From: Trichobilharzia szidati
Taxonomy: Eukaryota; Platyhelminthes; Trematoda; Strigeidida; Schistosomatidae
Direction of reading: 5' to 3'
DNA: 64,000 nt
Assembly: GCA_944472155.2 (NCBI GenBank)
Contig: OX235277.1
Location: 21,586,804 to 21,650,803 of the forward strand
The position numbers were made by a program, and so were the translations under genes. This document shows, one piece after another, positions 1-64,000 of this stretch (position 1 is the first letter of the stretch; every line of letters begins with the position of its first letter). Below the pieces are notes generated by a model. The model ran no database searches, was not told the DNA's origin, and saw only the letters and a list, made by a program, of their open reading frames with translations.

Positions 1-560
1 GGTGACATGGCTCAAAATCGTTGTCAATGGCGCAGATGTATTCAGTCTCTTTAACCTTTCATATTCCTTTCTACCATTACTCATTCTGTTTCACTCTTAT
101 ACTTATCTAAATTCTATTGATTCTCTTCTCTCATTTTCCTGTCTACCTTTGTGTGCTCTTTGGAACGTGGCAACTCGAACTGCTGCACCTCGGTGCCAAG
201 TTCTATGTTGAATCCAGCAGTAGCAACAGCAGGTGCTGTTAAGATGCCGAATAGGTAAAAATTGACTGTGACCTATCGAGTGAAATATTTTAGCATGCAC
301 ATTTATTTCAAGTGGAATAACCGTGTTGATCGATAAGTGGTAAACTGCATCCTTATATTCGTATGACTCATTCAGAATTATGATTTTTAGTGGGGCTACA
401 TTTTACTGTCTCACAAGTTGACTATCGAAGGTTGAGCAGTTCGACAAACAATTACATGGAGTTCCAGATCGCTTCAGAAAATCTCCCTCAAATGGCATGG
501 TTTACATGTTTATTGTTTTCATTTTATTTTAACAGTCATATCAACCACTGAACAATATTT
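1..560. other. AT-rich DNA, no gene recognised
   Basis: Only short chance reading frames on both strands. No splice-bounded exon, repeat or RNA gene was recognised here. Confidence 0.5.
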
Positions 561-613
561 CTGCTTTTAACTGATTAAAAATGCCCATTAAAATTTTCAA
601 AAGAATGGACACG

Positions 614-654
614 GAACAAAGAGTACTCTTTTCGATAAATTCATCATCAGGTTC
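614..654 (-). ncRNA. hammerhead-like motif in PLE tail
   Basis: On the minus strand: GAAC (stem I), then CTGATGA (complete CUGANGA core), a 10-nt stem II region TGAATTTATC, GAAA (second core half), the self-complementary 12-mer AAGAGTACTCTT as a loopless stem III, one T in the cleavage position, then GTTC closing stem I. All core positions are present. Stem II is the weak point, because its closing pair is not G-C. PLEs are known to carry minimal hammerheads in their terminal repeats, and palindromic stem III is typical of forms that act as dimers. Confidence 0.55.
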
Positions 655-992
655 TACAATTATATATACATTATATTGAATGAATGAATTAGTCTTATGA
701 ACAACACTAATGTTTAAATAACATCAAATCATTTATATTGATAAATTACAGCTGGAGAGCATCAACATAAAATAAACTGAATGTCAGAAGAATTAGGAAA
801 GGTAATAGTACAAATTCATGAGTTTATAGTCTCTACTGAGAGCCACGGCAGTAGTAGGGGCTGGACTTGTTTCTTTTGGACACAGAGCACTGGTTGTTTG
901 AGGCGAATTGCAATAGCCTCTGCTGTTTGGAGCATACGGTACTTCGACGATTTTGGTAGTTTCTTAGGCACTCGGCGTATTATAGAGAAGGA

Positions 993-1223
993 TTATTCTA
1001 CGCTGGCCTTGTGACCGGCTTGCACCAGATGGTCTAATATCGAGTTGTTAATATTTTTGACTACCCCTCTACTTAGCCATAGTGGGACATGTTCTCGAGC
1101 ACGAAAAATCAAGTTCATAGAGCAACGGCCAATATAACTCGCTCGACAAGCGCATTTGAATTGATAGATACAATTTGAAGTGGGTATTCTAGGTACTTCA
1201 TCTTTCACTTGAGGTAGCACCAT
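993..1223 (-). pseudogene. GIY-YIG endonuclease part of the Penelope-like element
   Basis: 76 codons continuing the RT above in a different frame. SNCIYQFKCACRASYIGRC contains the C-I-Y ... Y-I-G pair that defines the PLE variant of the GIY-YIG nuclease, with the cysteine pair (CAC) typical of the family. The downstream arginine (FRAREH) and ILDHLVQAGH also fit the PLE C-terminus. The domain nicks target DNA for insertion. The last codons run to a stop at about 993. A frameshift separates it from the RT, so this copy cannot make the joined enzyme. Confidence 0.8.
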
Positions 1224-1951
1224 CGGTCGTGTAGAGAATAATACGTGTAGTTCGCCAATATTAAAAGTTCTTTGGACTGATTTTTTAATTTCTTCGTAAT
1301 TATCTCGCTTGGTATATCGCCCATGAATTGTAGTCGTATATATAAAGGCCTCTTGTTTACAGACAGTGAGTAGTCCTTTTCGGCTTTCTTTGTTATATGT
1401 TTCTTGATAAATTTGTCAGGATAACCATTTTCGATTAAAGTGTCATAAATCATGCTGAATTCATCCTTAATTACTTCTTCAGAGCATATAGCTCTAACTC
1501 TGTGGCTAAGGGTATTCACCAAATTTCTTTTGTAATTGATAGGAACGAAGCTGTGAAAGTGTGTATATTGTCCTGTCCAAGTGCTTTTTCTATGCAAATT
1601 TCGTTTTATGCTACTGTCTGATTTTCTTGTAAGTAGGACATCCAGGAAGGCAATTTTGTCCTGGGATTCCTCTTCGCATGTAAATTTCATAGCTGGATGT
1701 ACTTCATTGAATTCAGCAATTATTGTACTCCTATCAGAACCATTATCACAAAGAATAAAGGTATCATCCATATATCGGCAATTAAATGAGAGCTTACTGA
1801 TAAGGTTGTTCAGAGGTCCATTTTCTAGCTTACTAAGAAGGAAATCAGCCAGAATGCGCCTTAATGGGGAGCCCATCGCCACCCCGTCCACTTGCCTGTA
1901 AAGCGTGCCGTCAAATTTGAAGTTTACATTCATGGTACATCTTAATACCAA
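1205..1951 (-). pseudogene. Penelope-like reverse transcriptase fragment
   Basis: A 248-residue open frame with hallmarks of PLE reverse transcriptase. DGVAMGSPL at residues ~23-31 matches the conserved RT block before the catalytic palm. YMDD (in YMDDTFIL) near residue 60 is the catalytic motif with both metal-binding aspartates. IAFLDVLL follows, then the conserved stretch HRKSTWTGQYTHFHSFVP at ~121-138. The enzyme would copy element RNA primed at a chromosomal nick. The N-terminal fingers are absent. The frame ends about 75 residues before the end of the family's ORF, because a frameshift between about 1260 and 1225 moves the endonuclease into another frame. It is therefore a broken copy. 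The methionine at 1951 is only the first ATG in the surviving frame, not a natural start. Confidence 0.85.
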
Positions 1952-2040
1952 TTCTTTTAGGATTTCAATATAGGTACGACAGTATAATTGTCACTGTGAA
2001 CTACAAGAGCTATTCACGAAATAAAGAGTAATAGGAGACT

Positions 2041-5000
2041 GAATAAGTACGTAACAAGTATTCAGTCTCATTTTTGTATACATAAGGTTCTTATGAATGG
2101 TTGCAGCCAGAGTTTGCATACTTCACAGAAGTAAGCATACATGCAGATGGAACATGAATTTTAATTCCTGTTCCATCTACCGGATACTATCAAAATTCAT
2201 GTCATCATCATTAATAATACAATTTCTTACTCAATAGAAGACACATCAGAAATAGGCGATCTTTTAGATATTTGTTCACCATAACAACGTTTATATAACA
2301 AACCGACTATCTCAGTGTTCGGGGTGACCAGCAGTTTTTATTAATGAAACACTTAGCAATTAGTACATGATGACTTCTACAAGTGTGGTAAACACGTGAC
2401 TAATGTCCTGATTAGTTGTGATATAAGGAGGAATATAGGGCTAATATATGTATGGTATTTATAATGCCAGATATATTAAATAATGCATGAAAAACAAAGA
2501 GTTACTAACTGAAGGAATTCAAACATTTAGCGCCAATAGTATTCAACAATAAAAGGCTATGAATTGCAAAGTGTCAGTGTGACATGAAAATGAATATAAG
2601 GGGTGTATAAATAATGTGTAAACATATGTCTACTTCTAGAATTGTGCTTGCTGTAGATATTTGGAATAGTAGATGCATGAAGTGACAGTGGAATGAGTTC
2701 ATCACACTCACCCTTTGCCACTTTTATTATAAATAAAGCTCTTGGTGTTGCCTATTATTGTAGGCGGTCATTTATTTCTCTCAAGCTGCCTACTGCTGGT
2801 TCAATAATTCAACAATCAGTAACTCAGTGTGATGAGTGCGAGATATTAGATATCTGTCATCCAACATCTTGGTGTTAAATCATCTACCTTACTGCATGAT
2901 TAACTGTATTCTAAATGAAAACGAATGAAACTGTGAGACACTTTCAGTAGATACAGGCAGGTTGTTGATTGCACCGAAAGCCTGTTGTCAACCGCAGGCG
3001 AACTAGTAGCAGTAACAAAACACAACTCAGTGTGAAAACAGTGAACTATTATATCAGCAATAAATAACAAAGCCTTCAAAAGTACTAGCCAGTCGCACTC
3101 ACACATTATTAATGTTAAACGGCGCCACAGATTCTATCGTAAATAACTGAAGTGTGTTTACTATCAGCAGATTTTAGGACTGTGCGTTACCCACTACTTT
3201 TAATCACCTATATAGAAGAAAACATCGGTTGGTCACCTGGTCACAATTTTTTGGTCTTTGTCGTAGCTGCTTTCGAGAACCCGCTTGCATGATATCTCTC
3301 ATTCAAGTCAATACCAGTTGAAATTGTTAGTGAACCTTATTCTACCATCTCATGGATAATCTGAACGCAGACAACGCTGAAATTCCTTCGCATGTTTGTT
3401 TATAAAATGTTGCCATACTTTAGGTAAGGATACTTCAGTTCACATGTATCTACAGAAACCAAAAACTCTCCTTTGGGTTTCGGGAGGAACTTTTATGATT
3501 CACTATTACTGAAACCTACAGAACTTGTTTTAGACTCACCTTGGTGTCGGTTGTACTTCTATCTGCATAGCGATGCAAAGGGTGATTACTTTGACAATGC
3601 AAACATATTCATTCATCAAATATTAAAAATTCTGTGGATTTATTCAGTGTTCATTTATACTGTGACATGAATTATTCAATTTTAATTGATTTAAATTTTC
3701 AATGATTAAAACAATAACAGCTCGTCAAAGGACTGACTGACGAATATTGCCACTATGTGCTGTTATTATTCTCTGTCATATCAGTAGAAATTTTAAGTAA
3801 CTGCTGAAACTACTGTCATGGTTTATTCATTCTTAAATTGTATTTAAAAATACTTATCTACTAGATATGCTCAATCTAGCGTTTTCAAATCAATATCAAT
3901 ACGATTGAACAAAAGTTTTGTTTTTTTACTGCTGTCACAAAGTCAGCTCAGTTGATTTCAACATTTCTGTCAACTTTTCTAAAACTGTTTTATTCTTAAC
4001 ATCGGTTTTTTTATTTCTTTTCTGTCTCATAACATTAGATGCTAAAATAGGCAGTATATAAGATATTAAATCATCTAGAGATAACTTTGTAAAACTCTCT
4101 GGAGTAAATTTATGTCTCTGAAGTCACCTCATTGTAGAATTTACTATTTTGATATGAATCAAATAAATGGGTGTAACCAGCAAACTCAGTAACTTAATGT
4201 TGTGTTATGGAATAACTTTTATATCGATTGACATCATGATTTTTGTAAGAAGAAAGATTCTTACTGGAATAAAATAAAAAGCGTTTCAATCAGTTTCATA
4301 TTTACTTTGTTTTATTTCTTAAAATAGTCAGCAATGCACGAAACTTCTGAAAGTGATGAGATGAGACACACCATTTGAACAGAATGTCGTATACATACAG
4401 ATATATGGAATTAACAGTAAGTGAGCTGGAATAAATAATATATTATTGACAGCTTTATTCTGAAGATGTTTGCAAATGGTCAAGAAATTTCAGTGTAGGT
4501 TTAACTTTTACATTTGCAGAATTTCTATGTAAGATAGTAATCTACTGTATACAATTTAGCGACGTTTAACTTCAGTTCAGAATGGGCTTCGACTTTCAGC
4601 TAAGTCAACTCTTCAAAGAAGAGTTTCGAAAATGTGCGTGAGTACAGATTGATCATCAAGAAAGTAGATAATGTTTGAAAAAGTAGAGTCAATGATATTT
4701 GAGTCATTATCCTATTTGATTGTTCAGTGATTTTAGCAACTGCCTCAATGGAAGCTGATCAGTTAATATTCATTCAAGACAGAGAGTGAAAACTTAATTT
4801 CACTAGAAATAATGATTATTTCTCTTTTTGGTGAAACATCATCTTGTTGAGAGTGGTTTCAAACCTGGATTAAGCATCACTGTTGAGAGATTCAGACTTG
4901 TGCAGTCACAACAATTAAAAAGAGCCTCAACAAAACACACAGGTATGAACGTGCAGTACGCTGTTACTTGTCACATGTATGTTGGATACTGATATTCAAA

Positions 5001-5673
5001 ATTAATCTATTGGTTCTGTTTAACCTATATTAAGAAACTTGGAATTCCAGTGAATTCTCTATTAGTGGAAAATTCAAACTCGTTGAGGCCATAGACGAAA
5101 TGATATTGTGAACGCAACATGAGAGATTCTGGCATTTCATATTATTTTTGTATGGGATAAAGAGAGCTGGGATGTTTGCGCTGTATGGCTTTCATTTAAT
5201 TGGGCTGTTTCAGTGATAAAATATACTTCGTTAATTGTTGCATAACATTGAACATTTCAGTGAGGTATTCTCTCTTCACTGAAACTCGTCTAGCAAAAGT
5301 TGTAATTATTGGTGCATATGATGTTCGACCAAAAGCCACGTGAAAAAATAATTAAACTCCTCTGTTACAGTGATGTGATGATTTATAGAGAATTTTCTCC
5401 TTCACAACAGTACGGATGTGATAGAGCGAAATGCATTAATGTGATTGGATTTACTCGAAATGCAGAGGCAGTTGATAATATAATGCACAATATTTGAATT
5501 ATGAAGAAATTAGATCAGTATTAATAACAAATTGATGTATCGCAAAACCTATCGAATTTCGTGCGAATGAATACCTCATTTATGAATATCGTACTTGACA
5601 CGAACATAGAATGTACAACAGCTCTGCGTAGTATTAACTCACACAAATTAATGACGAATACGCTGACATTGTT
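2041..5673. other. AT-rich DNA, no gene recognised
   Basis: Short random frames only. No retroelement protein, tRNA-like box pair or convincing micro-exon was found. A CTTTAG/GTAAGG junction near 3420 has acceptor and donor abutting with no exon between them and is probably chance. Confidence 0.45.
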
Positions 5674-5727
5674 CTTTTTTTTTCTTCATGTACCCCAGTG
5701 GAAAACAGGGCTTCAAGCTAGTGCCTT
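5674..5727 (-). mobile_element. SINE copy 1, 3' part (split by RTE)
   Basis: Read on the minus strand, this is the tail of a tRNA-derived SINE, ending in an A-rich run (T-run 5674-5683 on the plus strand). The block CCAGTGGAA...GCTTCAAGCTAGTG matches the uninterrupted copy at 21.17-21.2 kb. It is cut at 5727 by the RTE insertion and resumes at 8957. Confidence 0.75.
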
Positions 5728-5926
5728 AACCTCGCCTAGATTACTAGGTCACTAGTATTCTAGCCGGTCCCAAGCCCGGATAAACAGGGGGGGTTGGGGC
5801 GTGGTGCTAGCAACTCCACCCCCAAAACTTAACCAAATTGCTACTAAAACTTCAACGCACAAATATATTCAAAATTCTAAAATTACGAATAGTGACCTTA
5901 TTTTTCGATGGAATCGGGGAAGTGAA

Positions 5927-6268
5927 ATGACGTGGGCTGGTGAAAGCCTTCGGGAAGCCAGTCAGCCGATGTGCCTTCTTTCGATGAAAGCGAAAATAAG
6001 GATGGGGACGTGGAATGTTCGTACAATGTACGAAGCTGGGAAGGCTGCTCAGGTAGCCGCAGAAATGAGGAGATATAAAATAGAAGTGTTGGGAATCTGC
6101 GAGAGCAGATGGAACGGATGTGGAAGGAGCCAACTATCAACTGGAGAGACAATAATCTACTCCGGTCACCCAGAGGGCAATCACGAGCACACCGAGGGAG
6201 TAGCCATCATGATTTCACCAACAGCGGCTAAAGCTCTCATGCAGTGGGACCCAATCTCCTCAGGATAA
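5927..6268 (+). pseudogene. RTE endonuclease, N-terminal piece
   Basis: The start of the RTE polyprotein. GTWNVRTMYEAGK at about 6006-6044 is the first conserved block of the exonuclease-endonuclease-phosphatase fold, with its metal-contact asparagine. GICESRWNG near 6100 carries the conserved glutamate. The frame is also open upstream to 5801, but similarity begins close to the ATG at 5927, so that start is preferred. The frame drifts off at AKALMQW near 6240, where the continuation switches to the next frame. Confidence 0.75.
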
Positions 6269-7299
6269 TGACAGCCAGGTTCAACTCAAAAGGAAAAAAG
6301 GTTACAATCATTCAATGCTACGCGCCTACAAACGTCTCAGAAAAAGAGAAGAAGGAGGATTTCTACAGTAAACTACAAACAGTAATGGACAACGTCCCAA
6401 AGAGCGATATCAAAATCCTGATGGGCGACATGAATGCGAAACTGGGAGGAGACATTACAGGAAGAGTACTCACCACGGGTCGTGAGGCCCTCGGTGAAAT
6501 GAACGAAAATGGCGAACTCTTCTCAGACTTCTGCGCCTTCAATGGTTTGGTGATTGGTGGCAGTGTGTTCAAACACAGGGATATACACAAGGCAACATGG
6601 ATTTCACCAGATGGACACACCAAAAACCAGATAGACTTCATTTCAATCTCAAGGAAGTGGAGACGGAGCCTACTGGACACAAGATCGAGGAGAGGAGCAG
6701 ATGTGGGTTCAGACCACTATCTAGTACAAGGGACTTTCAAGGTGAAGCTGAAAGCATCGAGGATAGCTGGGGATAGGCCACAATGCAAGTTCAACACGCA
6801 AAAACTGAAGGACACAATCACACAGGACATTTTCACTGCAACTGTCAGAGCAAAGCAGGAAACACTACGTAGCACCACTGAGGAATCATCCGTGGAAGAC
6901 CATTGGAACTCTCTGAAGGTAATTTTCAACGAAACGTGCTCAACGGTTTTAGGAAGAAAGAAGAAACAAGACAAGGAATGGCTCTCAACAGACACTTGGA
7001 AACTAATAGAGGAGAGGAGAAAGGTGAAAGAGAAAATGATCCAAGGCAAAGATGGACAAGAGAAAGAGACGCTGAACTCAACTTACACAGCACTGGACAA
7101 AGAAGTGAAGAAGAGTGCCAGGAAGGACAAAAGACAATTCTACGACAACCTGGCTACTGAAGCTGAGAAGGCAGCAGGCAAAAGGGACCTGAGGACACTA
7201 TATCAGATAACCAAGTCTATCCGGGAAAAGATCAACACAAGTGAAATCTATAAAAGACAGCCAAGGGAACCCAATTACCAAAGAAGAAAGACAGATTAA
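6244..7299 (+). pseudogene. RTE endonuclease, main piece and linker
   Basis: Continues the endonuclease in the +1-related frame. IIQCYAPTN, ILMGDMNAKLG (catalytic D/N pair), KATWISPDGHTKNQIDFISI and GSDHYLV (active-site S-D-H) are all in place. The whole catalytic set is therefore present, but it is split from the first piece. A lysine-rich linker follows (GRKKKQDKEW through the AEKAAGKRD region). The frame is lost near 7250, where the RT frame takes over. Confidence 0.85.
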
Positions 7300-8941
7300 A
7301 CAATGGGCGGACCACTTCAAAGGACTCTTGAATCGACCACCACCTACAACCCGTCCAGTGATACCAACAACAGCACGTACACAACTGCAAGTTGACACCA
7401 ATCCTCCAACGAAAACTGAAGTCATGAATGCAATCAAGCTTCTGAAAGCTGGAAAAGCAGCTGGACCAGATGGAATACCCCCTGAAGCGCTGAAAGCGGA
7501 CCCAGAGACGACAGCAGATATGCTGACTCCATTATTGCAAAAGATATGGAAAGAGGGAAAGGTGCCTACTGACTGGAGGAAAGGTTACCTGGTGAAACTA
7601 CCAAAGAAGGGCGACCTGGGACTCTGCAAGAACTGGCGAGGAATCATGCTCCTGTCGACGCCAAGTAAAATCCTGAGTCGCATCATCCTGGAGAGAATCA
7701 AGGACGCACTGGATACAGAACTCCGACCAGAAGAAGCTGGATTCAGGAAAGGCAAATCATGTTCTGACCAAATTGCAACTCTACGCATTATCATCGAACA
7801 AAGCATGGAATGGCAATCAAATCTCTACCTCAACTTCGTAGACTTTGAGAAGGCCTTCGACAGCGTTGACCGCGAAGTAATTTGGAAACTACTCGAGTAC
7901 TACGGCGTACCCCAAATATTCATCAACCTTATTCAACAACTGTACGACAACGGCACATGTCAAGTGATCCACAACGGAAAACTCAGCGCAGCGTTTGGAG
8001 TAAACACAGGAATCAGACAAGGGTGCTTATTATCACCAATGATATTCCTAATTGTGGTGGACTGGATTATGCGTCAGACAGTGGGAAACGAGAAGACAGG
8101 GATATCCTGGACCGACGGAAAAAACCTAGAAGACCTGGATTTTGCGGATGATTTATGTTTGATGTCACAAAAAATCGAAGACTTACAAGCAAAAACTGAC
8201 AAACTGGTGGAAGAAGCAGCAAAGACAGGACTCCAGGTGAACATAGACAAGACGGAGGTCATGAAAATAACCAACCAACAACAGCAGCAATATCCAGTGC
8301 CAATCACCATCAACGGGAGGGATTTGAAAGAGGTTACTTCTTTCACTTATCTGGGGAGCATTGTCTCAACCACAGGAGGAGGAACGGACGAGGATGTCAA
8401 ATCGAGAATCGGGAAGGCGAGAAACACATTCATCAACCTGAAACCAATCTGGAAATCTTCGTCACTCACCATCAACAACAAAATTCGGATTTTCAATACA
8501 AACATCAAGTCAATTTTGCTTTACGGATCAGAAACTTGGCGAGTCACCAAGAATATTTTCAACAGGTTGCAGACCTTTATCAACAACTGTCTTTGCTCCA
8601 TACTGAAGATTAGATGGCCAGAAAGAATCACAAACAAAAAGCTATGGGAACAAACGAAACAGGAACCAATCGCCCAACAAATATGCAGGAGGAAGTGGAG
8701 ATGGATTGGACACTCGCTGAGGAGGCCGTTGAGTGACATCGCGCGTCAAGCCCTCGAGTGGAACCCGAAAGGGAAGCGGCGAGTGGGACGTCCAAGGGTG
8801 ACATGGAGGAGATCGTGTGAGGAGGAGATGAAACAGTATGGAATAACATGGACGCTAGTGAAAAGTACAGCACAAGACAGAAGCAAGTGGAGACGCGCAG
8901 TTGAAGCCCTATGTTCCACTAGGAACCCAAGGGAACAATAA
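7241..8941 (+). pseudogene. RTE reverse transcriptase
   Basis: 566 codons with a complete LINE reverse transcriptase. The conserved blocks are GKAAGPDGIPPEALK, KNWRGIMLLSTPSK, EEAGFRKGKSCSDQIATL, FVDFEKAFDSVDR (first catalytic aspartate), GIRQGCLLSPMIF and LDFADDLCLMS (FADD, catalytic pair), then FTYLGSIVS (thumb). A basic C-terminal part (WRWIGHSLRRP, GRPRVTWRR) ends in a stop just before the AAT-rich tail. The domain itself looks undamaged. It is scored as a pseudogene only because the upstream frameshift detaches it from the endonuclease that would nick the target. Confidence 0.92.
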
Positions 8942-8956
8942 TAATACAATAATAAT

Positions 8957-9150
8957 AAGCTAGTGCCTTGAAGTTTCTGTAGCAGCGTTTATTATACAGG
9001 ATGAGGTTGCTAGCCTCATGCCCAACCTTTTCTATTCACCAACATTATTTCTGGTTTAGTGAGGTAAAGGAGTGCATCGGCCGGCCATCGAACCCTGGAC
9101 CATGTGTATGGACGGCGTCCTAACCGCTATACCACCGACGCGCTAGTCAT
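8957..9150 (-). mobile_element. SINE copy 1, tRNA-like head (split by RTE)
   Basis: Continuation of the SINE cut by the RTE. On the minus strand it has an A box TGGTATAGCGG (9134-9124) and a B-box-like GGTTCGATGGC (9094-9084), then a body matching the copy at 21.2 kb. The B box has two changes from GGTTCGANTCC, so Pol III activity is doubtful. Confidence 0.75.
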
Positions 9151-9838
9151 TATACTGCTCACCACAAAATCTTAAAAGAGATCTGAAATATTTGTTGTCT
9201 CATTATAAGTTAAGAATTATGCACACGCATTTCATTTACGAGTTGTGAAGCTGTTTGAACATATATATACACATATCTACAAAATAACAGTATATGTTAA
9301 CATACATTGTAGGATATACTTTGTGCGCTTATACGTATTTGGCAACCTTAAACTTAGATCTCGAAAGTTACTCGAATAAAGTCAAATAATTGATCTGCGT
9401 ACAGATATTAAACATATTTTTACAGTGAAAATTATCATCCTGACGGGTTCAGTTTTACTCCTTTACAATCATTATTACACATGGCTTACAAAATTGAAAT
9501 TAACCAGTCACTGATCTGTTGCACTGTGAGACTATTGGCTAAGATTGCTTAGAAGTATGAACTGATCAGAAACATGAATCAGTAAATGGTATCAAGAAGC
9601 ACAAAGGAGGCGACTGAACAGTTGATAGGCAAATACGATGGATTTCGTAACGAAAATGCATTCATTTGTGAGCATAAATTTATAGACATTAAGAAATGAG
9701 TAGCGTTACGTTAATAAAATAATTGAGACTTTCGAATGCGATAACGTCGAATGTGAAAATGTTCTATGACTTATATTGCACGCATTTTCTATTAGCAAAG
9801 CTTCAACAGTTGTTTCTCTGTTTCCCTCATTGCAAATA
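9151..9838. other. AT-rich DNA, no gene recognised
   Basis: No coding, RNA or repeat signal was seen. Confidence 0.4.
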
Positions 9839-10140
9839 AATTCGAGTAAAATCAAGGTCTTGTATGATTTCTTCTTCAGATTCATGCAGGTACCAAACAT
9901 TTCAATAATTTCTGTGAATCTAAGTTGAATAATATCTCAATGTGAAACTTTATACAGACAAGCGAAGAATCGAATTATCAATCGGTAAAGTTGAATTTAT
10001 TTAAGAGCGTAGTAATTTTCGAAATCTCAGAGAAATTGTATCCAATCACCATTTTGCTGTCTAAAGCTCCGTTCAAATGATTCACACGGCAGTTTATCAT
10101 TAAATCTGAACTACATGACTGAGCCAAAAGCTAGACCACA
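9839..10140 (+). repeat. diverged duplication, copy A
   Basis: Alignable by eye with 10380-10660. Shared anchors in the same order are TTTCTTCTTCAGATTCA, an ACAGACAA/CAGACAA block, GTTGAATT..., GCGTAGT, a GATTCACA...GCAGT block and CATGA..GCCAAAA. Non-coding. It looks like an old tandem duplication with about 530-bp spacing. Confidence 0.55.
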
Positions 10141-10379
10141 CGCCACTTGGAAGTTACCATTACTATTCTAACAATTGAATTCATAATATTCACCACATTT
10201 ATAAGAAAGGCTTCTTGCTATCGATTGAGTTTACATCTTGATGTTCTCTCAAAGAAGATGTAACGTTTTCACATAACGAAACATTCGTGAGCTGCATAAG
10301 ATTAAGGAGTATTGGAAAGCAGATTCAAATAATGACGGAATGCTTTCGTTTCACAAATTAATTTCAAATAAGTTACGCT

Positions 10380-10660
10380 CTGTCTTGAAACGTTTCTTCT
10401 TCAGATTCAGTCGTGAACTAACCAATTTAATAATTCCTATTAACCTCATTTGTATTTTGTCTCATTGTGAAATTTTACTCAGACAATTGGAGAGCTCAAT
10501 TACTAATCAGTTTAGTTGAATTAACCGAAAGGCGTAGTTAACTGCAATATCTTAAGGAGTTCCCTTAAGACAGTTTTCTGTGTAAACTGCCATTCGTCTG
10601 ATTCACATAGCAGTCTGTCATAAAGCTGGAAAGCATGAAATTGCCAAAACATTTATTCGC
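10380..10660 (+). repeat. diverged duplication, copy B
   Basis: Partner of 9839-10140 (anchors listed there). Divergence is substantial, so the event is not recent. Confidence 0.55.
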
Positions 10661-13600
10661 TTATATTCACTATCGAATTTTCTGCGTGAATTCACAGAAC
10701 GTGGCCATCTGACGTGGTGTCTTGCTAAAATCATTCGACGATCTTTTTATCCACAGAGCAAAATAAGTCAAAGTCAGTCAATACTGGTTTGTTTTAACTA
10801 ATTTTCACGTCCTTGAAAATGAATGTGAACACGCATGCATTAAGAGTTAATCTTTCATCACAAAAACTTCCAGCATTTACCTGTTCGACCGAGAATACAC
10901 CCAATGTCGTTCTTTGGATTGCTGATCCAATTGAAATTTCCGCAAACTTAGAAGTCAAAGATAACGTAAATATTCTGTAATATGTGTTAATATTTTCAGA
11001 ATGAATGCAGTACTATTGAATGTAGAAAGCTTAAAGTGAATCATAACGTTCTTCTATTCGGAATAATCTTCAGATGGCTAAAACGACTCGTCTTTTCAAT
11101 TTCAGAAGAATCATTTATTGTTGATAGTTCTCGGAAATACAACAAAGTGAGTGTGACATTGTGTGGAACCTCTTTGAATTGACCTGAGGTAGAATCGTTG
11201 TCTTACAATGTGATGAAGTCAGCTGATATAGAATGTATTCAACAAGACAAGTTATTGAATTTAATGAATACACTTAATTATTTGACTTACATGAAAGCGC
11301 TTATTTTACAATGGAATAACTGGAAATGGATATAGAAATATTCCACATAATTTTAGAAAGTAAGTTTCGGTGTTTCTCTCAGACAGAAAAGAAATAAAAA
11401 TCTCCAAAAGTAAAATTAACTGAATCAAATTAAGAGAGGTGACAATGTTGCATCAATCGGTGTAGGATTTATCGTGGGAGTCCAATATTTTTGATTTTAA
11501 GACACTGGGTAGAGTTTCTCGCTCTGTTCTCATAATACATTGTCGAGAATAAATCACCCTTCGAATCAAGCGAAGCACGGAAATAAATATCTGTGACATT
11601 TTATGAGCAATGGCGTGATACTTTCTGATTTGTGAATAAATATTTGGATGAGACACAGATTTGGCACCATGTGAGGAGAATCAATCTGATCGCGTCCTTT
11701 CTGAGTTTTTCTGGCAATGTTTCAAGCAAGAGAATATCATTTTAAAATAAAAATTTGGTGTTTTGTTGATTGTGCCAGTTTTGATCACCGACTGATATCA
11801 GTTGAGGGAATAGCAGAAAATTGTTTTGCATATTTATCAGCAGCATATGCCTATGGCATAATCGAAATCTTCAGACTATGCGTTGGGCACTTTGGTCATT
11901 CACGGACCTGGAGAAATTGTAGTGTCGCTTGATTTCTAGGTTGTGTTATATTAATATTGATACAGTTGAATCACTCTGAGATAGGCTTCTAAATCTCCTG
12001 AATACTCGCAATAAAAGGTTCGTCACCATGACAGCGCCTGAGGCTTCTCAGTCGTTAGTTCATTGTGGGAGTTGTGAAAAGTGAGTTGGAAATCTATTTT
12101 TTTGGTACGTTTCGCTTACTGAAATTATTGACGCCGAGAGATTCCACGAGATTCTTGATAAAACTTTTTGAGCTACTCACAAGTAGTATAACGTTTATAT
12201 GCAAACTTTAGGTTGCATCTCCTCTCATAATTGTTTTATAATAGATAAATTACAGTCATTTTATCAATTAATTTACTCTGTGTTTTTTAGTGATACAGTA
12301 ATGTGATTCACCACATTAGATTCGCGAATGTCCGATGAATTATTTGTTTTATAATTCCAATTGATTTTTTAAATTTTTATGTTGCATGTTTAATCAAATG
12401 CAATACATTTTACTGCTACCTTCGCTAACGTAATCATTTAGAAACCTACCCGAAATATGTCTGAATGTTTTCTTATCTCCAGTAGATAAAAGATTTTCTC
12501 AAATTTTTTTCGATTAGGCTCAAATCACTTTTTGTTACACTATTCCTTTTGATCACCATTCTTTAAACGATTAATAAATTTTGTTACATATAATGCTAAT
12601 CTCACTGTAAATCATAGTTTTATCTATGGTTTAAAGTGATACTGACTTTGAAAATAATTCTGTTTCCTGAGATTTCATTTGTAAAATAGTTGCTGAAGCC
12701 ACTGATGAAAACGTCATGCAAACCAGTAATGAAATATCCAAGTTCCAAAATCAGATGTCAGACAGCATCGAACGGTTACGATCTCCATAATGAGCCACAA
12801 GCCTTTACTTTTGTGAAAATGATAATCCCCAGGTATTCATATGCACTTGGCATTTGAGGGTCAACAAGGATTAAGCGTGATCAGACTGGCTGATTCTTTT
12901 CATCGAATCCAGTTGGCGTTTAATTAAAGTATTTGACATTCTTAATAGTGTTATTTCAAACAGAGATACCTGAATTTGAAAGGCGTCGCCAACTTGAATG
13001 AGGCAAATTTCACGCAAATGTTTACCATGGCTAAATCCAGAATGATGAATTCAGCAAGATAAGATGACGTAATTCGATTTCAGTGCTTTCCCTCTCGACG
13101 ATATGACACATAAATACTCAAATTGTGTGCTTGTTTATTCTGAGCTTGTGAGAAATCATTATCTCGTGAAGAAATAGTAACAACCACTCGTATTTCTTTT
13201 CATAATGCTGCTTATGCGGATGACAATAATGTCGTTCAAATCTAACATGTAAAATGATTATATCCATATTCATCTTAAAGTTGTGCATGGTTTTATGCAG
13301 TTGGTAAAAGAAACAGTGAAATAAAATGTCGTCATTAATTCTGCTATGATGTTTCTTATTTACATTTAGCAAATATTATTAATTCATGCTAGAGGCGACG
13401 GGGAGTCTACAAGTGAACCAGCTGGATTCGCATCATGTTTTCTACAACTGCTGCTATTCCTTTCATAGTTATTTGTCAATAACTCAGAATTATTCCCTTC
13501 GTACTATGAATACCAATTACTTACAATCTGACTTTTCATAATGCGATGAAACCTAATTCCATTGCAGTTAACATTGTCTAATAGATAAACAATATATCGT

Positions 13601-16600
13601 ATAAAGTGCTTTCAGTGGTCATTGCGCCACGTTATGCCTAAAAATAGTAAAAGGTTTAACTCAGAAGAGTTCAATTCTGAAGTAACAAACATCTTCACAA
13701 TACAGTACTACTTCTAAATGAAATTTAGTTCAATTCATCAAAACTTACAACAGGGTGATCACGTTTAGATTTGCATGTTTGTAATTATCTGTAGGGTTCA
13801 ACAATAGAATATTTGTCATCGAGTTTAAAAGCAGTGAGTGTCAGGTGGGAAAGCATATGAAATATTTAAACATACTTGAGGTTAGTTATGACCATTTAAT
13901 TAACCTGGGAGAACTTCAGACACTCTACTATATCATATATGCACCTTAGGCTGGGTGTATCTGAGAAATATTACTTTAACACTTAAATCTTGGTTTCGTA
14001 TTATTTTAACAGGTGGACAGTGTGATTGCATTTTTGTGGTATCGATTCCATTTGAGAGACTTATTAGACAGGTTTAACGGTAGACAAGGATAGAAACTTT
14101 TGTGAGATTGTTTGGATGTTTCTCATTTGGTCAAAACTTGAAGTCGCCTTACTTACGATACAGTTCTGTATTATCTTGCTTGATAGTGGAACAGTTGAAC
14201 TATATTTATAACAGTATTGTAGTATTAACTTCTGATGTGTAACCAATGAAAGCATTTTTATGGATTTGGAGCCTATCATAATACCTAAGACTGACGCATA
14301 CATGTCAAATTGGAATTTCTTGAGGGTTAATATATTCGACAAGAGAATGCACAGGTTACTTCAATTTCAGAACTAATGTAAATTTTGACGTCCAACTTAC
14401 TTTTCCCATTAGGAAGTGTAATGGTACCTGAAATTTGATAAAAAATGCTTATCATGTTGAACGAGGAAGTATTTGTACAGAAAACGTGACATGAACAAAT
14501 TTTTACTTAAATTGTATGATCAGGTGTGTATCTTACTGCCTACAAAATGGTTATATGCATTATGCTGCTGCTCTTTCTGTTTCACTATAGGAAATGCAGG
14601 ACCACAACGTTACAGTAATGGGTTATTAAGTGACAATGCTAAACAGACTGAGCGTGGCATTTCTATACTCTAGATGTTTATTTGAATTCAGACACTCATT
14701 CTCTTGTTCAGTCAAGTTTTCAGAATCCTGAAATTAAATATGTACACTAAGCTTATCCAAATGTATCAGCCTTGGTAGGTTCAAGATGAGAAACGTTCAT
14801 GAGTGAATATACGCCAGAGACCGCTTTACGATAAAGTCAGTGTAGACCTAGAGTAGGCGTAAATTTTCTGAGCAAATATTTCTTGATATTTATTACAGCT
14901 TGGAGATAACAATGCAACATAGACTGATACACTGACTTTGCTGCACTTTTTATCATGAAATGTGATTCATATATGATGATAATCATTCTGATGGAGTAGT
15001 AAACTGATTGATGTGAATGGTTCTTTATTTGTAATCCAAAAAGGCCAGTAAATAACAGTTTAATATGCGCATTCATTTCTTTGTAATATCTGCACGTCGC
15101 GAAAATAGAGAAACGAAAGTTTGAATAAAATCTACAAAATAATGAGGTATTTATGAGTAAGGAGGATAATAGTTGACACTAGTCTTATTGATAATACCGC
15201 ACACATGCTTCTTGTGTAGGTTAACCTTCACAAGAAACGTTTTATGCAAACCAATCAATAACTTAAATTTACTAGTAGTAATTGTATCGGATTATGTTCT
15301 TTACGCCTATCTGCTTTCGTGAATGTTCTAAAGTTGATTTGTCTGTCATATCACCTTCACGTACAAAGAGCGACAACTACACCCTATGTATTCATGTCCG
15401 CACATGTATGTTGGTATAAAATGTTGAATGTAATATATGCATTGGAAGACCATAATAACAGCTAATTCACACTGACTCATCTCTTCTCACCTAATCGATT
15501 TGTAATCACTTATAAGTGCGTTTTTCTATATTAATACAAAACCATCTTGTCACCGGTCAACAAGTGATGTGTTTTGAATCAACTATCACAAACTCTCGAA
15601 TCTTCTTCCAAACTAAGGATAATTAACTGCTGTTTCATTACAGTTTGTGAATACATCCGGCTGTTCATTCCAATAAGAGTTGTATTCTTGACTATTCGTC
15701 CTCATATAAAACTCCTTCAGAATGGAATCAAAATGTTCATTTCTTATTTTGGGTAGGCAATATCCTATGAAAGCACGATATTGATGAATAAATAATTTCA
15801 CCTGAGTTGTAAATTAAATTTTTCTTCTATTAATATGATCCCAGATATGAAACCACTATTCTTACTCGTGAGAATAACATAAATGTTCCTGAAAAATGTT
15901 AACACTAATAAGAGGAATGTATCAAAGAGACTATAGCATACACACTGAATTCACAACGTTTTGCAATTCATTGTATTTCAGTCAGGATTGGCCTAGTATT
16001 CAACCACATGGTTAAGACGGTCACGAGCATAGACTTTATTTTCAGTTGCATTCTGAATAGCTGCTGTCCTTGAGAACTTGATAAAACTTAAGTCTCGAAG
16101 TGATGTTGTAATAACTGATATGATTATGAACAATAAATTGTGTTCGAAACGTCATCCAGTGAGTAATACTATTTCACTCTTTGACATATCTAGTAAACAA
16201 ACTTATATGGAATCATGCAATTTATGAGCTCTCTCGGAATTTCAAAGATTCGGCTTTGCCATGAACGTAATGAACACCAGAGAAAACAAGAAGTGGATAT
16301 CAACGAGTAACCGACTATCTGCACAAGTTACTGGAATTAATTTATCAATCGACCACAATTGGTAAGTTTCTAACTTTAACTATTTATGCAAAAACTACAT
16401 GTTTCATATGTTGGTTTATAATATTGTGTGAGACGTTGTCGGATTAATTTGTTGAGTGCCTTTCAATATAGAAATTTATTTTCCCATAGAAACTATTTAA
16501 TTCTGTCTCAAATGAATACGATTCAAAGTTACTCTGATTTACACCAGCTATCAATTTTAGACTAAGAAATGCTTAGTCGACAGAATGCATTGCATTAATT

Positions 16601-17494
16601 GAGAATCTGTGAAAAGCTGAAAATAACTAGACCTGATCAAACGTGTTGGTGCAGTTAGGGTGAATAAGAGTGGTAGTATAGAAAAAGTGAGTCACCTTCT
16701 GAGTGATCGAAAAAAGTTTTAAAAATTTAATAATTCTAGTGACACGACTGGGGACGCTGAACGTCAAATGACTTAGGCATGAAATTCATGGGCAGAACGA
16801 GATCTGACTTATTCAGGAGAGAAGTGGCAAGTAAAGCAGTTGGTACCTCAACATTCTGGGCTGATGACCTTCCATGTATCCAGCATTTTAGAAAGTGTTA
16901 AAAGACCGAATACTTTATATACGCATATCATTTAGGTCGGAAATCATCCACAAGTATTGGCACTTTTAATGTTTATCCCGTTTATACTCCCTTCTTGATT
17001 CCTTTCTTTCATCGACAAACGTTTATTTCACAGCTTCTTCGACTTCACGTCTTTAATTAGCAGGTCTTAGAACTTCGGCTTATCATTTTAACTTTGGTCA
17101 TTATATTTACAGCTCTCTGTTCATTCCACTTCACTTCATTTATTAACTGTTAGTCATTCACGAGCATAACATTTTATTTTGCAACACAGCATCGTTGTTC
17201 TAAATTCTCACCCTTCGAACATACCTGGAGCATACCGCACTTGTCGGTTTATTTCTCTGTGGTATTCAAATTGTCTCCCCTACCACAGACTACACTCACC
17301 ACTGAAAGGCGTACTTCATTTGTCTGAATATATATATATATATATATTCCATCTAATCTGATAACACGCTCTTATTCACCATGCATATTTTAAATGGCAA
17401 TCGCAATTAATCGATCATTGCTCCACCTTGATCTTAATCTATATACATTTAATCTTCTAAAAGAAAAATCCCCATATTGAAATCAAAACAACAT
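10661..17494. other. AT-rich DNA, no gene recognised
   Basis: Only short frames. One hammerhead-shaped sequence at 16115-16159 is listed separately. A (TA)n microsatellite lies at about 17325-17348. Confidence 0.4.
16115..16159 (+). other. hammerhead-shaped relic, non-canonical core
   Basis: CTGAT and ATCCAG can form stem I with one bulge. TGAACA...TGTTC gives a 5-bp stem II. GAAAC and ACGTC follow as in hammerheads. The first core half reads ATGATTA rather than CUGANGA, so catalysis is not expected. It is related to the motif in the arms of the 55.3-56.2 kb fold-back element. Confidence 0.35.
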
Positions 17495-17873
17495 TTTGAG
17501 CGAACAATTGTTTTCGATAACTTCTTCTTCAGGCTCTACAGCTATAAATCCATGAATAATAGAGTACATATAGCCAATAAAGGCAAATGAAAATAATATC
17601 AGAAACTGTATTCGGGTGCATGTGTAAGTTGAGATGATAGTCCATTAGTTAACATAGTCAATCAAATGTGTATAAGGTGTATGGTCAGAAAAAATGTGAT
17701 GAAGTGTGAATGAACAATTGGGTGATATAGTGCTGTTTTATAGTCAACGGAATACAAGTGTCATTGGGGTGAGAGAAATGCGATAACCACAAAATACATA
17801 CAAACACACACTAACAAAGGGGACACTGAATGTGAGGGCTGACCGATAATGTCTAATGATTAAAATAAAGAGG
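17495..17873 (+). repeat. left inverted arm
   Basis: Reverse complement of 18191-18570 with few mismatches, including the blocks around GGGCTGACCGATAATGTC and the hammerhead-like motif. Confidence 0.85.
17498..17536 (-). ncRNA. hammerhead-like motif, left arm
   Basis: Minus strand: GAGC / CTGAAGA / AGAAGTTATC / GAA / AACAATTGTT (palindromic stem III) / C / GCTC. The stem I strands GAGC and GCTC pair perfectly. CUGANGA and GAAA cores are intact. Stem II is weak, as in the PLE at 614-654. Confidence 0.55.
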
Positions 17874-18190
17874 TACGGAACAATCTCCTCAATGGCACAC
17901 GATTACGCCTCCTAGCCAGTGCTGAGGCTTTAGAGAATAAGAGAGAGACCAGACCTATATGTACAGAAAACGAACTTTTTCGCTCTCTTTGTCTACCCTG
18001 GTCCACTATAAGGTCACCAGGATCATAATTTTCCGTATTACTATTACCATTATTATCATTCTGTGATATCATGTCTTTATTATCCATTTCTTCACCCAGT
18101 TTATTTCACCTCATTGTTACCCTTAATTTTGTCAACCTTTATGATTTTACACTAAGCCTACCAATTCTATAACATCTTATTACAATTTAG

Positions 18191-18570
18191 CCTCTTTATT
18201 TTATCATTAGACATTATCGGTCAGCCCTCACATTCAGTGTCCCCTTTGTTAATGTGTGTTTGTATGTATTTTGTGGTTATCGCATTTCTCTCACCCCAAT
18301 GACACTTGTATTCCGTTGACTATAAAACAGCACTATATCACCCAATTGTTCATTCACACATCATCACATTTTTTCTGACTATACACCTTATACACATTTG
18401 ATTGACTATGTTAACTAATGGACTATCATCTCAACTTACACATGCACCCCAATACAGTTTCTGATATTATTTTCATTTGCCTTTATTGGCTATATGTACT
18501 CTATTATTCATGGATTTATAGCTGTAGAGCCTGAAGAAGAAGTTATCGAAAACAATTGTTCGTTCGAAAT
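18191..18570 (-). repeat. right inverted arm
   Basis: Reverse complement of the left arm. High identity implies either recent formation or ongoing homogenisation. Confidence 0.85.
18527..18565 (+). ncRNA. hammerhead-like motif, right arm
   Basis: Mirror copy of 17498-17536 on the plus strand. It is identical except that the closing strand is GTTC, which leaves one G-T wobble in stem I. Confidence 0.55.
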
Positions 18571-21143
18571 CTTATTAGCATATAATCTATATACATCTGT
18601 ATCTATTTTGTAAAATTATTTGGAATATCTCTTAGTCGCCACCACATACCAACATTATTGGATTTAAAATTCGAATAAATAAAGAAGTGTTTATTGAAAA
18701 TAAGTGCTTTTTCGGTCAATATAACCTGCGCTAAATACTCACGGTTTTTTGACATTCCAATACGAGCAAAACACGTTCGCATTGAAGCCTTAATGTCTTC
18801 AGTTAGATTTACTCTGTTGTTGTTAGTGCATTGTGATTACGCATCTGACACTTTCTAATCTTCAAGAACAAGAACACCGAGTGTCTGTACACATGAATAG
18901 GGCCAGCCGTTAGTGAGCAATTCATTGGTATTATTTATTTATTTAATCTGATCGGTGTGATCGTAAACATTCTATAACACTCCAAGTCGTCGTGTTATTT
19001 GAAAATATATGAGAATATTTCAGAAACATGCTGCTTATATTTTCTAATTCAGTATCAAACTCCTCAGTCTCATAAATTAAGTATCCTAGTGTGCAAGATA
19101 TTTGTTGATTTCATTGACGTGCCTATGAGACCTGTCGCCATATTGCATTCCTTTTAAAATTTTCCTTTCCTTTCGGTGAAGATAAACCAAGTGAATAGTT
19201 CCTCGTCACTATACTTCCATGAAACAAACCAATGAAATTCTCTCTCCATGTAATTGTGTGGCACGCTTCACAACATGTGTCCTTATTTTCGAAGTGAACA
19301 CTTATTTTTGAATTCAGTGATGCAACCAATCACTCTCGTCATTTATATATATAAAGGCATAAATTCTGTTATACAACTATTATCAATTTGTAGAACGAAT
19401 TGCACAAACCATACTTTCAACTGATTCTCTTTAGAAATACTTCATTTGTGTGAACAACATTTCTCTAAAGAAACAAGGTGGTGGACTTGGCCAGATATGG
19501 TCAGTAAAATTGGGCGACATTCCTACTGAAACGAAATGGTTGTCTAATTAGAAATATTGTTTCATAGTGCTTAACATTTTCTTATCAAACAGATTTCGAC
19601 AATCGATAACTGTGCACCTTAGAGCACACAGTGTACAAAAGAGTGATGAGGTGATGTCGAAATGATGTACATTCAATTTACATAGTCAAGGCGCCTAATC
19701 CAGTGTCTCGTTATCAGAATGGCCTGAGAAACTGCTGGTTATCATCATTATCTTTCCCATAAGCCATACTTTTATTACTTGTCTCATACTTTCAAACTAT
19801 GGTCGGTGTGTAGTCGAAGTAATAATTCTGATTTTGAGTTAGAACGATAACGGCAACTTAGTGTCATTCTCTACATGACCACACACCGAAACGCAGTCAA
19901 TGTTTGCAAAATTCAGTGTAATTACGCAAAACGACGCGAATGCTATGAAACAATTTAAACTGAAGCGAGTGTTGTGCATGCTAGTCAAACTGTCAAGGAA
20001 GGTATTTTTTTAAAATTAAATAATTTCAAGGAACTGGAATACACTAAAATACTAAAATCACACAAAATTCACTGACTTTTGGGAAAGGATTTTGATAGCA
20101 CACTGAGTATTAACTCACCTCTACACCTGATTCAAATTCATGCACTAGGTTGCTTACCAGATCCTCAGCAAAACCATCGAATAATGTCAGTATTCTTTTC
20201 AATACCACCTCTGATCAAATTTTATAAACCTGCATGCCATTTTTCACACACAGTGTCACTAACAGTTATCAAAGAACTAAATAAATTGGAGACAGGTACT
20301 TCAAGACATCAATGTTTAATATGGCTTGCAGTGAGAGTATGTAGATATTGATTAACCTGTGTAATAGAGAGAGAAACAGAAAATAGAAAAGAATAGAACT
20401 GTTATGTGAAAGAGTGGTTACTTAACCCGACAGACTGCATGATATTTTCTGTAAATAGTGATTGCTTCAACTGTTTGAAGTCTTGAGATAGAGTGCTAGA
20501 AAATTTTAAAAGCTCTAGAAATTATTTTCGAAGCGAATACAGGAATAACGGTTATATTATATTCCCTTATGAAAATAATACGACATAGAGAACGCCGAAA
20601 CACAATTTCACTTTGCATGTTATTCTACTTACTCTCACTAAGTAGCTCAAATGTTCGTAAAATAAATTTTTCATTAATGTAACTTATTCAATTTAGGTTT
20701 GCATGAATGTTGATGCAGACAACAGAACTTTCACTCAAGTGAGCCATGGTGATACGCTTATACACACAAGTAGTTTCAAAATCATGTTTAAAAATTTCTA
20801 CGCATTTTCATGATTCGACCATGATAATGTGAACTAAATGTGAAATGTGCTGGCCATATGGTGAACTGAGACCAATCTCTATTATATTCAATGCATCATC
20901 AGTATATTCTATCATTTATCGTCTACCAAATTTGCATAAAACCTACGTCATTCGTTCCTTTACATATTTAGCACTCATATCTGACCTGCTCACGAGCTAA
21001 ATGTAACTATATGATGAATCAAGGATATTCCAAATGAATTCAAAATGATGATAGTCCACTTATGGTCCCTAAATTTCACTCATCCATAGTAACTTGTCAT
21101 CTTTCACTATCACTCGTGTTGGTCAAAGAATCATTTTAGCCGG
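18571..21143. other. AT-rich DNA, no gene recognised
   Basis: No supported feature. Confidence 0.4.
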
Positions 21144-21358
21144 TTTTTTCATCCTTCACGTTTCCCAGTGGAACATAGAGCTTCAAGCTAGTGGCTTGAA
21201 GTTTCTGGATAGGGTTGCTAGACTCATGCCCAACCTTTCCTATTCACCAACATTATTTCTGGCTCAGCGAGGTAAAGGAGTGCGTCGGTCGGGGTCGAAC
21301 CCCGAACCATATGCATGGTCGGCGAGCGTCCTAACCGCTATGCCACCGAACCGGTGTA
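21144..21358 (-). mobile_element. tRNA-derived SINE, uninterrupted copy
   Basis: Minus-strand reading: tRNA-like head with A box TGGCATAGCGG (21345-21335) and B box GGGTTCGACCC (21302-21292). The body contains GGTTGGGCATGAGTCTAGCAACCC and the block with GCTTGAAGCTC, and the copy ends in an A-run (21149-21144). It is the intact reference for the copy split by the RTE at 5.7-9.0 kb. The body block GGTTGGGC...CTAGCAAC resembles the RTE 5' region near 5793-5818, suggesting the SINE borrowed LINE sequence. Confidence 0.75.
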
Positions 21359-24300
21359 GTCATCCAATCATATGAAGGGGAATGGTTTACATATGAGTAG
21401 CTGACACACCAGCTACTTAGTGTAAACTACACGCTACTCACACATTATGTATTTCAATTCAAAATCTGCATCAGTCTTATAAATTTTGATTGTATTGTTA
21501 GAAGACCAAGTCCTCCTGCAATAGCAGATGCACTTAAACAATACACTTTGAAAATTCTTATCACATATTCACTCATCGAATCAATTATATCGGGAAAAAG
21601 AGGTCAAATTATATTTAACTTTTAGGACTACTTTTGGTGACGTAATGAGGTGAGCACAGCCAAGTACAGGCAAGGTAATTATAATAGATAAATAGTAATA
21701 TTATTTGAGTGTGTTACTCTGACTGTTTTCATAAATACTGTCGAAAGCTGTTTCGATATCACTCTTGTGATTATTATAAATTAAGTATTTTGCTATAGAC
21801 AAAGTCGTCAGTCCGCTACCTCAGCGTATCTGTTTTTCAAAACACTTGAGTATATCTTCTTTAGCCTAACGTTCAAAGCGCATGCCAATATAAACGCAAA
21901 TGACATAGTGTACAGAATGCGACATAATCATTTGTGTAATGCTGACGCATGTATTGAAGATTGTTTTCGACTTTTCGATAATTATAAGGTGGGCTAAAAG
22001 TAGGTCAAGAAAGATGACCTCATTTAGTTTATCTTGAATTCTCACCATTTCTCTCACATTGTAAGACGATCTGATGAAGAAAGGTTTGTTAACTATGGGA
22101 GAGTGTTTAAGCAAATCATCACCACCGATTTCGACCCATGGTCAGGTTTCAAGTTAATTATGCTGGCAATAATACATCATATATCCAGATCTTTAAGTGC
22201 GTTGGAGCCAAAATGCTTTCTGTAGAAACAAATTTGGATTTTAAGCAGTTATGATACTCTGTTGAGTTAGGAGCTAGAGGACTTAAGTGGCGATGGTCTA
22301 AACCGAATCCCCACAAACTAACTCCCGGAAAACAGTGTGTTATTAGCTACGTACAACATTGTTCCTGCATATATGGAAAACTCTCTAGGAGGAAAGCTAC
22401 ATGAGGGACAGTATCAGACGTGTGAACAGATTACAGTGGTAATAAGCAACAAATTGTCCTGCAGCTCATCAGCCCAGTATGCCTGCATTTGAAACTGGAA
22501 AAAATATCAAACAAATAATATGGAACTTTGAAACAGTCGGTGTGATTATCGTTGTTTCGTACAAAGTATTATCAACGTCAGACACTTTTGCAGACGGTTT
22601 GCTATTTCGCAAATGAGAGTTTGTATGTGCAAGAAAAAGGTGATTGACCAAGGTGACAAGGGGCTCTAAGAATAAAACGTGTCTCTCAGAAGTTGCAGTG
22701 ATATAACACATAAACAGTGTCAATTTCAAACATATCAAAACAAATGTCAGTGAAAAGTTTGTCCATTGGGGAATAGATCAGTGAATTATAAACATAATCG
22801 CCAGTCGATAACCTCAACAGGCTCTATTCAAATCGTTGGTGTGCCCTATTCAAATGCATAAAGATGAAAAAGTATTTGAGATCACTACAAATTACTTGAA
22901 AATTTGCGTCGAATCTAAGCCACTATGTTATTTGTCTAATCCTTGTTGATTCTATTGAGTTTCAGGTTCCCAAGTAATATCATTGTTAGTCACTCAACTG
23001 AATGTTCTCATTATCAATTTCACATTACCCTCAAAGACTTTTTGACTAAAGTATCTTTTCCTGATTCATTTCAAGTCAGTATTTTATAATTACCCTGATA
23101 CGTCTTATAGATGGTGGGTTTTACCAAAACCATCACTTCACCTCTACCTAAAGTAAAAGATTCAGAGGATGTGGAGTCGAACGGTGAATCTGAAATTGCT
23201 GATAATTAACTTTATTCGCCCTTTTATTATCCATTCATGCGTTATCATATATGAACGTTTGTTCAAACATTGAGTGAAAGTAGTATCGTATTCTATAACG
23301 ACACATAGCGAAATGGATTTCATTCGATAAATTTCAGCAAATACCGAGCTACAATGAGTTATGTTTTACTTGGTTGTTGTAAATACTATTCTGTGAGTAT
23401 TTTCACAAAGTAGTTACTTAGCTTAAAAACCAAGGAATATGAGGAATGGTCTAATAGGTAATACAGTGGAACACAAGGGAAATGGAAAGTTTGGTATGTT
23501 TGTGAATAGTTTTAATGAAGTCTCCTCTGATAAACTAAACCTATGGTCACTAGTTTAGATATACCACAAAATTATTGGAATGCCTACAAAATCGAGTCAT
23601 ACTCAGAGGAATAAAACAAAACATAAAAGAGACAACTTTAATGGCACAACGATGAAATGTTTTTCGGCCACTTGTGACTATTTCTTCAGTGAGTGATGAT
23701 TCTGATCAGCATCAACCTCCGTGTTTAGCAAATACTTATTCAGAAAATAGTCTTATTAATGGGGTTATTACTGATTACTATAGTACTACCAATGTTAGAC
23801 ATTTGTACACCTTTTACCAGTCACATTTGTACTGGTGGTTGCCTAGGATTGCCGGCTATGGAGAATATGTATAATGTATTTATCTCACTATTTTATGTTA
23901 TGCGAAGGCCAGTGTAGCATTTCTTACGACTAGTACAATGTCTTTATTGTAAATGTTGTTGATCTTGTGTTATTCTGATGTTGGATGTTTTGCTCCGCAT
24001 TTAACTGAATGAAGTGGTCATATTGGTTTGAGTGCGATGTCTTTATCGGATGGTTTCGGTATTTAACATCTAACATTTCAATAATATTTTTATCAAAGGC
24101 AGAATGCAACTAGAGCTATTGGTGCTTGTTCGATTTGAACGTGGACATCTTTTGATGGATTTGTAGGAGTATCCGATTAATAAACATCTGCCTTCTGTTA
24201 TCTTTACCATATAGCTTCGGAAATGTGTTTGCTTTTTACGAATAATGTTTTTACACAGCTTCCTTACTGTGTAGCTGGAGATGACTATTTGATTCAAGGA

Positions 24301-27300
24301 GGTTGATTTCCTGAATATTTCAGTGTTTGGATCGCCTATTTTCTACTCTTTGAGTATGACACCTTAGAGATAAGTGGTGATTTCTTGCTCTCCTTGTGAA
24401 TTCGATCTCCTCAAACAGTCTGCTGGTTAATTTCTATATTTTTGTAATCCATTTTTCGACTAATGACCAATGAATCTTACAGAATTTCTGTTTTATTATT
24501 GATGGAATAGTGACGTACAGGATTTGCATAACAAATTACGGAATTTTCTTTCGATGTGGCTGTTCAACTTAATTTTCCTTTATCTACTTGCAAGTATGAT
24601 AAATTTAGTGAAAATACCTAATATTAAATAAGTATGTCGCCTACATTCAACTGAAACATTTATCTATGTCTGTTAAATATAGTGATCATCATCATGGAGT
24701 GGTTGACATTTGAGTAATTTTTCCAGTTGTTACTCAATTGTGAGATATATCCCTAAGACTTCAACGGATGTCTTGTTTTTTCTGTTATCTCGTCCAATTA
24801 GATACAAAAGTTGAATGAAAGAAGCTTTGAAATTACACCACATGACTTGTAAATGAAACCATGTTCAAGAAATATAATATTCTCCGTCATCCTTGAGATA
24901 TTGAATAGTCATGAACTACGTGATTAGACGATTGCTGAATTAGTTCATTTCCTCACTCTTTGAATAATATTCTGTTAATAAATCGTTGTGACATCGAATA
25001 TTAGTAAAAGTGATTTGAAGACCAAGGGACACGTTACTGGTGTAATCTTTTCGACATTTTGGAACGGGTGAATCTTGTTTCTTTTGAGAAAGTAATGCGT
25101 GCCATACAGCTTATTTTTAAATTTCTGTCAGTTTTATTGATGTAAAGTTACGAACTGTGTAATGTACGCCATAAGTTATTGCATAGAAAACATGCTAATT
25201 CTCCTCGTTACGAACCACAAATAAGCAGTAATTACATCCTGTCTGAATTTTAAGGCTGAAAATATTCTCCGAATATATTAAGAAACAGGAACTTATCTTG
25301 GCGACGAAAATTTATGGTAGTTCACCTACTTTCAACTCATCGTGACACAAGAATGTTTAAAATGTAGTCATATTTGATACTTTCTTACTGGTTCACATCC
25401 AGTCTTTGCCGGCCATGCCTCATTCATCATTTAATTACATCATGATGAAAGAAGTCTTTCAGTGTGACATAAAACTGATGAAGAAATTGCAGGAAGTGGA
25501 AACAATGGGAACGGAAACAGAAGACTGAAGAATGTCATTCTGAAACGCACGAGATGTCAAAGTGTAAAATGTATGTTTGTCCACCTTTTTAACATGAAAA
25601 TATTACAAGAAAATCAATAACAAGAGGTGAGGTGAATAAAGAGACAAATGTCGAGCACAGGTGTGAAATGATTATGATATTTACAAAGAGCCGAGTTACT
25701 AAACTTGCATTATGTATGCATATGCTTCACCTCAGGAGATCAAAGTGGTCTAAAATCATTCAATTTAAATGAATTTTCTTGAGTGCCACCGAATGTCAAA
25801 ATAAGACTTCCATCACGAAATTAATTAGCTTCGTATGGTTTTAAAATCAAAACAATAACAATTAACGTTTCATCTGTCAAAAATGAATGAATCAAAATGA
25901 AATATATATTTTCTCAACATATTGACTGCAAGTAATCAAGATTACTACTACTGAATTAATCACAGTTGAAGTAATTCACTCAGGCTGTTTACTTTATTAA
26001 ATGTGTTGTAGAGGAGCCACTTACTTAATATCACCGTCTGAGGCATGAATTCGTAAAAATCTGTTTGCCTAATACTGTTTCAAATCTGAAAAATTACTTA
26101 GGAGGGTTTACTTTTTTACATGCAAAACCAGACCATGTATATCTGAGCGAACTTGAATTAGTGTGTTAAGAAAGTGTACTCAGCACTTATTTCTAACTCG
26201 GCCTTGCTAGTTAATCGCGAGAAAAGGCATACTTTCTTCTAGTACTCTTTGTTCCTCGCCAATAGGAGCACAGCATTCCACTCTTTCCATTCACATTACA
26301 TAACTAACATTACTGGTCCTACGTGGCAGATTTTTGTTCAAAGAAGCAAATTCTCCTGATTCTGTTCTACATATATATTTTTAGTGGAATTCCAGTCGCT
26401 GCTTACGAAGAATGCTATTGTATTTTCTTTTGTTAACTAGGAAGAATTTTACTAACGTTTCAGGCCTCAAAACATTCACGAACACAGCACACTACTCATA
26501 AGTAGTTCGACTGTTGCCTTCAATATTCTAATGAAATGAGCCAGCAATCATTATGGCAAATGCATGATATTTATGAGAAAAAGTTATTATTCAAATTACA
26601 TAAGCATAAATGGTTGCTGTTCCTTTCAACTTTAGTCAGTTGGAACAATCTGCTAATTAGTCAGTGAATACATCACATCAGACAATATAGAAATATTGTC
26701 TTAGCATTAACTGAAGATCCAGGTGTATACTGTGTTGATCACAAAATGCTTGGAAAAAATAAGTGTTTGAATCAACACATTCCACAGTTTTGTGGTAATT
26801 TTAAAATGATATGACCAGTGAGTCCTTGAATACTTGTCTATTACAGGTCTCATTCCATCTATAGTTGTATATGGTACACATTGGTAGAGTTATGTTGGGC
26901 GTAGTACCCAAGCACCTCGATAGCATGTCTCTTAGCACCTATAATAATGTTTCAAATGCCAAGAAATAACCACATGAAGCTTTATTCTGTCACTTTTAGT
27001 TAGTGGTGTCCACTTAGTGTTCAAAACATAGATATTCACTATGACTGGGTTTGAAGAAGCAAATTGCGAGAATAGGTAGTGCTAGAACCCATTGGAAGTA
27101 AGTAAACCATGCAATATGAAGGATTGAAAAGGAAAGTATCAATAATTGATTCTGAGGAATTTGGTGGCTTTTTTATTTGTCTGGTTCTTAATTAGACGAG
27201 ACCAGTGTAAGATTAGACTGAAGACTTTGAGTTGCGACAGGTTCCGCTTTGTGAAGTGGAGAAATGTCGATACCACTGACGATATTTTGCGTTTATTTTG

Positions 27301-30300
27301 AAATAAAATCAGGAAATTAATGTTCCAAAATAAATAAGTCACGGATTTTATAATTAACTGAATATAATACTCACTTATTGGGATAACGCACGAAAGGATA
27401 AACAGATGCACTAAAATTGCAAGGAAAGCAACAACGACAAGTAATATTCATTAATTCAACAGAATAAATACAAATATCAGGACAAAGATATTGATCTATG
27501 GAATAAGAGATGGTAATTACAAAGTTAGATGAAATCTCTAATACAACCAAAAATAGTATCTACTGTCAGCCTTGGTAAAATAATCATTTTATACAGTTGA
27601 AAATCTACTAGTATTGATGAACACATTGAATGCGAATTTCTAATAAGCAAACCCATTTAATTAATTCTTGAACACAGTTAACTTCAAGTAACGAAATACC
27701 AAGTTCAATATACTTCAATCTCAAACAAAATTAAAAAAAGCCTAGTAAGAAACTGCGGTCTACATAAAGGAAAATAATTTCATAATGAACGTGTTATTAA
27801 TTGTCAGTTTCGATTCAACAACAAAATATAAGATTGTACAAGTGTAAAACTGGAAATATCTCAGTGATTGATTAGCCATATTACGTTTCATAGTTTTGTT
27901 GTTGATAAACTGCTAAAGAAATTGCTCAGTGAAAGGATCTTCAATTCAATAGATGTTTGACTTCGAAAAAATGGCTGAAGTGCTTTGCTTCTATAGGATG
28001 AAGAGGCGTTTTCAGTATGAAGCTTTCATGTTGATGAATGAATAATAAGCTACTAAGTGAATTTCAGCATCGTTGATTTATATTTCAGGAATACATCATT
28101 ATCATTTCTCACACAAGATACACCCTGCTGTGTTTGAATTCTAGAGGGAGATTAGTTATTTAAAACGTGAAATTAGAAGATTTGGATGGTGAATATGTTT
28201 CACAGAAGTGAAGATGATGAATGGAGTTTGCTGATTTGAACGATACACGGACTTCATTTGATATACAAATTACATGCTTCTCACAGGGAAAAGAAATAAA
28301 TTGTGGACTTCCTCACCGATAGATATACATGCTTTACTGGTTCGCTGTTTCGCTCCAGTCACAATTCATTCTTAGCAGTATAGGTAGCGAACCCTAAATT
28401 TTCTGCGTTCAGCTATTTAAAATCAATATCACTGGTCTTTCACAAAAATTCACTCATGAAGTCAATTTTGTTCATTTCAGCGCTTATGTTTTACGTTTCG
28501 TGAATATATATTTTTCTTCAGATGTGTTTTGACTTTTTTTTGTTCTACAAAAAATTGAAGATAAAACTGGGTAAAATTATTTAGAATAAGTTGTAAACTG
28601 AGAGTTCTACTGCTAATCGAATAGCAGGGCGTGTCCAGTAGACTTACATTTACTCTATCAAACGTTATTCTGTTTTCACCAAATTTGGTTTACCTTTCGA
28701 TGAAATTGTATGAAATTCGCACCATTTGAACACAGAAATATATCTCACTTTTACTGTGTGTTAGATGAGAAGAGTCAATTGAGCAATCCACGGGAAGATG
28801 AGCGCAGTGGTTTGAAAAAAGTTCACCGCGACTCCTGGCAGAGGAGACTTAATATACAAGGTGAATGACTGTATCATACAAGATTTGATAATAAGTGGTG
28901 TACGTGCACGAAGAATGAATTGAACGACATTTTCAGAAAGAGAGAATAAGAAATTCTTGAGTAATTTTCTGGTTCGATTTGACTATAGGCTTCCAAGCGT
29001 AAAATCTTTTTTTCTAATTTACTTTGATTTCAGTTTTGTAGTATTATCTTTACATTACAAGAAATCCGAAATCGGAGGGACTCATGCATTTTAAAGTTAA
29101 CGAAATGCGGCTGATCTTCCGTTTTCAGTGCACTAAGATCTTCGTGAAAGTTTGTTAGTAGTGAAATCGAAGATTGAGTAGATAATAATGCGAAGGCAAA
29201 AGCTCAATATCGCTCAATTCTCAGAGTTCTTTAAGTTTAAGAAATACACCACAGGCTGATATAGATGGATCACTTCTCAGCGTTAATTTTCGCGTATATT
29301 TTAATCGTAATAGAGAAAAGATTATTTGAAATTCCACTATCCAATTCCCATCCAACTTGTCAGTTTATCATAAGAATCTTCGTATTTTCTTGATATGATT
29401 GATAGCTGAAATAATAATTTCGTTAAGATGAAATATAGATGTCTTAGACAACTCTGTGGTCCAACAAATGCCTGTCTTCATAATCATCACAAACTAATGA
29501 TTCATCTCACTACAGGTGCAGAGGACAATGTCGTCGTACTTCTGCCTGAATCTCACATGTTGCGGTCACAATAGATTTACGAGGCTGTAATGACCTAATG
29601 TTTCGTCGAATGCGAAATCTAGTAGCCTCTGAACGTTCCCTCTGCAGAGATGAACTCTTAATATAGAGTACTATGATTCAAAATTTATGAGGATTTCCAT
29701 GTAGTGGAATGTTATTATTCGTGTCCAATTGATTTACTTGAGAAGTTTTGATAGTCGTGATCACAGACTTCTGAAAATCACAGCAGAGGTGACCAACTTA
29801 GGTTGGAAACCAATCCATACAAAGTGGTGTTTCACAAAAAAGGGAAATAGCCATTGTTTCGAGTGAAATAAGCTTACCAATCTGATTCCATTGCAAGGAT
29901 TTTGCGCATGGCGTCAACCTCTGGTGTTCTCAGCATCTTTATTTTGCCAAGTAAATTAACTTAACTATCTTGAACTGACTTTATCTGTGTTCAAATATTT
30001 TCTGGATAAAGAGCTGGATATTACGTGTAGAACTCTCGAGACTGTTGTGCCTGCATCCTGTCTTTCTTTAGTTACGTGTTTGCCACAGAAAAATCTTTGA
30101 TTTTTCGCAGTAAACTTCTTCAGTCCTCTCTTCTTTGCTCTATGGATTCAAAAGAGCATCTCGTATTCGGTGTTAATCCCTGCAGTCGTTCAACCTCCTC
30201 TATCTTCGTTTATAAAGTGATCTTCGGATGTCTGATTACGGCTATTTCTTACCTTATTTTTCGTTTCTTCCTAAAGTGGTTATGTTGATTTCCTTCCAGC

Positions 30301-33300
30301 TTATTTTAGAGACATTCAGTGTTCCTCTGCTCACGTTAGCTCGGTGTCCTTCACGCTACAAACTGACAAGCGCTAGACTGTATGCACTGATTGTTGAAAC
30401 GAAGCAAATTTCTGGATTCTCCACTGTCAGTCAAGGCATGTTGATGAAAATTTTACGAAGGTTAATCTTGAGGGTATTGAACACGCTTTATTCTAAAACG
30501 AAGTGACAATGTTCTTCTAAGTTATCTTCAAACATAAAAAGTAGTGAATGTGTGAAGAATGTAATGTCTCCACACAAAAGAAAAAAATGAAAGGGTTTGG
30601 AGGCATTGCAAAAATATTTACAAAACCTCTAGTATCGAATGCTCTTATCAAATTTTCAATTTAATTTTATTATTTTCACAAATCGCTTATTTCTCCCAGG
30701 ATTTTAGATGTATTTTGAAATTTGATTCTGTAGAAAGTTATAAAATAGGCTTGATATCGTCTTATCTCACTTTATTGTAAAATAAAATCTCTCAATAAAT
30801 AAAATCAAAAACAAAGTCGAAATCTGTCACATTTACTCAGTCAAATTTCTTAAAATTTTTATCAAATACGCTTCGACCGAAAATGAAATCTGCAGATATT
30901 TGATTTTTTAGAACAATCAGTACATGAATTTTACTGTCAATGTGTAGCTTAAGTAAAAACTGATTATTCGATGGAGTACGTGAATGTCCTTGCAAACAAC
31001 GGTAGTTTTTATCGAATGATTCTAGGGATCAGAGGTTTTGTCTTTTTTATTTCGCACTGCTTTTTCGAGTTGAGTGGTAGATTTGGTATGCGAAATTAGT
31101 AGTAGTAGCAATGACAAACTAAATGATTTAACACAAACGCCATGAAATTTCATCATAAACTAGGAGTTTATCCGACATCATTCGTTACCTCAAGGACTTT
31201 CTTCATTTATAACTAACTTAAATGGAGTAGACTGATTCCTAGTTGTTCATAACACTACGGTTTGAGTGTTATGTTCATCATAAAGCCAACTCAGCTGAAA
31301 GGAGAGGGGAAATCATGCCAGGCCTAATTCTTGTATCATTTTCATAAACAGCGAGTTAACAAAACGCATTCAAACACTCAAATGATAACAGAAACGGTAA
31401 CTACAGCTTTCTATAAGGTAATATTTTCATTCAATCATTTGGTTGGAATTCAATGGTCAATGAAACTTTGACTCACAGGTGATGTCCTCATATTACTAGT
31501 TGACGGAATTGGCAAGTTTTGATACACGATGCGTCAACGAAATACATTTCTACCATACAAATACTGACTCACATTCATTGGATCACAGAATGTTCTTGAA
31601 ATCTGTATTTTGAGTTGTTCCTTTTGTTGAAAAGTTTTAATAACTTCCACTAGTGATAGTTTATATTTTTCGCCGGAATACTTTCATCTACAAATCGGTC
31701 GAAGCCATAGTAGCTATTCAACGCAGTTCTGTAAAAAGATTTGATGCGTTTTGCCAGTTGGTTATTAACAGATCTCTCATTGACCAGCAGCACACATGAT
31801 AAACAGATTATGCTATAATACACATCAAAGCCTTTACAAATAATCTGAAGTTGACTAGGCGGTTTAGGACTCAATGATAATTTACTCCTGTGAAGGCGTT
31901 TCATTTCATAGTTCACATTCAATATCACACAACAGGTTTTCATGTACGAACATGCATGCGTAGCGTGGAGTAGTTGATCTTAGCATGTAATGGTGATCTG
32001 ACGAACAACAAGACAGATACAAATTGTCCACAAATACAGATGGGCATATACAAAAATATTCTTAGGCTATAGCAATCAGGCCTCATTTTGTATGAAAAAT
32101 CAATTTCTCTTAATCTGAGCATACACTTCGAGAGTAATAACCAAATTCGTTCATGAGATAAGGGTCAATTATAATATTCTTTCTCCCAAAATACCTATTA
32201 TTTTGTTGATTGTGTTTGACTTTCAACTTATTTTTTTGTGTCAATGGATAGACTTGTACAAGTGATATGCGTTTTTGTTAACTGCCTGTTGCAGATTTAA
32301 ACTTTTCAGATGAACTCTGTCTCGTAATGATGCTATTTAGTCAGCTTTATGTGAGCATTTATTTTGGTGTTAAATCTTGATATTTAATATATTTAGACGC
32401 GTACACATTGATCGCTTATTCTTCCTTTGTCTTTCTTTGCACTGTAGTAGGAATAGTTTCAAGTGAATGCTTGAAGTGATCTGTTTATTAACTGTCTATT
32501 ATGACAATTCAGTTGAAACTTCATGAAGGAAACGTGATCACTTTTTTTCTGGATATCTCTCACTTGTCATAGCTGCTTCCAGCATAATATGCTGACACTT
32601 TGCTTTCGTCGACAAACACAAACAAAATGCTTCCATCTTCTTCTTCCACCGAAAAAGCCTATTATCCTCGGAGAGGGCTGTTCAAATAAAGAAACAAGTC
32701 TCAGTGCTAATTTGAATTTTAACCGCTGCTGATAGGTCGAATACTTGATTCAACAATGCATTTACTGTAAGCCAGCTAGAAACGTATCGATGCAATTTCT
32801 CGAGTCCAAAATCTTTCATTCTCACCTAATTCAGTAGCTGATTTGACGTTCTTCTATAATGACTGAGGTTTCATTAATTTCAAGATCTTTTGTTTCTCGC
32901 AATTTTCAGTTCCCGATGTCAGTTGAAAACCGCAGTATACCTAGGAATTCATACTGTTGTTCATTCATAATACAACTGTTATTCTCTCCATATTTACAAC
33001 TGAGGCACCTGAATGGAAAGCAACTTTAATAATGAGGATATTAGCATACTTGTGAAGGTAATTTACGTTTTAATATTCAGAATACCTATTTGTTTGTAAT
33101 ATTCCCTCGACACGAACAGCTTGTCAGTTGCATAGTTTGATTTGCGCTTTCGACATACAACCACTAAACTAGTATCAAGTGCACCAGATCAAAAGGACAT
33201 TATTTTGGCATTTTCTAATGAATTTTCAAATCGCTTTTAATCATAGGTTTATTACAGTCATGAGTATCATGGAGAGAGTTTTGCGCATAAAGCAAATGCA

Positions 33301-36300
33301 ATAAAAAGTGTGAGTTTTGAAATTTCATGTTTCTAATTAACTTCAGTAAAAATATCTATTATAATGCTATCTATTCAAAGTTAATTTTACTAAACCCTCT
33401 GTGAATGGGTTGTTCTTGATCGTCACACTGTGATCATGCCTTTAGTTATCTGCTATCCTGACCTTTTAAAATTTAGGCACACTATGGTTTGAATTCACAG
33501 AACTCTTACAGTTTTCTTAGTCAGTATAATGTCAATGAAGAAGCTTATTAAATTAATTGATCAGGATTACAAATGAGATATTTTCTTTGAATTTTGTCAT
33601 CACAAATATTCAAATATCCATGCAATAGAATAATTATCCTCACAAAAAATTTGAGGTGTAGGCCACCGCTTACGTTCATACATCTGGTTTCTGAACAATG
33701 TCAAATTCTTGTCAAATTGTGCTACTTTGTTGGTCAATTTCCAGAAGCTCGGCAACAACAGTAGTCAAACAAGAATTTTCCAGAAAATATAATTCATTGC
33801 GACTTTTTGTTTTCTCCTCTACTTCAAAATAGGTCAGTTGAGCAAGAAGGGGAACAGTGAATTCTGGATACACCTACAAAGTATCCTAAATTGTTTTCCT
33901 AATCGTCACAAAGCTCTTAAGAAGAACTCAATGTGCAATCTGATATGTTGTATATAGAAAAACATTTGGCACATTGTTGTGATATTTGCTTCACATTTTG
34001 TAAGAATTATTTTTGTAATTTGGATTATTTAACACTAATATATAATTGAAAGCCTATTGTAAATTTTAAAATGAGTTCAGAACATGACATTTCGTCCACA
34101 CAACTAAGAAGCCAATGGACATATACTTCCCTGGTTAGTTTGAATTTCACAGAGTCAACATTCTGTTTATGCTTCACATTCCCAGTCACTGTCTTCCAAC
34201 ATGTTTGTCACATGTTCATTCCTCAGTTTCAGTGGTGTGGTCAGTTTAATTTTGCGTAACTAATCATGATTTCCTACCACACATCAACTGAAACGGTAGC
34301 TTGGTTGTTGTATCCTGACGATATGCTAATACAATCAACAGAATCGTTCTTCATTTTTCGTAAGTAGTTTTGAAACAGTGAGAGTATAGACAGAGCTAAA
34401 CCAATCTGTTTAGAAGATACTTAATTCGTTCATTTCCATAATCTGTAAGTCAATAAATTCTTTTGCGTATGTAGTGTTCAAGAAGATCAAGTTTTCATGT
34501 AATGACAGACTAATGAGACGAGAAACGGATGATATGGTTTTGAAAGCAATTAAAAATGGTGGCAATTGTTCATAAGATTGTATATCTAGAAACAGAACAG
34601 AATAAAGTGAATATGTCATGTCAGGTAACTTAACTGTCACCTAACGCAACATTCACTTACTGTGCTATGGACAGTTACACTCAGATGCAACGAATCTGAC
34701 AAACAATTAGAACACATTATTGCCACGGCAAAATCGTTTTTCAATTGAACAATCTTAGTATTATTTACTAAAATCATGAGATAGTCTATTGTGTAATACA
34801 ATTACTCAGAAGTAATTTCCGTAGATAGGACATGACGTAACAGTTAAGGTTACATGAGAGAAGGCGGTCTGAAACTTGATAAGTCGCAAACTCAAAAGAA
34901 ATTCACTTTAGAACACAGGAAATAAAAACAGGTGTTTCGGCTAAGAGTCTTCCTTCGAAATATATAGACCTATATCAGGTCGCATAATCGTATATTTATG
35001 ATTTCGAAATAGTAACACCTGTCCTCAGACATCTGTAATAAAACTGTTACAACCCTAATTCATACCCTCTCACTAATAAAGTCACATTTTGTTCATATGA
35101 TTTGTATATCCTCACCTTATTGTTTTGATTGTTGCTATTATTTCTGATTGAAACAACTTTCAGTACTATCTGATATTTATTTATTTCGCTAAACATAATA
35201 TTTTACGATGTTCCGTCATAGTTTCCACGTCGCTGAATTTCAGTCGCCTACTATTCCTAGTAGTTTCACAAAATCTTCTAAGATTTGTACATTTCATGGA
35301 TTATTTTAGAAGAAAATAGTCAATCTATTTGTCTCAAGTGATTTACATTATTACCAACTAATATTATTATATGTGTATGGATACATTTGCACGAATATGC
35401 AGCCTGAAAACTGTCATTCGACGGTAAGTGGTGTAAATAAGTGTCCACAAGACAAACAATGAAAAGGGAATGCGTTTCAAGACTTTTTCATTGTAATCAA
35501 CATAGAAAATGGTTGAGGAGATCAAAAATTTCTCATCATGTAACTTTACACCAGTTTGGGTAATCATACATAACTAACTCAAGTGTGTATACTGAAGTGT
35601 TTTTATTTCTAAGTCATGACTGAATTTTCCACCTTCTAATCTAGTCTCCTAAAATGAAGGTTCGATATTTAGAACAAATACGTTTATGTAGCATACATTA
35701 AGTTGCGTATTCATTGCGAGGAAATGTAGCGTCAGATGGTCTCATTGGGATCTGATTGCTTTGTGCATTCATGGAGACTTGAAAGTTAAGCGAATACCAG
35801 GCGTTGGTTCAATGTTTTAGCAGGAATTCACTGCAAAACAGATGCATAACACGTAGACCTTTGACTCTCTACTGCGTGAATTCCATTGTGAAAATTTCAT
35901 CGCACCGCGTATTTATGAATATCAGCGATTTTCACATTAAGAAAAGGTCACTGTTATGGTAACATGTTGAGCAAAACTTTGTAACGCATAAATTTTATTC
36001 ACGCGAGACAGTCATACGGAGAAGTGTTCTAAGAAACCAGATTATTCGAGTAGATATTTACATTTAGTCGCAGAGTTGAGACTCCGCTCTTTTGTCAGCG
36101 TTTCATATTCTCAGTACAAAACAAACGCATAGATCTGGTAACACTGATAGATTGAATTTGATATGCTTTTTTGTCCGTGACAGTATTGATTTTCTTTAGA
36201 TTTTTCAAAGAAGAAACTTTCCAAATATTGCTCCTCAAGTTGGAACTGTACACGTCTGCTACAATAAAAGTGTGTCAGAATGTGAATCACAGTGTGTGTC
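21359..36300. other. 15 kb of AT-rich DNA, no gene recognised
   Basis: No protein family, SINE or convincing exon was recognised. Two minor signals are discussed as findings or rejections: an isolated TTAG-ATGAGAAGA-GT string near 28775, and a core-only hammerhead-like string near 23662-23689. Confidence 0.4.
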
Positions 36301-36444
36301 TAGTATTCCAATTTTTATTCTCTAACTTCAGTGGTCAGTGTTGCTGAACAATATCTATTGGTCATATTTAGCAGATTTAAGACAAAGTATTAATAGAAGT
36401 GAAGATAACTTGTACTCATATTTGTCGACTCGGATTAAACAGTT

Positions 36445-36511
36445 ATGAAAGTTATACTGAGCCTGATTTTCTGCTTGTTCATCATGGTGATTCACATTGG
36501 AGGTAACTCAG
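36445..36511 (+). CDS. MEG exon 1: signal peptide
   Basis: ATG followed by MKVILSLIFCLFIMVIHI, a lysine then ~16 hydrophobic residues, then GGNS and the first base of a split codon. This is a textbook secretory signal peptide. The reading frame ends at a strong donor, G|GTAAGT (36512). The exon has 67 coding nt, giving phase 1, which matches the phase in which the downstream micro-exons are open. The ATG context is AGTTATGA, and no other in-frame ATG precedes it closely. The mature product would begin near GGNS. It is too short to stand alone as a gene. Confidence 0.75.
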
Positions 36512-37361
36512 GTAAGTTTTGATGTTTTCTGTATTAATTTCTGATTACATGAACAATTTTTTGTACAAATATTCATCTTAATACCTATATCTATTTCATG
36601 AATGAACCCATCGGCGTAAAGAATTCCCCTGTCACTGGTATTTACATGCAAGATTTTCGTATTATGAAAGGTCATGGTGCAATACAATCACGATTCATGA
36701 AAAACACATGAGTAAACTGGCAGAAACACTTAAAAGTGCAGATTACAATAAATGTTATAAATGAAGTGCCAAATGAAGTGCGTGTTTAAGCATCAACTCT
36801 CGCTCAAAGTATAATGATATTTCAAATCCACACAATATATTTCGTCGGAAAATTTAGACAATAATTTGAGTTTGTGTGCTTTAACATTTCAACCTCATCT
36901 AACATTTAAAGGGACAGAAGATCAGTCTCTTTATTCATGGGTGCTCATTAAGGGTTAATCAGTCACAATTTTACTCAAATTCCATTGTCACGGACGATGA
37001 AGTGTGGTAAATGTGGAAGGCATTTTGTTGCATATATCGTCAAAAACGATTCTGTCGTCAACTAAAGTTAACTAAGATTATTTATGTTTTCATTGTTATC
37101 AGTATAATAGTCCCATTAATGTATTGGAAATACAACTTTAAGAAGTATTTGGATAAAGTGGTTTCACAGTATTTCAGTGCGTTTCGAATTCTTCAGTAAC
37201 ACCATGTTTACTCTCACTATTGTTTCTCGAAGATCCGTTATATGATTAATGTGACTAAGTCACATTGACTCATGTACATCATACTGTGAGCTATAAGAAC
37301 ACATCGTTATTATAACATCATCATTTGATGGGTACAAATATTTTTTATGAACCCTATCCAG

Positions 37362-37376
37362 GCAATAAAGAGCAAG
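37362..37376 (+). CDS. MEG micro-exon, 15 nt (NKEQ)
   Basis: CCCTATCCAG | 15 nt | GTATTTTATG. Joined in phase 1 to exon 1 it reads G-N-K-E-Q and ends with G, so it preserves phase 1. The donor is slightly weak (GTATTT). Confidence 0.6.
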
Positions 37377-38699
37377 GTATTTTATGTTCTTCAATTTACA
37401 CTGAGAGTTTTGATTTGGTTGATGCGAAATTACCTAAAGCTTATTTTTCTGCGGATCATTACTAAGAAACTGCGTGAATCGATGTCAGTGTTGCTTATGA
37501 TTAACTGAAACGGCAATGACTATATTAGGAATGTCCATCATGATCGTTATTGTTTTAGGACACATCAGGTTGAAGTGATGAGTATTTGGGCGGTGATGGG
37601 TTGTCATTCAATGCTTTAACTCAACTTTGAGGAATTCCGGACCACTTAGTTTGTAGTTAAACTATAAAATCTGCCAGTAAAAAACTGTAGCATTCGTGAC
37701 AATACCATTAAGAATTGTATCCTAATGTTATAAATCCCCAGTAGTTCCAATCGACTTAAAACTAGTCAAATCATTTCTTACTATTTTTAGGAACTATGAC
37801 ATTTCATCATATATTGAAAGAAGTCAAAATATGGTTGTCACATAAGAAGTCCTAGTGCACTTTGTAAGAATTATCCATTTCTGACATTCCCAGAAATATG
37901 TTTATACTGTTGTCCTAATGAAGTGAGCAGTCAAACTCGAGAATTACAAACCACTACCTCCTGAATCAGTCTTTTATGTTTCAAGTAATCATCCTTTACA
38001 GTGGGCTCTTTAATAACACCTTTTGTGGCCTCTTTTCAAATCCTGCTACTTGTCGTTCACATTGTGAATGTGTGGTAGGATTTTCTTTCCTTGTGAATCT
38101 TCACTTGGGTCTATTTATAAACCTTAATCCAAGTAATATCGATCCGATCCTATGAGTAACTCATATGGAAAAATTAATACCATCAATATAGTCCGTTGTA
38201 ATAACAGAAAATCATGAGGATGAATGAAAAATTACTTGCAGTTTGTCTTGACGTATTAACAAAAAATCAAGAAGGAAAAGTCCTTTGACCAAGCATACAC
38301 GCGCTTTAACTTAACGCGTCCAGTTAATCTTCAATAATGAGTGGCGAATAAATCTGAGATAAAACCGTTAAACTAACAAGAAGTTTCGAAGTTTTATCAG
38401 TCAGACGTATTTTTATCGGTGCTGAAACCAATATTGCCTTGTGTATACACCTTGAGTGCACACGCTTCATCCAATCTCCGAACCAATAAAATGCGCAGAA
38501 GTTAGCAAAGTCCTCCATTCTCATAGATTTCGTCGAGAGCCTTCCAACTAATAATGCATCGTTTCCCTGAATTATCAAGCCTCAGTTAAGTACCCATATC
38601 ATCTATAAGAATTTTGATCGTGGCATAAGGAATGTTTTTCATTAATGTTAGCAGCTGTCTAAATAAATCCTATTGAAGTTTTAGTTTGTAGCGATTTGA

Positions 38700-38880
38700 A
38701 TCATTGGTTACCGAATTTCATCATGAGCCAACATTGGTTAAAAAACAATTGGAAAACATCGGAGTACTGGACAGCTGTTTCGCCATAGTTTAAGACTCTC
38801 CATCACTACGCATCCACAAGGTTTGGAACCCAGGACCTTCTGTTTACAATGCAAGCCATTTAGCCAATTCCCTTAAAGAC
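38700..38880 (-). mobile_element. degenerate hammerhead SINE (relative of the 402-bp unit)
   Basis: Minus strand: A box TGGCTAAATGG (38866-38856), TGTAAACAGAAGGTCCTGGG, a damaged B box GGTTCCAAACC (38830-38820), then a hammerhead region and CCAGTACTCC. Order and sequence match the 402-bp unit at 59 kb, so it is an old dispersed copy of the same family. Confidence 0.75.
38764..38809 (-). ncRNA. decayed hammerhead ribozyme
   Basis: Aligns base for base (46 nt) with the 59-kb ribozymes. CGAAACAGCTGTCCAGTAC is intact. The first core half is ATGGAGA instead of CTGAAGA (C3 and A6 changed), stem I has one mismatch and stem II is weakened. It is probably inactive. Confidence 0.7.
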
Positions 38881-39476
38881 TATAGGGGACAGCTGACAAA
38901 GTATTTAAATATTTCGAAGGCCCAAATCAATTCGGAATATTTGCATAGGTTCCTAACTCTTTTTAGCGACACTAACAGCCCTCTTATGCATATGTTTATA
39001 TAGTGCTAAAAGTCCACACCGTCTTCAGTGTGTTTGCTTCCATGGAAAGAAGTATTATCGGTATGACTGGCGTCCCAAAAGATTTTAGTTTCCCAAAACA
39101 TAAAGTCTCTCCAAACTGAAAGGGAAATTGGTTTGATCGTTATAATTTCCTTGTGCTGTGAATTTTCTGTAAATGATAGGTTGTCGTTTTGGCAATCCCG
39201 ACGCCCTCTCTGGCTGGAATTTATACTGACTACCGAAGTGTATGAAGGTTATTAACAACAGTAATTATGTTGATATTACCACGTGAATGTATTGAAATAC
39301 GTCCAAGTGATAATTCGAGGATATTAGGTGCATTCCGACTGCACAGAAATCGCTATTTTGCTTTGCTCACTGCAAGCAAACGCCTAGTACATCAGTGATA
39401 TCCCACCAATGCAAGACATCTTCGCCGATCGTCTGACGTCGAATAATTGTGTAGTGAGATTAATTATTGGAAATGG

Positions 39477-39900
39477 TTTCGAACAGAGTGTCATCATGGT
39501 CGTTTTAGAAATGTAAAATAGTTTTCAAGTAAAATATAACTGGCTGAACTGATGCTTCATCAAATAAGGCATTACGAATTCCTTCTACTGAAACTGTTCC
39601 TAATTTTCGTCTGAGGCAGTGTCATTTCAGCTATGAAAATGATCTACTTATCCTAAATGAGGAGAGATAGTTCACCAATTTCAAAATCTAGATGTATTTA
39701 ACATATAACATTCATTCTCACTTATTGCGGCAATACAAATCTTAGACTTTCTTCAAGCCATTATTCGCAGTGAAAAAGGGAAACATTTCTGACCATTTCT
39801 CGCTACGAATTTTTTCTTTATTCTTCATGTTTTTTATATACTTTCATCATAATTGCTGATTTTATCCTGGTGACAGTATAAGAGAAGTATCTGCATGGTG
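39477..39900 (+). repeat. intronic block copy carrying a decayed micro-exon
   Basis: Aligns by eye with the start of the 42.1-kb segment: TTTTCAAGTAAAATAT, GAAAATGAT, ATGAGGAGA, then CTTAGACTTTCTTCAAG against CTTAGTCTTCCCTTGAAG. It holds the exon relic at 39657-39665. Confidence 0.6.
39657..39665 (+). pseudogene. decayed micro-exon (ATGAGGAGA)
   Basis: Same 9-nt exon as 42318 and nearly the same as 40179, but the acceptor reads AA instead of AG and the donor GA instead of GT. Both sites are lost, so it should not be spliced in. Confidence 0.6.
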
Positions 39901-40178
39901 GGTTAAACATTAGTCAATAATGCCTAAAGAACTTCGTAGTTCCACAAGATATTCTGTCTCATTTCCATAAACAAAATTGAATGACATTCAGATTGTGTCT
40001 TCACAGTTTGAAGTGGTGTTATTAAATACAGTTTCCTACACAGTGTAGTGTGAAAATAAAATAGTGATAGCGAGGTGTAGCTCCACAAAATACAAACGGT
40101 AAAAATTCACTTTATTTTAAATGTTCTTTATTTTCTTCCGAAGTAATATAATTAATCACAATGATCTTCTTATACTAG

Positions 40179-40187
40179 ATGAGAAGA
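40179..40187 (+). CDS. MEG micro-exon, 9 nt (DEK)
   Basis: ATCTTCTTATACTAG | ATGAGAAGA | GTAAGTCC. In phase 1 with a preceding G it reads D-E-K and ends in A. Good acceptor tract and consensus donor. Paralogues are at 39657, 42318 and 51305. Confidence 0.65.
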
Positions 40188-40526
40188 GTAAGTCCAGTGG
40201 TTTGAATGCCTAGAGGTATATTAACGTATTTTATACTTTCATAATCATTTTGGAAATGAGACTCCTAGTCTATCCTGAACACATTATTTGAGAAGATAAG
40301 TAAAAACACACAATTATTTACAACTGTATATTCTATTTTTTAGGTTTTATTCCCCCTATCAACACATCATCGAATTTCTCCTTATCAACAGAATAGGCGA
40401 CTTATTAGTTTGGTGTTTTTTCATCAGTAGATAATGGACATGGAGCATGAAAGTTTTGACAGATATTCTGTTCCTTTGATGTAATCAGAAGTAAAGCCAT
40501 TCAGGTGGTGTCTTTCTACTTTACAG

Positions 40527-40538
40527 CAATCACATTAA
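40527..40538 (+). CDS. candidate micro-exon, 12 nt (AITL)
   Basis: TGTCTTTCTACTTTACAG | 12 nt | GTGAAG. Strong acceptor, fair donor, open in phase 1 as A-I-T-L. No paralogue was seen, so this is a tentative call. Confidence 0.35.
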   Translation, partial: QSH

Positions 40539-42317
40539 GTGAAGCTGCTTACATTACATTGTGTGGATAAAAATAGCTAGGGATCCTTTAAATGCAGAAA
40601 CTTAGTTAAGCGCAGTATTAAATTTTGAATAAAATTACGAAGCAGTCTGCATATTAATTGATCGACCACCACATGTCTTCGGAGAATTCTGTTTGCTACC
40701 ATAGTAGCAGTATAGCCTGAAGCGAAATCACTTGTATTGTACCATAACTAATGTAAGGTCAAGGAGAATTGATCAAAGTGAATGAGCGAAGCGTTAACTA
40801 AATATATGACTCAACCGCATGTGGATGCTGAAGGTGTTTTAAGTTTAATGTTAACGAAGACGCATCTGACGAAGTGAGTAGGCCATTTAAGGCTTCTGTT
40901 TCCCGCTGATTGCACACATTCACTTCGTCGAAGTTAGTAGGTCGGCCACACAAAGCTGATTACTACCAAACTTTATTCTCAGAATTTTCCGAGTATTTTA
41001 TCCTAGGTAAATAGGGCGTCCATGAGAATAGACTTGAACTCAACCGCTCTTTTCATTGATGTTTTAATTTTCCTTCTCAGCTGTCATTATGTGTTCTGTT
41101 TATTGTATAGATTTGAATTATTTTTGCATCACTCGATGTATTATTCAGCTTCTCATGATGGAAACGCTGGCACTTATTCTGTACTCAATATAACCACGTG
41201 TTAGTATTTGAACTTGTGAAATTATATGTTTGCATGTATACTACACTGTTATCAATATAAGGATGGTTTTAATTGTTTCACGTTGCATTTTGTCCCAATA
41301 CATTTCTTACGCAAAACGAGATAATAGTGGGACAATCTACTACTCAGGATGAGAGGCACATTTAAATAATCTGATTAACGATGAGTGTGTGGGTAAAATG
41401 TCCATACAATTAGCGATAGAGGGGGAAATATCAACCACCAACTTGCGACTAGATAATTTAATAATAAGAGGTTGGAAAACCGAGACCACAATGAACACCT
41501 AGATCACAGCATAATATTGATAATACAGTTAGCAACGCAAATGAAATAAAATATGACAAGATAGTATTTACAGTTGTCCAGTGTTACCAGGAGAGATAAC
41601 TATTTTGAGTTGGTGGCAAAGGCTAAGGTGCACACGGAAACTCAGCAGATAAACATCATCACGACTGCTTCCCAATGCTTTTGCCTCCCGCCCTTCAGTC
41701 ATAAAGGTTTATAGTAAATCATTTTTCATGCCAAAAAAGCTAATGCATTACAGTCTGAATGACCTGGCTAGATTACTGACATTTCAGTACACAATTCAGA
41801 GAGTTCCCTCTCATTCCATTGTCTCTCACAGAGTCCTGGCATTTCTGTGCCATTTCATTTGATTTTTTCATGCCCAAGCCTCTTTCTCTTCTCGGAGTTA
41901 AGTCTTTATTAACAGTAGTTAGTACGGTGACAACAACCGAGTTAATAGTATTGAAATATGTATCAGTTATTGTTTGAAGAAATTAGCTCATTTTTCAATA
42001 CACACAACTGATTATTAAGTGTCTTACACCTGCGTCAATCCAGCAGAATATCAATAGTATTTTTGCGACTCAAGTCAGTCTCTGAGATTGTCTCACCGCG
42101 AAGTAATTTTATTGTTAAGTTATATCAGTGGAATTGGTGTTGAAAACAGCATCAACATCGTCCTTAAGGTAATGTAAACTAGTTTTCAGGTAAAATATTA
42201 ATGACTGAAACTCAGCTACCTTATATACAACCAGAAAAATTCATTTCAGTAAACACGCTCCCGATTTTCAATCAAAATTGAGTAACCGGAGTATTGAAAA
42301 TGATATACCCACACTGA

Positions 42318-42326
42318 ATGAGGAGA
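42318..42326 (+). pseudogene. micro-exon with broken acceptor (DEE)
   Basis: ATACCCACACTGA | ATGAGGAGA | GTTAGT. The donor survives but the acceptor is GA. It occupies the same position in segment I as the intact exon at 51305 in segment II. Confidence 0.55.
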
Positions 42327-43010
42327 GTTAGTGCACAGACTTAAAAATATGGACGTTTATAGGCATATCTCATCATTTCTCACACATAATGGTAGAGTGA
42401 CTCTTAGTCTTCCCTTGAAGCGTATTCTGCAGACAAAGATGAATATTTGTCAACATTATTCGTTGACAGATATTTAACATTACAACCAAAGATAACACAA
42501 TATCCATAGGTTGTTGGGGTGGCATTTTCACACAGACAAAACTTTTTTTCATAAAAGAACACTGATTGGTTGAAAACAAAGGTTCTCAACATACATATTT
42601 TTCCATAATAGGCTAAGTATGTCTGTGCTCAAAAGTATACTGACATGATACATGCAGCCATGTTTCATAAATGGAAATCTGGCGTCCACTGTCTATGTTT
42701 ATAGATTAATCCTTTTGTGATATAACTTTGTTTGCATTTATGAAGAAAATATAAATGCAGCTTATTCACAGAGGTTAGACATCTAGCTGATGATGATAGA
42801 TATGCTGTCGGTCAGCGTTTGAAAGGCCATTTTCTCGAAATCGTTTTGTGTATGTTAAGTGCACACCCATTGACGGTCAGTAAATCGAATCAATCTTCAA
42901 GGAATCTTATATTAAAAATCGGTGAAATGGACTGTTTCAATGATAAAATTTGATAACCTGTCTCTTTTTCTCATAAGTAGAATTTTGACGATATGCATGA
43001 TCAAGGAGAG

Positions 43011-43046
43011 AACCGAACACTTCAGTACCCGAACTTCTTCAGGGTC
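43011..43046 (-). ncRNA. PLE-type hammerhead relic
   Basis: Minus strand: GACC / CTGAAGA / AGTTCGGGTACT (AGT-ACT stem II) / GAAG / TGTTC / GGTT. CUGANGA is intact and stem I pairs, but the last A of GAAA is G, so it is likely inactive. It marks PLE terminal sequence inserted in segment I. Confidence 0.5.
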
Positions 43047-44120
43047 TGTTTATTCGATAAGACACCAGGTGATGGTGTACAGAATGAAAGACTACGTTGT
43101 TTTTTATATCAAAACGCTAACGTTTTCTAGAAACGCTGTCTGACGCTTTTTCTGACACTTCATTTGAGACAAAAGTTCTAGTTATTCGTTGGAGACTCAG
43201 GCAATGTAGTAAAATGAATAGACTTTCATGGTGGATTCAGTGGAGTTTAATGTTTTCAACAGGAACGGAATATAAGTTTTTGATGACTTCCAATCAAGTA
43301 TCACTCTTGTGACATTTGTTGGTAAATGACAACAGACTATGCAATTTGAAATGATAGTAATAATTTGCTTTATTCCAAAGAGTATTGGTGTCGGGTTGTG
43401 AAATTTCAGCACCTGGTACAATATTGCATCTAATTTTATCGAATAACATTATTAACAGTTATACAGATCACATTACTGGATTGTTAATTGTTGTTCTTAC
43501 AAGGACTGAATGGCTAATAATTTCATCCGTCCATCCGAATGTACATATTTCGTACATCCAAGAAACACTGAGTCAGATGTTCAGTCACTTTATCAGAATC
43601 TTTTAGCACTTATGACATTTCTACTATAGATTCGAAGTAATATTAAGAATCATATCTCAGTTGCTCATGGACAACTCATGTACCATCACAAAGTCGAAAT
43701 TCGTATTCATTTTTAGGTCTCGACGAGTAATACTTCCAAAAGTTGAAATGTTCAAAAGTGTATGTGATGTCACAGTGTCTGTCTATTGAGATATATTTAC
43801 ATAGACTCAATATTTCAACTATGAGGATATTGGCGAATAATATCTGTATACGGTGATTGTTTCGACATAACAACAATAACAGTAGTTGCTCCATTCTGAG
43901 CTGTGTTTATATTCTGAACAGAATTTTCATCGGAAATTATTGAATAATAGTTTCGTTTCGTCGAGCACCTTCAAGCGAAATAGAAGAGGTAAAATCGTGA
44001 ATTAAGGAAAGAAATAACGATGTATTCTGTAGTGCTATGAAGTAACCGAAATTATTATCTTTAGATTGAATACTAGTAATTTCGTACATACAATTTTATT
44101 TTCATACCGACAAACTTTAG

Positions 44121-44129
44121 TGTGTAAAG
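44121..44129 (+). CDS. MEG micro-exon, 9 nt (VCK)
   Basis: CAAACTTTAG | TGTGTAAAG | GTGAGC. Phase 1 reading is V-C-K with final G. Its paralogue at 52406 reads G-C-K with the same splice signals, and both are followed about 480 nt later by another paired exon. Confidence 0.7.
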
Positions 44130-44601
44130 GTGAGCATGATAAACGGTTCTGAATTTACAACTTAATCATATACTGATTTTCAAATGTTGGTCCCAGCATG
44201 AATCTATACGATCCATGGATAAGTCAGGTTTAAGAAGCCACAATTATTCATTCGTGCTGTTCCACCAGAATCGAGGACTTGTTCGTGAAATGGTCTTCTG
44301 TCTAAAGTTTCAATGAAACCATATCCTAAACTGTGATGTTAAGTCACTTTGTGGTGTATCCATTCAAGAGAATTTCGTAATTCAGCCTATCGTGTATACC
44401 TGTTGCCTATATTCAGCTGTTCACATTGAAATTATATACAAGACAGAATGAAGATAAATACGCCCAAACCATGTCACAGATAACTACCACAACTACGCCA
44501 AAGTAAAAGTCACATAAATTCAGCAGCATGAGTTAGAGGATGCCCCTCCCTTGATGTATAAAGCGTAATGTAACTCAATGAGATATTTTGTGTTTACGCA
44601 G

Positions 44602-44610
44602 AAGCAGTAG
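44602..44610 (+). CDS. MEG micro-exon, 9 nt (EAV)
   Basis: GTGTTTACGCAG | AAGCAGTAG | GTAAGT. In phase 1 it reads E-A-V (in frame 0 it would be a stop, which supports phase 1). Paralogue at 52891. The motif AGAAGCA.T.GGTAAGT is conserved in both. Confidence 0.72.
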   Translation, partial: KQ

Positions 44611-45784
44611 GTAAGTTGAAATGGAAACCGTACGACAACGATTTCTTTTCACAGTTTCAATAAACATGGTCATTCCAACTATGATTACGCAGACCTAATG
44701 ACCTTGTGATAAGAAGTCCTTGATTTACTGTGAGAAATCAGTTATGCTTTTACCAGTATCATAATCGATTCATGTATCATAGATGATAATATCTTTAATG
44801 TATCCTCTTAACATCCTTTAAACGGCACTTTTCAATTTCTAATTCATTTATGAATTCATCAATGGATCAAAACTCATTTGGATTTCATTATTATAAGCAA
44901 ATCATCGGAGAGTTAAATAGTCTGTGGAGTGATCAAACATATCTTCAGCAACAAAGAAGATTTGTGGCCTAATCGGATAACCTTTTTGGTTTCACTGCCT
45001 TCTGCGCTTTCATATCATATCAGTTCAACGGGTAGATAATTACTGTTGATTTCTTTGATTAAATCGCAATAGCTAATCCAATTGATCGATTAAAGCACAT
45101 GTTCAGTTACGTATAATATATGAGAAACACAGGATCAATCTTAACCACAGTAATACATTGTACATGAAACAATGAAATATTATGTGCAAACCTCAAATGT
45201 TGAGGTGCCTGTGGCTTGAGTATATGAAATGCACAGTTACTTTGTGTCAATATGAGAAAACAAAATAAACAACGTTCGACAGACAATGGTACAGAGTCGA
45301 TCGCAAGTGAAATAGTAATAGTATAACTAAGCAAAGACTTAACACAGATTTTATTCACATATGGACATGAATATTGGTAGCTAAGTGGAAACTCAGAATA
45401 TACTGAAAAATGCAGATGAAATCGTGGATGTTTGTGAAAATTTATTTTATCCTCAAGTATTTAAAAAAAATGAGGATGACATTAACATTCAAAGCAAAAT
45501 TTTGATGATCTCCATTCTGCCACTTTGGATATGATCTTCAACACAAAGAATATTCGTCACATGTGATAATGCATCATTGGTGATGCGACCTGTCTCAGTT
45601 CTGTACAACTCGTTACTCATACCAATCACCTCATTAGTCAAGTGTTACTTGAAAGTATTCCCCACGTAAATGTTGTTAAATATTAGGAACACCCAACTTC
45701 ACTTTACACATGGTTTCGTATGAAGGCCATGAATTTCTTCGAATTTGTCTTTCATGATATTTATTATAACGGTCTTATTTTTAG

Positions 45785-45793
45785 AGCAAGCAA
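45785..45793 (+). CDS. MEG micro-exon, 9 nt (EQA)
   Basis: GGTCTTATTTTTAG | AGCAAGCAA | GTAAGGAG. Phase 1: E-Q-A, ends A. Paralogue at 53706. Strong acceptor and donor. Confidence 0.68.
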
Positions 45794-46328
45794 GTAAGGA
45801 GGACTGTGGAATAAGAACTTCATTTTAAATTCCATCCATTAACACAGTAAAATGTTTTATCATATGAAAAAATTCTTTTCTACTTATTTGTTCTCGAATG
45901 TTGCTGGAAATTTAGTTACCCTTTCAAGGTACCCTCCGCAACTTAGGCAGAGTTAGACATATTTAACTGGACCGTAAAATTCCAAATGTTGTAAACGGAA
46001 CTGTGTAAAACTACTGATTACCCAAAAATTGAGAGTGGATCAGATATTTCGCATAAACAGAACATTGTTTCCAAAGTCAGTACAGTTCCAAGTAAATTAA
46101 GTCATATACGCCATCAGTAGTCTTCACTTTGATGACTGAACTTTTCGATCGGAACAGAAATGAAACTAAGAAGTTCCACTAATCATATCTTATGAAATAC
46201 ATAGTATAAGAATAATTGTAAGGTTGAAAATTAATAGATATAAATTTTCGATATAGAAAAAAGCTACATTTGTAGTATAAAATGATATCATTCTATTTCA
46301 CATGTTCTCATCATAGGTTCTGATGGTT

Positions 46329-47060
46329 CTAAAAGGTTCTTTAGAAACTATTCTAGCCGACATTGTTTTCGGTTATCTCCAACAGACGTGACTAAGTGAC
46401 GCAATCAATGAAACCACACACTATCGTCGACATATCGACGATGTGTTTGTTGTTTGTAAAGACATGAGTGAGGTATCCTTATAATCTAACTGCCTTCTCG
46501 AGATCCATCCAAATACTTTGTTCAACATGGAATTCGAATGCAACGACGAGTCCATTTTCCCTGACCTAAAGAAAACAAGAAGAAAAAAACGATAGAACGT
46601 TTGAATAATCCATCTACAGAAAAGAAACCTGGACTGGACAATACCTTCACTACAAAAGCGTCTGCACGATAATCTGTACGCGGAGATTAATAAGGACATT
46701 ACACAACACAGCCAAGAAGCTTTGTTCGCCAAACAATTTGAAGGGAGAATTAGGTTTCTTTGCGAAATGCTTAGGAGAAAATGGATACCAAAAGGGATTT
46801 CCACAAAAGTGTAGGAGAGAAAAGGTGAGAAATAAAAATTCCCAGTTGTAGAAAAGAAGAATGTGTTTATTTATCTCCTATTCAAAGAGGATGCACTGCC
46901 ACAAAAGACTGACAAAATAATGAAAGGTGCAGCTAAATTCATATCATTATACATCCCTATTTCTTCTATAAGCCAGTCAAAACTGGATAAATACCCTGCT
47001 GATATCATCTTCAAACGGGTTTACGAAATTACGTGCACTAGCGGGAGCGAGGACATTGAA
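46329..47060 (+). pseudogene. decayed Penelope-like RT fragment
   Basis: Plus-strand translation across several frames gives LETILADIVFGYLQQT, then YRRHIDDVFVVC (the palm motif with I in place of M, both aspartates kept), a FNMEFE block, TWTGQY-like remnants and KGFPQK. FIYLLFKEDALPQKTDKIMKGAAK matches the stretch PLYIRLQFMGDIPSEIITKKL of the PLE at 1.2-1.9 kb. It has several stops and frameshifts and no GIY-YIG was recognised. It is an old insertion in a MEG intron just after segment I. Confidence 0.75.
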
Positions 47061-47429
47061 AGGAGAGAAAGAATAGTTTCTATCCGGTTTTCTGAGCGTA
47101 TTCCATGAGACCTGTGCCTGAAATGAAGTAGATATTCCCAGAGTACAATTACCAGACATAATTTTGATAATGGTCATTTCGTAGGCATTCCTAAGTTCTT
47201 CAAAATATTGAATAGACAAAGGACGGCAAATTTACGACGATTTGTCGAAGCGATCACAGTCGAACGATTCAAACCAGACTTATGCATACGGAAATAGGAT
47301 GTGATTATTATCTCACTCCCTTGGTAGCTGAATTTTGATTTTGATTACAGTAATTAGTCATCTAGTTTGGTGATCTTAACTCCTTGAGCAAATCTCAATC
47401 TTTTAAACTGTCATGGATTTTGAATTGGT

Positions 47430-47605
47430 GGATGATGACTAGCAGTGGAATCCGGGAAGCGCATTTTGTCCTATCTGGGACTCGTCATCTGGATGTACCT
47501 GCATTCTCCAGTGGGTGTTGATGTTCCAACCGAGTTTCGAACCCATTGTCTACAGTTCTAAACGTCAATGGGTTATCCACTAGAGCACTCAGGTCACGGT
47601 AGCCA
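47430..47605 (-). mobile_element. Sm-alpha-like SINE with decayed hammerhead
   Basis: Minus strand: A box TGCTCTAGTGG (47587-47577), B-box-like GGGTTCGAAAC (47544-47534), GTTGGAACATCAACACCCAC, the hammerhead region, then GATTCCACTGCTAGTCATC. The order tRNA head, hammerhead, CCACTGCTAG end is that of the schistosome Sm-alpha family. Confidence 0.8.
47450..47494 (-). ncRNA. decayed Sm-alpha hammerhead ribozyme
   Basis: ATCCAG / ATGACGA / GTCC-CAGATA-GGAC / AAAA / TGCGCT / TC / CCGGAT. Stems I and II survive, but C3 of CUGANGA is A and the G of GAAA (the general-base guanine, G12) is A, so no cleavage is expected. Confidence 0.75.
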
Positions 47606-48156
47606 TGAGAGGTTTTGTTTATCGAGTTGTTATGTGAACCTACAAGCTAACACTCTTTGTTAATTTCTTCTGTTTTCTGTCTTACCCCTCCCTCGTCTTT
47701 TCTACTTTGAAAACGTATAAACTGATGATGAAATCTTAAACTGAATGTTGTAATGCTTACACCGAAATCTATCAAGGGAACCAAATGTATGACATATAGA
47801 AATTTCAATGCAATCCATGGTAAGTCATGTACAGTAGCCTGAATGTTGGCATAGGTATAATCTGAAAGAAGCATAGGTGTCAACGAAATCAATATTTCAA
47901 AGAGAATTAGACTAACTGTTACACGAATAAATAATCCAACGTTTAGACAGAATTCTGAGCGGATAGTGAATGATAGCTTGACATATTGAAAATTTCATGA
48001 TATCGTTTCATTTTCCACAGAAACAAATCACAAACCTGCATAAATTGGGATGTGTCTATCACCAAGTGCTGTGAAATTTATCAGAAAATATAATCTTGCT
48101 GAGAAATACGTTTAAAACATGTCAACGTATACACTTGATTGTCCTCACAACTTTAG

Positions 48157-48165
48157 CGAAAGAGG
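48157..48165 (+). CDS. candidate MEG micro-exon, 9 nt (AKE)
   Basis: TTGTCCTCACAACTTTAG | CGAAAGAGG | GTGAGA. Phase 1: A-K-E, ends G. Good acceptor and donor. Single copy. Confidence 0.5.
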
Positions 48166-48750
48166 GTGAGACGCGTTTTGCTTCATCTTTTTGTTCCATT
48201 GAAATAATTTAAAGATACTCATTTAATAAATAAAGGTTATTAATACAATCATCAATACCTCAAGTATTTTAATCAATATTTTCGAAACTTATTGAATTAA
48301 TACACACTTTGTTGGTGACTGCAGCATCTTTTCATAGATATCATTCCTCTATTGCCGTATTAACAATGGAAGCTTTAGTGAGATCTCTTGTATTCTCCTT
48401 TGAAACCACTTTTATTATTCTACGGTAATTTTGAACAGATTAACCGAAGTTAACTCGAGATAGTCTGCTGAGTCTTTCAAATTTTAAACTTTGTTTCATG
48501 AGTTATATATTCGGTGCAGTCTTGCTGACGATAATTTTCTAGAAAACCAGTTCTTAATTGTTACTTGTAACAAAGTTATTAAATAATATATTGATAGCTA
48601 TCAGAAAAGGACTTTTATCTATTCAGAGGTGTTTTAGGCCTCAGCTCATGAAGTAGAAAAATAAAAATCCGAGATATTTAATTGAACTCAGAGTCAGTCT
48701 CATTAGTTATGGAATTCAAATTATTGTTTGCATAAATTTTGGGTTTGAAG

Positions 48751-48759
48751 CGAGAAACG
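48751..48759 (+). CDS. candidate MEG micro-exon, 9 nt (ARN)
   Basis: TTTTGGGTTTGAAG | CGAGAAACG | GTATGTTC. Phase 1: A-R-N, ends G. The acceptor tract is interrupted by Gs, so support is weaker. Confidence 0.35.
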
Positions 48760-49038
48760 GTATGTTCATTGCATTTTAATATCGTGTATACAGTACACAT
48801 TTATTATATCACACGTGTTCGCCATTACGAAATGAACGGCTTTCAGCCTTATGGAATACTGTTTTAAAATATTTTTTGTACGAAATAATGAAAAGTCGGA
48901 AGTTGTATTAAATGAATTCGCCTTCTCGATTTCATCTGCGTTATATATGTCATCAGGAAATATGTGAAACATTGCACTATTTTCTCGAATGGTCGTTACT
49001 TTATCAGTGTTAATGTCTCTATATGATAATATGATCAC

Positions 49039-51099
49039 AGACTCCTTATGTGTTGCAGCTATTCGAATGTTATATAGATGTCAAAGAATCTCTTCAAGGT
49101 TTCTGCCTGAACCATGCTGACGATAACTGTCTAAAAGCAACTTCTTGATGAATATCCCTGTCGAAATGAGAACAGTGGGAGCGCCAGTTTGGAAGTCTCA
49201 TGAATTTTAATTCATAAATTCTTGTAGTTAAACATTTACTGCCTTCTTGACGCTGATTATAGGCTAAAAATAAACACGTCTCACCTCCCTTAAATTTTAT
49301 TACTGCTGTAATAGCTGGCCTGAAGAGTATGTGTTTATAGTCTAATTTTTATTTGTCTGTTTGTATTTTAACGTTTCGCATCCAATGTATTTTTGAGTAT
49401 TTGGGTTCCGCAACCGAAAAAATAGTATATCAGAAGCAGTTATGTGAGCTGAATTCTGAGTGTGACAGTTCCATGTTCTCTCGAATTATTCCAGCGTATA
49501 ATGCTATTCGTTCGTCCTCTCACTTTGTCGTTTCAGCATTCTGGTTCCCACGAGTAGCTGAAGGGTTACGGTTGTTGAAGATATCCATCTGCAAATGAAG
49601 CACTTCTCTAGGAACAAAGAATTGGTTTCCTCTGTTCCATAGTTACAAACAGTATATTTTTGATAAAGCTTTGATATTTTAGCGCTGAGTTATCGGCATT
49701 TCTTCTCGCCTGTGCTGAAATGATGTGATTTTTACTTTCAATTTACATTTGCCTTACATATCAAACATGCCTGTTTACGACAAGCAGCCCTGGTTTGAAT
49801 CTTCGAATCACCAATTCTTCACTCATTCTCAGATATCTTGATGTCACTTCCACTCAGTGGTCACGTCAGATGACTCGAAAGCGATTGGTTATCCTGAGTT
49901 CAAAGTTTGTTGCATCTTCGAATGTTAGACACTTACCCATTACCTGTTCACTGGACAGTTTTAGTAGTGAACACATGCAGTGTGGCGAATCTGCTTGATT
50001 CATCGCGAGAAGGTGAAGTGACATGCATGCCAGCTAAAACGTTTCAAACCAGAGGATGTAGTTCGTTGACTGGCAGAATATTATGTTTTACTGAAACATT
50101 TTGAAATCTTATTTCCGAATTTCGTTCTTCTGAGCTTGTTGTGCATTTAGACCATTAGAGGCTTCGATGCATATCTCCTGGTTACTCCAGCAAAGTGAAT
50201 TTATGAGAAACCACCTTTCGGCTAAGGGCTACAGATCGGGAATTAATTGATTTATCCTTTTCATTTGAGTAGAACTCCTCTGTGAGTTGTCGCTCAATTT
50301 TACTGGTGAAGTGTCAGTGAAATCAGACTCTGAGTATGGTTCTGTCTTTGAGTGTTGACATTTGACCGAGAGTTACTGAGAGTTCGCAGTGGATGTAGGC
50401 AATTGCTTGTTTTTGGCGAGATACTTTGTTCAAGGCTTGCTGTGCACTAGGTACGCTACACCACCGATTCACCTAAATATGTTATTCTGTAATGTGAAGT
50501 AGACATTGAATGTATAATCTATGAAAATCTAGTTGCGTATCAAATCAGTACGCAAACGTGAGTTTTGTGGGACTTGGTGGAATGAAATCGAATGCATATA
50601 TGTCTTCAGTGAGGGGGTGAATGGCGTCTAGCTTGAACATTCCTCCACACAAACACAATAGCATTCCTGAATAAATGGGTAGAACCAAATGGATTTTCTG
50701 AGGTTTGAGTCGATAATTTCTCTTTTACTGTTTCGAATTTCTCTACCACGCACATAGTGGCTCAATGATACAGTGAATTCCTTCATGTTCCATATTGAAC
50801 AGAGTGCGATTTGTTTCTGATGCAGTTTAGGTAAGCCATATCTGAACGAGATTTCGGAAGCAAATCGAGTACTTGAATACGCTGGCAGACGTTTCACATG
50901 TTGAACTGTGAACTTCAAATAAAACCCATATGACAGTCTGACGCATGTTTGTTTTTCTTCCCTTTTTAGATCATTGTGAGTTAACATATCTGCGATTGTG
51001 GTGACCAATGTATGAGTGATTAATATGACATGACATTATTACGTTTGCCAACGGCCAAAGAGAAATTTCAAATTGTTGGTGAATCAAGGCACTGTCTGA
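49039..51099. other. intronic DNA, no supported exon
   Basis: Contains a 126-codon minus-strand frame (51008-50628) that matches no family I recognise and lacks other gene signals. It is probably a chance frame. Confidence 0.4.
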
Positions 51100-51304
51100 A
51101 ATAGTTTCACGTTCGAGTGATTAGGCTATCTGTTTATATCACAGATTGTAAGGAATATCGCTATGGTCCTTCGAATTATTGTAAAGTGAATTTAAAATAA
51201 AATATTAATAACAGGAAGGACAAATGTGGGTTTCTTTTAAAATTCTCTTAATTTGATACTTCAAATGGCTTATCAAATTACCGAAAATGGTATTTTCATC
51301 TTAG

Positions 51305-51313
51305 ATGAAACGC
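51305..51313 (+). CDS. MEG micro-exon, 9 nt (DET)
   Basis: GGTATTTTCATCTTAG | ATGAAACGC | GTAAGTG. Phase 1: D-E-T, ends C. Intact counterpart of the damaged exons at 39657 and 42318. Confidence 0.68.
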
Positions 51314-51706
51314 GTAAGTGAACCTATTTCCATATCTGAAATTTCACGGACATATTTTACCGTTTCAAACAAATTAGGGAAATGTGATTTCTAGCCCTCC
51401 ACCAAAGCGTTGATTGAGTGGAAACTAACAGATTTGCAACTATTTTCGCCACCAGGTACTCTATTTTGAAAGTATAGGCAACTCAGTCAGACATAAACTG
51501 TGGTCAGATGTAACTTTCTCTGCGTTACTGGAGACTTTTATAAAAGCTTAATTCACAAATGTTAGACATTGAGTTGATGGTCAGTATGATTTTGATGTTT
51601 TCGTAATCTCTTTCTCCGTGTTAATCAATCATTAACTGGAGATTATTAAATCTAGTCAATCTCCAAGCTATCTTTTGTCTGATTTGATGAAAAAGACTAT
51701 TTTTAG

Positions 51707-51724
51707 GCCAAAACTTACTCACCT
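51707..51724 (+). CDS. candidate MEG micro-exon, 18 nt (GQNLLT)
   Basis: AGACTATTTTTAG | 18 nt | GTGAGG. Phase 1: G-Q-N-L-L-T, ends T. Strong acceptor, good donor. No counterpart was found in segment I. Confidence 0.42.
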
Positions 51725-52405
51725 GTGAGGCAATTAAACTCGTGGATTCTTATTATCGCAAATGCACATTTGTGAAGATATGCAGGACTTAAGAACGAAT
51801 GAAACAACTTATTATCTGAAATTCATCGAATTCTGTTCATTTGATGCAACGCAGAGCGATGAATTCACTTTCTCCCTGTCGATCATATTACACGATTTCT
51901 CACGCACTATTGACGACAGAATTTCAACCTATCCATTGAAGACTAAGTTAATGCAGTAGAAATGAGTAGGCTTCATTGTTGAGTTCAAGACAAAGGGAAT
52001 AAACACTTCCGATGACTGTGTGTTACGCCTCGCACTTGCAGAAATGACTCCAGACTATGCATTTGAAGAGGTTTTGTTTATTATTATTTCATTTTACTCA
52101 GTGGTACTTGCAAGAAACACTAAATCATATATTCAGTTAGCATATTCAGAATTTGTTTCACTGCTGGTATTTCTACAACAGATTAGTACATGTAGGAAAG
52201 TCCATGCAATGTTATTTCACTCTGAGTATCGTGAGTTATACTTACGCAAACTCAATATGGATAGTGAAGATGTAGATAAGGATGGTCGAAATCTGTGTAT
52301 ATTCATCTGTAGGAAATTAAACCGTCCTCTGAAGTTTGATTATGTTTATTAAATTGCATACTAATAACTTTTATACATATATTTCTTCGTACTACTTGAT
52401 TTCAG

Positions 52406-52414
52406 GTTGTAAAC
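52406..52414 (+). CDS. MEG micro-exon, 9 nt (GCK)
   Basis: CTACTTGATTTCAG | GTTGTAAAC | GTGAGC. Phase 1: G-C-K, ends C. Pairs with 44121. The conserved C-K suggests selection on the peptide. Confidence 0.7.
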
Positions 52415-52890
52415 GTGAGCACAACAAACAGTGCTGAATTATTAACCTGATCATTGATTGAGTGATTGTTAAATTACGACATGGGATTGAATTGACATCA
52501 CTTGGAGACCAAACGATAATTATCACGTCAAGATATGTATAGTAGCGGCGTTCGAAATGGATTGGCAAATGAATTCGTGAAAACATCTTCCGTCTCTAAT
52601 TTCTGTGAAACTATATCTAAAACCGTATTGTGCGGTCAATTTCTGGTTAATATTGCAATTCTCATCGAGATTCATCCGTAAGAATTTCGTAATTCAAACT
52701 TCTGTCGGCCTGTTTTGCCTATACTAGACAAGCAATTCACTGATAGCTACCATAGCATGAAAAGCATCAGAGTTAAAGTCAAATGAAATTAAATTGAGAC
52801 GGTTTTCTAGGTAAAGTAGTTGCCAACTAATTTAATTTATAAAGTATAATGTAACGCATATAAGATAAATTCGTATATTGTGCTTTGCAG

Positions 52891-52899
52891 AAGCACTGG
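52891..52899 (+). CDS. MEG micro-exon, 9 nt (EAL)
   Basis: TTGTGCTTTGCAG | AAGCACTGG | GTAAGT. Phase 1: E-A-L. Pairs with 44602. It lies 485 nt from the preceding exon, against 481 nt in segment I. Confidence 0.72.
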
Positions 52900-53705
52900 G
52901 TAAGTCGAAATATGAATTATATGATGGAAAATGGTTGTGCCACAGTTTCAGTTAAATTCTCCATATGTACCATGCTTGCCTAATAATTAGAACCTTGTGG
53001 TCAGAAAACTTTGAAACCGATACATTTCATGATAGAATCTAGCGTTTTCAGTCCTTCATTAACATTTTCAAATCTATTATTATGTCAGATTATAAGTTCA
53101 GTTTATCCTTTTACTATCCTTGAAACGACACTTCCAAATCGCCTATTAACCCATACATTCGCCAACGGATCGAAACTCAGAAGAATTTGAATAATATCAG
53201 AAAATCATATGATACGTAAACAGACGACAGAAAAGCTAAATTAATCTGCAGTATTAGGGAAGATTCGTGGATTAATTCAAATACTTCTTTGATTCCAGTG
53301 CGTTCTGTACTGTAGATTTCCTATTACAAATTCGAAGCAGTTATTCGATCAAATAATTAAAACACTCGTTGAGATAGGCCTAATGATTAAAACACATAAC
53401 TTGTTTAAACTACTGTACAATATGATAAATGAAATAATGAAATATAATATACAGACCTCACGTTTCTAGGTGTGAGCAAAATAAGCACTCGTCACGTTAA
53501 GCGATGTAATAACGGCGACAATAACGCAACAAATCACTCTTACCAGTCCACTCAATCGTCAAGAGTTTCCTAGAATTATTCTTACAAAATGTCTATTAAA
53601 ATACCCAAGCTATTCGCTGACACCAAAATCGTGACCTATGCATGGACAACAGTAATGTGTTTGAATTTCTCTTCCATGTCTTATGATGAATACCGCCACG
53701 TTTAG

Positions 53706-53714
53706 AAGCTTTGG
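53706..53714 (+). CDS. MEG micro-exon, 9 nt (EAL)
   Basis: GCCACGTTTAG | AAGCTTTGG | GTAAGG. Phase 1: E-A-L, ends G. Pairs with 45785. Confidence 0.68.
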
Positions 53715-55180
53715 GTAAGGAGAATAGTGACATTTAAACTAAGCAACATTTCATTTCAAATTATATTCACAATGAGAGTGGAATGTATATCATGTATGAG
53801 AGATGCTAATTTCTAATTCATTAGGAAATTTAATCACTACCCTGATTCATGTTCTGTTAGCCAAATCACAATTGAAATTATTCACCTATTCATGAAGACG
53901 TTTTCAAAATTCTTAATAATATCAATGGTTCCCAATGGTTCCCTGTGCATCAGATATTTCGCATAGCGAAAACTCTGTTTCAAAGGAACATGTATTTATT
54001 CGTTGATAATCGCGAACCAGACATTGGTGAAAACAAATACATACTTCAGCGAAGAGGCTGCTACCGGCGAATTCACTTCTCTTAGCTGTACAGTCAGGTT
54101 TATGTACCGGTTTTGTTGCGGAAAATTATATTATAAAAGGGATGAGTTGTCAAATAGTCAATGCACTGAATGGATTCGATGAATGTGTCAGAGTTACAGA
54201 ATAAGGTGAATAATTTATTGAATGAGTTGTAATCAGGTTTCAAATTGAAACTGAGGAAAATATGGAAATACTTAAATATTTAAAATATTGACATAATTTC
54301 ATATTTTACTTTATGTCAATGTACATCCTGAATACAGGTCATTCGTTAAATTTTTCATCTTACCACATAACTCGAATACACTTATTCAACTCCTCTGACT
54401 AATACTAACAACTGTGTTTGTGACGACTCACTTTTTAACAACTATCATTTATGAGAAAAATTGTATATCGATGAAATGAGTTATTTTATATCAGTTTCCA
54501 CTTGGCTTTGCTTTATTGCTCAGTCCAAGTTGACTTCCGCAGATAAATAGAACTGAAAAAATAGCTGTATACAGATGTGTGAAGTTAAGGAGATCAATTT
54601 CTTTGCAAAGCTAAACATTATTAATTAAATTTTAACGCAATACACCATCTCTGTAGGCAAATGAAAGCAATATATATACATATTCTTTACAAACGCATCC
54701 GTACTGTAACAATAGAACGCTGGAGACAAATGACAAATTATATATTATATTATATATTGATTAAACCGCCATTTATTTAAATATACATATATAGTTTTAT
54801 ATTCTTCGAAGAATCACTGAGCATGTGATTTTGGTTTACACCAAACGACATGAAATAGAAGGTTCTAATATATACAAATGTATATATATTATTCTGTTGC
54901 TAATGGAGTAATGAATTATGTGAATATGTGAGAACGGTATTCCATTTGATCACATTCCTATGTATCACATCGGCACAGGGTGATAGTCAGTGACTTGAAA
55001 ATGCAAGTAAACTGAAAAATATAGCGCAAGATTTAAATGCGTGACTGTTTGATGGTTTGATTAGCTGAATTTGCAATGAGAATAAAGTCTGAAATGGAAG
55101 CCCGCATGTCATCGTTTTCAAAGTAGATATGTCATCTTCTAATATGCGTAGTCTATATCTCTTATTATATCACTTTGAAG

Positions 55181-55186
55181 AGAAGC
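55181..55186 (+). CDS. candidate MEG micro-exon, 6 nt (EK)
   Basis: CTCTTATTATATCACTTTGAAG | AGAAGC | GTAAGTACC. Phase 1: E-K, ends C. Consensus donor. The acceptor has a long T/C-rich tract but GAAG at the end. Confidence 0.45.
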
Positions 55187-55292
55187 GTAAGTACCCAGCA
55201 AACCGATCAGATGTCCATTTACAATGAAACCTGTGATCACGAGTATTAAATGGCATGATTTTCATAACATAGTACCAAGCATAATGGGTTAA

Positions 55293-56213
55293 ATTTAATT
55301 TTGAGTAAGTCTCACAGTATTATACCGTATTAATTACTGATGACGTTCCGAGCACAGTCTATTGCTCATAATCATATCAAGGTACTCACACAACTTTCCA
55401 ACTTCGTTTATATAGTTCCATTATTTTCCGTCGGTTAATTTGATTGGTAGTAGTATTTCCCATATTTCTGGTATGAGTGATGAGTCATTCCTACCGCACA
55501 AGTTGGGTGTAGACTCTATGAGAAAGGATTCGGTAATCGACCTCTGTCCATCTATTTATATTACTTCTTAGAATTTCAACACTCTCCCACCCTATTTTGT
55601 GGTTGTGTGTTAATGCATGCAGTGCAATCATTAGGCTTTTTACGAATGCTAGTAGAATATTTTGTACTATTAAAATACATAAGCCGGGATACACCATACG
55701 ACCAATAGTAGATTTCAGGAATACCACTACTTATGAGTCAACAAAACACTTAACGCCAATATTATGAAATAAAGTGTAGTGATATTTCAGTGGTTTACAC
55801 ACAATGATAAATTTTATTATTAAGAGAGGAAGCTTGATCCCGTGGAGATAAATCATTTAGAAAGAGAAACTTAGCTGAGGCACTGCATGCATTAACACAC
55901 AACCACAAAATAGGGTGGGAGAGTGTTGAAATTCTAAGAAGTAATATAAATAGATGGACAGAGGTCGATTACCGAATCCTTTCTCATAGAGTCTACACCC
56001 AACTTGTGCGGTAGGAATGACTCATCACTCATACCAGAAATATGGGAAATACTACTACCAATCAAATTAACCGACGGAAAATAATGGAACTATATAAACG
56101 AAGTTGGAAAGTTGTGTGAGTACCTTGATATGATTATGAGCAATAGACTGTGCTCGGAACGTCATCAGTAATTAATACGGTATAATACTGTGAGACTTAC
56201 TCAAAATAAAATC
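55293..56213. mobile_element. fold-back element with ~333-bp inverted arms
   Basis: The left arm (55293-55625) and right arm (55880-56213) are nearly perfect inverted repeats around a 254-bp centre with no coding content recognised. A hammerhead-shaped motif lies near the outer edge of each arm (minus 55380-55337, plus 56125-56168), as in the 17.5-18.6 kb element, but the core is non-canonical. It is probably another PLE-type derivative. No target duplication was identified. Confidence 0.7.
56125..56168 (+). other. hammerhead-shaped motif in fold-back arm
   Basis: TTGAT/ATCAG stem I, ATGATTA in place of CUGANGA, GAGCA...TGCTC stem II, GGAACGTC in place of GAAACGTC. Mirrored at 55337-55380 (minus). 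The shape is kept, but core residues are wrong for known catalysis. Confidence 0.4.
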
Positions 56214-57074
56214 TCAAAGATAATGTAATTATACTTTACCATATTGCTCAATATCTATCTTTATATCACCTAATGCTTTTGCTGTATACAGTAATTTCAT
56301 TATATATATGTATGCATATTTATATAAATAAAACCAAACAATTTCGTTGTTCTTGGCATTCATTCATGTTGAAATGAACCGTTAGCCTTAAAGCAACGGT
56401 TTGAACTGGTTAACCCAATGAGAAGCCTGAGTAGGCAGTGTTACATTTTACAGCACTACTCATTCTATAAAATGAATAAGCTTGTTAAACAACCAGAAGG
56501 TTTTAATATCCTAGTTGTTTGTGATCTTTGCTATTAGAGTTTCTATCAGGCTGCATTGTTTTCTGCTGTAAAAACTCTTCCTTGAAGTTCATCTTTTTCT
56601 TCTTTGAGACTGCCCCTATTGGAGGCAGTTTGATAGTTCTAGGTTATAGCACTAAGGACATGGTTTGGTGACAAGCTAGATATAGTTTCCGGTAGAGAAT
56701 TCTGAAAATACTTTCTACATGGCATTGAATGTCAGTAGATATTGCAGTACTATCTGGAATATTAAGCCATTCTTACAGTTTAGTGAGGTTATTGGAACTA
56801 CCTCTGACCACTTCGAAGCGACAACTACAATCTGTTAGTGCACACCATTACTTATAACAACTCAGTATCGGTTTTATAATCCTAACATATCAGTATCCAC
56901 GTTTAGCAAGTGTACGAGAGGTGTCACTCCAGAATTTGTACAGAATTGCAGATAAGTACAGCATCAATCATGACACACAAAATATAAATGAATGTGAAAA
57001 TCTTCATGCCTTTCCGAAGTCGGGACAGATTCCATAAGTCCCACAGTAATCCTCAAAATGGTTATCTTTTCCAG

Positions 57075-57086
57075 TTAAGGAAGAGA
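57075..57086 (+). CDS. candidate MEG micro-exon, 12 nt (VKEE)
   Basis: GGTTATCTTTTCCAG | TTAAGGAAGAGA | GTGAGTTT. Phase 1: V-K-E-E, ends A. Both splice sites are near consensus, making this one of the best single-copy candidates. Confidence 0.55.
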
Positions 57087-57682
57087 GTGAGTTTCGAATG
57101 TGGTTATTTCGGTCCACCTTATAATTTTTATCAATAATGTTATTCATTCACAACTAATACTGAAAAGATGATATCCAAAGTTTACATCAGGTTCATACAA
57201 TTTCCATCTCTTCCATATACTTCTTTTACTTATTTGCTTGGTATTATTCGGGTAGCAGTTTAAAACAAGGAATGTCGTTGTAAACCTTCACACAAAATAT
57301 CACTGGAACAAGAAGATTCATAAATAGAGATCACAAAATAATAATAAGCCGATTCTCGATTTGTAAACGTGTTAAGTAACAGTGATTGTAATTCAAGGAA
57401 GATATATACACTATTATTTGAAACTTTCTTGTGGTATAACAATTTTGTTCTCGTTTGACCAACAACGCATTTTCGCAAGCAATCGTGCTACTTTATACAG
57501 CTGGACCAGCCATCACCAATCTTTGAATGTGTTTATCCATAATCCACCGTGAAACTTTTCCTTCGATATTTTGTCAAAGAATATCATTCGAATGTCAGTT
57601 CAGTTTCACTTCATTAACAATCACTGGGTTGCATGCCTATCTCAGTATGACGTGAACAGTTTTCGTTGTTTGATTGAATTAG

Positions 57683-57691
57683 GTGATCAAG
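57683..57691 (+). CDS. candidate MEG micro-exon, 9 nt (GDQ)
   Basis: TTTCGTTGTTTGATTGAATTAG | GTGATCAAG | GTATGT. Phase 1: G-D-Q, ends G. Confidence 0.5.
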
Positions 57692-58659
57692 GTATGTTCA
57701 TATAGTCAAATTGAAAAGGAGTGATTTTGTTTAAGTATAAGTGAAAACAAATTTACTGAGCGGTCGTACGTCACAGTCAGCCAAATAATACAGTAAACTG
57801 ACCAATGCAGCTACTACAACTTTCTGTGGTGTACATTCTTACTTTGGATTATTAGGCGAATTATTTATTGCAGTTAATCTTAGCAAATAAGGAACCAATC
57901 CATTTAAAGGTGATGACTAAAAGAAAATCAAGATGTAGATGAATATTTCTTTTGTGGTGTCTATTTAGCTATTGTGCTAGTCTCTCGGTCAATTGATCTC
58001 TGAAAACCTTTCAATTTATTGAGAAGTGAACTCCATTTGTAGGTGTTTTGACTAAAAGTTACTTAGACTTTCAGTCCAAAACCTATGAGAGTCGACCTGC
58101 TCAGTAACATCCCAGCCTTATAATATTTCCTATCAAGTAGTTGGATCAAATCACATAAACCACATGTTCACTCATTTATCTCAGTAATACTGCAAATGTA
58201 ATACATCAAAACTTTTGTAGTTGAAAATAAATAGGTTGTTTTGCAGCAATTATCGTGATTTACTCGCTTCTGTAATCTCAAGGAGTGATGCCTACCTCCT
58301 TGTTAGAAAGCATTAAAACAACTGACCAATTGGATCTTCTCTAATCATTTAGAATCATGCGAAATCAGACGTCAGGAAGGAAGGAGCTTGTTAACTACAG
58401 TGCTAGCTTTCAGTGAATTGTGTAACAGGTTAATCAATTCGTTTTTTGGCCTATGTTTTGGTTTCGGTTTTGTGTAAATAATCGATCGAGTCAAAGACAT
58501 GCTCTGCAAATTAATCCAAATTTCGTTGCTTTCCGTTTCCACCTGTTAATATTCCCAACAGACTTGTGAATTGTGTAATGATTAGGGTGAATAAAGGGGA
58601 ATATAAATGATTTTCATGTATCACGTGTCATAAAAAAGCGTTCGTTTGTATCACTTCAG

Positions 58660-58668
58660 AGGAATTTC
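58660..58668 (+). CDS. candidate MEG micro-exon, 9 nt (EEF)
   Basis: CGTTTGTATCACTTCAG | AGGAATTTC | GTAAGTC. Phase 1: E-E-F, ends C. Similar strings without proper splice sites or length occur at 44369 and 52683 in the two duplicated segments, which look like decayed relatives. Confidence 0.5.
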
Positions 58669-58895
58669 GTAAGTCAAATTACAATATTTTGAAGCCTAAT
58701 ATCTGATATATATGTAAACATTTGGAAGCAAATACAAGTATGCTGACAGCTTCACACCAAGTATTCTCACATTTTACCAGTTAGATGTGCATCCATTCTT
58801 AAAGTGATATCGACGTTTAAGAAATATTTGAACTGCAATACTATTGTAACAACAGAAAAGATAGATAGGTCCTGGGTTCGAATCCCGTTGGGCGC

Positions 58896-58941
58896 GTACT
58901 GCTGAAGAGTCCCAAACTAGGACGAAACAGCTGTCCAGTAC
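58896..58941 (+). ncRNA. hammerhead ribozyme, unit 1
   Basis: GTACTG (stem I) / CTGAAGA / GTCC-CAAACTA-GGAC (stem II) / GAA / ACAGCTGT (self-complementary stem III) / C, then CAGTAC closing stem I with six pairs. All invariant core bases of the type I hammerhead are present. The variable position 7 is A. Predicted cleavage is after C58935. The loopless stem III suggests the dimeric form is the active one. Confidence 0.88.
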
Positions 58942-59224
58942 TCCCAGCTGGTTTTCCAGTGGTTCTCTAACTGAAGTCAGCTCATGATGAAACCCTCCAT
59001 GCAATCAAACCAAATCCCTACAAAACCAATACTTGCAAATTAATCTGATGCTCACTAGTGACTGGCCCTATTCAGGCAGTTAACCTGGGGTTCTAGTGGG
59101 AAGCCGTGACCAGTAGGGTACAGCAGGTCGAAGATGAGGACAGTTACTCACGAAGAAGACATTGCGAAATGGTCGCGCTATGTCGTGGATTGGCAGAAGT
59201 TAGAATTCAAGGACCATTGGATCG

Positions 59225-59290
59225 GGTCCCAGTGGCTCAATGGTCTACGAGCTCGCCTCGTAACCAGAAGGTCCTGGGTTCGAATCCCGT
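59225..59290 (+). promoter_or_regulatory. tRNA-like Pol III promoter, unit 2
   Basis: A box TGGCTCAATGG (59233-59243) and perfect B box GGTTCGAATCC (59277-59287), 33 nt apart. The loop CTCGTAA carries a CGT anticodon, and the arms resemble tRNA-Thr(CGT), but the anticodon stem no longer pairs. It is thus a tRNA-derived promoter, not a functional tRNA. Confidence 0.82.
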
Positions 59291-59297
59291 TGGGCGC

Positions 59298-59343
59298 GTA
59301 CTGCTGAAGAGTCCCAAACTAGGACGAAACAGCTGTCCAGTAC
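59298..59343 (+). ncRNA. hammerhead ribozyme, unit 2
   Basis: Same sequence as unit 1, exactly 402 nt downstream. Predicted cleavage after 59337. Cleavage at units 1 and 2 of one transcript would release a 402-nt monomer. Confidence 0.88.
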
Positions 59344-59626
59344 TCCCAGCTGGTTTTCCAGTGGTTCTCTAACTGAAGTCAGCTCATGATGAAACCCTCC
59401 ATGCAATCAAACCAAATCCCTACAAAACCAATACTTGCAAATTAATCTGATGCTCACTAGTGACTGGCCCTATTCAGGCAGTTAACCTGGGGTTCTAGTG
59501 GGAAGCCGTGACCAGTAGGGTACAGCAGGTCGAAGATGAGGACAGTTACTCACGAAGAAGACATTGCGAAATGGTCGCGCTATGTCGTGGATTGGCAGAA
59601 GTTAGAATTCAAGGACCATTGGATCG

Positions 59627-59692
59627 GGTCCCAGTGGCTCAATGGTCTACGAGCTCGCCTCGTAACCAGAAGGTCCTGGGTTCGAATCCCGT
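59627..59692 (+). promoter_or_regulatory. tRNA-like Pol III promoter, unit 3
   Basis: Identical boxes, 402 nt on: A box 59635-59645, B box 59679-59689. Unit 1 keeps only the B box (58875-58885), because the array starts inside the tRNA-like region. Confidence 0.82.
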
Positions 59693-59699
59693 TGGGCGC

Positions 59700-59745
59700 G
59701 TACTGCTGAAGAGTCCCAAACTAGGACGAAACAGCTGTCCAGTAC
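59700..59745 (+). ncRNA. hammerhead ribozyme, unit 3
   Basis: Same sequence, 402 nt after unit 2. The ribozyme is complete although the third unit is truncated about 96 nt later. Predicted cleavage after 59739. Confidence 0.88.
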
Positions 59746-60253
59746 TCCCAGCTGGTTTTCCAGTGGTTCTCTAACTGAAGTCAGCTCATGATGAAACCCT
59801 CCATGCAATCAAACCAAATCCCTACAAAACCAATACTTGCAGATATTTTTATCTCACATTAGAGAAAAATATCCTGTTTAACGTTTTTCATGCTTTTTTA
59901 TGTAAATATACGTAAACTTTTATGCAAAAATCATCTCTTTTCTGACTGGTCGGCTCAAGGTCACTTGTGCGTTCGCATTGCTTGGGACTCTATTGTTGAT
60001 CTTTCCCTATAGCTGAATCAAATCAGGCGGGAAGAGACGTCAGTAGTTCGCCAGTCTGAATTAATGCGCAGCAGTCTTGCCGTCAAACAGTTTTAGTCCT
60101 ATGATATTTATTTCGATAATCAACTGTTAATTTTGATACTTCCCGATTGAAATCTCTTTAAATTTTTAACTTATTCAAATGCATTATACTTACGTTAACG
60201 GCAATAAAGTCACGAGTACCATCAGATGCACGTTTTATATTTTCATATTTTAG

Positions 60254-60262
60254 GAAGATTGT
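60254..60262 (+). CDS. candidate MEG micro-exon, 9 nt (GRL)
   Basis: ATATTTTCATATTTTAG | GAAGATTGT | GTGAGTAC. Phase 1: G-R-L, ends T. Excellent acceptor tract and consensus donor. Confidence 0.52.
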
Positions 60263-60316
60263 GTGAGTACGACCATAGAATAATAATAACTAAAGCAATA
60301 AGTCCCTTTGATAAAT

Positions 60317-60556
60317 TTGAATAAAGCATTTAGAACACAAATTTCGTCGGATAATATCATCTCGTATTTTCATTGACAGCGCATTACAACAAACATGGTT
60401 CACAATTATGAAATAAAATGCATGACAATTACTCAGTTAAATAAGACAACAGTGTATACTGATGACCAATCAAATTTAAATAGGTGAAGTTATCCATGGT
60501 AGGCGAAGGTTGAAGGCTATTGTGTTTTGTACACATGATTTAGGATGTATTTGATC
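60317..60556 (+). repeat. left inverted PLE terminal repeat
   Basis: Pairs with 61326-61569. Very similar from the ACAACAAACATGG block to GGCGAAGGTT, and more diverged at both ends. Confidence 0.8.
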
Positions 60557-60924
60557 AGTTCATTGTGTTACTCTCCTTCATCAAAATTTACGAGTGACTT
60601 CCTAATTTGAATCGAACGATAAACTCTGTTTCTTGGATTTTCCAATGGCCAGGAGAGACAATAGAACGAATAAGTTATCCTTATTTCGTACGCAGACATG
60701 CAGTAGACACTATCTTCATTTCACTAGTTTTGTTCCTATCCAGTATAAAAGTCTTACAGTAAAATATTTGTTTTCTAGTGCCTGCAAAAAATATGAATGA
60801 GCAATACATTCATGAACTAGCTTCGACATACATATTCAGTTTTGGTAGCTAATGTTTATTGAAAAAAAACTTTATCAATTATCAATTGTCACATTGAGAA
60901 TAGACCACATATTGAAAAGACAGC

Positions 60925-61315
60925 CTCTGAACAGAAGAAAGCTCTCTTTATTAACCTACCCTTCAAAGACGACCAGATTATGCAGTTGACATCTCAAAGA
61001 CTTCGGTCAGTCATCAGATGCATCTCTTTCTCTCACAAACGACTAAAGTAAATCATTCCGTGGACTCTACTTCAAACTGCATCTACAAGTTCACCTACAA
61101 TTGCGATGACACCTATATGGGTAGAACCAAAAGAATGTTTCAATGTGGTGGAAAAGAACGTGTTCCATAATGGTTATTAAAACACAGAAAATCTCAATGA
61201 AATTAATCTGAATAGAAATCCATCATCATTCATCGCAAAGCACCTATCAATGTTAGGTCACAAAATCAATAATTATGACACAATAACTGTAATTCAATAT
61301 TATCAAAGGTGATGG
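60925..61315 (+). pseudogene. decayed PLE connector and GIY-YIG endonuclease
   Basis: In shifting frames: KALFINLPFKDDQIMQLTSQRL (matches the RT-EN connector of the 1.2-kb PLE), then STSNCIYKFTYNCDDTYMGRT (C-I-Y ... Y-M-G, the nuclease signature), then SSFIAKHLSMLGHKINNYDT, matching the PLE C-terminus. Stops and frameshifts interrupt it. Confidence 0.78.
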
Positions 61316-61325
61316 AAGCACGGCG

Positions 61326-61569
61326 GATCAATCACATACATGCTAAATTATGTTTACCAAACATAATAGCTTTTAACCTTCGCCTACCATGGATACCTTC
61401 ACCTATTTAAATTTGATTGGTCATCAGTATACACTGTTGTCTTATTTAACTGAGTAATTATCATGCATTTTATTTCATCATTGTGAACCATGTTTGTTGT
61501 GAAGTACTTGTAATTTAACTACGAGATGGTATCATCTCACGAAATTAGTCTTCTAAATCGTTTATTCAA
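61326..61569 (-). repeat. right inverted PLE terminal repeat
   Basis: Reverse complement of 60317-60556. It contains a GAGATGGTATCATCTCACGAAA stretch that recalls a hammerhead with a damaged first core half. Confidence 0.8.
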
Positions 61570-62820
61570 GTGTGAAAGCCTTTTTATAAACAGATCGAAG
61601 TTAACGTGTCAAATGATGTTTCAAACTAATAATACAGAACATGCTAGATTAAACTGAATCATTTTTCTAAACACAACTAGAGTCATTCATCATTATTATT
61701 ACTGGCAATGAAGCCATGAAATTTTCCAAATTGTTTTTGAAAGTTACACTGGAGCAGAAATTCACATGAAGCGAAGTTTGTTTCCAATGATCCGAGTGAT
61801 GTCAACTAAGTATTCAAATATGACCGCCTTTCAATGGTTACACTTTGACGTTCGGGCCATTCTCTTTTGTGAATTTGGCGTGTTTGTGCGAAACCTCATA
61901 CACTGACTCTCAATTTTCAAATTGGCGCTTATTAAAAATAAACCAGAATTGAATCCAAACAAATCACATTGATGATTCGGAAGAGTGTTGTATAACTGAA
62001 CCATAAAATATTGTTTCCTAAACTTTACAAAGCTCAAATAAGAATGTTGACCGCTGGCTTATCCTGAGTGTCGGTCTTACAATAAGCACGTCAAAAGAGG
62101 ATGATTTCATCAGAATACACTCTGAACTTCATTGCTGTTTCATATATAAATATATAAACTACAAAAACATCTGAACAAAATTATTTTATAGATTATTGTT
62201 TTTCCCATTTATTTTTCCAATGAGGGAAATGTACTTTGATTTTGCAAACAAGTAAATTCCGCCGTTTTGGACATTGTAGTGCGAAAACGTGAGATAATTT
62301 GCTTCATCGTTTGTTCTAACTTCAGTAATATAAAATGTATTTCTGTATTTGTTTCATAAGATATAAGAGAACCATCTTATGACTATGAGATAGTGATAAT
62401 GTTTCCCATCTATAAATAAATTATGCACATTTCACCGAAATTCTGCCTAGACTGAGTAGAAACATTGATTGAGATATTCATTTTAAAGGTCGATGTCAGT
62501 GTACATTGACACAATTCACAACTTATGGGTGTTAAGCATATTAAAAAAGAGAATTGGACGGAAGGTCTTCTCCTCAGCGCTTTTTGGCCACTTTCATCTA
62601 TTTTACAAAAAGTAGCAAAGTCATTTATTTAAAGAATAATTATTGATGCACTTGATTAGTTTTGTTTAGTGACACTGAGTACACTGAATACAAAGACATA
62701 TATATAAAGAGAGAGAGAGATGTGTATACAATAAGGAATAACATTATAATTAATAAATTGATTTTCACAAAACTTCGAATCCGTTACACTTGCCTAACTG
62801 TGACTTTTACGAATATTCTT
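61570..62820. other. AT-rich DNA, no gene recognised
   Basis: Only short frames. A (GA)n run lies at about 62708-62720. Confidence 0.4.
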
Positions 62821-62829
62821 TTTCAATAG

Positions 62830-62835
62830 ATCCAA
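62830..62835 (+). CDS. candidate MEG micro-exon, 6 nt (DP)
   Basis: TTACGAATATTCTTTTTCAATAG | ATCCAA | GTGAGTCA. Phase 1: D-P, ends A. Very good acceptor tract and donor around only six nucleotides. Confidence 0.48.
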
Positions 62836-63221
62836 GTGAGTCATCAATTTCAGTTCAATGTGTATTCATTAAATCAGTTCATAATACTGATTTCAAACAA
62901 ATTTGAAAACAGATGCCTAAATCAACAGTGATCTTGACCTACTGTGTGAGGAATGGCAGTATACCGTGGTGACAAAAACCTTCGTGTATGGAGAAAGAAT
63001 CGAAAAAATAACCTCACAATGAGAGAAAGAATAACATACGGGTTTGACTGGAAATATTTAAGCGATACATATTCCTTCATTTAGTGACATAGTATATCAC
63101 TGTCTTAGAAGAAGAAACATGAACGTGAAATCCACTTTCGTGCAGTAAAAGGTTAACTGTACAATAAACAACAGTGTTTGCAGCTAAGTGCAATAATCAT
63201 CACACACTTAGTAAATCAGAG

Positions 63222-63281
63222 GGTTTAGGACGCTCGCTGACCATACACATGGTCTGGGGTTCGATTCCCGACCGACGCACA
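63222..63281 (+). mobile_element. tRNA-like SINE fragment
   Basis: TAGGACGCTCGCTGACCATA through a perfect-fit B box GGTTCGATTCC (63258-63268) and CCGACCGACGCAC matches the tRNA-like head of the 21.1-kb SINE. The A box is degraded and the body is absent. Confidence 0.7.
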
Positions 63282-64000
63282 CCTGATATCAATGGTCAGC
63301 CTGCAAAATTTGGGCTACCGATATCACATGCTGAAAATTTCATACTTGTATCGAAAATAGGGTGTGGAGTCAAGCTATTATAAAATGAAAAAATAAACTT
63401 TTGAACGAATCGCAGCAAACATGAATTACTAGCTAAATGGAATGTTATCTTGTCTAAATGTCGCAACCATATAATTCGGGATAACGTTCGGGGGCAGTGC
63501 GTGAAAGTGACTTCAATCAAACTGCAAAATAACAATACCAGCATATCAAGGGCTAAGTGAAAAGTTTACGGTGGTCACTTCTTCAAACAGTTATCTTGGG
63601 AATTATCTGCCGGTGGGGTATGCGAAGTGATTTTATAGTGTCGAGAAAATTATCTTGTGACCACCAAATTATGTCTACACAAATGCGTAACCATTTAAGC
63701 CAAAGACGTAATAGTAAGGTGTTGTCATGTTTTTAGTTGCATTTAAAGAATCCTAATACTGAGATTGTAGAAACAAAGATACATTGCACACATGCATTTT
63801 GAAATCAGATGACAGCAGTCATTCAGTTTGTTGCCCTTCGTTGCATAAGAATCGCAAAAACATTTCTTTGCGCTGTTAGATTACAAATATTTGACGTTAT
63901 GGCTAGCGAAAATACTGAAATTCCTAATTCCTTAATCTCTTCCAAGAGAGACACAATCGAAAACCTCTAATTTCATGCTGAAATTAGTAATTTCATTGAG
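63282..64000. other. AT-rich DNA, no gene recognised
   Basis: No terminal MEG exon could be identified here. Confidence 0.35.

Follow-up and report, generated by a model that had tools for sequence, protein, structure and literature searches.

Does the apparently non-coding DNA that follows a short, signal-peptide-like reading frame in Trichobilharzia szidati conceal a gene built largely from exons of a few bases each? The window, a 64,000-nt stretch of the genome, had been proposed to hold such a gene, with a signal-peptide exon followed by about 15 micro-exons of 6–18 nt and ending at 62835. We put the probability at about 0.9 that a genuine micro-exon gene of great length, encoding a small secreted protein, lies here, and that it belongs to a clustered family.

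The predicted gene opens on the plus strand with an ATG at 36445. The coding part of its first exon (36445–36511, 67 nt; MKVILSLIFCLFIMVIHIGGNS) reads as signal-peptide-like, ends in phase 1 and is followed by the donor CAG/GTAAGT after 36511, so that position, donor and phase are all as originally claimed. Among the 13 ATG-to-donor starts on both strands of the window (donor score of at least 9, 45–120 nt), it ranks first in hydrophobicity. Judged by this hydrophobic N-terminus, the first coding exon would encode a signal peptide, as in the schistosome micro-exon gene (MEG) class.

Downstream of this donor, the clearest signal is one of length. On the plus strand from 36512 to 64000, AG-[9 nt]-GT cassettes number 17 against a simulated mean of 3.06 (maximum 9, 400 simulations), and at stricter cut-offs the counts are 12 against 1.15 (maximum 6) and 8 against 0.47 (maximum 4), again in 400 simulations; splice scores came from generic, self-made matrices. 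Candidates of all lengths together, at 105 versus 94.8 simulated, show no excess over chance. The pattern [CT]AG-9-GT[AG][AT]G matches 15 times, compared with once on the other strand and 1 and 6 times on the two strands of the left part of the window. Phase 1 is open in 16 of the 17 nine-nt candidates, a figure not significant by itself (P = 0.28), and the residues read from them in this phase are charged more often than expected (P = 0.0023). These counts bear out the proposal of mostly 9-nt exons with good splice signals and an open phase 1. One nine-nt candidate, at 56779, has a phase-1 stop and a weak donor and was omitted from the model.

The exon-1 73-mer occurs at 26 places in the 1.11-Gb genome, a lower bound, and 25 of these lie on one contig over 4 Mb; 95.8 kb separate the window's exon 1 from the next. 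The predicted window gene is thus one member of a large clustered family in which exon 1 exists in 26 or more copies. We compared the window locus (A) with two collinear paralogs (B and D), in each of which acceptor, donor and length are conserved for 31 of the 33 listed exons after exon 1. Mapped candidates in B keep AG, GT and length in 28 of 34 cases when they are 9 nt long versus 190 of 378 at other lengths, and in 25 of 30 versus 67 of 149 within the gene span. Exon 1 is identical at 65 of 67 nt between A and B.

The window itself holds 20 micro-exons, all on the plus strand; the array stands as proposed, but its count rises from about 15 to 20, of which 16 are 9 nt long and the others 6, 6, 12 and 15 nt. 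Splice sites and length are conserved in at least one of the two paralogs for 19 of the 20 and in both for 17. The first, of 15 nt (GNKEQ, 37362–37376), is conserved in B and D and present at all eight of the exon-1 loci compared, its own included. Also conserved in both are the 9-nt exons TKE (48157–48165), SDQ (57683–57691), EEF (58660–58668), RRL (60254–60262) and LRK (62280–62288), the 6-nt exon HH (50970–50975) and the 12-nt exon VKEE (57075–57086). Eight further 9-nt exons form pairs: DEK (40179–40187) with YET (51305–51313), MCK (44121–44129) with RCK (52406–52414), EAV (44602–44610) with QAL (52891–52899), and EQA (45785–45793) with EAL (53706–53714). Seven of them are supported by both internal duplication and paralogs, whereas EAL, conserved in D, has lost its acceptor in B. 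Among the remaining 9-nt exons, ARN (48751–48759) has conserved sites though only 2 of the 9 bases of its body are identical in B, and ELL (50273–50281) is conserved in B with its donor lost in D. The least certain is a second LRK exon (50549–50557), the one exception to conservation, with a usable donor in A only among A, B and D. A 6-nt exon (HP, 62830–62835) is the last inside the window.

The gene goes on beyond it. In continued window coordinates (loci L009–L011), the predicted model adds 12 micro-exons from 65772 to 80970, a 27-nt exon at 83850 and a terminal stop exon at 84674, so that the end first placed at 62835 gives way to a terminal exon about 21.9 kb further downstream. The whole model comprises 35 exons over 48 kb: exon 1, 32 micro-exons of 6–15 nt (27 of them 9 nt), the 27-nt exon and the terminal exon, together giving an open product of 135 residues with no stop at the joins. 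The 32 micro-exons and the 27-nt exon all have lengths divisible by three and share one phase, and every internal boundary falls after codon base 1, so that any exon could be omitted without a frame shift; such in-frame skipping of symmetric exons is predicted here as for the MEG class. In the window part, 8 of the 210 possible exon pairs create a stop at the junction, and in copy B the live exons are not all usable together without a stop. A same-phase array of this kind, the architecture of MEG genes, indeed escapes ORF finding.

In a scan for intervals of 3–75 nt with a length divisible by three, an open phase 1 and conservation in A, B and D, those whose lowest score exceeds 11 are all listed exons. 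Six intervals outside the model, conserved and open in all three copies with lowest scores of 8.1–10.2, lie at 42816 (60 nt), 84012 (45 nt), 58353, 70917 and 76953 (18 nt each) and 78910 (3 nt); they were omitted because, in B, chance preserves the sites of 26 of 52 candidates whose length is another multiple of three, and the 60-nt interval at 42816 may nevertheless be a further exon. Searches with the product returned little: in Pfam, no hit for products A and B passed the cut-off (the best, at E 0.0052, fell short of its own), a PDB search with the window part reached a best E of 0.19, peptide strings had no match in the literature, and the hydrophobic moment compared with shuffles carried no amphipathic helix signal (P = 0.30).

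Part of the array descends from an old internal duplication, whose two collinear exon blocks (42062–46074 and 51076–53984, plus strand) are 53–62% identical in four aligned segments. Testing each pair both ways gives 12 oriented tests of nine-nt candidates, in 8 of which the aligned copy also has AG and GT; at other lengths the figure is 1 of 9. All four failures fall on two decayed copies of the 40179/51305 exon, at 39657–39665 (acceptor and donor gone) and 42318–42326 (acceptor gone), both on the plus strand. Donor bases of the internal pairs are identical at 24 of 24 positions against a background of 58.4%, a flattering figure because the pairs were picked for good sites in both members. 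A 26-nt candidate at 43043 lost its sites in the internal copy and was omitted. Alignment of the exon modules was matched by 0 of 5,000 shuffles in A, 36 of 5,000 in D and 427 of 5,000 in B. A pentapeptide common to three exons arose in 1 of 5,198 stop-free simulations and 35 of 20,000 order shuffles; we do not rely on it, since exon 50549, one of the three, is live in neither B nor D. Two extensions of the duplication were set aside: DNA similarity to a third module copy was not found after 62280, where the exons differ, and DNA pairs from the second halves of the two modules match no better than off-diagonal pairs.

Between the paralogs, splice sites and exon bodies follow different courses. 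Donors are 96.6–97.7% identical among A, B and D, and exon bodies are less similar than their flanking introns in every comparison (A–B 0.724 versus 0.846, P = 1e-6; A–D 0.720 versus 0.862, P = 4e-9; B–D 0.793 versus 0.860, P = 0.004). None of 5,000 sets of matched random intron windows equalled the micro-exon divergence. Chance AG..GT intervals whose sites are conserved, 54 in number, had an identity of 0.864. Micro-exon pN (0.20–0.28) and pS (0.23–0.34) can be set against an intron divergence of 0.14–0.15; pS also exceeds intron divergence and roughly equals pN, so that there is no clean dN>dS signal. Exon 1 has a pN of 0.16–0.17 in D, at or above intron divergence. The lower identity of the exon bodies may reflect diversifying selection on the cassette residues.

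Could the cassettes instead be chance AG..GT spacings chosen by eye? The unremarkable all-length total and the earlier reader's own preference for lengths divisible by three would both allow it, but the excess is confined to 9 nt, one strand and one part of the window, and the paralogs keep sites and length well above the rate for other lengths. For the exon set as a whole this explanation is refuted, and we regard it as extremely improbable; single weak exons such as 50549 may still be chance spacings. It is also very unlikely that the window locus is a pseudogene of a decaying family, maintained by duplication only. One exon with two decayed copies, the exons not conserved in B or D, and a pN close to pS are what such decay would leave. 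Against this, all 35 exons of A join in frame without a stop, the donors exceed their flanks (84.6–86.2%) in identity, and the 27-nt exon with the terminal coding part is identical at 49 of 51 positions between A and B.

We favour a real micro-exon gene, whose predicted transcript would join the signal-peptide exon to the micro-exon run, then to the 27-nt exon and the stop exon. Exon skipping would yield a pool of proteins varying by three-residue cassettes, and also alter the residue at each junction because codon base 1 is supplied by the upstream exon; the products are probably secreted and may face the host. The array would have grown as exon blocks were duplicated internally and the locus was copied as a whole. 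Its splice sites and C-terminal tail are conserved, as are the exon lengths, but its cassette residues diverge more quickly than the adjacent introns. Tentatively, at a little under even odds, we extend this to the whole 4-Mb cluster: about 25 paralogs, each a string of three-residue cassettes some 48 kb long with sites and length under selection and residue change favoured, in which splicing within copies and divergence between them would together diversify one small secreted protein into a very large set of variants.

A 35-exon gene made mostly of three-residue exons can thus find strong support in genomic DNA alone, through tandem paralogs, and a length-specific excess of AG..GT spacings combined with paralog conservation offers a way to find such genes. 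Fixed splice sites around exon bodies that outpace introns make the idea of antigen-like variation in micro-exon genes directly testable. If confirmed by transcripts, the cluster would be a good model for the growth of arrays and the death of single exons.

An unrelated class of micro-exon effectors, for instance the bicycle genes known from aphids and their relatives, is an unlikely home for the locus. Bicycle gene exons are larger than the 9-nt exons of this gene. The two are alike in encoding secreted proteins with a signal peptide, in their many small internal exons beginning at codon position 2, and in rapid divergence and large family size (PMC9168663, in part). No CYC motif was seen by eye in the products, which is not decisive because bicycle homologues without the motif exist (same source, in part). 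We also found type I hammerhead elements. Such elements are known from many invertebrate phyla, insects included (PMC7229834, in part), as a bicycle-type gene would allow, but the repeat content would suit flatworms at least equally, and no indication of an insect host emerged.

Closer parallels to the predicted micro-exon gene lie within flatworms. SmVAL6 likewise carries an alternatively spliced run of very small symmetric exons (PMC4350168 and PMC4015677, both in part), but there ordinary exons for conserved family motifs precede the run; none were seen here, and products A and B lack a Pfam domain above cut-off. A structural definition of micro-exon genes asks for at least seven exons, half or more of them micro-exons (shorter than 70 nt, with a length divisible by three), and at least four of these in a row (PMC7653826, in part); the predicted model has 35 exons, 33 of which are of this size and divisibility and form a single run. 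Fit to the schistosome MEG class holds in structure, with a signal-peptide exon and a same-phase array, but not in published motifs: named S. mansoni families have a conserved motif downstream of the signal peptide, F-L-two hydrophobic-F-x6-W... or a red-clade variant (PMC10526429, in part), and by eye product A contains neither form of it and no W. Exons here are mostly 9 nt and number about 35, against mostly 15 bp and 10–20 in S. mansoni (same source, in part), and unlike schistosome and tapeworm MEGs the gene has at least 26 exon-1 copies, 25 within one 4-Mb stretch. The repeated exon-length pattern resembles that of MEG-26.2 and MEG-26.4 (PMC5825161, in part), and the duplicated 9-nt exons recall MEG-3.1, whose 9-bp exon was duplicated near an SM-alpha element (PMC8293314, in part). 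With schistosome and tapeworm MEGs generally, the gene shares a signal-peptide exon, numerous symmetric exons only a few bases long, long introns, a variable middle, and transposable elements within and around it.

The coding start of exon 1 (36445-36511, plus strand, 67 nt) encodes a hydrophobic N terminus and ends at a perfect donor, as the original prediction of a signal-peptide exon at 36445 had it, and ranks first for hydrophobicity among 13 ATG-to-donor starts on both strands (45-120 nt, free of stops, donor score of at least 9). Past exon 1 on the plus strand, AG..GT pairs scored with generic, self-written splice matrices that used no training set from T. szidati include 17, 12 and 8 intervals of 9 nt, depending on which of three cut-offs is applied; simulation (400 sequences) gave means of 3.06, 1.15 and 0.47 and maxima of 9, 6 and 4. 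Nine nt is the only length class in excess, the top count of any length in any simulation being 12, 7 and 5, and the total across all lengths shows no excess (105 versus 94.8 simulated). A matrix-free pattern yields 15 matches at 9 nt, where other lengths average 2.0, with 1, 1 and 6 nine-nt matches in three control strands; along the plus strand of the whole window the 9-nt matches occur at 4520 and otherwise exclusively between 40179 and 62280. On its own, openness in phase 1 does not reach significance (P = 0.28), and charged residues in phase 1 are in excess (P = 0.0023).

The gene does not end at 62835, as had been proposed. In window numbering carried on downstream, micro-exons continue at 65772, 68139, 68424, 72094, 74208, 75202, 75873, 76889, 77583, 80138, 80712 and 80970. 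Next comes an exon of 27 nt, at 83850, and last the terminal exon, at 84674, which supplies the C terminus and stop. The 35 exons of the model (exon 1, 32 micro-exons, the 27-nt exon and the terminal exon) join into one open frame with a predicted product of 135 residues. It begins MKVILSLIFCLFIMVIHIGGNS, runs through cassettes (the residues of one micro-exon each) GNKEQ DEK MCK EAV EQA TKE ARN ELL LRK HH (1-10), YET RCK QAL EAL VKEE SDQ EEF RRL LRK HP (11-20) and KDF FDR SP VRY EYR KDF DKM NEK ETF KGF LKE FKE (21-32), and closes with the tail SIITLPDGK QITCRNDP. The window part of this product has no meaningful match in the PDB (best E 0.19) and a hydrophobic moment not above that of shuffles. 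All internal boundaries lie in one phase, so that skipping keeps the frame, and 8 of the 210 joins among the window's 21 exons would make a stop. These are the features required for producing variants of a small protein through the skipping of exons, and skipping here may yield such variants.

The exon-1 73-mer occurs in at least 26 places, at 85-100% identity, in the 1.114-Gb, 907-contig T. szidati assembly, which is about three times the size of the S. mansoni genome and in which the window corresponds to C7:21586804-21650803. On C7, 25 of these places lie at 19.60-23.55 Mb (17 plus-strand, 8 minus-strand), with 8 of 24 gaps between neighbours measuring 90-100 kb; the lone copy outside this cluster is at C3:29002178-29002250 (minus strand, 90% identity). 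Among the eight best-matching of the at least 26 copies, our own included, compared over exons 1 and 2, all eight keep the splice sites and length of the 15-nt second exon. Full-length comparison covered three of the at least 26 copies: the gene itself (A), the next copy in the 200 kb downstream of the window (B, exon 1 at C7:21719043) and a third of which 60 kb was taken (D, exon 1 at C7:20704955). A and B align in order over 66,021 columns at 86.5%, and no Pfam domain scores above cut-off in either product. Acceptor, donor and length are kept in 31 of the 33 exons after exon 1 in B (exceptions 50549 and 53706) and likewise in D (50273 and 50549), leaving 29 micro-exons and the 27-nt exon live in all three copies. 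The stop in D comes one residue earlier. With every live exon included, B acquires a stop where the last base of one exon, T, is joined to AA at the start of another, and B, if used, must therefore omit one exon. Scanning for phase-1-open intervals of 3-75 nt whose length is a multiple of three and whose sites A, B and D all retain, each copy scoring at least 8, returned 35 intervals, 29 of them model exons and the other six all with a lowest score below 11. At the scan's looser cut-off, 27 of 41 candidates of 9 nt are kept in both B and D, against 191 of 660 whose length is no multiple of three. Conservation between paralogs, together with the 9-nt excess, thus bears out the micro-exon array after exon 1 and extends it.

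An old direct duplication within the array (42062-46074 collinear with 51076-53984, with more copies at 39249-40339) served as an internal test, in which the aligned copy of every candidate above cut-off was checked for AG and GT. Both were kept in 8 of 12 oriented tests for the 9-nt class versus 1 of 9 for other lengths, whose sole retained candidate sits nested in a 9-nt exon, and in 0 of 2 on the minus strand. A single exon, through its two decayed copies at 39657 and 42318, accounts for all four 9-nt failures. Donor hexamers of the four pairs that are still live are identical at 24 of 24 positions versus 900 of 1,542 in the surroundings, a donor figure flattered by the choice of pairs with good sites; exon bodies agree at 20 of 36 positions, which this selection affects less.

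The cassettes change between copies that conserve splice sites, exon lengths and the tail. Exon bodies are less identical than flanking introns in every comparison (A-B, 72.4 versus 84.6%; A-D, 72.0 versus 86.2%; B-D, 79.3 versus 86.0%), and donor hexamers are 96.6-97.7% identical between copies. For A-B, random same-length windows near the same exons average 84.0%, none of 5,000 draws falling to the observed value, and identity is 86.4% across 54 chance AG..GT intervals whose sites are conserved. A and B agree at 65 of 67 positions in exon 1, 25 of 27 in the 27-nt exon and 24 of 24 in the terminal coding part. In D, conservation still covers the 27-nt exon and terminal part (pN 0.03-0.08) but does not extend to the signal-peptide exon (pN 0.16-0.17, equal to or above introns). 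From these alignments we read the cassette divergence as probable diversifying selection on the cassettes. Micro-exon pN is 0.20-0.28 and pS 0.23-0.34, with intron divergence at 0.14-0.15; since synonymous changes also exceed the intron rate, exchange between copies may instead have evened out the introns, or the cassette divergence may have a mutational cause.

Repeats and mobile elements lie within the gene and around it. Three 402-nt tandem repeats at 58867-59970 each carry a type I hammerhead ribozyme (54.1 bits). A relative of this repeat, diverged and inverted, lies at 38676-38856, and a fourth type I hammerhead (45.6 bits) occupies 47450-47494 on the minus strand, opposite to the tandem repeats. 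Such elements are known from many phyla, according to the available text of PMC7229834. Long inverted repeats at 55293-56212, 17487-18576 and 60317-61569 (arm identity 99.7, 97.7 and 87.9%) are probably foldback elements, the last within the intron following micro-exon 60254. A non-LTR retrotransposon spans three overlapping ORFs at 5756-8941 (reverse transcriptase RVT_1, 8e-35; DUF6451, 3e-15; endonuclease matches under Pfam cut-offs). Putative Penelope-type reverse transcriptase fragments, labelled from reading, lie at 1205-1990 (minus strand) and about 46300-47300 (plus strand), only the former with a match, a weak one to RVT_1 (0.0097). Past the gene end, at 98999-105503 in continued numbering, there is a local duplication, part of the downstream unit aligning with one stretch of copy B a second time.

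The proposed fit to the MEG class is supported in structure; the motifs given for S. mansoni MEGs in the available text of PMC10526429 were not seen here. A literature search with product peptide strings gave no match, which says little. The modal exon is 9 nt, whereas S. mansoni MEG exons are mostly 15 bp in that same text, and exon number and cluster size also differ. We keep the aphid bicycle-gene class as a rival; phase, small exons and fast change are common to both in the accessible part of PMC9168663. The MEG-type interpretation is supported in structure by the predicted model: its architecture is the same as that of MEG genes in the portions available of PMC10526429, PMC4350168, PMC8293314, PMC5825161 and PMC7653826, and it falls within the structural definition of a micro-exon gene in the last of these.
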